DNA from: Fomes fomentarius
Taxonomy: Eukaryota; Basidiomycota; Agaricomycetes; Polyporales; Polyporaceae
DNA length: 64,000 bases
Assembly (NCBI GenBank): GCA_022606135.1
Contig: JABYQN010000013.1
Coordinates: forward strand, 248,001-312,000
Reading direction: 5' to 3'
This document shows, piece by piece, positions 1 through 64,000 of the stretch. Under the pieces are notes generated by a model. The model was not told where the DNA came from, ran no database searches, and saw nothing but the letters and a program-made list of their open reading frames with translations. Positions within the stretch are counted from its first letter, which is position 1, and the number at the start of each line of letters is the position of its first letter. The position numbers and the translations under genes are program-made.

Positions 1-39
1 CCTTTTACTATTATCACCACTCCGCTGCTCAACCCTCAG

Positions 40-545
40 GCGGTGCTGCTCAGTTGTCTTACAACTCAACCACCGTTTCGCGTCACGCCACGCTGTCCAC
101 GTCGTATGCCACGTCCGCAGTCAACACCTGACAATCCGAAATTCCTTCGCAGAACACGGACTTGTCTCCGACGTCGCACACTTCCGATGGCTTTACGTTC
201 TCTGATCCCAAGTCACGGCTGCCCATCTACGGCCAGTCCGCACCGTCTGGCCCAGGGTCCTCCTCAGCGCCCTCCGCCTCGTGGTCGGACACACACCTCC
301 TATCGCCGTCAAGTGAGAGCACCCACAGTCTCGTGAACTCTTCACCCGATACCCCTTTGGTGCACGCGGAGGCTTTGCGTGCACCGTGGCATGCTCCTGC
401 AGGATGGAACCCGCAGTCGTTGCGACACGCATTTTCGTCGCGGAACGGGCGTGAATCTCCCGCTCCGAATCGCGCGCGAGACGTCGACTCGGGGTTGAGG
501 CTGTATAACGAACCCGCACTCCCGCCGCCGTATACCCTTGACTAA
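40..545 (+). CDS. array gene 1: C-terminal tail exon of a single-pass membrane protein (5' partial, possibly broken)
   Basis: Only the cytoplasmic-tail exon lies in the window; the rest is off the left edge. The acceptor CTCAG before base 40 gives the phase-1 continuation seen across the array. The tail carries the two motifs of the PPxY class: a Glu-Ala...Trp-His-x-Pro stretch, and RDVDSGLRLYNEPALPPPYT just before the stop at 543-545. PPPY is a WW-domain ligand. Oddity: the reading frame has a TGA at 129-131, about 30 codons into the exon, and no convincing intron removes it (the only GT-AG pair there is 33 bp). The gene is therefore either a pseudogene or spliced differently from its paralogues. 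Family membership is clear from the tail; the ectodomain cannot be seen. Confidence 0.65.
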
Positions 546-1078
546 CTATGTAACACGCTGAGCACGCCTACGCTGGACGCTCCTTATTTATTATGTCTGG
601 TGTGTCGCGTCCAGTAACTTAGGTTCACGCGCTGACGTCTGTGCCTGTCGTAGTTGATCATGGATAGTTGTTATACTTATCACACTCGTTTTGAAGGCGC
701 CTGTTGGGGCCGGATTATCATCATGATTCCTACTGTTGAGCTTGCTTTGATCGTCTGAGTTGTGTCTTTCGTTGCAGAGCTTCGCTTTTCGCATGGACTC
801 TCCTTTCTTGGCTTGGAATACATATGATGTGGCGTTCGAACACGCTGCTTCGTCCTAGAAACACTCGCGCTGAGATAGTGTCGCGGTTTGTGATTGATAC
901 ATTGTCAGAATAGTGATACGATACAAGAATGTGCTAGTCGCCGACGCGACGTATATTAAAAGGAGCCCCTCATCCTCGTTAGAACATCCCCCGTTGCGCT
1001 TAAACTGAGCTGGCCTACTCTCCTTGTATATCCACTCCTTCCACACTCACACTCGCTTGAACTCGACTCACTACCTCA
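546..1078. other. intergenic spacer between array genes 1 and 2
   Basis: No coding region is supported here; the minus-strand ORFs are short and without family features. A TATA-like TATATTAAA at 952-960 lies about 125 bases before the start codon of gene 2 and is the best core-promoter candidate. Confidence 0.5.
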
Positions 1079-2478
1079 ATGTCTCAAACTATTGTGGACG
1101 ACGACGACGCTGCTGTCATGTATCAACCCTCATGGCATCCCGATCCGGGAGCTTGGAACATGGTGGATCGTTCAAGACATGGGACGCCAGACCAAGGTGC
1201 GACAGCGTCCCTAACGTTCAAGGGTGAGTGCTGAGTCATTTACTGGAGTCCACGCTCCCCTTTGATTCACATTTGTCTCATCGTCAGGGACTGGAATCGA
1301 GGTTATTGGTACCGTGCAATCGTCGGCTTCAGACGGTTACCCCACTACCACGTACGCCATCGACGGTGACCTTATAGGGACATACACGCCTCCCTTCGTG
1401 AATAATGGCGACCAATTGTTCAATGTGTCGTTCTTCGCGAAGCGGGATCTAACATCAGGAGAGCACACTATAGTGATCACGAACACGAACGGGACGAGCC
1501 CGAACTTTTTCTGGTTAGACTACTTCCTCGTCGACTCTGCCAGTGTGCCAGGGATCCCAGATGTTCCACCACCTACTACTCTGCAACCGACCTCTACCTC
1601 TACTAGAACGACGTCCTCGACCTCGGACAGTTCGTCGCCGTTGCAACCAAAAACGTCTTCTACAACGACGCATACGTCTAGTGTGTCTTCTGATCCCAGT
1701 AGCCTCCCAGGCTCGACTGTTGAGACTGGCACGTCGGTTGTGACAACCTTCAATGGCACTTCCATCTCCCAACCAACAACAACTCCATCACAATCAACAA
1801 CAACTTCATCGCTCTCGCGGTTCTCGAACGGATCATCCTCATCCATGAGCGCAACCACCTCAATCTCCGTTCTACCCACCTCATCAGAGGTCGAAGCGCG
1901 CGTTCCACCTGGGGACCTCAATCTCGCTGCTATTTTAGGTGGCGTCTTTGGCGCTCTTGCTCTTTTGGTTCTGCTGCTATTGTCATGCATCTGGAGGAAG
2001 CGACGACGACACAAAGTCGTACAAGGTTCGTGCCAAGCTGCTTTGGGTACGAACACTTTGCTGATGGTTCGCAGTTGCGACCATGGAGCGCGAACGCAGC
2101 TTCATCTCGCGCGCAGCCGACAGCGACGGAGATAAGGCAGCAACAATCAGCATCACCTCACACCCCTTTGGACACATGCGTACACCGTCCGATGTCATCC
2201 ACATCATGCCCTCGGAGTCGTACCCGTCGACGGCATCTCATCTCCCTCCGCTGTCCACGCGTGCAAGTTCGCTGATGCGATCCGACATCGCGTCTGACAG
2301 AGCGACTACGAGCGATTCTTCCGATGGGTACCCATTCCCGTCCATCGCTGGACCATTCTGGAGCTCTCCACGCGCTATGGGCCGCAACTTTGCACTGGAG
2401 AAGCTACAGGAGCACCTGTATGGCTCGACTGTCACTTGGTTGAGCAGTGCGCGGAGCGGCCAGACCGGCGCCGCATGA
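1079..2478 (+). CDS. array gene 2: single-pass membrane protein with beta-sandwich-like ectodomain and Ser/Thr stalk
   Basis: Exons 1079-1223, 1288-2025 and 2075-2478 join with phase-1 junctions to 428 residues. Exon 1 gives an Asp-rich start (MSQTIVDDDD) and ends in TFKG. Exon 2 continues TGIEVIGTV, the ...YAIDG... segment, FNVSFFAKRDL..GEHTIVITN and NGTSPNFFWLDYFLVD, which are the core of the N-terminal domain. A long Ser/Thr stalk follows, then a membrane helix at about residues 261-285 and RKRRRHK. Positive-inside suggests N-out, C-in. There is no cleavable signal peptide, as in the paralogues. The tail differs from both main classes: it has no PPxY and ends in RSGQTGAA. Function is unknown; the fold (galactose-binding-like) is inferred from the strand pattern. 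Confidence 0.85.
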
Positions 2479-3527
2479 ACAGATTGACGTGGCATCTACT
2501 TACCGTCTCAGATGCTCAATATGCTCGGCTGAACGTGGCTCACTGGCCGTATATCTTGTGGGGCTTGGGGGACATATTGTGCTCGAAATGGTGTTGGTGA
2601 ATGGCTGGATGTCTGGCCAAGTTGTAAACTACAGCGTCGGGAAGGGTGATACTTACTTATGGCGGCCGAGAGGAGTCCAATACATAACTTTGCCGGTGCT
2701 GCAACTATCTTCCTCTACTACATTCTTCTCTACGAATACGTAGGCCAAGTGAACTCCCTGAGCGCATGAATTCTCATGAAGCAACGGCGCTAATCTGCCG
2801 CCTTGTCAATGAGGCTGTGTGAGCGTCTTTTCTACTGCATGGCCTCCTGCTTCTGACCTGCTACAGTCTACTTGCCGCGCGGTGTATAGCAACCGCGTTG
2901 TCACTCGGGTTGTCGTCTCTATCTGGGTCATTGGAAGCTCTATCATGTCGCCAGCTGTATCCCTAGGCGATGGTTCCGTTTGAGACGCTTTGTAGCCACA
3001 TCTCTGTTGAGACACCCTGCTGATCGTGGAGAGCGGTATCGACCACAAGCACAAGTTGGGTCCTTGAAGACGCTCATGCTAATGGGCACAAGTGAGTTGT
3101 TGCTCCCCTTGGTTCTCGGCGAGATATTAGCAGTCTTCTTTGGACATTGTACCGCATGCAAATGCTGACGTTGACGGTCAAAAGATGGGTGCGACATCGT
3201 GACTAGAGGTACCGACCGCTGTCTCAGCCAGTACCACTGATTATCATCGGACTATGGAGAGCACTCCGCAAGCTGCTTCGAATACTCCGATCCATCCTGT
3301 CAGCGAAGCTTCAGAACGGGGATCGGTGCCTGAGAGCGCAGCGAAGCCGTTGTCGCACTCATCTGGACATTAAACTACGCAGTATCTGTCAAACATTCGC
3401 CGCACTGTATGTCTACCCGGCCACCTCCCCTCTCAGTCCTTTTTCCGCTTACGAGTGAGTCTACCCCTAGTCTTCCCTCTCACCCTTCCTCTGTTGGTAC
3501 ATCTCGGGCTTGAACGATCTTGGAAGC
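2479..3527. other. spacer between array genes 2 and 3 with weak ORF remnants
   Basis: No gene can be supported. A hydrophobic stretch around 2880-2960 (reading RVVTRVVVSIWVIGSSIMS) and a short ORF at 3254-3373 starting MESTPQAAS look like debris of membrane-protein or tail coding sequence. Stops interrupt every frame between them. No promoter motif was identified. Confidence 0.4.
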
Positions 3528-5156
3528 ATGCCCGAGTCTGTGAAGATTGAGGATAACGACTCCCGTGTGCAATACATTGGAGAGTGGTCGACAGATCCCT
3601 TCGCCGAGGCCTCCGGCGGCTCAAGACATGGAGCTGCGGTACTAGGGGTCATGGCCACGCTTAGTTTCACCGGTGCGTTTCTGCCTTCTCCGACCCAATC
3701 TGAGATGCTTATATACACATGGGATTAGGAACTAGTATACAAGTCTACGGAATAATCGACGACTCGCCACATGATGGCCAACCCACCACGCGGTACGACG
3801 TTGATGGAGAGACCGTAGAGACCTATACTACTCCGTGGACAGACACCAGAGCATTCGATGTCCGCTTCTTCGTGAAGAGTGATCTGTCTCCGGGCGATCA
3901 CACAATCCGCATCACGAACATGAACGGGACCAGCCCCACAATCTTTTGGCTGGACTATTTCGTCGTCGACGCATCATTCTCGCAGCCCCAGCCCCCATTG
4001 TCATCTTCCAGCGGTTCTCCTAAAACAACGTCTCTGTCCAGCGTAGCCTCTTCTACACAATTGACGTTGCACTCCTTTACCCCCTCTACCACCACCACCA
4101 CTTCTACGTCCCGCTCTAGTACGCCCACCGATAACAGCGCTTTGTATTCAAATGTTACAGTGTCTACCGTCAGCACCACACTATCACCTTTGCCTTCTCC
4201 TAGCGCCTCCACTTCCAACATAAAATCTCTAGATGCATCTCTGACCGGAATGTCGACCTCCCAATATTCGGGTGCACCGTCCAGTATAGGTAGTTTGTCA
4301 GCAGCGGAATCTGGATCCAGCCACGCAAACGTCATCGGGGGCGCCGTTGGCGGAACAGTAGCCGTTGTGCTCATAGCGCTCATCCTGTTCCTTGTTAGAC
4401 GACACCGGCAGAAGCGCAGCGAAGGTAACCTTTACTTGCCTTACGTCGTCACCTTTTTTGTTCGCTGATCATGACATGTCAGAGGAACTGCACCGGGTCT
4501 CTACGTATGAGACCTCATCCTTCACTGGAACCGCCTTCACGCGCACGGGCACCTACACGCACTGTTGCTGCGACCATGCTTGCGATCATGCTTGCGGCCA
4601 TGGCAGTGTACATCAAAGAAGTCGCCCTTCTCGCTCCAACGCATCGTACACCAGAGCACCTTTACTTGACAATACCTCTCGCTCGATGCGGAGTGGGTCA
4701 GTCACTACCACGACTGACCGCTCCCTTAGCCGTGGTCGGAGTCGTCGCCCTCGGCGCCGTCCTCAATCTGGGGCTACGGGTACATCCCAGTATAGCCAAG
4801 CTTTCTCTGTCGACTCAACGCCCGGCCTTCCAGTTTCTCATGCGCCCCCCTCTGAATCATACCCCGGTGCAGAGCCCTCAACTACGGACGGGGATGATAT
4901 GAGTACCAGGAGTACGACAATGCCCCCTCCATCGGCCGTGACGTCCTCAGGGCTGAGCACAATAATCCGCCGGGAGGTTGCTCAGGCCTCGTGGTATATA
5001 CCTCCTGCGCTCCAGACGAATGCGATGTCCCTCCTCGCGAACGTTTCCGCACGCAGAGCGCGGCAGCCCGTTGCTATTGCTCCTGTGGAGGAGGTCGATT
5101 CAGGGATGAGGTTGTATAGCGGGGACACACTCCCTCCGCGATACACTGCGGAGTAG
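3528..5156 (+). CDS. array gene 3: single-pass membrane protein with Cys/His-rich, PPxY-ended tail
   Basis: Exons 3528-3672, 3729-4424 and 4483-5156 (phase-1 junctions) encode 504 residues. Exon 1 (MPESVKIEDNDSRVQYIGEW...) has exactly the same length as in gene 2. Exon 2 resumes TSIQVYGII, IDG-like and GDHTIRITNMNGTSP, IFWLDYFVVD. After a Ser/Thr stalk comes the helix at about residues 250-272 (IGGAVGGTVAVVLIALILF) and a basic patch. The tail is the longest in the array. It opens with a Cys/His cluster (CCCDHACDHACGH) close to the membrane and ends DSGMRLYSGDTLPPRYTAE, a PPxY variant. It also has the REVAQASWYIPP motif of this tail class. The cluster could bind metal or be acylated; that is inference. 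Confidence 0.87.
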
Positions 5157-5671
5157 ACGAGACCATATAAAGTAGGATCTGTACTCCCTTGAGCTCTTCG
5201 TGTTGGCGTCGTTGGGATCCCGCTGTCCTGGGTTGGTGTTATGTCTACGGTTGTTTGTATTAAATATTATAAAGTCCGAATGTAGACAGCTCGTTCCCTC
5301 CTGGCTTTCTCGATCGCAGTACCACCGTTACTTATACCCTAGTCTCCTTGCGACGTAGGAGTAGTCCATCATATGCATCGATTCATCTACGGCTGTATGA
5401 TCGTAGTTCACCTGACAAATGCCATCCATTGTGTTGTTATCTCTTTATGATATTCAAACTCAATCTCTGGTCATCTTGGTAGTGGTGGTGCGTAGATGCG
5501 CGACACGAGTTCTGTGCGGCAAGATGTTTGACAGATATTGTTAGTTAACATCTATCAGTTGAATATTGCTCTCCCTTTATTGCTGGCGGACTCTGCTATC
5601 ACATATATATCCGTGGTTGTATTCCTACTGCCTTAGCTTCTCTACTTCATTCTGCGTTGACGGCGAGCGCC
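5157..5671. other. spacer and promoter region of array gene 4
   Basis: AT-rich non-coding stretch. A TATATAT run at 5604-5610 lies 62 bases before the gene 4 start codon, matching the distance of the TATATAG boxes in front of its duplicates genes 5 and 6. Nothing else is supported. Confidence 0.5.
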
Positions 5672-7182
5672 ATGCAAGTTGACGACTCCGACCCCTCCGT
5701 TCAGTACGTGGGGGATTGGATACAGGACCATCTCGAGGAGGCGGTAGATCACTCGAGACATGGTGCCAAGCTTAACGGCTCTACCGTATCGTATACATTC
5801 CGTGGTTAGTCTTTACCTTGTGGGATTCCGCCTCAGCTAACGACATTCTCTCATATCTGGTAACAGGCACAGGTATACAAGTCTTTGGGACGATTGGGCA
5901 AGATTCTGGCAGACCTAGCACTCAGTACGCAATAGACGGCCAGCACCCCAAATTCTACACAGTGCCACCCTCTGCAGCCACCCCTGAAAGCCAGACGCAG
6001 TTCAATATTTCATTCTACTCGCAGCATGGCCTCGGCCCCGAAGAGCATACTCTGACGATTACGAACCTCAATGGGACGAGCCCGAACATATTTTGGCTGG
6101 ATTACTTCATCGTCGATACGCCTGATACATCGGAGGGCATCGCGCCACCTCCGACTTCAAGCCTGTCCCCGTCGTCGAGTGAGACGAGCAACCCGCCTCC
6201 TTCAAGCTCCACGCAAGTGATCACTTCTACCTTTCTCCCATATACGATCTCCTTCACTCTGGCGACCGTGGATCACAGTAAGTCCATGGCGCCTATTACA
6301 ATTAGGCCCTCTTCACTCACTGCAATCTCTGCCAATGCTGCTGCAGTCACTACAATCTCTGACGTAAACGTGCCATCAGTCTCAAGGGTTTCAGCGAAGG
6401 GAGCAATATCGCAGGATGAGCACCATACGAACACCGCCGCCATCGTCGGGGGTATTATGGGCGTTCTACTGGTGATCGCGGTCGCGGTCACCTTCGCGCT
6501 GATTCGGAAACGCCGTCAGGGGACTCAGAAATGGGGTGAGCATTGTGCTTCATTATCTCCGAGTCTCTCGTTGTCAATAATTGAATACGTTGTACTGATA
6601 CTCAAACGGTACTTTTGATGAGAAGATTGTCAACCATCCCTCCCGCACAAAACTCAGAATATGATATCTGACGGGATTTCATCCTCAACTTCGATAACAC
6701 CTGCGGTCCATAGTACATGCATAGAATCATCCAACACGCTACAAAAGCCTCGTAGGTGAGCAAGCATTGCTTCGCGAGGTCACCTCATACTCAGTACCGA
6801 TATCCCTATGACTAGTTCGGTTACTGCGTGCCTACTTCCGGCTCATCTCGACGGTACGGATCGACAGGTGGCGCCGTCACAAGGGCGTAGCACCAGCCCG
6901 ACGCACCTCCAACTTGGCGAACCTGACCTCGATGACTCTGCCCAGACAAGTCAGCTGACTACCCCACATTCCGCAACGCCCTCTATGCTATTACGTTCTG
7001 AGGTGTCGCAGACGCCATGGTATACACCCCCTGGGATAGATATACGAGGGCAAGCTGCTTTGGACACCTTCCTAGGTCGTAATAGAGAAGATGTAGAGCA
7101 ATCTCCTATGCGGGACGTCGATTCAGGATTGAGGGTGCTGAACACGCCGGCACTACTACCTCCCCCCTATACTGCTGATTGA
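5672..7182 (+). CDS. array gene 4: single-pass membrane protein, PPPY tail, four exons
   Basis: Exons 5672-5804, 5867-6535, 6623-6755 and 6795-7182 give 440 residues. Exon 1 starts MQVDDSDPSVQYVGDW. Exon 2 carries TGIQVFGTIGQ, YAIDG, FNISFYSQHGL, EHTLTITNLNGTSPNIFWLDYFIVD, a Ser/Thr stalk and the helix at about residues 234-258 followed by RKRRQ. A small extra exon (6623-6755, one frame open throughout) and a 39-bp third intron are predicted. They are supported by gene 5, where the same exon is open and the intron is 45 bp. The tail has SEVSQTPWYTPPG and ends RDVDSGLRVLNTPALLPPPYTAD, with PPPY as probable WW-domain ligand. Head of a recent tandem duplication with genes 5 and 6. Confidence 0.85.
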
Positions 7183-8746
7183 TCCCGAGACTGAACCTCA
7201 TAGATTTTGTGTCACCATTGACTCCCTGGTGTATTTAGACGGTGGTGTTGATACGATGCCTCACTACTGTTATCAGAGCTCTCTATGCGAATAAAACTCT
7301 ATATATGATGCGCCTCTTATCATGAACCATAACCACCGTCATTGCATGGATAGCCCTAGCCAGCAATCATGTTAGAAGAAACAACTGCCCAACACACTTG
7401 TCTAGCTCAGTACGGTCACCATGCCAGCTGCTTCAGGAAATACGGATCGATTGAAGGGCTGGCCACTGCATATGATAGGATTCTGTACAGCTATGCTTTC
7501 ACTTCATATACCTTATAACTCACTCAGAACCAGGAGCATTCAGTCCCAGAACCAGGAACATTTGATTGATTTATTTGTCCTGGTCGGTAAGCCTGAGAAG
7601 CAGAAGCTCTGCTATACTTCAGGATGATGAAACAAGCGGTCAAGGGAGCTGTTCGCCTCAGAGAATATGTGGGTGCCTTTTGCATAGTCAAGCTCACTCC
7701 GATCAGCCAGTCTTCCGTTCAACCGGAGTCCCGACACATCTAACAGTCAACCAAAGTACAGTGATGATATAGGTGTCGGACACTGGAAAAGAGTACTGCC
7801 GGAATCCCTTGTGGTGACTCACTGACCAGGATGTGTATGCCACTTCCCGTGAGCCATTCCGGCTCGCAGCGGCCCAACGCAGTGCGACGGTGTGCCACAG
7901 TGCTCGAACTGCCATCTGGGCATCATGCGCAGGGTTCAGAGAGGAAAACCTATACATGCGTACAGAAAATCATACTGACTGTCTGTGCTGCAGCAGACCA
8001 GTGATAGGAGTGCCAAAACGAATCATGATCATGACTGTAACTTCTCGGAGATGAGGACGTTCTGCCAGACTGTGTCGAGGCCGGAACAGCCCGAGCATTT
8101 CCTCGGGAATGGCCGATGTCACACCGGTTGCAATAGTAAATCCCGGAAACAAGCGGCCTCACCTTATGAGCCATCTGAGAGGTTGAACTCCTGGCCGATG
8201 TTCCATGGCACCAGTGACCAGTGAGTTGTCGACCATCACCTATCTGTCAAAGCCGCCCAATTGAACTCAATTACCTGTTATTGTCAAAGCCGCCCGACTG
8301 AACTCAGTCCAAGTGTTCAAGTTCCAGATCCAGATTGTCATAGCACCGAGTTACGAACTATCGTCAGCGACGTCGAGGCAGTCCTATGAGAGCTAGCTGC
8401 CGCTAGAACTGAGGCCTGAGGAGCCGTCGAGGGTAGAAGGTCACCCGCACTTGCTGCAATCGGTGCTACACACAGCTTTTTCCGTGCTTCTGGCAGATGG
8501 GAACTTCTTACTGTCTGGATATTATCGCTTTGCGCATTATGGGGGTCGGGATGTCTCGGCTCTTTGTCTCACAATCTCCAAAAGGAGGGAGAGCCCCGCG
8601 CAGTGGGCGCTGTGTCGACTGTTCCTCCTGGATGTTTCCCTTTATTTGGCTTGGGTATTGTGACAATGAAGCAGGAAACACGCCGTAACACTCAAGCATC
8701 TTTGCTCGGTAATCCCCGCACGATGATGGTAACGTTACCTGCTGCT
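7183..8746. other. duplicated spacer, first copy
   Basis: Non-coding. It matches 10198-11685 over most of its length, with several short insertions and deletions. ORFs on either strand are not conserved between the two copies, which argues against a gene. The last 60 bases form the promoter of gene 5. Confidence 0.55.
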
Positions 8747-8753
8747 TATATAG
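8747..8753 (+). promoter_or_regulatory. TATA box of array gene 5
   Basis: TATATAG, 48 bases before the gene 5 start codon. The same box in the same context (gctgctTATATAGtcgctg) stands before gene 6, so it has been kept after duplication. Confidence 0.55.
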
Positions 8754-8800
8754 TCGCTGAATCTTCTAAGTCAAGAGCTCATCGGGAAGAAGTACCCGCC

Positions 8801-10197
8801 ATGCAAGTCGACGACGCCGACCCCTCCATTCAGTACACAGGGGATTGGATACAGGATATTCTCAAGAATGCGGCGGGTCATTCGAGACATGGTGCCCCAT
8901 CTGTGGGCCTCACCGTATCGTATAGATTCCACGGTTGGTTTGTACCCTGTGGGATCCCGCCTCAGCTAAAGAATATTTCTCATATCTGGTAACAGGCGGA
9001 GGTATTGAAGTCTTTGGGACGATTGGGCAAGATTCTGGCAGACCTAGCACTCAGTACACAATAGACGGCCAGCACCCCACATTCTACACAGTGCCACACT
9101 TTGCAGCCACCCCTGAAAGCCAGAGGCAGTTCAATGTTTCATTCTACTCGCAGCATGGCCTCGGCCCCGGAGAGCATACTCTGACGATCACAAACGTCAA
9201 TGGAACGAGCCCGAACATATTTTGGCTGGATTACTTCATCGTCGATACGCCCGATACATCGGAGGGCATCCCGCCACCTTCCACATCTCTATTTACTGTG
9301 AAGTCCCGAGAGAATACTCATATTGGGCCCTCTTCACTCTCCACCACCGACGTTACAGTCACAACAATCTCTGACGCAAATCCATTGGTCTCGATCGTTT
9401 CAGGGAAGGGAACACTCTCGCAGAGTGACCACCACGACACCAACACCGCTGCCATCGTTGGGGGTATCACTGGCGTTTTACTGGTGATCGCGGTCGTGGT
9501 CACCTTCGTGTTGATTCGGAAACGCTGCCAGGGGACTCAGAAGTGGGGTGAGCATTGTGCTTTATTAGCTCCTCTCTCACTGTCAATAGTTGAATACGTT
9601 GTACTGATACTCAAACGGTACTTTTGATAAGAAGACTGTCAACCATCCCTACAACACAATACTCAGAATATGAATTCTGACGGGATCTCACCCTCAATTT
9701 CGATAACACCTATGGTCCATAGCACATGCATAGAATCATCATACACGCCACAAAAGCCTCGTAGGTGAGCAAGCGTTGCTATTGCTTTGCGAGGTCACCT
9801 CATACTCAGTACCGATATCTCTGTGACCAGTTCGGTTACTGCGTGCCTACTTCCGGACCATCTCGACGGTACGGATCTACAGGTGACGCCGCCACAAGGG
9901 CGTAGCACCAGTCCGACGCACCTCCAACTAGGCGAACCTGACCTCTATGACTCTGCCCGGACCAGTCAGCGCACTACCCCACAGTCCACAACGCCCTCTA
10001 TGCTGTTACATTCTGAGGTATCGCAGACGCCATGGTATGCACCCCCTGGGAACGATATACGAGGGCAAGCTGCTTTGGACGCCTTCCTAGGTCGTGATAG
10101 AGAAAATGCAAAGCATTGTCCTATGCGAGACGTCGATTCAGGATTGAGGATGCTTAACACGCCGGCACTACTACCTCCCCCCTATACTGCTGATTGA
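8801..10197 (+). CDS. array gene 5: single-pass membrane protein, PPPY tail, four exons
   Basis: Exons 8801-8933, 8996-9547, 9632-9764 and 9810-10197 encode 401 residues. It is a close paralogue of gene 4 with a shorter stalk: the Ser/Thr segment after IPPPSTS is cut by about 40 residues. Domain order is MQVDDADPSIQYTGDW, GIEVFGTIGQ, the IDG strand, FNVSFYSQHGL, HTLTITNVNGTSP, FWLDYFIVD, stalk, helix at about residues 197-220, RKRCQ. Exon 3 and the 45-bp third intron line up with gene 4. The tail is EVSQTPWYAPPG ... RDVDSGLRMLNTPALLPPPYTAD. Same likely role and topology as gene 4; no break seen. Confidence 0.87.
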
Positions 10198-11685
10198 TCA
10201 TAGATTGTGTGAGTCACCGTTGGCTCCCTGGTGTATATAGGTTGTGTTGATACGAGGCCTCACTACTGTTATCAGAACTCTCTATATCACATCGAGCGAC
10301 TAGATCGTGTTGAAATAAACAGCTGCCCAGCACATTTGCCTAGCTCGGTACCATCACCATCCCAGCTGCTTCAGAAAACACGGTGTGATCGAAGGTCTGG
10401 CCACTGTGTATGATAGGATTTTGTACAGCCGTTCTTTCACTTTATATACCTTCCAATTCACTCAGGACCAGGAGCATCTCCACAACCAGGGGCATTTGAT
10501 TGATGTACTTGTCCTCGTGGGTCAACCTGGGAACCAGAGGCGTCTGCTCTACTATAGGATAATGGAACAACTGGTCAAGAAAATCGTTTGCCTTAGGAGG
10601 AGATAAGTGGCTGCCTTTTGCACAGTCGAGCTCACTCCGATCAGCCAGTCTGACAGTGACTCCCGACACATCTAACAGTCAACCACTGAAGTACAGCGAT
10701 GATACAGATGTCGGACAAAAGAAGAGTGCCGGAGTCCCTTGTGACTGACTACGATGTGTATGTCACTTCCCGTGAGCCATCAATGCATCACGGCTGGCCC
10801 AACGCAGTGCGACGGACAGTGCGCATGCGCAGGCTTCAGAGGGAAAAACCTATACATGCGTAGAAAATGCTCTACTGACTGTCTGTGCTGCAGCAGACCA
10901 GCGACAGGAGTGCCAAATAGGAGCGAATCATGATCATGGAGGTCTGCGTAGGATATCGATATCGTAACTTGGAGATGAGGACGTTCTGCCAGACTGAGTC
11001 GAGACCGGAACAACCCGAGCATTGATGCAATGGCCGACGCCACACCAGATGCTATTGTATGCAAAGTTGCACATTACTAGTAAATCCTGGACTATACGTA
11101 CCGAAGCGGCCTTACCTCATGAGCCGTCTGACAGTGATGCTTTTGAACTTCTGGCCGAGGTTGCATGGCACCAGTGACCAGTGAGTTGTCGACCATCATC
11201 TATCTGTCAAAACCGCCCGATTGAACTCAGTCACCTATCTGTCATTGTCAAAGCCGCCAGACTGAGCTTAGTTCAACTGTTCCAGATCCAGATCGTCATA
11301 GCACCGAGTTACGAACTATCGTCAGCGAAGTCGAGGCACTCCAACGAAAGTTAGCTGCCACTAGAACTGAGTCGTCGAGGGCAGAAGGTCAACCGCACTT
11401 GCTGCAATCGGCAATATACACGGCTTGTGCCGTGCTTCTGGCAGATGGATGGACTGGATCTTATCACTTTGCGCATTTTGAGGGTCGGGATGTCTCCGCT
11501 CTTTGTGTCACAATCTCCAAAAAGAGGGAGAGCCCCGCGCAGTGAGCGCTGTGTCGACTGTCCCTCCTGGATGTCTCCCTTTATTTGGCTTGGGTATTGT
11601 GGCAACGAAGTAGAGAACACGCGGTAACACTCAATCCCTTTCGCTCGGTAATCCCCGCACGATGATGGTAACTTTACCTGCTGCT
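10198..11685. other. duplicated spacer, second copy
   Basis: Second copy of the 7183-8746 spacer, non-coding by the same reasoning. It carries a few private insertions, for example near 10940-10970. Confidence 0.55.
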
Positions 11686-11692
11686 TATATAG
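11686..11692 (+). promoter_or_regulatory. TATA box of array gene 6
   Basis: TATATAG, 48 bases before the gene 6 start codon, in the same flanking sequence as the box of gene 5. Confidence 0.55.
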
Positions 11693-11739
11693 TCGCTGCA
11701 TCTTCCAAGTCGAGAGCTCATCCGGAAGAAGTACCCGCC

Positions 11740-12908
11740 ATGCAAGTCGACGACACCGATCCCTCAATTCAGTACGTGGGGGATTGGATGCAAGATAACC
11801 TCGAGGAGGCGATGGGTCACTCGAGACATGGTGCCCCATCTGTGGGCCTCACCGTATCGTATAAATTCCACGGTTAGTCTGTACCCTGTGGGATCCCGCC
11901 TCAGCTAACGAATATTTCTCATATCTGGTAACAGGCACAGGTATTGAAGTCTTTGGGACGATTGGGCAAGATTCTGGCAGACCTAGCACTCAGTACGCAA
12001 TAGACGGCCAGCACCCCAAATTCTACACAGTGCCACCCTCTGCAGCCACCCCGGATACCCAGAGGCAGTTCAATGTTTCATTCTACTCGCAGCATGGCCT
12101 CGGCCACGGAGAGCATACTCTGACAATTACGAACCTCAATGGAACAAGCCCGAACATATTTTGGCTGGATTACTTCATCGTCGATACGCCCAATTCATCA
12201 GAGGGCCCTGAGCCGCACCATTCTACAACTTCTTCTGGCCTGTCCGAGTCGTCGAGTGAGACGAGCGACTCGCTTCCGTCAAGCTCCACGGTCATTGCAT
12301 CCAAGTCCTCCTCAGCCTCTGCCTCGCAAGTGACCACCTCTACCTCTCTCCCATCCACGATCTCTACCCCTCCTCTGGCGACCGTGGTTCACACTGATTC
12401 CATGGAGCCTATTACAACTGGGCCCTCTTCATACACTGAAGTGTCTGCCAATGCTACAGTCACTACAAACTCTGATGTAAACGGGCCATTGGTTCCAAAC
12501 GTTTCAGCGAAGGGAGCACTCTCACAGGATGAGCACCATACGAACACCTCCGCCATCGTCGGGGGTATCATGGGCGTTCTACTTGTTATCGCGGTCGTAA
12601 TCATCTTCGCTCTCATTCGGAAACGCCGCCAGGGGAAGGAGCGAGGTGAGCGTCCTTTCTCCTCTGCTCCTCACTCACTGATACTTATGACTAGAGCGCG
12701 CGCTTGACTACTAGTCATCTTCCCTGACGAGGCCGATACCTGGTACGGAAATGCCGTGACGCCTTGGGAGGAGGAGCCGAAACTGCGTACTTCAGAGACA
12801 TCATCTGAGCTTCCTTATGCCACGACCGCTTACGTTTCTCACTCCCTGGTGCCGGACCTCCCTCCCACACCTCATGTACCTCCTAATTACAGCAGTCCTT
12901 TCAGATGA
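11740..12908 (+). CDS. array gene 6: single-pass membrane protein with a different, PPNY-containing tail
   Basis: Exons 11740-11872, 11935-12645 and 12715-12908 encode 345 residues. The first two exons are close to genes 4 and 5: MQVDDTDPSIQYVGDW, GIEVFGTIGQDSG, FNVSFYSQHGL, HTLTITNLNGTSP, FWLDYFIVD. Then come the stalk, helix at about residues 251-275 and RKRRQGK. The tail exon is not homologous to theirs. It reads VIFPDEADTWYGNAVTPW... and ends PPTPHVPPNYSSPFR. It still supplies a PPxY motif (PPNY), eight residues from the end, so the WW-ligand feature has survived a tail swap. The phase-1 symmetry of the intron makes such a swap frame-neutral. Confidence 0.82.
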
Positions 12909-14106
12909 TCGGAGCTCACGTTCCTCCACGCTCATTTCATTCTGGTCTCATCATCTCTTGATTATCCACGCTCGTTTTGTCTGCCTTCGTGCTTCTTTCG
13001 TTTCGGAGACTCGATACCCTATGTATGTAGTTGTAGGCATTGTGAGTTGACACTGATATACTGGTTGAATCGTTCCCTGTGATATGTCATCACGAGAGGG
13101 GGGCACGCTCTGCACCAGAGTATGATTGTATAGTCCACACCAATGACCAGATTGAGGGCAGATCGCGTCCCGATTGAAATGCGTCATTCACCCAACAACG
13201 CCGAGTGGTCTAGGATGAAAGTTTTCCCTTGGTCAGCGAGTGCGACTCACGTACTCATATGTTTCCGATTGAATCAATGTCGGAGTTCTGATATTAGACT
13301 TCCGATCTCGGCGGAGCTAGTGATACCGTCAGAGCGCCGACCAAATCGGATCGTCCCACTGCCCATCCATGTGCAAGGCTCACTCATCTTTCTCAGGACC
13401 GGATCTTGTATGCTTCTGCTAGACAGACTGTCATGTTGACTGTAGCTTGGAAAGTCAAGGCTTTCGATCTTGACATGAGGCACGAACTTGGAGGTCTTCT
13501 GGTATGAAGCTTGTGCACCGCACTGGTGGTCCCCATAGAGCTTCCAGCATGACCGTCGTCTCTTTAGCAGGGCATGACCACATTGCACTGGCGATGTATC
13601 TATTACTGCTGTCAAGTGAGACAGGATGAGATGCTTCGAGAGAACGGAAGTCGGAGCACAGCCCTACATCTTGCGGTCAGTCCCCCGACATCTCCGTGAA
13701 TCACGTCTTGCGGTCAGTGCCTGACATCCCAATGACCAAATCCACCTTCCTTAGCGGTGCTTCTGATTGTTGTGGCACTTGCAAGAATGCTGCGCAGACG
13801 CTGTTGGTGGCGAGTGCGGCAGTTGAACGAGCACACTCGTGATGCCGCCGACCCCGGAAGATACCACGCCCGGAGGTATTAGAAGAGCGCGTATAGAGAT
13901 GACGTCTCATGTATAGTTTCAGTACTGCATTTACTTGTGGCTTCATAGGATGATCTTTGATAGTGATCGATCTTCCACCCAAAGTGCATCAGTCTATTGG
14001 CTGTGTCTCCGGAGCCCCCGAGCTGGGTTCTCCTATCCTCCTGCAGCTATATACTAAGACGACTCTTCCCTCTAAGACATAGGCTGCTGGTCGGGCTACA
14101 TAGGCG
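12909..14106. other. spacer between array genes 6 and 7
   Basis: No supported gene. A minus-strand ORF of 113 codons at 13274-13615 has no recognisable feature. A TATATAC at about 14046 lies some 60 bases before the gene 7 start and could be its TATA element. Confidence 0.45.
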
Positions 14107-15326
14107 ATGGCTTCCCTTACCCTCATTGATGACGACGATTCTTCCGTGCTATACTCTCCTTTGAACTCGTGGATATTCGACCAGCTGCCACAAGCGGTCG
14201 ATGGGACAAGACATGGTGCCATACAGGATGGCTCGAGCGTTTCAGTAAAGTTTCGTGGTACGTTCATAACTCCAGTGCTCACAGTGTCTGGGAGGCTACG
14301 AGAGACGAGTCGAGCAAGCTGATACTGCAACACACAGGCACTGGCGTTGACGTGGTCAACACTATCGAGCCCGCCATCGGCCCCAGCCAGCGTCACATGC
14401 TGTATGTCATCGATGGGCTGCTCGTTGGGAATCAGAGCGCGCCTTGCGAGAATACTGGCGAAACCGATCTCAACGTGACGGTGTTCTCAATACGCGACCT
14501 GACTCTCGGTAACCACGAACTCACCATTACGACCCTCAAAAGCGGCAGTCCCACTGCGTTCTGGCTGGACTATTTCCTCATATACTCCGATCCCCCATTG
14601 GCAGAGGAAACATTATGTTCTACGACAATTGCACCTACGCGAACAACGAATCCGACGCCGCTGTCCCCTGAGGGGTCAATCCCCTCATCCCCATCCCTAT
14701 TACCTTCTTCTTCGATTCTTCTGCTGCCTCACAGCGTTGAGCCCATAAAAACCTCCCTGGTATCGGTTGAGCCGTACCTCGATGGCCCTGCACAGACCAT
14801 CTCCGGCCTTACCACTGCTACTGCTGCTCTGATACCCCTATATCACTTGGAAGGCTCACCGAAACCGGTCGCGGGGGGCAGCCAGGCAAACTCCACAACC
14901 AGCTCTGCCACGCCCGAGCCGAGCAAAGCACACCGCAATGTTGCTCTTATCGTTGGAGGAGTTTTGGGCGGCGTCGTTTTGTTTCTTCTCATCCTAGTCA
15001 TTGTACTCGTGGTAAGGCGAAGATGGAAGAACGCCAGTACAGGTATGCCCATTTTGAGCCCCTTCAGAGTGACGTCTGATGTGATTTGTACCCTGGTAGA
15101 CATCGAGAAGTGGTCTTTCGTCAAGGACACGCGCCCAGTCTATACCCCCTCCGACTTGTCCAGGAGCGCTTCGTTCTCGACACTCTCTGCAAAGTCCTAT
15201 ATCGACACGAATGATGCGTATGCTACGTTGCATGATTCTGCGTTGTCACGTCGCATGCAGACAGACGGCGCGAGCTCGTATAGGACTGCATACACACAGT
15301 CTCTCGGGACTTGTAATGCTATCTAG
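14107..15326 (+). CDS. array gene 7: single-pass membrane protein, no PPxY tail
   Basis: Exons 14107-14257, 14338-15042 and 15100-15326 encode 360 residues. Exon 1 starts MASLTLIDDDDSSVLYSPL. Exon 2 resumes TGVDVVNTIEP, YVIDG, LNVTVFSIRDLTLGNHELTITTLKSGSP, FWLDYFLIYSD, a Pro/Ser stalk, and the helix at about residues 252-276 (LIVGGVLGGVVLFLLILVIVLVV) with RRRWK. Intron 2 (15043-15099) is 57 bases, a multiple of three without a stop, so retention would add 19 residues. It is placed because donor, acceptor and phase match the array. The tail is short, Ser/Tyr-rich and ends GTCNAI, without the motifs of either main class. It is a divergent member. Confidence 0.82.
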
Positions 15327-16717
15327 TCGCAGCGTTCGTGCGCGGGGCGATCGACACACAGGCGATGAGGAATCGAGGGGAGAATGAATTATCGCAATGA
15401 CTGTGAGTGGTGATATCCCATACTGGTTTGAACTCACTTCCAACTATCCTTGCGTGCAGCGTGGTTCATAGGCTCGCTGTAAGGGGATGACATTGCGGGA
15501 AGCGCAGACTGCGCCTATGAAGAATGCAAGTAACTCAACACAAGCCTGGATCTTCCTCAACGAACGACGTTGGTTCTTTTATGTATCTTCGGGGTAGGAT
15601 ACTAGTGGTATACCATTTGATTCATCTGTACGATACGCATTCACGTCTCCGACCTACATAGGATAGCGACTGCCAGATACTATACTCGAGTCTGTGCTGT
15701 TGAGACGTTAACGACGGACATCTGTCTGACAAGCATCCTGCGTCTGTCGTTGTTTATGGTTGCCTCCGATGATTGTTGGAAGGACTAATGCCGAACCGGC
15801 TGTGGACTGGAGCTATGAACTCAATCATGGTGCTGCGAGCAAGTATCAGATTCTATCTGCTTCTGACGGATGCGGTAGTACAGATGACAGTCAGACCTCA
15901 GAGACATCAATCGCCGAACTCCTGTCCGTACCAGCTTCCATTCTTCCACAGCGACGCTGCGCATTGACTGATGCTCTCAGTATCGAACGCCCGTCGGGAT
16001 ACTCGGATTGATCCTGCTCTCGCCGGATGGCGCTTCTCCTTCTCCGTGATACCTGTGAGCCTTCTGTAAATCCAGTCAAAGAAAAAGAAAGAACTTCGGA
16101 CGGGCGTGTATCACCGAATATGCGAACCACTGTCATGTCACGTCATGTCAGTGTCTCTGGCATGGCCAGCAACATGGTCTCACACGAAGCGCGCCTCCGA
16201 AAACCTTCGTCAAAATTGGTTCAAAATGGGAAACACATGTCCTAATACTAGCGCTACTAGAGAAATGCCTGCGCGACCCTCATCAGATCTGGTTCGGTGT
16301 TGGACTTTGCCAATGGTGGTTGATTGTTTGATGAGCTCCCGGACGCTGTCTCACAGCCTTCATCGAGCAACTCTGACTTTCCTCCTCTTCAGCACTTCCA
16401 TATAGTAGTGGAGCTTCCCTTGTCTACACAGTATGCAGGATGCTGCTGTGTAAAAATATAACTTCCTCTTTATAGGAATCTCGTCTTCTATTCATGTATT
16501 AGATTGCAATGGCAAGGTAAAAGGGAGCAAGATGGAGTCTGCGGATGAGCTGTCTAACATTCCATCTCCACATCTGGTCCCATACGTCGCATCTGTACAG
16601 GGTGACGACGGGATATGTATTATTGGGAGAATTGTAGTGAGGTCGCCGCTTATAGGGAGGGTTGCAACCCTTAGTCTCTCCCGCCGTCTTTGTGTTGCCT
16701 GAGTCCTCCTCATTCTA
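15327..16717. other. spacer between array genes 7 and 8
   Basis: Mostly featureless. An ORF at about 15760-16011, ending LSIERPSGYSD, has a Ser/Thr-rich, tail-like composition. It could be a stranded tail exon, but no partner exon or splice acceptor is convincing. Confidence 0.4.
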
Positions 16718-17936
16718 ATGTCTGAGATCTTGCTTAATGCCTCCTTCTCACCATCCAGCGTCTGGGGTACCGGTAACGATAGCCACAATAAGCACTGGCT
16801 CCCAAACTTTGATGAGGAAGCCCACATTGTTTTCACTTTCATAGGCAAGTATGCGCCTCTGGTATATGTTGGAACGCGTCGAGCTTACCGACCGTAGTGA
16901 TCGTTTATGACCCTGGACCAGGTCATACGGACTACACTTGTCAAAGGAACATGCTCTGCCTTACTCCTACTGATTCTACCATATCGTGTGAACTGCAACA
17001 TGGATCTTCTTCCATGTCTTCGTCAATGACTACTTCAATTTCTATCCTGAACAGCTATAACGGAACATGTACCGTCAATGTCACGCTCTCGAAGGCACCG
17101 TGCTCACAGGATCAGCATTTCACCGTTGATCGCATATGGGCGTGTCCGCCTTCAAGAGCCGTTTCTACCACAGAAACGTCAGATTATATTCCAACTCAGA
17201 TCCCAACGACAAACAGTCCTTCAGTTACCATGACCTCCAAGTCAAACCCACTCGCGTCTCAAACGCGCGACGGCAATGAAGGTCCTCCCACACATCAGAT
17301 GACCGGAGCCATCATAGGAGCCGTGATCGGAGGTCTTATCCTACTCTTGCTCATCTGCGCAATGCCCTTTTTCTTCCGGATCCGGAAAAGACGCAACAAG
17401 GGAAAGTGGAGTGAGTCCCGAACGCGCCGCTGCTCTGCTCGTGTTGTACTGACAACGGTATAGCAGTATCACCACGCCGAGCGATACGTGCTGGAGGCAG
17501 ATCACGAATCTCATGCAATCGAGACGACATGTCTACCGTCGACGGAGGGTCAGTAGCGCCAGCGCTCACGACCTGGTCTCCCGAGATGTTCACTCGCCCT
17601 CCGACCAACCAAAACTACTTCGCCACTGTTACCCATCCTCGCCCGTACGCCGACAGCATATCGGAGCGCGGCAGTACAGACTCGCAGGACGAGTCCGCCG
17701 GAACCGTTTCCCAGCCGTCCTCTTCTATGCCCCTGTTCCAGTTGGGACAGGGCGTGAAGGGTTCGCAGGCACAGTCGCAAGACTCGATCTCCACTGCAGC
17801 TGCGATGGACGAGCATGCGTATGCGTATGAGGTCCACACACCTTCGGCCACTCACGCGCCTGCACATGCGCACCCAAGTTCGTCTCCGGAAGACCTCTGG
17901 CTTCGCGCGAAGCAGGCGCCGTCACGCCAGTCCTAG
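16718..17936 (+). CDS. array gene 8: divergent single-pass membrane protein with Cys-rich ectodomain
   Basis: Exons 16718-16844, 16898-17410 and 17467-17936 encode 369 residues. The start was found by following the phase-1 exon-1 rule upstream: ATG at 16718 reads MSEILLNASFSPSSVWGTG and ends FTFI. Intron 1 begins GCAAGT, a GC-AG intron. The exon-2 ectodomain is unlike its neighbours: it has several Cys residues (YTCQRNMLCLTP, SCELQ, GTCTVNVTLSKAPCSQ, WACPPS) and lacks the FWLDYF strand. The helix is at about residues 178-202 (IIGAVIGGLILLLLICAMPFFF) and is followed by RIRKRR. The tail has TTWSPEMF and SPEDLWLR, and ends PSRQS, linking it to genes 9-11. It is probably a member with a rebuilt head; the role is unknown. 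Confidence 0.75.
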
Positions 17937-19649
17937 TATGCGGTCTGATTGTAGAAGTGATCATGCGGAGGCTGTACATCATGAAGGAGATGGGACGCAC
18001 GCCATACAGATGATGCACTGAGGCAATAGATTGTGGGCTGAGGATAGATTGATTGACAGAGACGACGACGCCCGGGCGGCGGCGGTGGAGAGGTAGAGAA
18101 CTGATGTTTTGTCTTGCCCACGATTTCGGACGTCAAGCTTGTAACTGTTTGTATTGTACGTGTCATGTGTCGTCGCTTTCCAACATCGTTCCCCGTAGTG
18201 GATACGGTGTCTGTCCTAGATACTTAGCCAATCCTGACAAACTATACATACGTCATATAGAGCAATGTTTCCGAAACACGTACCTCTATCATTCTCCATC
18301 CATGTAACGACAGCGACTCTCGCAAGGGACGGCTACAGATGAAGTCTGGGTAGGCCAAAGAGCGCACCTCTCGCCTCGTGGATGCGGGCGCCCAGAGAAA
18401 CAGCATCGACACTGAGACGGAATGAAATGGAGACACATACCGCGTCGTCGCGAATAAACCTGGCCAGAAAACCTCGGGTTCCTCAAGTCCTCCGTACGAG
18501 CCCCTACAAAATTGTGGAAGACGCTGGAACGGTGTCATGGACCAGTAACACGTAGCAGACGTTGCCGGGAGGGCGCCGCGATGTCTTCACTTGAGAGAGG
18601 CCTTCTGTGCGGTGTATGGATATAGCCATGCCGGTCGTTCCGTACCAATATCAAAGAGGGGTAGTTGGTGGGACCGGGAAGCTCTCGACGTGGAGATGAT
18701 CTAGGTGTTGTAGATGAGGGATGGGTCATCGCTCGGGAGAAAACGAATTGTGTTTGGAGAATGCAGAGCTACCAAGGGACGCTTGTCGTATGCTGAGTTC
18801 GACGCAATCGTGGGTAGAGCTATGTGAGGCGACGACGAGTATATGTCATAAGTCAAGGTCAAGTCAGTCACGAGAAAGGCGCTCACTTACCAGCATCCTG
18901 GGCTCGCGTGAGCCAGTGTGGCTTCGGAATGCTACACTTCGTCGTCTCCATGACACAAATCATGACACAAAGTATGACACAAAGAATTACTCAAGGATGC
19001 AGATGATCCAGCCTCGCCGACCAAGTTATAAGTACTTCTCGCCGCCGTTGCACTCGGCAGCACTGGGCTTCGAAGTCAGGAGTCACCGACGGTCAGGTTT
19101 GAAGAACTCGCTTAGAACTGCAACCGGTTCTTTCCCACCTGCAACCAAGAATATCCCTAGGTGAGTATCTTTTTCACAGCATCTATCATGTTACCAGTTT
19201 CGATTATGATTGAACCCATCGTTGTCGTATAGGGTCCGAGTGCGCGGCGCTTGAATGCGCAATGCATACACTCTTGAATTAATCTCGCACTCAACACTAG
19301 GACTATGGGACTAATGAAAGAGAGACCAAGCCGAACCATACCTGGTCGCACGTTAGGTTGAATCGAGTAGGCACCCCTTATAACGAAACTCGCGCTTGTC
19401 AATGTGCGTCAGACAACCAACACGATTCTAAAGCCACCGAAGAAGCACAGGTTCGTCCATCTCCCCTATGTCTAGAGATGTGATCATGACATATAAATGG
19501 TAGCATACAGGTACTCTGCGCTAGGGCTCTCGATATATAGCACCATGGCGGCATTCTTCCCACCACCCACGCTGCGCTAGTCATCTGGCACTGCGCATGC
19601 TCTCCCCTCCGCTGCCCGCTCAAAGCAGTACTCACACACTCGTTGGAGA
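17937..19649. other. spacer before array gene 9; its second half is duplicated at 58.2-58.8 kb
   Basis: No gene is supported. From about 19020 to the start codon it matches the upstream region of gene 12 (about 58230-58836), including the (G)TACTTC.CGCCGCCGTTGCACTC block and the TATA context. A small tandem repeat of TATGACACAAAG-like 12-mers lies at about 18950-18985. Confidence 0.55.
19534..19540 (+). promoter_or_regulatory. TATA box of array gene 9
   Basis: TATATAG, 110 bases before the start codon, in the sequence CTCGATATATAGCAC. The same sequence stands about 100 bases before gene 12. Confidence 0.55.
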
Positions 19650-21106
19650 ATGACTTCTACAGTCAATAACAATGATCCCTCAGTCCACTACTCATCCGAG
19701 GGATGGGAGGAAGAACCGCAGAGGTTTGGGGGGATACACGCCCCCACTCAGAACGGCCCAATAGCTGCAAATCTCACTCTCGAGTTTGACGGTGTGTCTG
19801 ACCACCTCTCATTCCTTCCGAATATTGAACTATGTCACACTCAGGTACTGGGGTGGCCGTAGTGGGGTTTCTGAACAGTGCGGATCACGACAATGTCCAA
19901 GATCTTCTCCGCTGTGCTGTGGACACTCAAGACACACCACTACCTACTGCTCTCAGCAATGCTCAGACTTCGACACCGCTGACATTCTGTGCAATTAGGT
20001 CGCTACGCTCAGCCCACCACACGCTCCGAGTTCTTCTTGGTAGCAGCGCAAACAGCAACCCCTTGATTGCTAGATTTGTAGTCTTCTCGGCGGATAATAC
20101 ACGCACAGGCGTTGGAACCCCTACAGCCCTGCCTACTTCGCAATCTAGTTCACCACCGAAGGATACTTCGTCACCAACACCACCATCACCAGTTCCTGCA
20201 TGGCAACCTGCCTCGTCTGATGTGGTGCAAACTTCCATGACGGCGAGCAGCCCCGCCTCATCTCCGTCCTCTCCGACGCCCACGCTCACACCAGACTCAA
20301 ACATGCTCAGTCGGACCCCTCAAAGTACGACAAGCACTACAACGACACCTATACTGTACACAAATTCCGCCCCTTCCAGCGTTATCAGTATACCATCTAG
20401 TCATGGGCATTCATCTGGTACACTTGGAGCTCCGGGGGGACAGCCAACTCCTATCCTGTCAGACACTCCATCCCAAAGTCCACGCCACCCCAATACGGCA
20501 GCTATCGCCGGTGGCATAGTTGGCGGGATTATCCTGCTTCTACTTATCCTTGCCGCGATATTCTACTTCCATAGGCGGCTGCGGGCACTCAGTCGTCGCC
20601 AAAGTAAGTGTATCACATTGTAACTTGTCCATCGTGTCAATACTAACATCCTCGTACTTGCAGTCATTCCTTCCCGTCGTACTAGTCCGGTGGAAATGAG
20701 AGGAGGAGATCCTGAACAGGAGCGGGGCCGAGAACAAGGGAATGAGCGGGACGATATGTCGACGATCTTGAAGACCCCAGCACTCAAGGCCTGGTCGCCA
20801 GAGATGTTCTCCGTCCAATCGCCATCTCACTCCCTCTCCCCCACCTCCCTCGACTACGCGTTCACGCGCCCATTTAGCTTAGCCTCTTCCATCTCTCCCG
20901 ACATGCAGGCGCAGAGTCATTCATCAGACTCACGTCGTTCCTCGACCAAACCTTTGCTTTCAAGCACTCTGCGCGGGAATTTGCGGACGTCCACTGGCAC
21001 TGCGGCGAGCACGGATGAGGAGTGGCATGACGCTCAGTCGAGTGCATCTGCGGAGGATCTCTCGATGCGCTCCGTCCCCTCTCGCCAGTCCTGGTATGCG
21101 GTATAG
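19650..21106 (+). CDS. array gene 9: single-pass membrane protein, WYAV tail class
   Basis: Exons 19650-19791, 19845-20603 and 20664-21106 encode 447 residues. The head belongs to a second subtype shared with genes 10-12. It starts MTSTVNNNDPSVHYSSEGW, exon 1 ends LTLEFDG, and exon 2 resumes TGVAVVGFLNSADHDN, LLRCAVD, LTFCAIRSL, HHTLRVLLG, LIARFVVFS. The Cys pair (LRCAVD...TFCAI) is a subtype mark. A long Ser/Thr/Pro stalk leads to the helix at about residues 266-290 (IAGGIVGGIILLLLILAAIFYF) and HRRLRALSRRQ. The tail has LKAWSPEMF and ends EDLSMRSVPSRQSWYAV. The reading frame is clean; it is the intact reference for this tail class. Confidence 0.87.
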
Positions 21107-22025
21107 CGACTTGTGGGAAGTGATCAAGGACGTTGGGTAGTCACGGAGGATATGCCTGGCGGGGCTGCCTCGGAATTGTGTTGGACACGCGTTCCGTGAA
21201 GTAGGACGTTGAAGTGCATGTAAACTGTGGTTGGACGATGTCCATGTGGAGTCTGATTCGCGTGTTTTGGATGCACTCTATCATCTCGATACCAACTGTA
21301 CAACGCGGCGTTTCCGAACATCGTCAGATGCCACATGCTTGCATGTCGTATGGTACATCCACGCGGAGCAGTCTCAATAAGGTTGAGATGCCTTGCGGAT
21401 GTATCGGACATAGTGACTGGACTACCATAGTCGCAAGCAACAAAATTCCTTAATCTGGCACGAACTGCGCGCGATCGGGCGCTAGATGAGTACCAAATGA
21501 TGTCAACGAATCTGCGCAGGGCCCATCACTTCCTTCCTCCTTGCCTTAACCTCACGTTCTACCGATTATCTATCATGCAAGACCGCCATTTGTGAAGTAT
21601 TTGAGTCTTTCAGTACTCTTCTATCTCTGAGTCTATATTCGATAGCTAACGACTCCATCTGCAGCATACTAGCAGCGGCAACATGGTCTGACTTCAACTG
21701 TCTCTTTTCACTCCTTTCTACCCCAATTCGCCTAATCGATCATATTTCAGTATAACGTCATGCTGTCAGGGTATCATGCAACCAACGACATCCGTAGGTG
21801 ATCATCGGTCCGAGCTATGGACTTCAATCCGTCCATCTGTCTATGCAAGTGCGTTTTCAGACGGCGCCTCATTGAAGGCGATGCATCATCACCATGATAC
21901 AAGGGGTATGCACGGAAGTGAGGTGCTTATAGCATTGCGACCGTTGCCTCTCATAGCCGTTGACTTGGGCACTTCACCACATTCAAGACCACTTTCTTTC
22001 CTTTTTTTCCGCTCAACCCGCATCG
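21107..22025. other. spacer before array gene 10; matches the spacer before gene 11
   Basis: Non-coding. Its second half (from about 21490) resembles 28780-29312 upstream of gene 11, including a purine/pyrimidine block just before the start codon, so promoter and gene were duplicated together. Confidence 0.5.
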
Positions 22026-23473
22026 ATGGATATCGACGACGCTGACCATAGAGTGCAATATCTGAAGGACACGGATTGGGAGTGCATACCGGACCAACAC
22101 AACAATGATATAGGGACAACCGTACACGTCGCCCATATTGACAAAGCGAGCTTGTCACTTGAGTTCAATGGTGGGTCCGTTCATCGAAGTAAAATGCTAT
22201 CAACTTACTGCAGAACTGTACAGGTACAGGAGTGGACGTTATCGGCTTTGTCAACAATACCAACTCCCAGGCACTTCTGACATGTGCCATGGAGGACGGA
22301 CAACTGGTGGTGCCCCAGGTCACTACAAATGATGGTGCTCAACCAGTGACTTTCTGTTCGATCACGTCGCTACAAAACAAACAGCATACTCTCACGGTGA
22401 ACATTGGCTCCAATGGAGTCGATAACGTTTCGATAGACAAGTTCTACATCTCTACTCAGAGTCCTCCTCCTCCTACGACCTCAACATCCGCTCCACAAAC
22501 ATCGACCTCCCTTGTTCAGCCTACGACATCGCTCTCGTCTCCAGCACTTCCGAGTCAAACTGATAGTGGCTCCGAGTCAGGCCCCCATCTCCTACAGAGC
22601 CACCCTTTCAAAGACCGAGCGGTTTTGTGTCAATAACCTCGTGCACTCCGACAGCCAGTGGGAGCTCAGAGTCAGTCACGGTGACTAGCCCGTCGCCTTC
22701 GACATCTTCATCCCTGCATAACATACCATCTCAAACTTCTTCGAATTTTCCCCCTACATTCTCCAGTGGCCAGTCGCAATCTTCGGTCTCGTCAGCAACG
22801 TCAGAGTCATCCACCTCATCCTCGACGTCACTGGCAAGCCCTCTGGTTTCAGAGGCTCCGTCCCCCTCTAACCATCACACCAATACGGGCGCGGTTATTG
22901 GGGGGCTGTTCGGGGGTATAATTACACTTATAATCCTCTTCGCGGCCCTCGCCTGCTTCCGCAAACGACTGCGCGCCTTGAATAGCCAGAGTCAGTGTTC
23001 AAGTGGCAGTCGCAGTAATGCGTCATTTACTGACATATTTCCCAAACTCCCACCACAAAGAGCAAGAAGCCGGTCAGCAGGGACCGCAGCCGAGCCCAGA
23101 CTCAGCACGAGATGCGATGTCCACGACCAATGATCCGGAACCCCCGCTCAAAACTTGGACCCCAGAGGCCTTCTACACCCCCTCCTCCTCCCTCCCAAAC
23201 ACGCCCTCCCCTGTCACCCTCGACGAAGCGTTCGCTCGCCCCTTCAGCCTCTCCAGTAGCACGTACACCGTCCTTCCAGACGGCATGCCCGCGTCCCGTC
23301 AATCCTCACTGGCAGCCAAACCGCTCATGTCCACCGCGAGCTTCCTGAGCGAAACGACGCGCTCGTCCGTGGCATACGACAAGGACGATGTACAGTCGAG
23401 AGCCTCGAGCGTGGAGGATCTGTCTGGCATGCGCTCGCCGATGCCGTTTCGCCAGTCATGGTACGCGGTATAG
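22026..23473 (+). pseudogene. array gene 10: membrane protein of the WYAV tail class with one frameshift
   Basis: Exons 22026-22170, 22224-22990 and 23061-23473. The head starts MDIDDADHRVQYLKDTDW and continues TGVDVIGFVNNTN, LLTCAMED, VTFCSITSL, KQHTLTVNIG. The stalk then loses frame near 22590, at the C-run of the GGCCCCCATC context: the first part runs to a stop at 22634-22636. The downstream stalk, helix (VIGGLFGGIITLIILFAALA), FRKRLRAL and tail are open in the frame one base earlier. One missing C explains it; everything else is intact. The tail has LKTWTPEAF, EDLSGMRSP, and ends RQSWYAV. It may be a young pseudogene or a homopolymer sequencing error. Confidence 0.75.
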
Positions 23474-24079
23474 CTGCGTGGGGAGGATCTCGCACGGATA
23501 TGCGGGATATCAGTGCTCGACGCTCGTAGCATCATGTCGAGAGACGTAGCTCGAATGAGCCTCCTGTTCAAAATATAGATAGTAGGCTTTTCGCGCTAAG
23601 TGGTCCGGACGATCATACAGTATCTCTCACCTAGGATACCCGTGTTTCGGTCGCTTCTCTGCTCTAACTGTGGTCTTTCAGCCTCGGCATCGCTCTATAC
23701 CCTTTTTTCATTGTTCTTGTACCCATAGTATCCTATGAGCAGATTGCGTGGTTATGCATGTACGAGTCTCGTAGTCGTCACATGTGACAGACTGTGCTAT
23801 CATACATTCTTTGGACTTCCCGAATCCACATATACTGAATCGAAGTCGTGTGACCGTACGACCACGCTTCTTGTCAAGAACCCTGGCTCTTCCGGGAACC
23901 TCCCTTCGCTTTGAGGGCGGTCAATTGTCGTTGGAGCCTATGGGTGTCGGGCCATCGGATCAGCCACAGTAGTTCTCCCACATAGCATTCGAGTCTCTCC
24001 GGCCTGCACATAGCCACCTCGCGCAAGAACACCACTTTGGAAATCCTTTCATCTGTTGACTGTATGTCAATATCTGAAC
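23474..24079. other. 3' flank of array gene 10
   Basis: Non-coding. The flank (GGATCTCGCACGG, CGCGCTAAGTGGTC, TCACCTAGGATACCC) recurs after gene 11, at 57.2-57.5 kb and partly after gene 12, so it marks old duplication units. Confidence 0.5.
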
Positions 24080-24532
24080 GCATATATCTGACTTAAGAAC
24101 CGCACTCGCCAGTCGAAGTCAGCCAAATTCGCGAGCAGGCCATCATCGTCCATGCCCGGTTCGTTGGACGTCTTCCCTGTCGTATGACTGGACGGCATGT
24201 CGGTGAACGTCTGGGTGAGGCCTTTCAGCGCTTGGCGGTCTACATTGAGCGTGCGCTTGACCGCTCGCTATCGCCGTGAAACTACCATTTACTACATCGC
24301 TTTCATGATCTTTGCATTGGACCGAACTCACTTTCATTCGTTCCAGGATGTTCACGGCAGCCTCTCTTGCACTCTGTACGTAGAGCACTGCGCCAGATCT
24401 CCTGATGCTCCCTGTTACGGTTGAGGCCACAGTGACAATGTCCAAGCCGAGAGAGCTCATGACGGCAAATTCAACGGGTGAAGTGACGGCAGTGTAGGTG
24501 CGGGTGTGCGACAGACCCGCGTGGGGAGATGA
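24080..24532 (-). pseudogene. divergent MLKL/HeLo-like gene fragment
   Basis: On the minus strand two exon-like stretches are in register with the first two exons of the neighbouring MLKL/HeLo-like gene. The first reads ...SPVEFAVMSSLGLDIVTVAS ... SAREAAVNILERMK and is followed by a GTGAGT donor. The second, after an acceptor near 24285, reads AVKRTLNVDRQALKGLTQT ... DDDGLLANLADFDW. The ILERMK/ILERIE end and the AVKR start match the intact copies. Exons for the second half of the bundle are not found and the frame meets stops after DFDW. It is a truncated, diverged relative on the same strand as, and just downstream of, the intact gene. Confidence 0.5.
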
Positions 24533-24803
24533 GGCGAGAGGTAGAGGAAAGGGGAGCAGGAGGGTGAACTAGGGCGTCTATGACTACAAGTAATCGCAGC
24601 CTGCAGAAGACGTCAGAAGACTTGTGGGCATGAGAGCGATCAAGTAGACTCTATCCTTGCAGCAAGATTACCAAGTTGCACCAAGTTCTACAGTACGCCA
24701 GCGTCAAAAGAAAGCGAGCGCAATCAGGTCCCTGGCTTGAACCTCCTATCTCAGAGCTTTCAATACGGAACCCTATACAGTACTTCCGAATCCACAAGAC
24801 CCA

Positions 24804-25750
24804 CTACCTCAAAACGCTGGCGGTAACCATAAATCGCCACGCGCTTTCAGATCCGGACATCTGGAGTTTGCACGTCGTGACTAATGACGTACTAAAAAAA
24901 AAAGGCTGCGCGAGCGCTTGTAATCCAAATACGATATAAGTAACAATAATAGGGTTCCTTGAGTCCCGCCCTCTTGAGCTGTCTACGCGCTTGCCCTCCG
25001 AGTCGTCGGAGAGCCTGACTGCCCTTGCCTGATAGCAATGCGTGGCGATGAGCTCCTTGTACTGTGTGTAATATTGAGCGACGACGATCACGAGTAGTAA
25101 GGCTGGCGGCCGTACCTGGAAGGCCCTCAACGCATTCTTGAGTTTGTCCTTGTTCTCTGAGAGTGCTGCGTCGTTGTGCTGCTTGCGAAGAACGCGCTGC
25201 AGCCTCGATTGCTTCCTCAAATCATGCATCGCGGCGATGATGCCTTCGAGCGCCCTGAAACGACCCCGTAAGCACCTTCGGCGCAGCGTCCCACCCAGTC
25301 GACTCACGTTTCGAGTTCAGCCAAGTGCAAGCGCAGGGTGTCGTCTAGATCTTCCTCGGGCATTGTCTCAGTAGTGCTCCACATCATGTCGATGATCAAC
25401 TGAGCATCTTTCCCCAGCTCCTTGCAGTCCTTGTGATGGCGCTTGATGGCCTATAACGACCACCGTTCGTTTATCATTTTCGTCATTTCTGAGCACTGAA
25501 TGGGCAAATTCACCTCGATTCTCTCGAGGATTTTGGCCGTAGCTTCCATGACGCCCTGCAGGAAGAGAACCGAAGAACCCAACTGTCCGGCGAGTTGCAT
25601 GGCGAAGGCGACAGTCTCGAGCGCGACGGGGCTCTTGCGCACGATATCTTTGACGCGGCGGGTCGGACGAGTGAAGTGGGGGCGTAGCGTAGCCATGGTC
25701 CTAGCAGAGACGGCCTGAATGGGTTGCGAACGTATCTTGGAGAAAATCAT
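24804..25750 (-). CDS. MLKL/HeLo-like helical-bundle protein, copy 1 (intact)
   Basis: Four exons (25750-25514, 25450-25308, 25254-25116, 25061-24804) join without a stop to 258 residues. Core: VKDIVRKSPVALETVAFAMQ, LGSSVLFLQGVMEATAKILE, AIKRHHKDCKELGKDAQLII, LDDTLRLHLAELE, IIAAMHDLRKQSRLQRVLRK, HNDAALSENKDKLKNALRAF. This pattern of amphipathic helices resembles the N-terminal MLKL-like (HeLo-type) four-helix domain that heads many basidiomycete STAND and death-related proteins. Here it stands alone, with no NTPase or kinase. The last exon runs on about 50 codons past the end of copy 2 into low-quality sequence, so the true C-terminus is uncertain. Membrane-acting cell death is a family-level possibility, not shown. 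Confidence 0.65.
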
Positions 25751-26129
25751 AGTGTATGGGGGCGAGGGCAAGTGGTGATGCAGACAGGCAGAAGTACGGT
25801 GAGCAGTGGGATCTGGATGGAAGACGGGCAGCCCTGGCGCGCCTAAACCTAATACAGGTATCACATCCCTGCGGTGGAGAGGACATGAGAGATACATTAC
25901 TGTCAAAGGACTGCTTGAACGACGTGCGATACCACCCACCTGCCTTCATTCATCCGGATAGATGTCCGTACAGGATCTATGCTCGAGCTGTTCACTATAA
26001 AGTTCTCCCTGTAGACCATGTCTCGTGTACGACATCACCTTCAATGAACGTGCCTCGGGTGTTCCACCAAGACCGCTGAACCGCGTTCCTGCGTATGGAT
26101 TGACTATCCACATTTTATCCAGAGGCGCT

Positions 26130-26960
26130 GCGCCGAAAGAGACAAATCAGCCTAGTGTAGACACAGTAACATGGATGCGACATACACAACTCGACGGCCG
26201 TGCCTTCACCAAGCAGCAACACGATCGACGCATTCCTCCGCCGCTTCCTCGGTTTCCTCTCCACCTCCCTCCGTCTCATCCCCTGCCGCGTCCTCATCCT
26301 TCTCTGGCACCTTGTTCCTAGTCATGTTCGGGACGAAGACGAGCCGTCCGGGCGGGAAGAACGCAGATGGGTGTAGTGATGGCCCGGCCTGCGGCTGCGT
26401 GGAATTTGCAGGTGCCTCAAATTTGGCTCAGCCGTTTCAACCTCCGTCTCTGCGTCGTAGCCATGAGCAGCAGAAGAGGCTCTAGCTATCTCGTCTGAAC
26501 AGACGTTGGCGATGTGCGATGTGCTCCTCATTTAGCTCGTCCAATCCAGTGAAAGTCTCGCCGGGATCTGGAGGCGCATATGGCCCGGGCCGGAGCGTCG
26601 GGTCTTCGAGGTCTCCTAGGGTGACGAGTGCAAAGCTTTCGCATTTAGGTACGTCTCGCGGTCGGTCAAGATGATGTAGCGGAAGTGTGATGCTTTGGAC
26701 TCGGCGGGATGACCCAGCGCTGGAGAGAGCGGCGACAAAGTGATAGATGTCTGTAGCAGAGCGATACAGAAGGGGCACACTTTCCTAGCATATGGCAAGG
26801 ATGCTCGACAGAGCAGTATATATTGGACGAGAGGGCATAGTCTGACAACGAGAGGCCGGGCAGGGCGGCGAGGTGTTCATGCTTTGGTCCGGTGCTGGTG
26901 CTGGTGCAGATGAGGGGCAGCGACTGGCGCAACTAATGAAGGGGATACGATAAAAATTGG
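26130..26960 (-). pseudogene. La-related RNA-binding protein, copy 1 (decayed)
   Basis: Minus-strand fragments in changing frames align with the La-related gene at the right edge and with copy 3. A La-motif-like start (HEDLAALPGLSLSDYAL..) lies near 26860-26900, followed by ITLPLHHLDRPRDVPKCESF and ALVTLGDLED (an RRM core, RNP1-like CxxFALVTL) near 26600-26710. EEHIAHRQRLF follows near 26500-26530, and a Glu/Gly-rich, Arg-rich C-terminus near 26170-26300. Frameshifts and stops separate the pieces, so no full product is possible. It lies just upstream of MLKL/HeLo-like copy 1 on the same strand, the arrangement seen in the inverted-repeat arms. Confidence 0.55.
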
Positions 26961-27099
26961 GATCTGGATGGACAGAACATCGACGGCTGCGCGAGTAGGG
27001 CAAGGCAGTGCCACTGGCACGTTTTGCATGACGTATGACGGAAAACTCCGAGGCTCTCCTGCTTCGCCCGACGATTGCGCCCTGAACGTGCTCACGACC

Positions 27100-28450
27100 G
27101 TCAAGCACGCCGTTGAACATGTCCCTCCACGCAACAGTCATCGATATCTTAGGCCAATGCTCATTCGCCCAGCAATTGGTGAGGAGCCGCGAAGATGTTC
27201 TAATTCGCTCGTGCTCCTCCTCTGGCATCGTCTCTCCATCCTTCTCCTCACACCCATCCTACTCAGTTCACGTACGCTCTCGCCAGACTCCTACAACCCA
27301 GCACGACCAGGTCGCCCTCCTCCCATTCTCTCTCCACTTCTATTTGCCTACACGGTCTCGGATACTCGCGCATGCGACCCTCGCAACGCATGAGTATGCA
27401 CACGACAAGGAGTACTGGAGACACCAACAGAGGCAATTGACCAAGCGATGCTGTGGTAGGCGATGTATTGCATCATGCCGCTTTCGTAGAGTCGTAAGTC
27501 TCTCTCTCCTCAAACATGCATCGCGCACTATGACGAGCGCGACATGCACCTGGAAGGCGACGTCCCTGTCCTCCCCCTCCCATTGTCGTGTTTCAGGGCT
27601 ATATTCACATCCCGAGCTCCTCAACACTAGTGCAGTCCTCCGCATTGCCTACAAAGCGCTGACATCTACATCTGGCCGACCAGCGTCCTATCTACCAGCC
27701 CGATCGCCGCTCGAGTCGATGCAATGTCATACTCAATGAATTGCATCTTCAGGTCCTTCAATACGGTGCATGCGCAACTCATCTAGTCTAGAAGCAGACG
27801 TCCCGCTCATGGGCAAGTATTCATACGGCCGGACTGGCATCCGAGCCCGTCCGTCCTCCGCACGCACCGGCGCACATATAGAGCACTACCCAAGATTGGA
27901 TAGCGTCGAACGATGCGGACCGGACAGCGTTCTGCTCCCCGCGGACGGAGTCTTTGGGTCTGACTCTCGGTATGTCTGGTACTGGGTCAATCCCAGTCCG
28001 ATCGGAAGCTGATAAACTATCACAGATGACATTGAACATTGAACATCATTCGCGGCCGCTCTCGTGCAGATCTACGCCAGCCGAACCATCGACCGTGAAC
28101 GTGATTTCATTCACATCCAGACTCAACCCGCCCTTACGATTCCCTGCTGCGATGGCCGGCCGGTTAGTTGTCTCAGAAGGTAGAGACTGTATACGCGCCC
28201 GAGCTCATGAAACGAGCTTTGAGGACTCGTGCTGGCCGCTGCCGACTCTCAGAGGCCTCGACTCATCTTCCTTCATGCGTCCACAGGGCCAGGTCGCGGC
28301 CGGGGAAATCGTCGTTCCTGCCGGACGTCCAACATTAACTGACACGAGTGGCACTCACGGATCACATAGACTGCATGTCGCAGTCGGTGCAATTCGCGTG
28401 AGATGCCACGGTCCTCGTGGAGTCCTCTCTTCAAACGTTAATGTGGGCCG
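27100..28450. other. decayed segment X, copy 1 (unidentified)
   Basis: Matches 42.4-43.6 kb and, inverted, 52.7-53.5 kb at nucleotide level. Short open stretches on the + strand (for example SPLLFAYTVSDTRACD, compared with PSLLVAYTASDSRQCH in the left arm) suggest an old gene divergent from the La-related gene. No frame persists across copies and no domain was recognised. Confidence 0.4.
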
Positions 28451-29312
28451 CATCTCGAGCTGACGGCAGATGCGAACACGGAGCATTTGGACGGCTCAGT
28501 GCACTATGTGTGACGGCGCTCGCCCGCGTCGAGGGCGCTGCCTCATCTTGGGGACGCCGCAGGTACGTGCAAGGTCACGCAAATATCATATCGCAACTCG
28601 TCCGGCTATCGCACTAGATAGCACTCAATGTCAGCAGGCGCGAAGTCGCAAGGTCGGAGACCGGGAGCGAGCGAGAATGAGCTCAGAGGTACTCGCTATC
28701 CGCTCGGACGCAATTGAGTGAGTGGGAGTGAGTGACGCGAAGATACCGCGGAAAGCGCTGCGTCAATTTATCAATGATGTCAACGAGAAGCACGTAACTG
28801 TAGCAACACCCGCTGTTACTGCAAATCATCCTTCCTCCTCACCTGAGTCTCACGTTCTACTGAGTGTTGATTGCACCGCCGTTTGTAGAACACCTTGAAG
28901 CGCTCAGTACTCTACTGTATCTGAGTCACTGTTGGCAGTGGTAGCTAGTAGCCCATACCCGAATACTCACGAGATCGGTGGCATGAACACTGCCTTTTTC
29001 AGCCCTAATCATGTAAGTAGATGTGCATGCTCGTCAATATCAAGCAACCAATGACATCCGTAGATGATCATGACCCAAAGGTCACGAGCTATGGTCTTCT
29101 ATACGTTCATCTGTCTATCAAAATGTGTTCTCCGTCGTCTCTACGCACGGCGATTTGGTGAAGGCGATGCATGATGCTGATGATACAACTGGGATGCAAC
29201 GGAAGTGCGGTGTTTATCGCATTCCAACCGTGGCGTCTCACAGCCGTGGACACTTTGACCACGACCAAGACCGCTTTCTTTCTTCTCCAAGTATTCCTCT
29301 CGACCTGCGTCC
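28451..29312. other. spacer and promoter region of array gene 11
   Basis: No gene. From about 28780 it resembles the upstream region of gene 10. Confidence 0.45.
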
Positions 29313-30766
29313 ATGGATATTGACGATAATGACCCTCAAGTGCATTATACGCCTGCAGATTGGGAGGCCGAACCGCAGCAACGCAGCAACGAAATGGGGC
29401 CCACTGTACACGTCGCCCATAATGACCATGCCAGCTTGTCACTTCAGTTCACTGGTAGGTCCGTTCATCTAAGCGGAGTGCTAGTCAGCTTACTTCAGAG
29501 CTGTGCAGGTACCGGAGTGAACGTTATAGGCTTTGTCAACAACCTCATCAACTTTCACGATCTTCTGACATGTACCGTGGACGAGGGAAAACCGGTGGTG
29601 CCTCAGATCACTCAGAATGACGGTGATCAACCAGTGACATTCTGTGCGATCACGTCGCTACAAAACAAACAGCATACTCTCAGGGTGACCATTGAGTCCA
29701 ATGGAGTCAGCAACGTTTTGATCGACTACTTCCACATAGTCAGCGATAGCCCTCCTCCGACTACGACCTCAACATCCGCTCCACAAACGTCGACCCCCCT
29801 TGTTCCGTCTGCGACATCGCCTTCACCTTCAGCAGTTACGAGTCAGCCTGATGGTGGCTCCGAGTCAGGCCTCTCATCTACCACAGGATCACCCTCTCAA
29901 ACATCGAGTAGTTCTGGTCCACTAGCCTCGTCCCCGCCGACACCCGTTGGTAACACACCGCAAACCACGGAGACATCTTCACCCACACCAGCGAAATCTC
30001 TATCTCAACAAACTTATGCCTCGATTCCTAACTCTACGTCACCAAGTGGCCAATTGCCATATTCACTTTCGGCACCAAGGTCCGCGTCCTCATCTTCGAA
30101 CGTACTGGCAAGCCCTCTGGCTTCGAATGCTCCGTCAGCCTCTACCCATCGCACCAACACGGGCGCGATCATTGGAGGGCTGTTCGGGGGTATCTTTACA
30201 CTTTTGATCCTCTTGGCGGCCCTCGCCTGCTTCCGCAAACGACTACGCGTCATGAATCGTCAAAGTAAGTGTTTTCGAGCAGTCACAGTAATACATCTCC
30301 TAACGACCAGTCTCCCAACCTCCCGCCACGCAGAGCAAGAAGTCGCTGCGCAGAGATGGCAGCCGAGCCCAGACTCAGCACGAGATGAGATGTCCACGAT
30401 CGACGATCCAGAGTCCCCCCGCTCAAGACCTGGTCCCCAGAGGCCTTCTACACCCCTTCCTCCTCCTCCTCCTCCTACCCAAACACGCCCGTCCCTGTCA
30501 CCCTCGACGAAGCGTTCGCCCGCCCCTTCAGCCTCTCCAGCAGCACGTACACCATCCTTCCAGACGGCCTGCCCGCGTCCCGTCAATCCTCACTGGCAGC
30601 CAAACCGCTCATGTCCGCCACGAGCTTCCTGAGCGAAACGTCGCGCTCGCCGTCCGTGGCATCTGACTCTGACAAGCGCGAGGCACAGTCGCGCGAGTCG
30701 AGCGTGGAGGATTTGTCTGGCATGCGCTCGCCGACACCGTTTCGCCAGTCCTGGTATGCGGTATAG
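29313..30766 (+). pseudogene. array gene 11: membrane protein of the WYAV tail class with one tail frameshift
   Basis: Exons 29313-29454, 29509-30264 and 30334-30766. It is a close paralogue of gene 10: MDIDDNDPQVHYTPADW, TGVNVIGFVNNL, LLTCTVDEG, VTFCAITSL, QHTLRVTIESN. A Ser/Thr stalk leads to the helix at about residues 268-292 (IIGGLFGGIFTLLILLAALA) and FRKRLRVM. Intron 1 is 54 bases and in frame. In the tail the frame slips at the C6 run around 30417-30422: as it stands translation ends at 30632 in a Pro-rich tail. One base fewer per codon step (the gene 10 frame) is open to EDLSGMRSP...RQSWYAV, with its stop at 30764-30766. Pseudogene, alternative tail or homopolymer error. Confidence 0.75.
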
Positions 30767-31664
30767 CCGCTAGCCGCGTGTGGTCCGTAGAGCAGGGGAT
30801 CTGGCACGACTCGGACGCGCGGGACATAGCTTCCATTGGCCTCTTGTTTCAAAATCTAGAAAGTAGACTATTCGCGCTAAGTAGTCAGGATGATCATATC
30901 TCTCACTTAGGATACCCATGTTTCGGTCGCATCTCTCTGTCTGCTTGCCTTGACACTGTGGTCGTTCAGACTCGGCACCGCCCTGTAGTACCTTTCGTTC
31001 GTTGTTCTCGTAGCCATATCATCATGAAGCAGATCGGATGTACGAGTGTCGTACTCGTCACGATGTGCTATCATACATTCCTTCAATTTCCCGAACACTA
31101 CTGAACCGAGTTGGCGCATTCACAAGCCTTTCGAGGGCATTGTCATTGGTTCAAGGGGGGGGTCATTTGTCGCTGCAACCCATGGGTGTCGGGCTATACC
31201 AGCCCCCATATTTCTCCCTCATAGCGTTCGATACAGGACAGCATGTGGGTCAAACAGTCACCCCGAACCCGGAACGTGTCCCAGAGGACTAGTCTCCGCT
31301 GCAAAGGCTTTCATGATGAGCTGAACGCAGCGAAGCTCGCGCGTATGTAGCACTGTCAGGAGAAGGATACCAAAAAAGGAGATGGGCACACTGATGACAA
31401 TTGATCATGGAAGACAAGGTTGCCGCTACGCCTCTCTGAGCATCTGTAAAGCAAGCCAGCCATGGACTCTGGTGTAGATGGCGAGAGCAGAGTGTGTTAC
31501 AGTGGGATGCCGTCATTATTTGGGTAGTTTTATAAAGTCCCGGATGCAGAGTCTAGAGGAGGGAGCGGGAGACATGGTGGCTGTGGCGGACATAGTCACT
31601 AATCCACCACCTGCAGTGCCGCCTGCCAGTGGCTGTGCCCCTGAGGCATCATGCATCGATGCCT
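30767..31664. other. 3' flank of array gene 11 up to the transposon end
   Basis: Begins with the repeated 3' flank also seen after gene 10 and at 57.2 kb, then unique non-coding DNA. No gene supported. Confidence 0.5.
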
Positions 31665-31676
31665 ACTACACCACCG
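31665..31676 (+). repeat. left terminal inverted repeat of the candidate transposon
   Basis: ACTACACCACCG, a perfect inverted match to 40484-40495. The similarity fades inward (GTGTGACAATGATATC against GGGCGAAGTGGGGTATC). Confidence 0.5.
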
Positions 31677-32074
31677 TGTGACAATGATATCCCTCAGATA
31701 TTGGATTTGGCTGTTCCACGCATATCCTGGAGGATATTAGCTTAGTATGTACACCTATATCTGATTGCCCGGTAGATCAGACATGATCAAAGTAGTACGG
31801 GGTCGCTCATATCTTAATCTCCATCCCCGTCATAGCGAATGTATGTGCAGTTCATATGAAGATGATATGATTCCCTAGTGCTCAGGTCACAGGCCAATCC
31901 GGGTCGGCTACCGGATTTGGGAATGCGCCCAAACAAGACACGCCTGTGCCACTTTCACCACAATCGTATATGCTCTCCTTGCTCGCATAGTCGTTTGACC
32001 ATCGCAAGCTCATAGTATCGCATTCAATACATAGATATTCATCAGGTCCACAGCTATGAAGTATCAAATCCCAA

Positions 32075-33738
32075 CTACTGCTCGGGGATAGCACCGTCCC
32101 CTTCACCGGCCTCGTCATCATCAGCATCCCCTCCCGGTGCTGGAGCAGTATCATTGACCACAAAGTTTGTGGCAACGGTCTCGAGGTTACACTGTAACTC
32201 GGTGAGTGCATGATTCATGTAAGGGATATGTGCAAGAGCACCGGAATGGATGGGATACGCCTTGAGATTGGCATCAAGAACCTGCACAAAGAACCTGATA
32301 TGACAGTGAGGTGGGTGGGGGATACTGAACGTCAAGAGAGGGACTCACATATTGGTGAAGAGACAGCAGCTGACTGCACTGTCGGGATATGTAGTCATCA
32401 CTTCCTGGCGGACCTCGCATAAGCATTGGTCCATGAACTTCCAAAGGTCGCTTTTTTTGTCAGTTCGACGCGCCTCCTTGAAACGTTCATAGCAGCGGCG
32501 CTGTTACAGTTCAATGAGTATCAGTGTGGCTCTGGATATGATGAGATGACTGACCAAGAAAGCGAACCGACCCCAGTGTTCCTTCTTGGGGCGTAAGTCA
32601 TACATCATCAAAGACGAGGTAAGCTCGTAGATGTCGAGCTTGTTCTTGACGGCCAACTCAAGCTGGCAGCGAAGGGGTTTGTGATCAGTCAGGAAAACTA
32701 TTGGCAGAGTGTGTACTGACCTTAGACTTCATTGTAGAGCAAATGTTTGCCAGCTCGATGGCGATCATGCTCTTTACGAGAGCCCAGTCGGCGGGATCGT
32801 TACGGCAGGAAGCCGGTAGTCCGATGAGGGCCTCAAGGTTCTGCTCAATGTGAGCCTAGATGTACTGTGTGTGAAGGTCAGGTTACAGCCTGAGTATATA
32901 GGCTTCGGAGTAGACTGACCGTGATCTGAGTAGTGACGCCTTCAAGATATGCCGGAATGGTGGGCTCCAGGATGGCAGTGGCAATTGTGTGACGTGCACG
33001 CATCTGGATTGGAGAAGTAGGTGCACAGCGTGACATGGATAGCGACTAAGATATAATGGCTTACGTTCGTGTCAGGGTGACGGACGAATATCCACAGCAG
33101 GCAGTGAAGAATATCGTTCTCGATATGGTGCAAATGCATCTTCAAATCGATGAGCATGTCGGCCGGGGAAAGCTTGGTGTGTGAGGGATTAAGTCAGTTC
33201 TGTGATGTTGTATCGACCGTGGATGGATGACTCACATTAATGAACTCCATGATGTCAGCGACCTGAGTGGCATTTAAACCTGCCTTTTGCGCCTTCTGTC
33301 TCGTCAAGGTGGCAATCTGATTGTAAGTACGGCGTGTTGCCATACGCTGCTGGAAGATGTCTTGCTCATAGCCTTCATCATCCGCAGGTCGTCGTTGTCC
33401 TATATTGACAAGGTCAGGCATGGACTCGTTGATGGACTCACGTGTTCAATCGCCCATACCAGTGATGAAGTGTGCGCCATTCAATGGGTCCGTTCCGAAC
33501 GGTTGACCAACATTCGGACCGTCAGGTTCACCAGTAGAACCCTGAGTGACTGTGTCGGTAGGTCCCAAGAGAAAGCTTTGCAGACTGGAGTTGGTGGCAC
33601 CTGCGCCATCGTCACGGTAAGGGCTATAGCCAGCACAAGTTGAGAAAAACCCTCACTTGGAAGTTCATTCTGCACTGCATTCGTGACTCTGAAAGCAGAG
33701 AGCAGGGCGCCCACGTTGATGTTGGGAGTCGCAGTCAT
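32075..33738 (-). CDS. transposon gene C: unidentified multi-exon protein
   Basis: Starts with MTATPNINVGALLSAFRVTN at 33738. Successive minus-strand exons read ATNSSLQSFLLGP ... PLNGAHFIT, GQRRPADDEGYEQDIFQQRM ... LNATQVADIMEFIN, LSPADMLIDLKMHLHHIEND, ARHTIATAILEPTIPAYLEG, LIGLPASCRNDPADWALVKS, LELAVKNKLDIYELTSSLMM, YERFKEARRTDKKSDLWKFM, and a last exon with ALTELQCNLETVATNFVVND and an acidic end (EAGEGDGAIPEQ). Short introns separate them. The predicted product is soluble and mostly helical, about 400 residues. I do not recognise the family; its place beside gene B, on the same strand and within the terminal repeats, makes it a transposon accessory gene by context. The intermediate exon edges were not resolved base by base. 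Confidence 0.55.
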
Positions 33739-33985
33739 TGGAAAAAGACGAGTTGACAGCGGAATGGGGGGCAGAGTGCATGCAGGCGTGTCGGACTCGT
33801 GGCATGTCTCCGCATTTTATGGGCTGACGACGAGTGACTCAGCACACAGTCGTTCCTGGAAGTCAAGATAGAACCGTCGATCATATCACAACGCCACATA
33901 TTTCCTGTGACTCTTGCTCGCTCATACATAGCACACATTATTAGTGAGGACCATGTTCTATGATATGCAGTGTCTAATACATTAT

Positions 33986-36900
33986 CTATTTGAAAGAGGC
34001 TCTGAAGTCAGCTTCTCGAGCTGCAGACGCAATAGGATCTGCGGTGGCTCGGGGACGCCTGCGTTTGGGTGGGGGAGGAAGACTGCCATCACCATGATCG
34101 GATTGGCGGTCATGCGTCGACTCTTGTACAGCCGGCCCATTGGGCTCATGATTGATAATCCCGGCAGGATGGTCAAACAGTTCATGCTGTCCGGGCGCTG
34201 TTCCGGGCATGCTATTGGTGGGAGGAGCCTGCGGGTGGCCTGCTTCATGGTCAGCGCTTGCTAATACCGCAGCTGCTCCGCCATGTTGGCGGGCTCCTCG
34301 TGAAGCACCTTTCCTGCATCCATGAGTGCTGATGCTCACGGAGCCGGAGTTGGCAGTTATTTGAGTGATGGTGCGGCATTGGTGAGGTCCTTGAGGGGCA
34401 GTCTCCTGGATGCAGGAACCTTTGGGGATCAGTGGCATGGGGGTGTCAGAGTTAGACGTCTCGGGGAGTTGTTTGGATGCCGGAGGGGATGACAGCATGA
34501 TAACGTCGTCTGTAATCTGGTTGGAGAGCTGCGGGGGGGGATGTTGTGTATCTGAAGCCAGGTTCAGGACGTCTGTGTGTCCAGGATCTGATGTTGCAGT
34601 ACGCAGTGCACTCTCAGTGTTCTTTCGAATTTGTGCTTCCTTGGCAAGCTTTTTCTGGATCCTCGTGTCGCGCAGTGACTCAGAGGCTTGCCGCTGTGTC
34701 GTAGCAGGGTCAGGAAAGAATGTTGGAATATTGAGGAGGGCTGGGGATATTATTGAACGGAGGAATCGCTGATTATGCAGGGAATGAGTGTTTATAATGA
34801 AGCGGATGTCATCGGTGTGCTCCAGGACAGCTCGAGTGCGTGATGATGCTTCCCGTTCCTGCTGTATAGCTTGTATGGCATTCAATTGGCACTTCCCAGC
34901 CAGACAGTCGTGTTGCACATTGATAACACATAACACATCCTAATATTTTGGCTTTTAGTGTCGGTACAAGCAATGTTCAAATATAATGCACCTTAGGATC
35001 AAGAATATGTATAAAGCCGGTTCGTTCAAGCCGTGGCATCTGAAGTGTTGAGTGCAAGGTTTCCTGAACAACTGACTTGCATACAACGACCAGAGATTGA
35101 TGTATCTCTGAGTTGTCGGAGTGTAGCAGTTCGATGACTGAAGCCAGCCGAAAGTTACACCGTGCTTCTGAAAGGTTCTAACAGATGTGGTTAAAGATGG
35201 CACCGTGACTCAGTTAAGACTTCGATCACGTACTGATGATGTGGCAGTGTGAGGTGTACAAGACACACCATTTGCACAGACTAGAACCTCTGCTCCAATT
35301 GTTGCAGTATCACCAGAAGACGTGATTAGAGTAGTAGCCTGTGACCAGCGGCCTGGTTTAGGCGTGAGGTGAGGTGCCAGCTTCGCCACTTTGGTGTCAT
35401 TCCACGATTTGACAGCATGGACTGCTGAGGAAGTGGCAGGATGTGTAGGAGGTGGCGCTGTCAGACGCATGGTTCCCACCTTGAGTGGTTGTTCATGAGA
35501 AATTCCAAGGAGACGGGCATCAAGGCTGTGGTTGTGCATGTGCTCCAAGACACCATCACCTGCTCTCACCCACTCTGCAGTGGACTTGTCAAGCCAGTAT
35601 CCACCAGTGACCATGTGATGGCAGCGGGCCTGATGTGCGAATGTAATGGCAATGTCTCGACTGGGAGCTTGCCGATTGCTATGAATCGAGCAAAGTCTGA
35701 AGATGTGATTGAATGCCTCATATCGTTCGGTTGAGAAGATCAGTGCGGGACCGAACCGTTCAACATGATCAGCTAGATGGAGTAGGATGTGGAACTTGTT
35801 CTTCTCGGTGAGCAGCCCAGGACTGAGGGCAGCTGCGAAGTTCAATACCTCTTCGGTTGCAGTGTGGAGTGTGGCCTATTGAGTACATAGTAAGCTTCAA
35901 TCAGTGTTCACTCGTATCAGAAAGTAAATAGATCATACTGCGTATTGTTTTATGTCCTCAATTTCTACCTCCCAGATCAGCACCGTTAAACAGCCAATCG
36001 CACCCCATGCTTGCTGTAGAGTGTCATCTACCAGGCCCGCAATTGCAAAGGACATGACTTGGCTAATGGTCTTGAAGTGCTTCCCAATGAGAGAGCCTCG
36101 GTAACGGCACATGTAGTCTGCCATGATGTTCAGAATCTTTAGGCCTGAGCGCGACAGCGAGTTGAGATGGGCTTGAAATGTAGTGAACTTGCCCTGCTTA
36201 TCGAGAGCCCAGACTGTCTGAGCCCAAATGTACTTCACCACACCTAACAGGTGAGTGTGTAGAGGCTCAACAGGAGTGTCATGGTGAACGTCAAGGCCTG
36301 GAAATTTGATAACAAATGAACGGAAATTGCTATAGACCTAGAGTAGATTGGAAGAGATAGACGAACCTTCGAGATCAAGCAATGGATTGATTAGAGTACT
36401 TGACTTTTGTTTCTTCATGAGTTCGTCATACAGCACCTTGTTGACTTCCTCAGGAGAAAGTGCCTTGCGGTGAGGAGTCGCCTTTCGAAGCTGCTTGCCT
36501 CGGGCGATGAGCAAGTTCAGAGTTGGCAGTGCGAAAGAATCCTTAACCCCAGAAGAGGTGATCTCCTGTTTGAGTGGCTTCTCTGCGGCTGCATGAGTCG
36601 CTATGACTAGTTGCTTCATGACAGCCTCACGGGTCTCGCTGACTTTCCGTTGCTCCCCAGGCTGTATATCACACCAATAATATCAGTGTCTCCTGGTAGA
36701 CTACTGGTCACTGGTGAACGAACCTTCAAGAGCGAAGCATACCCAACATCTGAGCACTTGAACTCTCTATCACCACCCACTTTACAGATACGGCAGAAAT
36801 GATTCCCTTTGAGCCCAATATGACTGCAGAGTTCCGCCTGCATCGGGTTATCCCCTGCAAGAAACAACACCCAGGGCCGTATAAGAACACAGTGCCGTTT

Positions 36901-38935
36901 GACAGCATCATACACGGTGAAAGGCTTGCAAGCCCCTTTGCACCTGTTCATGGTCAATTCACTATACACCTGAGAGGCATTCAGTGCACTCACTTGAGCT
37001 CATCGCAGACTGCTTTGATGATCTCCATCGGTGAAGCATGCGGTGAAGTGGCGACATAATTTACATTGATCTCCTTCTCGAGGTCGGCGCGAGGTAGCGA
37101 CCCGTTGGAGATGTAGCACGAATAATGGACATTCCACTGCTTGCTAGAGTTACCAGAGACATCATCGATGAAGACAATGAGTGGTGGACATTCGACCTCT
37201 AAGCCGTCGGCAAGAGCGCGATCAGGGTGTGGCATATGCTCTGCAAAGGAGGCTGAGGAAGCTACTGACACAGTGTGTTATCCATCAGTAAACTACTGAT
37301 TTAGCCAGGCAACTGTGGCATAATCGTACCTGAGAACCTAGGGCAGCCATGGTTGGAGGCCATGATCTCCGGCCAAGATTTCCGAAAGCGAGAGCATGTC
37401 ATCAGACACGGTTTCTCCTGCACATTGAGACCGGCCTAGAGGCAGAGGACCATCATAAATAGTACTTCCAGTGATCGCACACTGTGATTTCGTACCTCTG
37501 ACTCAGAAACTGAGTGGCCCTTAGCCCACATTTCACCCTGACACTCGAAGAAACGGGTAGGGATAAACCACACGTTTCCATTGCACTGCACAAGCTCATG
37601 AACAAAGTAATCCTTCCCCTGAATGCGTGCCATGGGAGTGAGGATGTCATCGAGGGCATCCACCAACCACTTGTGTGCCTGCCAGACTTCGGATGTCTGC
37701 TGTCCCGTGAATTCTGGATAGACATGCATCCTAGAACGCTTCTCAGGGTGTGCGTAATTCTGGATCAATATGCCACAATCAACAAGGAATACATACTATG
37801 CCAGACTAGACGGCTAGAAATCACCCTCGCAAGGGCATGCTGTACACTGTTCATGTAGAAGATGTTTCCCGACGCAGCTTGAATCTTGACTATGGGATCT
37901 CCCACCGCTTCAAGTGCCTCATCCTGAAACTTCTCTAGTTTGTAGAGTGATGGAACATCCCGTGCCCCGAGATCCTTTCCCCATGCGAGTATGGATTCCT
38001 TTTGTAGGCGCGAGAAACGGATGGATGGCGAGCTGAACAGAATGTCCGTCTTCATCATCTAGTACAAAAAGTTGTGAGAGCTGTACAAGTTATACAGAGT
38101 GCAGACGATATACTTACACCACGATTTGGATATGGATAAAGATTAGCCATCGAGTCTGTATTCTTCTGGCCAAAGAACCGTTGAGAGATTTCTTCAGCAG
38201 AGAGCGACGGAGATGCTGAAATGACTCAAGGAATCAGACACCCATCTGAACTCTACAGGTATCAAAAACTCACGGCCAATGGCCTTGTCAACATCCTCAG
38301 ATGCTGTAGAGATGCCTCTGACCCCCTGCTCGTCCAGAAGCCCTGATTCGTCGTCATCTGCTACCAGATCGAAGAATCCCGCACCCGAAAGAACATCCTC
38401 GAGTGTGATCCTACAGTCACTGCCGGTAGCGAAGTCGTCTCCAGCTGAGAAATTGACAGCCCCACTCAGAGCCTCCCTCATCCCCTCCGGAAGATTGACC
38501 AGGTGATCAGAGTTGCGGGATGTCTCGCCATCAGACCCAAAAACCGGACTGCCAGCCCCTGAGTTAAGAGACAAAGGCTCGAACCACGACTGTGAATGTC
38601 CTTGAAAATATTGGCCTCCAGGGATGTCGGTATCTTCGGGCACGTCCTCAACGGTCGTTTGGTACCACCGTTTCGCAGATATTGGTGCATTGTGACTTTT
38701 CAGCTGCTCAGCTTCAAGCCGACAGATTCTTTCGACATTGGTGGTGTGTGTCTTCTGTTTCTCATGCGCGCGAAGGTTTCCGAGTTTCATCCATGGATGA
38801 GACCCTTGAGTGCAGATCAAGCATCTACCCTGTCCGCCGTCCAATTCGAAATCTATGTGCCAACATTGTTAGACATTGACCAAATTAACTGAGTAGTAAA
38901 GGAGCTTTACCCTGAGGACGATGAAGCCCCGACAT
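33986..38935 (-). CDS. transposon gene B: large zinc-finger transposon protein, probable transposase
   Basis: Multi-exon. Exon 1 is 38935-38911 (MSGLHRPQ); then 38852-38274, 38215-38118, 38058-37825, 37759-37496, 37435-37330, 37264-36994 and several more down to the stop at 33986. Exon 2 has a C2H2-like finger, CLIC...LGNLRAHEKQKTH. Later landmarks are PLIVFIDDVSGNSSKQWNVH, TSPHASPMEIIKAVCDELK, DNPMQAELCSHIGLKGNHFC followed by RICKVGGD, CRYRGSLIGKHFK, and STERYEAFNHIFRLCSIHSN RQAPSRD. The C-terminus is Pro/Arg-rich (PPPPKRRRPRA, probable nuclear signal). I know this order of blocks from abundant mushroom-genome transposon proteins. Catalytic residues are not assigned. Frames agree across the junctions that were checked. 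Confidence 0.68.
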
Positions 38936-39253
38936 ATTTGAGTCTGTGGTCGCTGGTTGTCGGATAACACTTATATTGCTCCTGACTGGCGGTGCGTCAA
39001 GTTTCTCGTGTGGCTGAGTCAGCTGAACGCCCAAGGTCCAGCCTATTACATTGAATACTTCCCATTGCTATTACATTCAACACGTATGTACATTAAACTA
39101 TAGGAGACACACACAGCAGAGGTACAATCATACTTCAGGCATCGAAACATCCCTATGGTGTACACTATACACACTCCACTCGACGTGCAACACAGATATA
39201 TATTCCAGTACACATCACACGACTCGGCAGGGAACCTCATGAGAAATATGCGC

Positions 39254-40213
39254 TTACAATGACAAACGGATATTCTTTGAAGCACGAGCAGACCCCGACA
39301 CATCCACCCAGTCCCCACCCAAGTCACTTCGACGCTTCCCCCTTCGAGTCATATCCAACCCAGCCAAATCGGTACTACCTGGTTCAGCAACATCCCTGAG
39401 ACGCAAGATGGATGGATTAGCAAATGTTTCTGAAGCATTAACAGATATGACTCACGCAGACTGAGCCACATCAGACCAACAAACTGGCAACCCGACCTCG
39501 ACCTGCGACGCCTCCTCACAATCAAGCATGCACAACTCTTCATTGGCGAGTGACTGGATCGCCTCAAGCCGGGCCATGGCGATGTTATACGCCATGCGCA
39601 ACTGCAACAACTCCGCACTTAGGTCCTCGTGCTCGTGGTCCGATGTACGGGGCTCTGCGAATGTTAATTGTGAGCCAATGGTATATAATACACACAGTGC
39701 AACACTTACGAGCCACATCCGGTATATTGTCCGTTTGAGTGGCAGCTTCAACATACTGGGGCACTGCTCGGTCACAGATAAATCAGTACTAGTATAGACA
39801 TCAACTGGAATGGCCAGACTGATAGCACTGGCACTGACCATTGTCCGACGATGCCACTTGAAGTAGAGCCTGAGCGAATTGCGAATCTGAAGTCTGTGAG
39901 TCTAGCAGACCCCCAGCTTCGTAGTACCTTAACCGATGTTCTATAGTATCAGAGTATCCATGAGACATGGCTGGGACTTACCGAGAGACTGCCTGTTCTG
40001 CAGCTGACGCTCGTGCACGACGCGGAGGACGACTGCGGTTGCGCATGGCTGGATAGATCTGAGGAAGCGTCTGAGAGGGCTCGTAGTCATCTTGAGAATC
40101 TTCGTATGAGGACCAAACCGCCATGTCGTGCACGATGGAGGGAAGTGAGATGAGTGATGAGGCCAACAGCCATAGTACAGTCCTTGACACAGTTTTCGGA
40201 TGTGCAAGTCCAT
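39254..40213 (-). CDS. transposon gene A: small predicted coiled, basic protein
   Basis: Start at 40213 (MDLHIRKLC). Exon 1 ends RVVHERQLQNRQSL before a GTAAGT donor near 39976. Exon 2 resumes EHRLRYYEAGGLLDSQTSDS QFAQALLQVASSDN. Further exons read PQYVEAATQTDNIPDVA, PRTSDHEHEDLSAELLQLRM AYNIAMARLEAIQSLANEEL, LPVCWSDVAQSA, and a last exon DVAEPGSTDLAGLDMTRRGK RRSDLGGDWVD ... SKNIRLSL with its stop at 39254-39256. The helical stretch with Leu/Ala periodicity suggests a coiled coil, and RRGKRR a nuclear signal. No family recognised. It is first in the row of three leftward genes inside the terminal repeats. Confidence 0.45.
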
Positions 40214-40483
40214 CACCGAGTGCCATGTGAGGTCACAAGACTTCTATGGGTCGGCCATATGCGTGGCTATACAGATGCGACTTGGAAATGGCAGAAAGAC
40301 GATACGAGGGCAAGGCATAACGGCCCAACATGAACTGGATATGGAGGAGATATGTTGAAAGGCATCAGTACGGTATTGGTGACAAATATGGAAGCATTAT
40401 CTAAGCGAGGCCGAATCCGTACATAGCCAGGTATTGGGCACATGTGGTCCACCAATCACATCATCTCGATACCCCACTTCGCC

Positions 40484-40495
40484 CGGTGGTGTAGT
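40484..40495 (-). repeat. right terminal inverted repeat of the candidate transposon
   Basis: CGGTGGTGTAGT, the reverse complement of the left terminal repeat at 31665-31676. Confidence 0.5.
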
Positions 40496-40523
40496 CTCTC
40501 TCCTTGTACAGCGGTATGACGTA

Positions 40524-41412
40524 CTAAAAAAAAAAGGCTGCGCGAGCGCTTGTAATCCAATACAACATCAGTAGGGCTCGGTCAGCATCTTGGTTCCCAT
40601 CCCCTTCAGCGAGAATGCGCCTGCCTGAACTGTGTGCGCGTTTGCCATCGTCGGAGAGCCTGACTGCCCTTGCCTGATAGCAATGCGTGACAATGAGCTC
40701 CTTGAACTGTGTGTGATATTCAGCGATGACGATCACGAGGAGTAAGGGTAGCAGCTGGATAATATAATAGCGTACCTGGAAAGCAAGGAACGCATTCTTG
40801 AGTTTCTCCTTATGCTCTGAGAGAGCCGCGTCGTTGTGCTGCTTGCGAAGGATGCGCTGGAACTTGGATTGTTTCCTCAGATCATGCATCGCGGTGATGA
40901 TTCCTAGGAGTGCCCTGCGAGTCACGACCCCTTGAATACTTTCGGCGAAGCATGCCACCCAGTCGACTCACGTTTCGAGTTCAGCCAAATGCAAACGGAG
41001 GAGATCGTCCAGATCTTCCTCGGCCATCTTCTCGGTAGTGCTCCACATCATGTCAATGATCGACTGAGCATGCTCCCCCAGCTCCTTGCAATCCTTGTGA
41101 TTGCGCTTGACGGCCTGCCAACAACCACCGTTTCACACCGTTTCGGTCATTCCGAGCACTACTGAGGAGACTCACCTCGATCCGCTCGAGGATCTTGGCC
41201 GTAGCCTCCATCACGCCCTGCAGGTACGGGACCGAAGAACCCAGCTGTCCGGCCATTTGCATGGCGAAGGCGGCATTCTCGAGCCCGACGGGGCTCTTGC
41301 GCACGATGTCTTTGACGGGGCGAGTTGCACGACCGAAGCGGGGGCGCAGAGCAGCCATGGACCTGGCAGAGAGGATCCGAACGCGTTGGGGAAGCATCTT
41401 TGAAAAAATCAT
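40524..41412 (-). CDS. MLKL/HeLo-like helical-bundle protein, copy 2 (intact)
   Basis: Exons 41412-41176, 40971-bounded 41114-40972, 40914-40776 and 40706-40524 give 233 residues without interruption; the first three exons have the same lengths as in copy 1. Core: VKDIVRKSPVGLENAAFAMQ, LGSSVPYLQGVMEATAKILE, AVKRNHKDCKELGEHAQSII, MAEEDLDDLLRLHLAELE, IITAMHDLRKQSKFQRILRK, HNDAALSEHKEKLKNAFLAF, FKELIVTHCYQARAVRLSDD. The stop lies directly after the T-run (A10 on the + strand at about 40526-40535). It is a stand-alone bundle of the MLKL/HeLo type by pattern. The N-terminal Met was chosen because MIFSK starts all three copies. Confidence 0.65.
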
Positions 41413-41969
41413 AGTGTATGGCGGCGAGTGGAGTCGTGATGTCGACAGGCAAAAGTACGGTGAGCAGCAGTGGGATCTGGGTGGAAGGCGGGCAACGGAA
41501 GGGCGAGTCGCATGCGCCAGTCCCTGCGCGTCTAAACCTAATACAAGTATCACAGCCCTGCAGGCAATGTAAAAGACATGAGGATTACACTGTGGGTAGC
41601 CACGGTCCCACTGGAGAACGTTGCGGAAGAGATTCCTAGGCAAAAGTAAGATGAGCAGTGCTTGTATTGGGGTTAGCCACACATATGAGGCATACGCTGT
41701 GGAACGAACCGCTGACTATGACTAGTGCGTAGATGCTAGATGGGTGAGACTGTGTGAGATGTATACTTCGTGGTTCTCGGATTCAACGCACGCGTCCCTG
41801 TCATATGACCATTCCGCAAGACCGATGAACCGTGTTCCTGTGTATGCATCTGGGCACATCTTATATAGACGCTATATGCACTGAAAGATAAGAATCAGCC
41901 TAGGGTAGACATACAGGCAGCAGAGCAAACGTACTGAACTCGGCGCCTGTCCCTCCACATCACCGCGAC

Positions 41970-42370
41970 TCACGTCTTCCTCTGCCGCTTCCTCGGTCTC
42001 CGCCCTTTCCCTTCCTCGCCACCTCCTTCCGTCTCGACGCCAGTCACATCCTCACCCTCACCCGCCATCTGCATCCTTGCCTTCCACACTGCCTCACACG
42101 GCACTCTCTCCGGCACCTTGCTCCAATTTCCCGTCGACGATCTCTGCCGTCTCCGCCGTTATGGCGTCCAAAGACGAAAGGCGAGGTGGAAGCGGCACGG
42201 CGCCGTCGAAGTCTTGGAAGCTGGACGACTGGTGTAGCCTCGAATGCGGATACGGAGACGAGCGAGTATGCGTGGTGCGGGTTCGACAAGCGGAGGTGGC
42301 AATGGACGGCGAGCCAGAGTCGTAGTCTCATTTGATGCCTCGCGTTCGTGCGGATAAACTCCACGCTCTT
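41970..42370 (-). pseudogene. La-related RNA-binding protein, copy 2 (C-terminal remnant)
   Basis: The minus strand gives the C-terminal RNA-binding end: RIRIRGYTSRPASKTSTAPC in one frame, then WSKVPERVPCEAVWKA, an acidic/Gly linker and KRQRKT before TGA at 41970-41972 in another. Copy 3 has WKKVPEKVRREAVRKA here, a hallmark of La-related C-termini. The La motif and first RRM are missing: compared with copy 3, about 1 kb is absent at about 42365. The remnant sits directly upstream of MLKL/HeLo-like copy 2 on the same strand. Confidence 0.55.
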
Positions 42371-43640
42371 CGCAGTCTGCGCGCGCATCGACGACAGCTC
42401 CCCTGCGGTCGACTGCTCGATTGCCAGCCTCAGCTCGCGTCCTGCGTCCGTCACTCGATGACGCTCCTTGCCATCCACAGCCCAAGTCCACTGATACGCC
42501 GATTGCGCCCCTGATGCGACCCCTGCAAGCACGCTCATTGGGTATGCGCGACTCGGCCAAGACCGCCTCAAGCACGCCCACGCATCAGACATCTACTCCG
42601 CCAACGCTGCTCACTCGCATCAATCTCAGTTTGCGTGTCCTCTCGTTCTCGAAAGACTCTTGCCAATGCAACACAGCACGACCGACCCCTCGCAGACTCT
42701 GCGTCCCCACTCCCATCCCCTCCCTTCACTTCTAGTCGCCTACACGGCCTCAGACTCTCGCCAATGTCACCCTCGCCATCGCATGAACATGCACACGACA
42801 TCCTCGAAGAGTGCTGGAGATATGTCCGAGGCAACTTCCCGCTGTCGTTCTACATGTCTGACCATGTGGCAGACCATGTTCAGCATCCCTAGAGCTGAAG
42901 TTCGACGCGCTCCCCTACACATGGGTGGAGAACAGCCTACGACCACCCGCAGCCGGCTCTCGTACGCCTCTCTCTCCTCAGAACATGCATCGCGCGCTGG
43001 CATGATGTCCTGCTCGTCCGATTGTCGCCTTAACGGGTGATGTTCATACCCCGAGCTCTTCACTCTGCATCTCATCGCATACACCATGCTGACATCTACA
43101 TTCGCCCGGTTGGCGTCGTGTATGCCGCCGCTCGAGTAGATGCGAAGTCGGGCATTCACGGTCTCGTACGCAACTCATCCGGCCCAGAGGCGGGCGTTGC
43201 AAGAGGACTTTACATGCGTCTTTGACACCCGGACCGGCATCGTCTCCCTTCCGTCACCCGCGCACGTTCAGCGCACTTCAGTCCGAGTCTGGAGAGCGTC
43301 GAACGATAACGGTGGGTGTTCTGCTCCCGGCGGTCGGCATTCTGGCCTGGCTGGCGCCGAAACTGGCCACATCTAGGTGAATACACGCCCAATTGAGGGC
43401 TGATTGACCATCACAGATAGCAATGGGCATTCTACATCGTTCACAGCCACCACCCGACATCCTGCCGGCTAGTTGCCTCGGACTCAGCGGTTGTATGGTC
43501 CTAGAGACGGTGTATGCACGGCGTCTCATGACACGCGCTCTGGGAATCCGTGCTGGCCGCCGATTCTCAGAGCCATCGACTCGTCTTCGTTCATCCATCT
43601 ACAGGTCAGTCGCGACCGGGGAATGAGCGTTCTTCGAGGT
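42371..43640. other. decayed segment X, copy 2 (left arm)
   Basis: Nearly identical in the inverse orientation to 52.63-53.51 kb in its first part, and similar to 27.1-28.4 kb. Open stretches such as AHDILEECWRYVRGNFPLSF YMSDHVADHVQ (+ strand, about 42795-42890) and, on the minus strand, VTDAGRELRLAIEQSTAGEL (about 42410-42470) look like former coding sequence. A piece of the latter also matches DNA upstream of the La-related gene at 63.39 kb. No protein family was recognised, and stops break every frame. Confidence 0.4.
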
Positions 43641-43799
43641 CCGGGTGCAAGTCGACGCCTGAAGCCCGGCGCGACTCTGCACCCAGAACCCGCCGTTCCT
43701 GCCGGACGTCCGACCTCAAGGGCTGGCCCCGCGTTGCCCGGCAACTCGATCCCGACCCTGCTGACACCCATCTGGTACACAGTGACCTACCCGCTGAAC

Positions 43800-44400
43800 A
43801 GGTATGGCGTTTGCAAGATGCAGATTGGTGGAAGGGACTGGATCGCGGCAGCGAGCAGAGGGTTGTTCTCGACCGAGCTGAACTGCTAGAGCTCAGCAGC
43901 GACAACATCCAATTGCTGCGCGACCTCGGCCTCTGAATGCGCGGGTTTCATCAGGAAGGCATTCAAGTAGTCGGGGTCGTCTGGGCGCCGGTCGAGATAT
44001 TGAATGTCCTCGAGAGAGATATGGGGGAAAGCGTTGGACGACCGGTCACTGATCTTGATGGGGGCTCCCGACTAGCTGGCGATGTTGCTGAAGGAGGCGG
44101 AAGATGAATGGAGCGTGAGGCCGTTGGTCGGTGAGTGAAGCCATCATGCGGAGGGCCCATGAGCGTCGGAAAGCAGCAAGGTTTTTTTGACGTGTTCCAT
44201 TGCACACTTATCGACTAGAAGCAGAACACGAGACCAGGACTCGGACACAAATATTTTGGCGCACGTTGGCTTCCCTGCAAAAGGTGCAGGTACTAGTCCC
44301 GAGGGCCACGAAGAGGCCTGCGCCAGGAACGACCACATCTCCGGTCGACCGTACCTCGGGGCCGACGTCTTGAATCGAGGGTCTGTTGCATGACCGTCTC
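43800..44400 (-). pseudogene. relic G, left copy (unidentified protein fragment)
   Basis: The minus strand carries FPHISLEDIQYLDRRPDDPD YLNAFLMKPAHSEAEVAQQL and, after an in-frame TAG at 43888-43886, QFSSVENNPLLAAAIQSLPP. Upstream, GAGLFVALGTSTCTFCREAN is open. The right arm (51.9-52.6 kb) has the same stretch with the same TAG and a second shared TAG, so the gene was dead, or these are splice edges, before the arms were made. Family not recognised. Confidence 0.45.
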
Positions 44401-44416
44401 GAAGCCGGTCCTCACA

Positions 44417-44437
44417 AACTACTACTACTACTACTAC
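44417..44437. repeat. ACT trinucleotide microsatellite
   Basis: Seven ACT units. The right arm has only a short, degenerate AGT counterpart near 51960-51980, so it expanded in one arm. Confidence 0.7.
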
Positions 44438-44649
44438 CTAATACTATACTAAGGTACTACGGCGTGTTGAAGTGTTGTACTGTTGCAATGTCCATTCGGT
44501 TGGCACGTGAGTGTCGAGTATTTCTTGTATCGGTTCCACAGAAGTCGATTGTCAAACCCCGAGTAGGGCCGAGTGCACAGGTCGGATGTCTTGAGCGATG
44601 GCGTGGCCTTCGTCAAATAGACCCGGCCCTTCGAAGAGGGTCGGCCGCT

Positions 44650-45744
44650 GAATAAGGCTCGAAATGGTCGTGGCAGGCATCCGCGCTATGGCGGATCCAT
44701 ACCTTGGCCTTGCACTAGTATCACGTGTTGCTGTCGTTGTTCTCCATCCGTTGAGCTTCCATGCTTGAGCAGTCGAAGTATTGCTGCCGCGAGGACGGTG
44801 AACACCGCGGACCAGCCGCGTGTGACTCACCACGTCCCTGTCGGTAACCCACAGCGCCCGCATGGGTATCCTACACGCGGTGACATCAGTATATGAAGGG
44901 CTACATGAAGTCGAGTGATCATATATCATACCTTGGCCTTGATCGCGTTTTTGTGCGTTTGTTTCCCGTTCGTTGAACGTTGATGCGAGTCATACTTGGG
45001 TGGTCGAGTTCTTACTGCCGCGAGGACGGTCAACATCGCGGACCAGCCGCGTGCGACTCACCCATGCCCGCACGGGGGTCCTAAACAAGGCGACATTAGT
45101 ATATGGAAGACGATATGAAACTGAGTCATCATACCTTCACCTTGATCCGGTTATTGTTCTTTCTTGCGCGTGTGTTGAGCAGTGATGAGGTTCATGCTTC
45201 GGTGGCCGAGACCGTGCTACCGCAAGGACGGTCAACACCGCGGACCAGCCGCGTGCGACTCGTAAGGTCCATATCGGTAACCCATGCCCGCATGGGTATC
45301 CTAACCAAAGCGACATCAGTAAGTATATGAAGCGCAGCGATATGAAGATGAGGGACCATACCTTGTTCTTGCATTCAGCTTATCTTTCATTGTTTCCTGT
45401 TCGTTGAGCATCTATGACTTCCGTAATTGACTAGTCGAAATCTTGCTGCGACGAGGACGGTCAACACCGCGGTCCAGCCGCGTGCGACGCACTAGGTCCA
45501 TCCCGACATCCCACGCCTGCATGGGTGTCGCATCGAGGCCCACGGCGAGATCTGATCTATTGGTGGCGAGAGGAACGTGAGTATTCGACCACGAAGCTCC
45601 ATAATGAGTGAACATACCTGACCATGGTGCGTTATTTGTATCCAGGTCATGTCCTGCGAAGACAGAGGAGTGTCGAAGGCCGGAGGGGGGAGAAGGAAGT
45701 GGGTTCTGGGGGGAGAGGTCAGTCAAACCAGGGGACCTTATATA
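44650..45744 (-). repeat. tandem array of splice-flanked exon-like modules, left arm (four units)
   Basis: Four units of about 220 bp on the minus strand, centred near 45480, 45260, 45030 and 44830. Each begins after a TTAG-type acceptor with GATACCCATGCGGGC or a variant. Each contains CGCGGCTGG(T/A)CCGCGGTGTTGACCGTCC and ends in CAAG before a GTATGG donor. Each unit contains an ATG-led short frame of the kind MRAWVTDMDLxSRTRLVRGV. No frame stays open from unit to unit. The transcript, if made, would be multi-exon and mostly non-coding, or would encode a micropeptide. Confidence 0.6.
45738..45744 (-). promoter_or_regulatory. TATA box of the left module array
   Basis: TATATAA on the minus strand (TTATATA on +), with the same downstream context as 49861-49867 in the right arm. 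It is followed by a TC-rich leader and a first donor GTATGTTCACTC. Confidence 0.55.
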
Positions 45745-46115
45745 CCCGAGAGACAGGAGGCTAAGCGCTCGACACTCAATGGTGCTTAGGCCAAACTTCA
45801 AGCCGTGTTGCAGGCCACTGTGCGGCAGTCACAAACGGAGCTGAATTGCTGACATACACTGCTCTGGTATCCGAGCGACACCGCCGTCGCGGGTAGCTCG
45901 GTTTGGTGGTGTTTCCGAACGAGGCAGTGTACACCGACAGTTGAGTTTGTGATCAGACCGAGCATTCAGGCTGGAAAAGAATGAAAGCCGAGGTGGGCGT
46001 GAGGCGCTGCGTTCTAGCCCAAGTCTATTTGAGATTACGTGAGAATCGCAGGATCGTGTTGGCTCTAGAACACAGGAAGACGATAAACGTCGACTCAGCC
46101 TAGGCTCCGAGATCG

Positions 46116-46390
46116 CCACAGTGGCATTCGCTCGTTTGTCGTTATGGCTGGCAGAACTGCAGTCTCATTATTGTCCGGGAATGATCACCTTGTCATCCCA
46201 ACCACCGCTGGATGCTGCGAAATCATCTGAGATAGTGTCAACGACAATGTAGTTGTATGCAAAGCAAACGTATGTATGTTGTACTCCTATGTGTACCCTT
46301 CCCTGTGGCAATGATCGACGGTCAGCGAGGCAGAATCAGATTTTGTCAAATGACATACACACTCACATAGATTCATCATGCCGCAATTCC
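46116..46390. other. unique spacer downstream of ALG12
   Basis: Short unique DNA between the inner end of the left arm and the ALG12 stop codon; presumably holds the ALG12 3' UTR. Nothing else is seen. Confidence 0.5.
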
Positions 46391-48439
46391 TCACGCTCCA
46401 CGCCTCAGGATCATCAACTTCTCCGAACGCACCATCTCCAGCACACCTCCTAACCCTTTCACACTCTCGAACAACCCATCCTTCAACGCACTCCTAACAT
46501 CCCGATTGAACCGCCAACCGTCGAACCCGTCCACGACCGCTACCGTCGTCCAGCCTTTCGCTGCAAGGGCAGACGGTGAGTAAGAAGAGGCCTCGACGAT
46601 GAGGTGGGTGATCTCTTGGGAGCGCGTGAGGTCGTCCAAGGTGAGGTTCTCTGTCTTGTCGTACACCCAGCTCGTGTGATGTGTGTCGTTCACGCTGGGC
46701 AGGAATGGTGGTGCGTTGTTGTGCAGGAAGAGCGACGCGCCGGTTTGCGCGGCGAGGTTGCATATGTGTACGTGCACTGAAGGACGGAGTCAGATCAGAC
46801 TCGGGGCCCATTTAGGTTAAGAGATATCCGAGACGCACCGTTCTCTTCCGAAGCGTATATTTGATTGAATGCGCGCAAAGCGGCACCCCCGGGATAGTTC
46901 GCGAACGAGGAGCGCGCGAGAAGGAACGTCGCTGCGCAATTCGCCGCTAGGAACGCCGCGACGGCGAGGAAACACAAACGTCCGAAGAGGCTGCCTTTCC
47001 GTCGGCTCGTCCTGCGCAACAAGGTTAGCGTTGACAGTACATATGGCCGTAGATAGCAGATATGGGGAACTTACAACCATGCAGCACCGCGCGCGGCAGC
47101 GATGTTGAACGCAGGCACGACATAGATGACAAACCGCCATTCTTTGTGTGCAAGCCCGCTAATGAGCAGGATGAAGGCTAGGTAGGGAATCAGGAGTGCG
47201 CGGATCCGACAGTCTGAGAGGAGTCCGAAGGCGGATAGCGGAAGGGACGAGAGGAGTAGTTTTGGCAGGTGGGAGGTGAGGTATGCGTGGAAAGGCGAGA
47301 CCTGGGAGGTGCTCTTAGTGATGATGCAACGACTACCAGAGAAAAATTGTAGTACACACGCCCCATTCTGAGCTCTTGCCTTGCAGGACATTAAAGTAGA
47401 TGCCGTAAAGCTCGGGCCACAGTGGCCATTGTTGCCATAAGTACGAGTCAACCAGCGCAGTCAAGGCTATGACACGGTCATCGTAAGTGGGGTGAGGACA
47501 AGAGAAAAGATGCTCAGCCAACCTGCGGATAGCACACCCGAGATGAGACCGACCTTGATGATGTCGTAGAAGGAGGAGTATCGCAGCGCAGCTTGTAATG
47601 CGACAGGGCCAAGAAGAAGAAGCAATTCGGAGCGAAAGACAACCGTAGTGAATGTCAGAAGGCCGATCGCCCAGTGCACGCTGGATTTAGGTGGACGAGT
47701 TGAGTTTGGCGCGCGGTCGACAAGGTGGTAGAGAGCGATATTCGCTAAAGATTGGCAGGGATGGGATATGCAAGCACATTATTGAGGTGGATAGACGTAC
47801 CCGGAAGTAGAGCGAACATGTTGGGGAGGGTGCGACTCATCCAGAACGGCAGATGAAACTGCGTAATGGTGAGCAGTACGAAGAGTACGCCCGTCGGCCT
47901 GCCGAACCTCCTTGACACTGCGCGACGGAGAAAACATAGTCCCATAGTATTCCAGCTAGCCAGAGCCATACGAACTGAACATGACGCGAGCGCATATGCA
48001 CGGGTTGGGGAGGGAAGAGGTGGAAGTACTCACGAAGGACCTGAACATCAAACTTGTCCGAGAATATCCCAAACCACGACCCTATACGCAGACTGGCCCG
48101 AGTCGTCAACGCAAGCAGAACACTCCCAACAAACGATCTCGGAACCGCGCCAGGAAAAGTGAAATGGTCATACTAGCGAGCGCGAGCGAAACATCCAGTC
48201 CATCCAGTGAGGTGGCACGACGTCGAGCAGACAAAGGATACAAGCATCAGTCAGCGCGTGCTTGTAAGACGTACAAGGGAGGCATTGCGCACTTTAGGCA
48301 GGTTGGCAGCACCGACTCCGTACATGAGGACATCGTGGGTCGCGTGTAGGTTGAAGCTCTCCTCGACCTTTGTGAACGGTGCGAAAGACACAAAGCTGAG
48401 CCCAGTGATGATGAGCGCGAGGTCCAGAACAGCGCTCAT
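46391..48439 (-). CDS. ALG12: dolichyl-P-Man:Man7GlcNAc2-PP-dolichol alpha-1,6-mannosyltransferase
   Basis: Eight exons (48439-48293, 48172-48034, 47974-47801, 47744-47523, 47466-47360, 47301-47075, 47011-46839, 46776-46391) sum to 524 residues with every junction in frame, a normal length for the family. The enzyme adds the eighth mannose to the lipid-linked N-glycan precursor in the ER lumen, using dolichol-P-mannose. Signatures: [18 protein letters not shown] at residues 21-38 (GT22 lumenal loop), [65 protein letters not shown]. Many hydrophobic helices fit a multispanning ER protein. It appears intact and single-copy in the window, lying alone between the arms of the inverted repeat. An upstream in-frame start at 48580 is possible but would add a poor leader. 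Confidence 0.93.
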
Positions 48440-49507
48440 TGCTTCAAGGGGTGGGTGTGTTAGCGTCGACCGTAGTAGCCACTCCCGCGCGATGAAGACG
48501 AGGACACTGTTACGAGGTTGTAGTGGTCGGAGTCGGAGGGTCAGAGTCGGCGCTAAGTACGAGTCTTCCTTGCCTCCCATCTCTCTCTACGCGCCCAAGC
48601 GTATTTTCGTTCTTCGCCCTTGCTCATCCCGTGCAGCTGGTCATTAGGCTGGATCAGTCTGGAAGAGAGGAGACGCGAGGGCGCGCGATGGTATGTCGAT
48701 GACCTATGCATCGGCCGCGATATCGAAACCAGAGTCCACCTCAAGGCAATCCTTTCGTCTTGAGGTCAGTACCACTATTACTCAGACGTCCTGAAGCAAC
48801 TTGGACTCAACAGCAACAGATGGCTTGTGAGCGCGGTATTCACGCGTCGTGTCATGCCTTCGAGCTCATGTGCGTCCTTTCAATCTTAGATCATGCATAT
48901 GTTGTGCAAATATTGACATGTCACTGCGCTTTGTAGCTTTGTACGGTCTCTCTCGTCCTAGCGCTGCTCAGTATCCGTCCACATAAATCTTTCCTCGTCA
49001 AATGTGCACACGTCGGACGGGTCACTCATTCCACGGTTCTTTCAGCCAGAACGCGGTATCTGACCTCATTCTCGCACTACTCCCATCTTCCGAACGAATG
49101 GACGACCTCCTTCAGGTGCTGCTCCAATCTTGGCACCACATTGATCTCGCCGGAAGCCAGTCACCATCATTTTGGCATCATTTGGTTTGACTTGATACGG
49201 CGTGCAGGGCCTTGGTACGAGACTATTCACATCGTCAACCACCCCCTGACTGAACTACCCGTTTTCCTGTTGCGACCTGATATCCGTCCAACGAGGCGTT
49301 TCATCGGGCATCTCCGGTAGTTCGCAAGTGATGCGCCTCAGTTTTAACACTGTGACGTTCAAGTTCACTGTTAAATGTAGTCTGCCTGAGAGACAGAAAT
49401 GCTGTCGAACTGTAGGTCATGGACTTCGCGAGAAGATTACCCGCACTGGAATAGACAGCAAGGAATTCCATAGTGACAAACAAAGAGAAACAAGCGGGTG
49501 CCAGCGT
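48440..49507. other. unique spacer upstream of ALG12
   Basis: No supported gene. It contains the ALG12 promoter side and unique sequence up to the inner end of the right arm. ORFs are short and unsupported. Confidence 0.5.
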
Positions 49508-49860
49508 GTGGCGGCCTCTCTGAGTCTAGGTTGAGTTGACCTTCAAACGTTCATCGCCATGCTGTGTTCTAGAGCCTACACGAGACAGCAACGCTACACC
49601 TCACGCCCACCTCCGGCATCCAATTCTGTACCAGCCTGGATACTCGGTCCGATCACAAACTCAACTGTCGGTGTACACTGCCTCGTTCGGAAACACCACC
49701 AAACTGAGCTACCCGCGACGGCGGTGTCGCTCGGATACCAGAGCAGTATATGTCAGCGATTTAGCTCCGTCTGTAACTGCCGCATAGCGGCCTGCAACAC
49801 GGCTTCAAGTTTGGCCTAAGCACCGGTCGGTGTTGAGCGCTTAGTCTCCTGTCTCTGGGG

Positions 49861-49867
49861 TATATAA
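49861..49867 (+). promoter_or_regulatory. TATA box of the right module array
   Basis: TATATAA followed by a TC-rich leader (CCTCTCTCCCAGAACCCACTTCC-type context) that is kept in both arms. There is no ATG before the first donor (GTATGTTCACTC), so the first exon is untranslated. Confidence 0.55.
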
Positions 49868-51720
49868 GGTCGCCTGGTTTGACTGACCTCTCTCCCAGAA
49901 CCCACTTCCTTCTCGCCCCTTCTACCCCCCTCCTGCCTCCCTCTATCTGCTTAGGACCTCTCTTGACAACAACGATCGCACTGTGGTCAGGTATGTTCAC
50001 TCATAATACAGCTTCGTGGTCGTGTACTCATGTTGCTCTCCCCACTAATAGATCAGATCTTAACGTGGGCCTCGATAAGACACCCATGCGGGCGTGGGAT
50101 GTCGGGATGGACCTAGTGCGTCGCACGCGGCTGGACCGCGGTGTTGACCGTCCTCGCCGCAGCAGCAAGATTTCGACCAGTCAAGTACGGAAGTCATAGA
50201 TGCTCAACGAACGGGAAACAACGAAAGATAAACTGAATGCAAGAACAAGGTATGGTCCCTCATCTTCATGTCGCTGCGCTTCATATACTTACTGATGGTC
50301 GCCTTGGTTAGGATACTCATGCGGGCATGGGTTACCGACATGGATCTTGGGAGTCGCACGCGGCTGGTCCGCGGCGTTTACCGTCCTCTCGGCACCAAGG
50401 TGTCAAGTATGACTCTCATGGATGCCCAACGAACGGGAAACAACGAAAGCAACCCGGAATACAAGGCCAAGGTAAGGTTCCTCAGCTTCATGTCGCCGCG
50501 GTTCATATAATCACGTCGCGTTGGTCAGGCCAACCGTGCGGGTATGAGTGAGTCGCCCGCGGCCGGTCCGTGGTGTCGACCAATCTAACAACAAGATGGC
50601 TACTACTGCGATTTCCGTCACATCCCGCCCAGAACTGCTATGGAATGCGAGGTTGGAGATGAGGACGACGCCTGAGTTATGGTTCCTGCCCCGTTCATTG
50701 CCTGAGGAAGTCGCCATACAGCGACGTCTGTCATCCACAACCGCTACAACTGAGTAAGTCCATGTTCAGGTCGCTCCCTAATGTGTCACGTTTACTCATG
50801 TTCCTCTCGCCACCAATAGATCAGATCTCGACATGGGCCTCGATAAGACACCCATGGCGGCGTGGGATGTCGGGATGGACCTAGTGCGTCGCACGCGGCT
50901 GGACCGCGGTGTTGACCGTCCTCGCGGCAGCAAGATTTCGACCAGTGAAGTACAGAAGTCATAGATGCTCAACGAACGGGAAACAACGAAAGATAAACTG
51001 AATGCAAGAACAAGGTATGGTCCCTCATCTTCATGTCGCTGCGCTTCATATACTTACTGATGTCGCTTTGGTTAGGATACCCATGCGGGCATGGGTTACC
51101 GATATGGACCTTGCGAGCCGCACGCGGCTGGTCCGCGGTGTTGACCGTCCTTGCGGTAGCACGAACTCGGCCACCGAAGCATGAATCTCATCGCTGCTCA
51201 ACACACGCGCAAGAAAGAAAAACAACCGAATCAAGGCGAAGGTATGGTCACTCCGTTTCATATCGTCCTCCATATACTGATGTCGGCTTGGTTAGGATGC
51301 TCATGCAGGCATGGGTTACCGACATGGATTGGACGCGTCGCAATGCGCATGCGGCTGGTCCGCGATGTTGACCGTCCTCGCCGCAGCAAGAACTCGACGA
51401 CCCAAGTATGACTCGCGTCAATGTTCAACGAACGGGAATCGACGCACGGAAAACGCGATCAAGGCCAAGGTATGATATATGATCACTCAACTTTATGTAG
51501 CCCTCCATATACTGATGTCACCGTGTTTAGGATACCCATGCGGGCACTGTGGGTTACCGACATGGACATGGTGAGTCACACGCGGCTGGTCCGTGGTGTT
51601 CACCGTCCTCGCGGCAGCAAGACTTCTTCGACTGCTCAAGTATGGATGCTCAACGGATGGAAAACATCGACAGCAAGACGTGATACTAATACAAGGCCAA
51701 GGTATGGATCCGCCATAGCG
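49868..51720 (+). repeat. tandem array of splice-flanked exon-like modules, right arm (about seven units)
   Basis: Units are centred near 50110, 50350, 50550 (degenerate), 50900, 51120, 51345 and 51580. Each has a TAG acceptor, a core with ATGCGGGC(A/G)TGGG and a C-rich imperfect hairpin (CACGCGG ... CCGCGGTG with a 5-base loop), and a CAAG/GTATGG donor, spaced 210-240 bp. ATG-led frames read MRAWDVGMDLVRRTRLDRGV or MRAWVTDMDLGSRTRLVRGV and close soon after. Reading frames do not run on between units. The last unit is followed by RPTLFEGLGLFDEGPAIAQD, open into relic G. It could be a non-coding or micropeptide transcript, or the dead 5' half of one gene. Confidence 0.6.
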
Positions 51721-52620
51721 CGGATGTCCGCCACGACCGTTCTGAGCCATGATCAGCGGCCGACTCTCTTCGAAGGGCTGGGTCTATTTGACGAAGGCCC
51801 CGCCATCGCTCAAGACATCCGACTTGTGCACTCGACCCTACTATGCGTTTGACCATCGACTTCTGTGGAACCGATGCAAGAAATACTCGACACTCACGTG
51901 CCAACCGAATGGACCATTGCAACAGTACAATGCTTCGACAACGTCGTAGTACTTAGTATAGTAGTATAGTAGTAGTAGTTTGTGAGGACCGGCTTCGAGA
52001 CGGCCATGCAACAGACCCTCGATTCAAGACGCCGGCCCCGAGGTACGGTCGACCGGAGATGTGGTCGTTCCTGGCGCAGGCCTCTTCGTGGCCCTCGGGA
52101 CTAGTACCTGCACCTTTTGCAGGGAAGCCAACGTGCGCCGAAATATTTGTGTCCGAGTTCTGCTTCTGGTTGATTTACCGTTTGTAATCGAGCACGTCAA
52201 AGAAACCTTGCTGTTCTCGACGCTCATAGGCCTCCGCATCGCTTGTGCGCTCACATGATGGGTTCACTCACCGACCAACGGCCTCACACTTCATTCATCT
52301 TTCGCCTCCCTCAGCAACATCACTAGCTAGTCGGGAGCCCCCACCAAGATTATTGACCGGTCTTTCAATGCTTTCCCCCATATCTCTCCCAAGGACGTTC
52401 AATGTCTCGACCGGCGCCCAGACGACCCCGACTACATGAACGTCTTCCTGACGAAACCCGCGCATTCAGAGGCCGAGGTCGCGCAGCAATTTGACGTTGT
52501 CGCTGCTGAGCTCTAGCAGTTCAGCTCGGTCGAGAACAGCCCTCTGCTCGCTGCCGCAATTCAAGTTCTTCCACGAACATGCATCTTGCAAACGCCATAC
52601 CTGTTCAGTGGGTAGGTCAC
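51721..52620 (+). pseudogene. relic G, right copy (unidentified protein fragment)
   Basis: Plus-strand counterpart of 43.80-44.40 kb: RPTLFEGLGLFDEGPAIAQD near 51770-51830, GAGLFVALGTSTCTFCREAN near 52070, and DDPDYMNVFLTKPAHSEAEV AQQFDVVAAEL followed by an in-frame TAG at 52514-52516 and QFSSVENSPLLAAAIQVLP. The TAG at the same codon is present in the other arm. Not recognised as a known family. Confidence 0.45.
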
Positions 52621-52629
52621 TGTGTACTA

Positions 52630-53515
52630 GATGGGTGTCAGCAGGGTCGGGATCGAGCTGCCGGGCAACGCGGGGCCAGTCGGTACGGCCCTTGAGGATG
52701 GACGTCCGGCAGGAACGGCGGGTTCTGGGTGCAGAGTCGCGCCGGGCTTCAGGCGTCGCCATGCACCCGGACCTCGAAGAACGCTCAGTCCCCGGTCGCG
52801 ACTGACCTGTAGATGGATGAACGAAGGCGAGTCTATGGCTCTGAGAGTCGGCGGCCAGCACGGATTTTCAACGTGTGTTTCATGAGCTGGGGTGTGTGCA
52901 TCACCATACAGCCGGCTGCGGGTGGTCGTAGGCTGTTCTACACCCATGTGTAGGGGAGCGCGTCGAACTTCAGCTCTAGGGATGCTGAACATGGTCTGCC
53001 ACATGGTCAGACATGTAGAACGACAGCGGGAAGTTGCCTCGGACATATCTCCAGCACTCTTCGAGGATGTCGTGTGCATGTTCATGCGATGGCGAGGGTG
53101 ACATTGGCGAGAGTCTGAGGCCGTGTAGGCGACTAGAAGTGAAGGGAGGGGATGGGAGTGGGGACGCAGAGTCTGCGAGGGGTCGGTCGTGCTGTGTTGC
53201 ATTGGCAAGAGTCTTTCGAGAACGAGAGGACACGCAAACTGATATTGATGCGAGTGAGCAGCGTTGGCGGAGTAGATGTCTGATGCGTGGGCGTGCTTGA
53301 CGCGGTCTTGGCCGAGTCGCGCATACCCAATGAGCGTGCTTGCAGGGGTCGCATCAGGGGCGCAATCGGCGTATCAGTGGACTTGGGCTGTGGATGGCAA
53401 GGAGCGTCATCGAGTGACGGACGCAGGACGCGAGCTGAGGCTGGCAATCGAGCAGACGACCGCAGGGGAGCTGTCGTCGATGCGCGCGCAGACTGCGAAG
53501 AGCGTGGAGTTCTCC
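52630..53515. other. decayed segment X, copy 3 (right arm)
   Basis: Inverted copy of the left-arm segment. The match stops abruptly at about 53512, inside GAAGAGCGTGGAGTT, where 1 kb of DNA absent from the left arm begins. Confidence 0.5.
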
Positions 53516-54015
53516 GTCATTACGTCATGCGACCCGACATCTTATTCCAACAACCAATGCACTTTCTGCACTGCACTTGAGCTCCAAACCGCCGGGTGCC
53601 GCTCTAGTCAGAGACGTGCGCCATCACGCCGAGGACCCGTCTGTGTGCAGTTTTAGCGAGGACACGTCGGAACACGAACGCAACTGAGCTTACCGGGATC
53701 TCGAGAATGCGCCTTGACATTCGCATCCTTATCGCCGCACCATCCAAACCTGCATGGTATGGGAAGCATGATACGACAGAGGGCTATGTAGTACGAGTTT
53801 TGTCGCAAGGACTGGGCGGACGCTCTCGTGCGTGTGCGTAGCTTCTCCAGGAACGACTGGGAATCTCGGACGGTATACTGGTGCGTCATTCTATTTTGCA
53901 CCTCACCGGGAGCATCGAGGAGGCATCTTTAAATGATCGACAAGTCAAGATCTTAAAGTCCATGGTACCATATCCCGACTTATAGCATATTAGCACATGC
54001 TTGGGACGCGCGTCC
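53516..54015. other. right-arm-only DNA, first half
   Basis: No counterpart in the left arm and no supported gene. It precedes the La-related remnant and may contain its lost N-terminal part in unrecognisable form. Confidence 0.4.
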
Positions 54016-54921
54016 CTTCTATATACCACTTCTCCATCGTCATCCAGAGCATCACATTTCCACCACATCATCTCGGCCGACAGGGATACATACCCGTAAG
54101 TGCAAAGCGTTTGCATTCGTCACCTAGAAGACACGAAGGGTATAGTGTCGGAATGGTCCGTGGCACCCACGCCGGACGTCACCGATCCCGGCGAATCCTC
54201 CACTACATTAGTCGAGGCTGTCAAGTGCGGGTTCCGTGAGCTGGGACGTGGAGTATGTCGCGTACGGCCGACGTCTATCAGCCCGAGCTCGTTCAATTGC
54301 TCACGGCTTCGACTACGACACAGATGCGGCGGAAGAGCGATGTACAGTCATTGAGGCACCTCGCAGCTGCAGGCGCGGCCTCCGCTGGACCCGCGCGCGC
54401 CCTTCCCACCCGGATGTCTCGTCTTCGCCCGGAACGTGCATCACTAGACGCACAAGACGACGCTGGAGGGCCTCTTCTCGGCGCACACCGTCTCCAGCCG
54501 CTGGCATGACCTCGGTGCGCCTCCCACTGCTTATCCGCACGCACGCGAGAGAGTACGATTCTGGCTCACCGTCCATTGCCACACCTCCGCTACTCGACCC
54601 CGCACCACGCACACTCGCTCGTCTCCGTCTCCGCATTCGAGGCTACACCAGTCGTCCGGCTTCAAGGCCTCGACGGCGCCCTGCCGCTTCTACCACGCCT
54701 TTCATCTGTGAAAGCCATGAGGGAGGAGATCGTCGATGGGGGATTGGAAAAAGGTACCGGAGAAAGTGCGGCGCGAGGCAGTGCGGAAGGCGATCATACA
54801 GATGGCTGCGGGAGATAGCGTCGGGGCGGGCGAGAGCGAGGACCGGGCTCGGGATGAGACGGAAGGAGGTGGAGAGGAAGGAAAAGGGTGGACACCGAAG
54901 AAGCGGCAGAGGAAGTTGTGA
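54016..54921 (+). pseudogene. La-related RNA-binding protein, copy 3 (decayed)
   Basis: Plus-strand pieces: SIYHFSIVIQSITFPPHHLG near 54025-54085, then KCKAFAFVT directly followed by TAG, where the RRM core should read on into LEDT. VEAVKCGFRELGRGVCRVRP follows near 54210-54275. Further on, pieces of a second RRM region fall in shifting frames. The C-terminus is WKKVPEKVRREAVRKAIIQM, an acidic linker and KKRQRKL with its stop at 54919-54921. KCKxFAxVTL and the WxKVPEKVRREA end are typical of La-related proteins (RRM plus C-terminal RNA-binding module). Several stops and frameshifts make it non-functional. It precedes MLKL/HeLo-like copy 3 on the same strand. Confidence 0.6.
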
Positions 54922-55561
54922 GTGGTGTTGATCCGCGCCTGATGTGGAGGGACGCGCGCCGAGTTCAGTATGTTTGCTCCGCTGCCAGTATGTCTACGTT
55001 AGGCTCATTCTTCTCTTTCAGTGTCTATATAAGATGTGCCCAGATGCATACGCAGGAACACGGTTCATCGGTCTTGCGGAATGGTCCTATGACAGGGACG
55101 CGTGCGTTGAATCCGAGAACTACGAAGTATACCGCCGTGTGGCTTCACGAAATACGGTTTCGTGTAGGAACGTACGGTAAGTCGGTAGTTGACAGTGCGG
55201 GAGCTTCTCACAAGGTCTCACCCATCTGGCATCGACCCAATAGTCGGCTGGTTCGTTCTACAGCGTATGCCCCAATGCATCACAGACCTCGGCTCATGCA
55301 ACTACTCACCGTACTTTGGCCTAGGAATTTCTCCAAAATACTTCTGCAACGTGTTCGGATCTTCTCTGGTAGGATCATGGCTATCCACAGTGTATGCCTC
55401 ATGGCTTATACACTGTAGGGCTGTGATACTTGTATTAAGTTTAGACGCGCAGGGGCCGGTGCATGCGACTCGCCCTCCTGTTGCCCATCTTCCACCCAGA
55501 TCCCACTGCTCACCGTACTTTTACCTGTCTGCATCACGGCTTCCACTCGTCGCCATACACT

Positions 55562-56463
55562 ATGATTTTTTCTAAGATACTTCCGCAACGCATTCGGATC
55601 GTCTCTGCTAGGACCATGGCTGCTCTGCACCCCCGCTTCGCCCGTGCAACCCACTCCGTCAAGGATATCGTGCGCAAGAGCCCCGTCGGGCTGGACAATG
55701 CCGCCTTCGCCATGCAAATGGCCGGACAGCTGGGTTCTTCGGTCCCATTCCTGCCGGGCGTCATGGAGGCTACGGCCAAGATCCTCGAGCGGATCGAGGT
55801 GAGTGAGGCTCCTCAGCAGTGGTCAGAATGACGACATCGGTATGAAACGGTGGGTTTTGGCAGGCCGTGAAGCGCAACCACAAGGATTGCAAGGAGCTGG
55901 GGGAGCATGCCCAGGTCATCATTGACATGCTGTAGAGCACTATCGAGAAGATGGCCGAGGAAGATCTGGACGACTTCCTCCGTTTGCATCTGGCTGAACC
56001 TGAACTCGAAACGTGAGTCGACTGGGTGGGACGCTGTGCCGGAAGTGGCTTGAGGGCTGTTGCAGGGCACTCCAAGGAATCATCACCGCGATGCATGATC
56101 TGAGGAAGCCATCACGGTTGCAGCGCATCCTTCGTAAGCAGCACAACGACGCGGCGCTCTCAGAGCACAAGGAGACACTCAAGAATGCGTTCACTGCTTT
56201 CCAAGTACGTTATTATTCAGCCGCTACTCATGATGGTCGTCGCTGAATATTGCACACAGTTCAAGGAGCTCATGGTCACGCATTGCTATCAGGCAAGGGC
56301 AGTCGCGCTCTCCGACGAGGGCAAGCGCGTAGACGGCTCAGGCAAGCGCATTCTGGGTGGGGATGAGGATGCTGACGGAACCCTACTTATATTGTATTTG
56401 GATGGCAAGTGCTTGCGCAGCCCTTTTTGTTTTCTGAGTACGTCATTACGTCATAGCAGCTAG
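55562..56463 (+). pseudogene. MLKL/HeLo-like helical-bundle gene, copy 3 (one nonsense codon)
   Basis: Exons 55562-55798, 55864-56012, 56066-56204 and 56260-56463 keep the frame, splice sites and exon lengths of copies 1 and 2. Exon 2 has an in-frame 6-base insertion near its end, and TAG at 55933-55935 where the other copies have TGG (Trp in the MMWST context). Translation would stop after about 100 residues, within the bundle. All else is open to the stop at 56461-56463. A second, short copy of the exon-1 start (FSKILLQRVRIFSGR) lies upstream at about 55325-55370. Confidence 0.65.
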
Positions 56464-58728
56464 AATGTCTGACCTGGAGATATACGCCGCCAGACAGCGA
56501 AAAGTGGAAATTGAAGGAGAATGTTGAGATTGTGGAGATCGAAGGAAATTTTCAGTAGAAATGAAAGACTCGGCCTGGAAAGTAGCAGACACAGTCTACG
56601 ACAGTAGATACTAGGTAGAACGGGCGGCTGGCCAGTTGATATCTGGCATCTGCTGGTACAGGCGGCTGGAACACAGGTTGCTTCACGTGACTGATGGACT
56701 TGGAGATTTCGCTGAACGACCTTCCGGACTGTATTATATAGCTTCCTAATTACGCTCGAACTCTGTGATACATTAACAATGTAATTCATGCATAGCACTG
56801 GGGGAAACAAGACTCCTGTCAATGAGACTCACTATTCGATCACTTGTTGCGCTACTTCGTCTTACTAGTCCTATCCTGCGCGACGTGAGCTCTTTCTCTG
56901 ACGAATCTTGTTTGAGCCCGAGGTGGTGGTCCGACTACCCCCCCAAGCATAGCACAACAGTCGGGCCACCTCCGACTCCCCCTGGCAAATGCTGGCCAAT
57001 CATTCCAATATCATCCAGCTCAAGCCTGTAGTTCTTTGTACCATAGTAATGCTGAAGATTAATTATCCATGTCTCTTCCTAAAGTTCTCCATTGACTGTT
57101 TCATCAGCTGAATGCGCCCCCTGTCTGATGACTGTGACACGAATAACGGTATGATCGTCTCGATCTTCCGCTAATACTCCAAGAATGCCCTTGGTTTCGC
57201 CAGTCCCGGTATGCGGTGTAGCCGCGTGTGGAGGAGGGATCTCGCACGGACCCGGGTGCGCGGGACATAACTTGCATTAGCCTCTTGTTTCGACCTAGCA
57301 AGTAGACTCTTCGCGCTAAGAAGTCCGAGCTCGCCGGGCAGGGGATTGGATCTATACACATGTCTCACCTAGGATACTTGATGTGTTCAGTCGCATTTCT
57401 GCCTATGTACTCTGGACATAGATAGCACCATTCTATACCGTTTGTTCATCTTGTAGCTACATTCATTGTATTTGACTCAGTTCGCGGGAACTGTATGCGC
57501 AAGTTTCATGTTCGTCAGTGTGCGCCCGGCTACTGCGCTATCAAACATTCACTGAACTTCCCGAAGCGAGCCGCTCGGCATCACTGAATAATCTCAGTCG
57601 CATACCATTAGACGTCCACAGTGAGTGAGTCCAAACCAGAATAACGTCAAACTCACCTCAGGTCTCCCATATTTATACTTGGATATGGATAATGAACCCT
57701 CAGGAGCCGCGTATACACTTGACATGGGGACTCGGGAGAGAGCTTGACGTTTCCAACGCAATGCAGGCCTCATGCAGCGCCAGTTGACTGAAATTGTGGT
57801 TCTGAAAGAGCTTCCCGTACATGTTGCCATTACGGCTGTCTCAAGGGGGGGCCGGGTCTTACGTGGAGATGATGCGGGTGATGACGGTGCTGAGAAGATG
57901 AGAAGATGAGGGATCATGGCTCGTTGCCCGACCAATAAGTAAGGGTTCGGTTTTGGGAACTCGGCTCAAAGTTTGCGCTAGAGCTGTGTGAAATGACATG
58001 AGATGTCTGGTCAAGCCGGGATCAGAAGGGTGATCACTTACTGATTTATGCAAGCGCGTACCTCGGAGTGCGGTAGAGTTCGACTCTTAACCGGTGACCG
58101 CTCTCCAGGTAGTAGTTGCTGCTCTCCAGGTAGTAGTTGCTGCTATCCATGCTCACATGCCGATTTCATCGTGTGTGACCACTTGCTAGACACAAAGAAC
58201 AACTCACAAATGCTCCACTGTTCTAAGTATCTAAGTATAAGTACTTCCCGCCGCCGTTGCACTCGGAGACAGTGACGGTCACGATAAGAAGTCATCCTTA
58301 TCTACAACGCGAAGAACTAGCCACAATGACTCAACTGATTCTTTCATACCTGGAACCAAGCATATCCATAGGTGAGCATGGTTTTCGCAGCATCTATCAT
58401 GTTGCTAGTTGCAATCATGATTGAACTGTATTCATCGTATCGTGCTATTCAAGTGTAGGGTCCGCGGCGCTCAATAACATGCGCGGAATCGATCTTGCAC
58501 TTCAACACTAGCATTGTGGGGCTAATGGGAGAAAAATTAAACCATGCGGGCTCCACATCAGGTTAAACCGCCTCCCCTGCTAACGGAACTGGCGTCTGGT
58601 CAATCTGCGTCAGACAACCAACACGCTTCTAAATCTACCGAAGGAGTTCGTCCATCTGTCTTAGAGATGTGATCATGAGATTGTATGATTGTGACACATG
58701 GATAATCGCTTACAAGTACAACCCTCGA
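56464..58728. other. degenerate spacer before array gene 12
   Basis: No complete gene. It holds the tail relic at 57195-57221 with about 300 bases of the repeated array 3' flank, a 23-bp tandem duplication (CTCTCCAGGTAGTAGTTGCTG) near 58102-58145, and from about 58230 the duplicated upstream region of gene 9. Confidence 0.5.
57195..57221 (+). pseudogene. last nine codons of an array gene of the WYAV class (relic)
   Basis: Reads FRQSRYAV plus stop, one substitution from the FRQSWYAV ends of genes 10 and 11, and is followed by the same 3' flank (GCCGCGTGTGG...GGATCTCGCACGG). The rest of the gene is gone. Confidence 0.65.
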
Positions 58729-58735
58729 TATATAG
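58729..58735 (+). promoter_or_regulatory. TATA box of array gene 12
   Basis: TATATAG, 102 bases before the start codon, in the same CTCGATATATAGCACx context as gene 9. Confidence 0.55.
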
Positions 58736-58836
58736 CACGATGGTGGCATTGATATCCACGCTAGCCATCTGGCACTGCGCACAGTGCACTCCCCCCCGCT
58801 GGCTGCTCACAGCAGTGCCCACACACTTGCTAGAAA

Positions 58837-60227
58837 ATGACTTCTACAATCAATAACAATGATCCTTTAGTTCACTACTCACCCAATGGATGGGAGCCAG
58901 AACCGAGGTTTGGGGGGATACACGCCCCCATTGTCAACAACCCGACAGCTGCAAATCTTACACTCGAGTTTGACGGTGTGTCTGACCACCTCTCACTTCT
59001 TCCGACTACTAAAATCTGTCACACCCAGGTACTGGGGTGGTCGTGGGCTTTCTGAACAATGGAAGTCCCTTCAACGTCCGAGATCTTCTCCGCTGTGCTG
59101 TGGACACCCCAGACATACCATTACCTACTCCTCTCAACAATGCTCAGACTTCAACGCAGGTGACCCTCTGTGCGATTACTTCGCTACCCTCCACTCACCA
59201 CACGCTCCGAGTTCATCCCGGTGAAGGCGCAAATAACAACCCCTTGATCTCTGGATTCGTAGTCTTCTCGGACAGTGCAAGCACACGGGCCGTTACACCC
59301 ATTGCTGTAGCTCCGCCTACTCAGCAATCGAGTGCATCACCGAAGGATACCTCGTCCCCACGACCAAGTCATACATCACAATCCACCCTGCGGCCGTCTT
59401 CAATCACCTCGGGTTCATCACCGAAGGACACTCTGTCACCACAACCAAGTCATACATCACCATCCGCCCCACGGCCGTCGACAATGACCTCGAGATCGAC
59501 GAGCGCTCCTCCCACTAATTCCCCTCTTCCTGCGCCCTCCATTGCGTTTCCGTCAAGTCCCCCTACTCTTCCCTCATCCACCGCTTCTCCATGGCAGGAT
59601 CCATCGCCCACGTCACAGCCACAACCAAGCCCCACCCACGCTCCATCGGCATCACCTCACACTGCCCTTATTAGCACGAGTATAGTTGGTGGGGTGGTAC
59701 TATTAGTAGTGGTGATCTCGCTGTTGCTTTCCAGGCTCTGGAAGCGGCGGAGACACGAAGGTAGCGCACAATCCTATGTAGGAACTGTACCAACATCTGA
59801 CTCCGCTGGCGCAGATGCGGAAGCCGATCCTGCCCAGACCTCTGAGAACACATTTATTGCGCCTTCTCCCACCATACGGAGACTCTCTGGCACATGTGCA
59901 CCATTAGCCAAACCCTCTTCTCAACAAGCACACCTTACTATGGCGTCCATCACCAGTTCTGTGTCCGTCACTGACGGACACCGGACACCACCACCCGCCG
60001 GCGGGAGTAGCGATAGTCTTGACACTCCATCATCGCACACGCGCCTTGTGCATGGGGAGGTGTTGAGTACTGCATGGTATGCCCCCAAGGAACTTCAATC
60101 TCACGCACAGTCGCTGCTACGCGGTTTCTCAGCACAGCGGCGAGGCGCGTCCGCGATGCGAGACGTGGATTCGGGACTGCGGGTGCACGACGAGGCTACT
60201 TTGCCCCCGCCATATACCCCAGACTAG
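58837..60227 (+). CDS. array gene 12: single-pass membrane protein, gene 9-type head with PPPY tail
   Basis: Exons 58837-58975, 59029-59760 and 59815-60227 encode 427 residues. The head is of the gene 9 subtype: MTSTINNNDPLVHYSPNGW, LTLEFDG, TGVVVGFLNNGSPFN, LLRCAVDTPD, VTLCAITSL, HHTLRVHPGEGANNNPLISG. The stalk has imperfect repeats (SPKDT.SP.PSHTS). The helix is at about residues 263-286 (TSIVGGVVLLVVVISLLLS) with RLWKRRRH. The tail is of the other class: GEVLSTAWYAPKE and RDVDSGLRVHDEATLPPPYTPD. It therefore combines a gene 9 head with a gene 4 tail. Intron 2 is 54 bases, stop-free and in frame, with a weak GTAGCG donor; retention would add 18 residues. Confidence 0.85.
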
Positions 60228-60781
60228 GTGACACTTCGAGTAGATATCGCTACGAAGTCTGGTATCGGGAAGGGATTGGATCCATACAATGGTCTCACTT
60301 AGCATACCCAATGTGTTCGGTCGCATTTTTGCTTATGACATAGCACCGTTCTATACCTTTTCGTCTTTTACCTACATTCATTATCTTTGAAGCAGGTCGC
60401 GGGACGGGATCGCAAGATATTCTGATTATAAGAAAAGTTGATTGAGCATATATCACGACCGTTGTTGGCATCTGTAGACCATGATGCATACCTAAACGAT
60501 GCGTTGCCAACGACACCGAGGACGACCTTGAGACGAACGCACCTACCAACTAGTGGTTGGACCTTGAGATAGTCTCGCATGTTCAAACCAACAATTACTC
60601 GTGTATGATACAGAAGGACCCCGCCCGACAGCAGGACATTAACATCCCACGTCGGCACCGGGGTCCAATAAGGTCTGCTCGTCACCACAAATTCGACAAT
60701 AGAATGGCAGCATAGACCATAGTTGTACTTTCCTTTCCTATTCCTTCCGCCGTCCGTCCAGAGGATAAACATAAAGATACA
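60228..60781. other. spacer between array gene 12 and the P450
   Basis: Convergent 3' ends meet here. The first 150 bases contain part of the repeated array 3' flank (GGGATTGGATC..TCTCACTTAG). No gene; an ORF of 134 codons on the minus strand has no support. Confidence 0.5.
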
Positions 60782-62975
60782 TCAGAGCACGGCCACACCC
60801 GTGGTGTCCTGACGGCGCTTGCGGAACATGACCTTCGCGTTATGCGAGGGCAGGTCCGCGGGCCCGAAGCGGATGTTCGCGGGACGCTTGCCTTCTTCCG
60901 CGAACCGCACGTCGTAGTTGAGCACGAGGAAGGCCATCATCGTCTTCAGCTCGTTTGCCGCGAAGAACCGGCCCGGGCTACGCGTCCAACCCAACACATC
61001 AGCGCCCGAAAGCCATGACAGGAAAAGAGAGACAAGGGAAGAGAGAGACTTATGACTTACCATGCGTGCTTCCCAAGCCCGAAGGTGATAAAGTCCACAG
61101 AGGTGTTCACCAACTGGTGCTTCACAGCTTCCTCGGCCCCGCCCTCGCGCATCCGCGAGAACCGAAACGGGTCAAACACGAGTGGGTCCACATACCGCGT
61201 GTCGTCGCTGTGCGCAGTGACCGCGGCGGCCGCGACGAGGGTGCCCTTCGGGATGCGCGTCCCGTCGGAGAGTGTAACGTCTTTCACGGCTTTGCGGAAG
61301 AGGTTCACTGCGTGGGTACGGGAACGGCGTCAGCGAAGCCGTCCATGCGTGCACGCACAGAGTGAAAAGAGACGCACGGAGGGCACCGTCGGCGAGCCGC
61401 ATCGACTCTTTGAGGAAGCTGTCGAGTTTGCGCATCTTGCCAAGCGAGAGCTTGCTCCACCCGTCTTCCCTGACGATCCCTTCGATCTCCTCGCGCAGTG
61501 GCTGTATGTATTGCGTGTGCGCAGCGAGGTTATACAGTGCGTGCGTGAACGCCTGTATGTGCGACTGATCAGTGATCGAACAAGAGACAGGGCAGTGAGG
61601 AGGCGCACCCCACTCGACGTATGGATCGCGCCAAAGTTGACAAGCAAGACTTTCTCGACGACATTATCGAACGGCGTGCCCTTCGCGCGCGCTTCCTCAA
61701 GCAGCCACTGCAGCATGTCGCGCTAGATAGTTGATATACCGTATGAATCAGTGGCACGATCGAGCCCAGAAGAGGCGAAAGGCGCACAGGCTTGTCTTCC
61801 CAGTCCTCTCCGCGCGTGTCCATCATCCGCTGTCGCTCCTGAAGCATGGGGATGACCATGGGCATTAGAATGTTCTTGTTCTTCGACACCATCGGGATCG
61901 CCTTGCCGATGAATCTAGATAACACCAGTATTGAACACACCGGAGTATATGCGGCGGAGAGGGTAGTTACGTACGGCTTCATGAAGTCGGGGAACAGGTT
62001 AATGAGGAAAGAGGAGATAAAGACATCGTTCGTAAAGTTTACTGCCACGTCAAGATATGTCTTATCGCGGCCTATGTATGACAGACGGAGCTAGTTAGTG
62101 GCAGGGCGCGGGGCGAGGCATGTCAAGAAGTGACTTACAGCGCGGGAGACCAACGATCACACGATTACTCGCGCGCGCAATGATCTTCTGCACAATGGGG
62201 AATATCACCACGTCAATCCATTCTACGTCTTCTGTAAGAATTGTACGCATATATCGCGATTGGTGCACGTACCATCCTCCTTCGCAGGGATATATTCGTG
62301 AAACGCCTCAGTGATCTCGTCGAGTACGTCAGGGTATAGTGCGGCGAGGTTGCGGGTGAGCTTATCGCGTACGACGGCAACATGGAATTGGTCGTCTACG
62401 CCGGGGCCGAGGGTGTGCCTGAGCTGCAAGACCTATATACGGATCCCACGTGGTGAGCTTCATGGACACTAGATCATACACGGTCCTAGTGCGGATGTGT
62501 GGTTCTTTCGGGAAGAATGCGGCTGCTAGAAGAGAATTAGGACGTACCTCAGCTGTGCCTTCCACAGAGGACAGTTCATCATCGGGGCTGCGTCGGAGCT
62601 CATCGATGAGTTTAGGGCCAGTGAAGATGACCAGCCAGCCGTCGAGCATGGAGACTTTGAAAAGGATGCCATAGTACTGCACGAGGGCGGAAATGAAGCA
62701 GTGAAATGAAAAGATCCGAGATGAATGTACCTTCTTGTAACCCTCCCGAACCATACCTTCCAGATCAAACACATAACGGATCGCACCCAAGTAGGAGATG
62801 AGGGGTGCAGATGGCCCAATCGTAGGTATAGCTTGTAGCTGAAAGAGGGTAAGATCAGACGGGAGAGCGCGAAGGTGACGTCACGTACGGGGTCAAAATG
62901 CCTCCGGATAAGAAATGCGAGCACGAGAAGGGCAGCGACAGCAGGGAAGACCTGCCAGATATTCGAATCTGTCAT
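60782..62975 (-). CDS. cytochrome P450 monooxygenase, membrane-bound
   Basis: Eleven exons (62975-62889, 62838-62731, 62676-62548, 62432-62273, 62231-62139, 62071-61975, 61914-61788, 61722-61609, 61552-61378, 61307-61061, 60977-60782) sum to 510 residues, all junctions in frame. N-terminal membrane anchor at about residues 8-25. Substrate-side P-I-P segment LQAIPTIGPSAPL, I-helix region LLVNFGAIHTSS, ExxR (E354-R357, KESMR), FDPFRF at 408-413, and the heme loop FGLGKHACPG with Cys446 as the axial ligand. All key residues are present, so it should be active with a P450 reductase at the ER. The clan resembles fungal P450s of secondary or xenobiotic metabolism; the substrate cannot be told and no biosynthetic partners are nearby. 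Confidence 0.92.
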
Positions 62976-63675
62976 AGTGATCTGCGTTTGCAGTGATAAT
63001 CAATGAATGACGGGGCTATGGAAGCAGAAACGAGAGCAGGAGCGCAGAGTAGGACCTAGAGGAGTTGCGCGGGGAAGCTACGGACAACAGCGAAGCCGGG
63101 GACATCTTATGCAGACGTACAGAGACCAAGCGCGCGAACACAAGGGTGGTAAGTTCATGCTCGCCGTGCTCCCCGGGAGTGGACCGGGGGATCTTGAAGG
63201 CGTTGGGCGAGTAGAGTAAACAACGTACCTTATTGGAGGCTAGCGTGACACGAGGGGGATCATTCAGTCGCTTCCCTGCCTGCACACGCGGTGTTTACGG
63301 AGCAGATCGTGGGCGCAGAAGACGAACCGGGACTAGGGTAGACGATCTGGGGACGCAGCGAGCGAGAGAGAGACTCAGTCCGGGCGAATGAACGCAGGGC
63401 GCGAGCTGAGGCCGGCGTGCAGACGACGCGGGAGACCTGTCGGAGATGGGGGCGCGGAGGAAGGACAGGGTGGGCAGATTGGAGCATTTGGGACACATGG
63501 TCAAGACAGCCCAGACAATTCACCTCAGGCGCCAGCCAATTCACCTCAGGCGCCAGCCAATTCGCCTCTCGGCCTTCTCCGCCAATTCGTCATGTGATCG
63601 TGCCTACTCCCCGCCCGCGACGTGTCTGCAACTTCAAACACTGTTGAGTCCTCACTACAACCTCCCCGCCCGTCC
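62976..63675. other. divergent promoter region between the P450 and the La-related gene
   Basis: Non-coding. Around 63388-63460 it matches part of segment X (GGCGCGAGCTGAGGC...), confirming that segment X is ancestrally upstream of the La-related gene. A tandem repeat follows at 63516-63570. Confidence 0.5.
63516..63570. repeat. 21-bp tandem repeat
   Basis: Two perfect units of CAATTCACCTCAGGCGCCAG(C) and a partial third, about 105-160 bases before the La-related start codon. Confidence 0.8.
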
Positions 63676-64000
63676 ATGTTCCAGTTCGTGCCCAGGAAGG
63701 TCGCCCAAAAGACATCTAGACCCCCGCATCTATCCCCTTCATCATCATCAATTGCTCCAGTCGCTCCCACATCTGGCCCTTCATCTGCACCAGCACCCAC
63801 ACCGGACCACGTCTCAAATTCCAACAGCAAGCGCAAAAGCATCAACGCAGCAGCAAAGGATGAAGATCTCGCGGCCCTTCTCTGTCTCTCGCTGTCAGAC
63901 TATACCCTCTGGTCCAACGTAGACCTCCGCAGGGCAGTCGCATTAGCGGACGAAGGATGTACGTGCATCCCCTTCATACCGACAGTGAGAGCTCATCTTC
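63676..64000 (+). CDS. La-related RNA-binding protein, copy 4 (3' partial, first exon intact)
   Basis: Starts at 63676 (MFQFVPRKVAQKTSRPPHL), followed by a Ser/Pro/Ala-rich region and KDEDLAALLCLSLSDYTLWS NVDLRRAVALADEG, then a GTACGT donor at 63959, phase 1. The last block fits the start of a La-type winged helix (HTH La): the Y-x-x-x-x-N-x-D-x-x-L-R pattern before a Gly and, after the intron, Ile-Pro. The RRM and WxKVPEKVRREA modules seen in the decayed copies would follow outside the window. It appears intact as far as visible. Probably nuclear, binding 3' ends of small RNAs (family knowledge). By the arrangement of the other copies, a MLKL/HeLo-like gene may follow. Confidence 0.55.
   Translation, partial: MFQFVPRKVAQKTSRPPHLSPSSSSIAPVAPTSGPSSAPAPTPDHVSNSNSKRKSINAAAKDEDLAALLCLSLSDYTLWSNVDLRRAVALADEGCTCIPFIPTVRAHL

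Follow-up and report, generated by a model that had tools for sequence, protein, structure and literature searches.

The window, a 64,000-nucleotide stretch of the Fomes fomentarius genome, lies in an array of genes encoding single-pass membrane proteins, in which a head with a predicted carbohydrate-binding-type fold, a Ser/Thr-rich stalk, one transmembrane helix and a tail that mostly ends in PPxY are combined, and in which genes on an imperfect palindrome have traded their heads and tails. The PPxY tails, the WYAV tail type together with the head/tail exchange, and the palindrome are new here. We give an even chance to a model in which these proteins are wall-facing glycan receptors with a PY tail that recruits Rsp5, diversified by modular recombination. 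Computation yielded the anatomy, the predicted fold, the conserved PPxY, the existence of a ligase gene, the chimeras and the palindrome, and from them we infer a glycan ligand, Rsp5 binding and an endocytic or signaling outcome. The fold, a conserved PPxY end with a likely partner and exon-level exchange make an anonymous family testable in terms of its sugar, ligase and output.

Extent of the array and protein layout

Twelve same-strand genes were counted in the initial annotation, and the spliced models g1 to g12, all on the plus strand, bear out this number; the array extends to twice the length seen in the window, with 24 head loci on contig C13, of which 18 are on the plus strand and 6 on the minus strand. 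The models of g2 to g11 occupy 1079-30766 of the window, and g12 stands apart at 58837-60227. The left window edge truncates g1, leaving two exons of its 3' part (1-545) with a PY tail ending in DVDSGLR..LPPPYTLD, while its head, stalk and transmembrane helix are located further left (gene at C13:246981-248545). Class A heads followed by a stalk and transmembrane helix are present in g2 (1079-2478; head at residues 1-130), the non-PY tail of which resembles by eye that of the Earliella protein P0006, in g3 (3528-5156; PY tail LPPRYTAE), g4 (5672-7182; PY tail LPPPYTAD) and g5 (8801-10197; short stalk, PY tail), and, in a divergent form with an odd tail, in g7 (14107-15326). The most divergent head belongs to g8 (16718-17936), which has a predicted GC-AG intron 1, a short stalk, a transmembrane helix and a tail with a WSPEMF motif like that of the WYAV type. 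A class B head, stalk, transmembrane helix and WYAV tail make up g9 (19650-21106), g10 (22026-23473) and g11 (29313-30766). The reading frame changes in the g10 stalk near 22567-22633 and in a C run of the g11 tail exon near 30414; weak short introns could remove both changes. The head part of exon 2 is missing from x244, and x341 is degraded. These two loci, g10 and g11 look damaged, and most array models are open throughout the head, transmembrane helix and tail.

Protein searches returned public counterparts for 4 of the 12 genes in the window. The g12 model is identical to P0003, that of g2 equals P0004 as far as the end of exon 2, and that of g5 agrees closely with P0002 except at two junctions and at the N-terminus, which is longer in the public protein. 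The g6 model equals P0001 through exon 2; the public N-terminus is again longer, and P0001 ends soon after the transmembrane helix. The x232 model is without its true first exon, members outside C13 were examined in one 4 kb stretch each of C3 and C2, and scanning the window for Rfam families and tRNAs yielded no match.

The gene models and predicted fold bear out the earlier view of a shared layout of single-pass proteins with beta-sandwich heads in a dense, expanded array. All 11 models from g2 to g12 have a single transmembrane helix (Kyte-Doolittle 2.5-3.2) followed by a basic patch, and stalks of 34-123 aa with a Ser/Thr content of 30-55%; in most of them, GG motifs lie close to where the helix begins. 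Lys and Arg are more numerous in the 17 residues after the helix than in the 15 before it in 24/24 array models (the two damaged ones included). This charge bias, together with two relatives on C2 that start in a signal-peptide-like manner, suggests that the tails of approximately 56-229 residues are cytoplasmic. Because the C2 relatives have signal peptides, heads are suggested to face outside, an orientation that the signal-peptide-less members probably share. The claim that signal peptides are absent holds by hydropathy for 21 of the 24 array models and is qualified by g5, g6 and x341, which have a more hydrophobic upstream start; the highest values were 1.86 for the longer public start of g5/g6 and 1.61 for x341, and the C2 relatives reached 2.73 and 2.05. 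In-frame upstream extension of the 24 models revealed no Met with a strong hydrophobic stretch, which an upstream spliced exon could still supply, and none of the 17 relatives examined from outside Fomes had a signal peptide. Since signal peptides are missing from most array members and from these 17 relatives, export by the transmembrane helix alone is an assumption.

Head fold and tail modules

The initial annotation had proposed predicting head structures and searching with them, and this placed the heads with the CE2-N/CBM35/CBM36 fold type. The predicted structure is a beta-sandwich jelly roll of approximately 130 residues in the CE2-N / CBM35-CBM36-CBM6 fold group, and 115 of about 133 head residues align to 2waa at an rmsd of 2.0. 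Fold and length are thus shared with the carbohydrate esterase family 2 N-terminal domain (PF17996) and with CBM35/CBM36/CBM6, whereas the SGNH esterase domain of CE2 is lacking: in Pfam scans of g2, g4 and g9, no SGNH hydrolase domain followed the head, which is instead carried on a stalk and transmembrane helix. Matches of g4 and g2 to CE2_N in Pfam reached 13.1-13.6 bits against a cut-off of 27.9, none was obtained for g9 in the same scan, and weak Pfam matches were present in 4 of 16 heads (E up to 0.1). The single CE2_N match from a six-frame, exon-by-exon search of the genome, located on C1, scored 24.6 bits and stayed below the cut-off, which was exceeded in a Mycena relative (P0022). 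CE2_N was rejected as a tag of the array family for the window proteins because their scores were below the cut-off. Since the window heads are far under it, it is the fold that points to glycan binding.

For the class B head, the structural model has low confidence (block pLDDT 48-78), and the match of this model to ANXUR1 (5y96) is also weak (E 0.015). The match points to a likeness to the plant malectin-like receptors (CrRLK1L), in which a sugar-binding-type head, a transmembrane helix and a cytoplasmic output are arranged as in the array; the plant output is a kinase, whereas the array proteins have no kinase match. A fold search of a viral library matched tail proteins as well as a phage CE2-N protein, and we took these only as further cases of the fold.

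PPxY stands at the tail end in 15 of 22 array models (the 24 models minus x244 and x341), against a shuffle mean of 0.12, and in 12 of 18 relatives from other fungi; 7 and 6, respectively, are without it. The relatives were the 30 protein ids minus F. fomentarius P0001-P0005 and P0008, P0012, P0013, P0015, P0016, P0019 and P0030, with the reasons for removal including fragments, weak matches, bacterial origin and naming as another enzyme. PPxY is a ligand motif of Rsp5/Nedd4, and an Rsp5-type ligase gene with three WW and HECT pieces is present in the same genome (C1:1072410-1074277). Judged from these sequences, the PY tails should recruit a ligase of the Rsp5/Nedd4 type. The array proteins resemble the transmembrane Rsp5 adaptors Rcr1/2, Ssh4, Ear1 and Bsd2, one of which, Rcr1, is placed at the plasma membrane in the section of the article cited (PMC9105457), in being membrane proteins with a cytoplasmic PY motif; they differ in having a CBM-type head, a mucin-like stalk and a clustered family, and in that their Rsp5 binding is a prediction. 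Lysine per residue did not clearly differ between PY tails and heads (p = 0.10), so that the low lysine content of the PY tails may be a matter of general composition. A second tail type, WYAV, is unrelated to the PY tail and occurs in a minority of members. The idea that tail motifs stay constant holds only in part, as the array has at least two unrelated tail modules as well as odd tails in g2, g6, g7 and g8.

Head-tail exchange, palindrome and selection

Genes of the array have swapped heads and tails, and the breakpoints fall either within the stalk or around the boundary of exon 2 and intron 2. The chimeric g12 joins a class B head like that of g9 to a PY tail, and g6 (11740-12908) has a class A head like those of g4/g5 with a different short tail past exon 2, the model of which is uncertain. 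The class B heads form one clade in a tree that carries a long-branch warning. An imperfect palindrome of approximately 88 kb, centered on an ALG12-type gene (~46.4-48.6 kb, minus strand), underlies the array. This gene is located between the arms (~40.6-46.0 and 49.6-56.4 kb) of the inner palindrome (40607-56359), in which in-register matches are 79-99%. Pfam searches on the joined pieces of the central gene and of a P450 gene gave matches, and single exons gave nothing meaningful. The palindrome probably had a part in the exchanges, and suggests a route to new receptor combinations.

Heads and tails were compared for dN/dS, as the initial annotation had proposed, in the only seven paralogue pairs with both parts alignable, and N:S changes came to 250:174 for heads against 145:112 for tails (p = 0.52). 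Head omega was below 1 in 6 of these 7 pairs and, among the 19 pairs overall for which a value was obtained (pairwise NG86, 20 pairs), in 18. The sole head value above 1 among the seven, 1.32 for g1/x242, was no different from neutrality (p = 0.79); head and tail of this pair had 16N:4S and 3N:8S (p = 0.007 for the pair alone, uncorrected for seven pairs). Positive selection on heads was rejected because neither the pairwise NG86 values nor the pooled head/tail comparison supports it. Diversification is real in the form of head/tail exchange within an imperfect palindrome; the rapid evolution of heads above constant tails that had been proposed is not supported.

Receptor model and alternatives

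We propose that the array proteins are type I-oriented, single-pass plasma-membrane receptors directed toward the cell wall. The ligand of the CE2-N/CBM35-type head would be a glycan or glycoprotein, located in the wall or beyond it, the Ser/Thr-rich stalk, presumably O-mannosylated, would cross the wall, and the transmembrane helix and basic patch would anchor the protein with its tail inside. In most members, the terminal DSGxR...PPxY module may bind the WW domains of an Rsp5/Nedd4 ubiquitin ligase, and ligand-driven clustering or uptake would cause the receptor or a partner to be ubiquitylated, followed by endocytosis; in a minority, WYAV would be a different output module. New head/output combinations would be generated when tandem copies and palindrome arms recombine ectopically, with joints within the stalk or around the junction of exon 2 with intron 2. 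A bolder and doubtful extension sees in the array a combinatorial receptor locus in mushroom-forming fungi, where recombination driven by the palindrome of approximately 90 kb would shuffle lectin-like heads among two or more interchangeable cytoplasmic output modules, one of them the lysine-poor, Rsp5-recruiting PY tail, and would thereby provide strain-specific sets of glycan receptors for self/non-self or partner/competitor surfaces.

Several features of the array, namely, tandem copies with head/tail exchange, growth in copy number with damaged copies, palindrome arms as possible conversion templates, and class B heads that form one clade and were not assigned to another genus in the one protein search that contained them (P0008, genus unassigned, has such a head), speak for an allorecognition or non-self locus, in which heads would recognize molecules on the surface of other individuals or of microbial competitors under balancing selection and tails provide different outputs. 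We consider this unlikely because heads are without excess amino-acid change, Pfam scans of g2, g4 and g9 detected no HET, NACHT or HeLo domain, and g2 has a clear Earliella partner with 64% head identity, which makes at least one member stable across genera. If the heads did read non-self, the array would represent a surface recognition system for basidiomycetes. Less credible again are wall integrity sensors of the Wsc/Mid2 type, with a head holding wall polysaccharide, a stalk acting as a spring, a tail acting on Rho and PPxY serving only turnover. The order of parts is the same, Wsc1 being described in the cited section of one article as a head, Ser/Thr spring, transmembrane helix and short tail with endocytosis via a tail motif (PMC7915640), and a Tricholoma relative matched Mid2 weakly over the stalk and transmembrane helix (E 0.0012, below the cut-off). 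The array proteins share with Wsc/Mid2/Mtl sensors the Ser/Thr stalk, single helix and cytoplasmic tail, with the head predicted to be extracellular; however, most have no signal peptide, PPxY stands where Wsc has NPFxD, Pfam detected no Cys-rich WSC domain in g2, g4 and g9 or in the heads of g2, g3, g5, g7 and g9-g12, and two dozen clustered copies with exchanged tails contrast with the five yeast sensors given in that section (PMC7915640).

A CBM-type head, a mucin-like stalk, many variants and the hydrophobic stretch, GPI-like by eye, at the end of the relative P0020 would suit non-signaling adhesins or structural wall linkers for hypha-hypha or hypha-wood attachment, with PPxY only a turnover signal. 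We regard this as improbable because the tails are ~56-229 residues long with a conserved end, and two modules are swapped between heads, which suggests that the tail does something specific. It is highly improbable that the array is mostly decaying, persists through neutral birth and death and has only a few genes still active: the incomplete x244, the degraded x341 and the frame changes in g10 and g11 are in line with decay, but the low head omega in all but one of the pairs with a value, PPxY ends far above chance and mostly open models argue against it.

No paper on the array family was found in a literature search of partial coverage, judged by titles and abstract openings, and two reviews of fungal immunity, in the sections cited, describe NLR, HET, HeLo and gasdermin systems and not such receptors (PMC10197012, PMC12881547). 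Four proteins compared with an anti-phage library gave no match. Relatives with the same architecture are present in several genera of Polyporales and Agaricales, and are annotated as hypothetical, uncharacterized or transmembrane proteins, with one as an NAD(P)-binding protein.

Gene content and annotation of the array

The twelve same-strand genes for single-pass proteins reported in the initial annotation (g1 to g12) were all recovered by spliced gene models, which were built by dynamic programming with hand-set corrections. In the 11 models with the head inside the window, the head comprises approximately 125-135 residues, and a single intron interrupts it (at FxG|TG in most). After the head come a stalk rich in Ser/Thr (34-123 residues), a TM helix with GG motifs in most models, a basic patch, and a tail. 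Whole-genome searches of Fomes fomentarius (40.9 Mb, 24 contigs), together with tblastn on 230 kb of contig C13 (JABYQN010000013.1), placed 24 head loci at C13:229.9-353.8 kb, of which the plus strand carries 18 and the minus strand 6; further scattered matches, mostly weaker, were found on C2, C3, C6, C8, and other contigs. The window itself corresponds to C13:248001-312000.

Among the public proteins of this species, g12 was identical and g5 almost identical, and g2 and g6 agreed as far as the end of exon 2. The array seems to be under-annotated in the public set because g3, g4, g7, g9, and g11 returned no counterpart, though they were rows of the query alignment in the protein search. A damaged extra copy of g2 (88% identical, without the head part of exon 2) lies at C13:244734-246269, and intron 1 of g8 (window 16845-16897) is apparently a GC-AG intron (GCAAGT...GTAG), with our gene model as its only source.

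Exchange of heads and tails, and an imperfect palindrome

Tail type is not inherited along with head type, as judged from breaks in pairwise identity, the head tree, and synonymous divergence. Between the array models x322 and x325, identity is 91.5% over a stretch that starts in the 5' flank, covers the TM, and reaches into intron 2; beyond it they are unrelated, x322 having a PY tail and x325 the WYAV type. Similarly, g4 and g6 share 83% identity to approximately the end of exon 2, and g9 and g12 75% up to the stalk, each pair being different beyond. The resemblance of x315 to g12 is confined to the stalk and the parts after it, and its resemblance to g11 to the parts before the stalk. On the head tree, which carries a long-branch warning, all seven class B heads fall into a single group (100/100); the two tail types are interspersed within it, which requires at least three changes by hand count. 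The dS between g12 and x315 was 2.3 in the head and 0.30 in the tail. The rapid evolution of heads over conserved tails that had been proposed was not borne out: in the seven pairs with both parts alignable, heads were no faster than tails (nonsynonymous:synonymous changes 250:174 and 145:112, p = 0.52). The contrast noticed initially reflects old head classes and reassortment.

Minus-strand self-comparison of the contig revealed an imperfect palindrome of approximately 88 kb (C13:253.5-342 kb; inner part at window 40607-56359) centered at 295.3-297.8 kb. Its outermost pair joins 253.5 with 342.0 kb (76%), an intermediate pair 267.1-269.1 with 324.4-326.3 kb (75% over 2 kb), and the inner arms 288.5-294.0 with 297.6-304.4 kb (79-99% in register); off-line matches were also present, as expected for tandem paralogues. 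Read outward, the right arm mirrors the left-arm order, with g11-like, g9-like, g8-like tail, g6-like, and two g3-like members; at the g9-like place, the nearest head is that of g12, itself g9-like. A 602-nt stretch at 99% among inner-arm neighbors of 79-89% suggests recent conversion. The mid-palindrome gene encodes a mannosyltransferase of the Alg9-like family (Glyco_transf_22, 79 bits, joined exon pieces), which we take to be ALG12-type. Diverged direct repeats with a spacing of approximately 200-240 nt occur in both inner arms (window 44760-45529 and 50021-51619).

A small ORF family (MIFSK...) has four copies, all on C13 (E up to 0.001), at window 25392-25750 (-), 41056-41412 (-), and 55562-55919 (+), and at C13:330287-330641 (+), the strands being mirrored about the palindrome center. 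No Pfam family was found at the two window copies scanned. By eye, the ORF family resembles the N-terminal region of NLR-type proteins of fungi.

Topology, PY tails, and possible function

The more basic side follows the TM in 24/24 array models, and a signal peptide is absent from most members. A second small cluster (C2:1559001-1563000, minus strand) contains two relatives with signal-peptide-like starts. The one seen whole, a 464-residue open frame without a Pfam match, has a signal-like start, the same head, a Ser/Thr stalk, a GG-rich TM, and a PPRY end, with parts assigned by eye; these relatives support an outside head and inside tail for the family, and we infer the same for members lacking a signal peptide.

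PPxY occurred within the last 20 residues in 15 of 22 usable array models, including g6, whose tail model is doubtful, after the damaged x244 and x341 had been dropped (shuffled tails: mean 0.12, maximum 2), and within the last 35 residues in 12 of 18 relatives from other genera (shuffle mean 0.27). A DSGxR...PPxYT block is common to Fomes, Trametes, and Trametopsis members and is kept in the C3 copy. Two relatives near the end of C3 (3501534 bases), at 3454005-3454265 (+), in which a PY tail was read, and at 3498908-3499168 (-), have identical search scores and opposite orientation. The second tail module is present in g9, g10, g11, and x325, with WSPExF...WYAV in most of them.

PY motifs are bound by the WW domains of Rsp5/NEDD4 (PMC9105457), and the genome has, at C1:1072410-1074277, a gene that combines three WW domains with HECT pieces. 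PY tails contain 23 Lys and 155 Arg over 2499 residues, a lower Lys:Arg ratio than the 40:90 of heads (p = 0.0002) and the 12:34 of WYAV tails (p = 0.04). Per residue, Lys differed between PY and WYAV tails (p = 0.01), with no clear difference between PY tails and heads (p = 0.10). Low Lys might fit an adaptor that hands ubiquitin to a partner and is not itself consumed; however, the whole protein is lysine-poor.

Our preferred reading, to which we give an even chance, is that the array proteins are wall-facing glycan receptors with Rsp5-recruiting tails. The autoinhibition of WW-HECT ligases is reported to be relieved by PY-motif binding (PMC5892558). We suggest that a ligand that clusters the PY tails could serve as a simple trigger. 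A role as allorecognition receptors is unlikely but worth considering, that as Wsc-like sensors is rather doubtful, and that as adhesins is improbable; a mostly decaying array appears very improbable. Every single part of the putative glycan receptors is of a known kind. For a CBM-type head combined with a PY module, exchanged tails, and a palindrome, our searches returned no named family.

Reading frames at window 33989-38868 (-) had no Pfam match; on visual inspection, they have the appearance of a DNA transposon of basidiomycetes. A cytochrome P450 gene (PF00067, 45.6 bits, joined exon pieces) is located on the minus strand at approximately 61175-62880 of the window.
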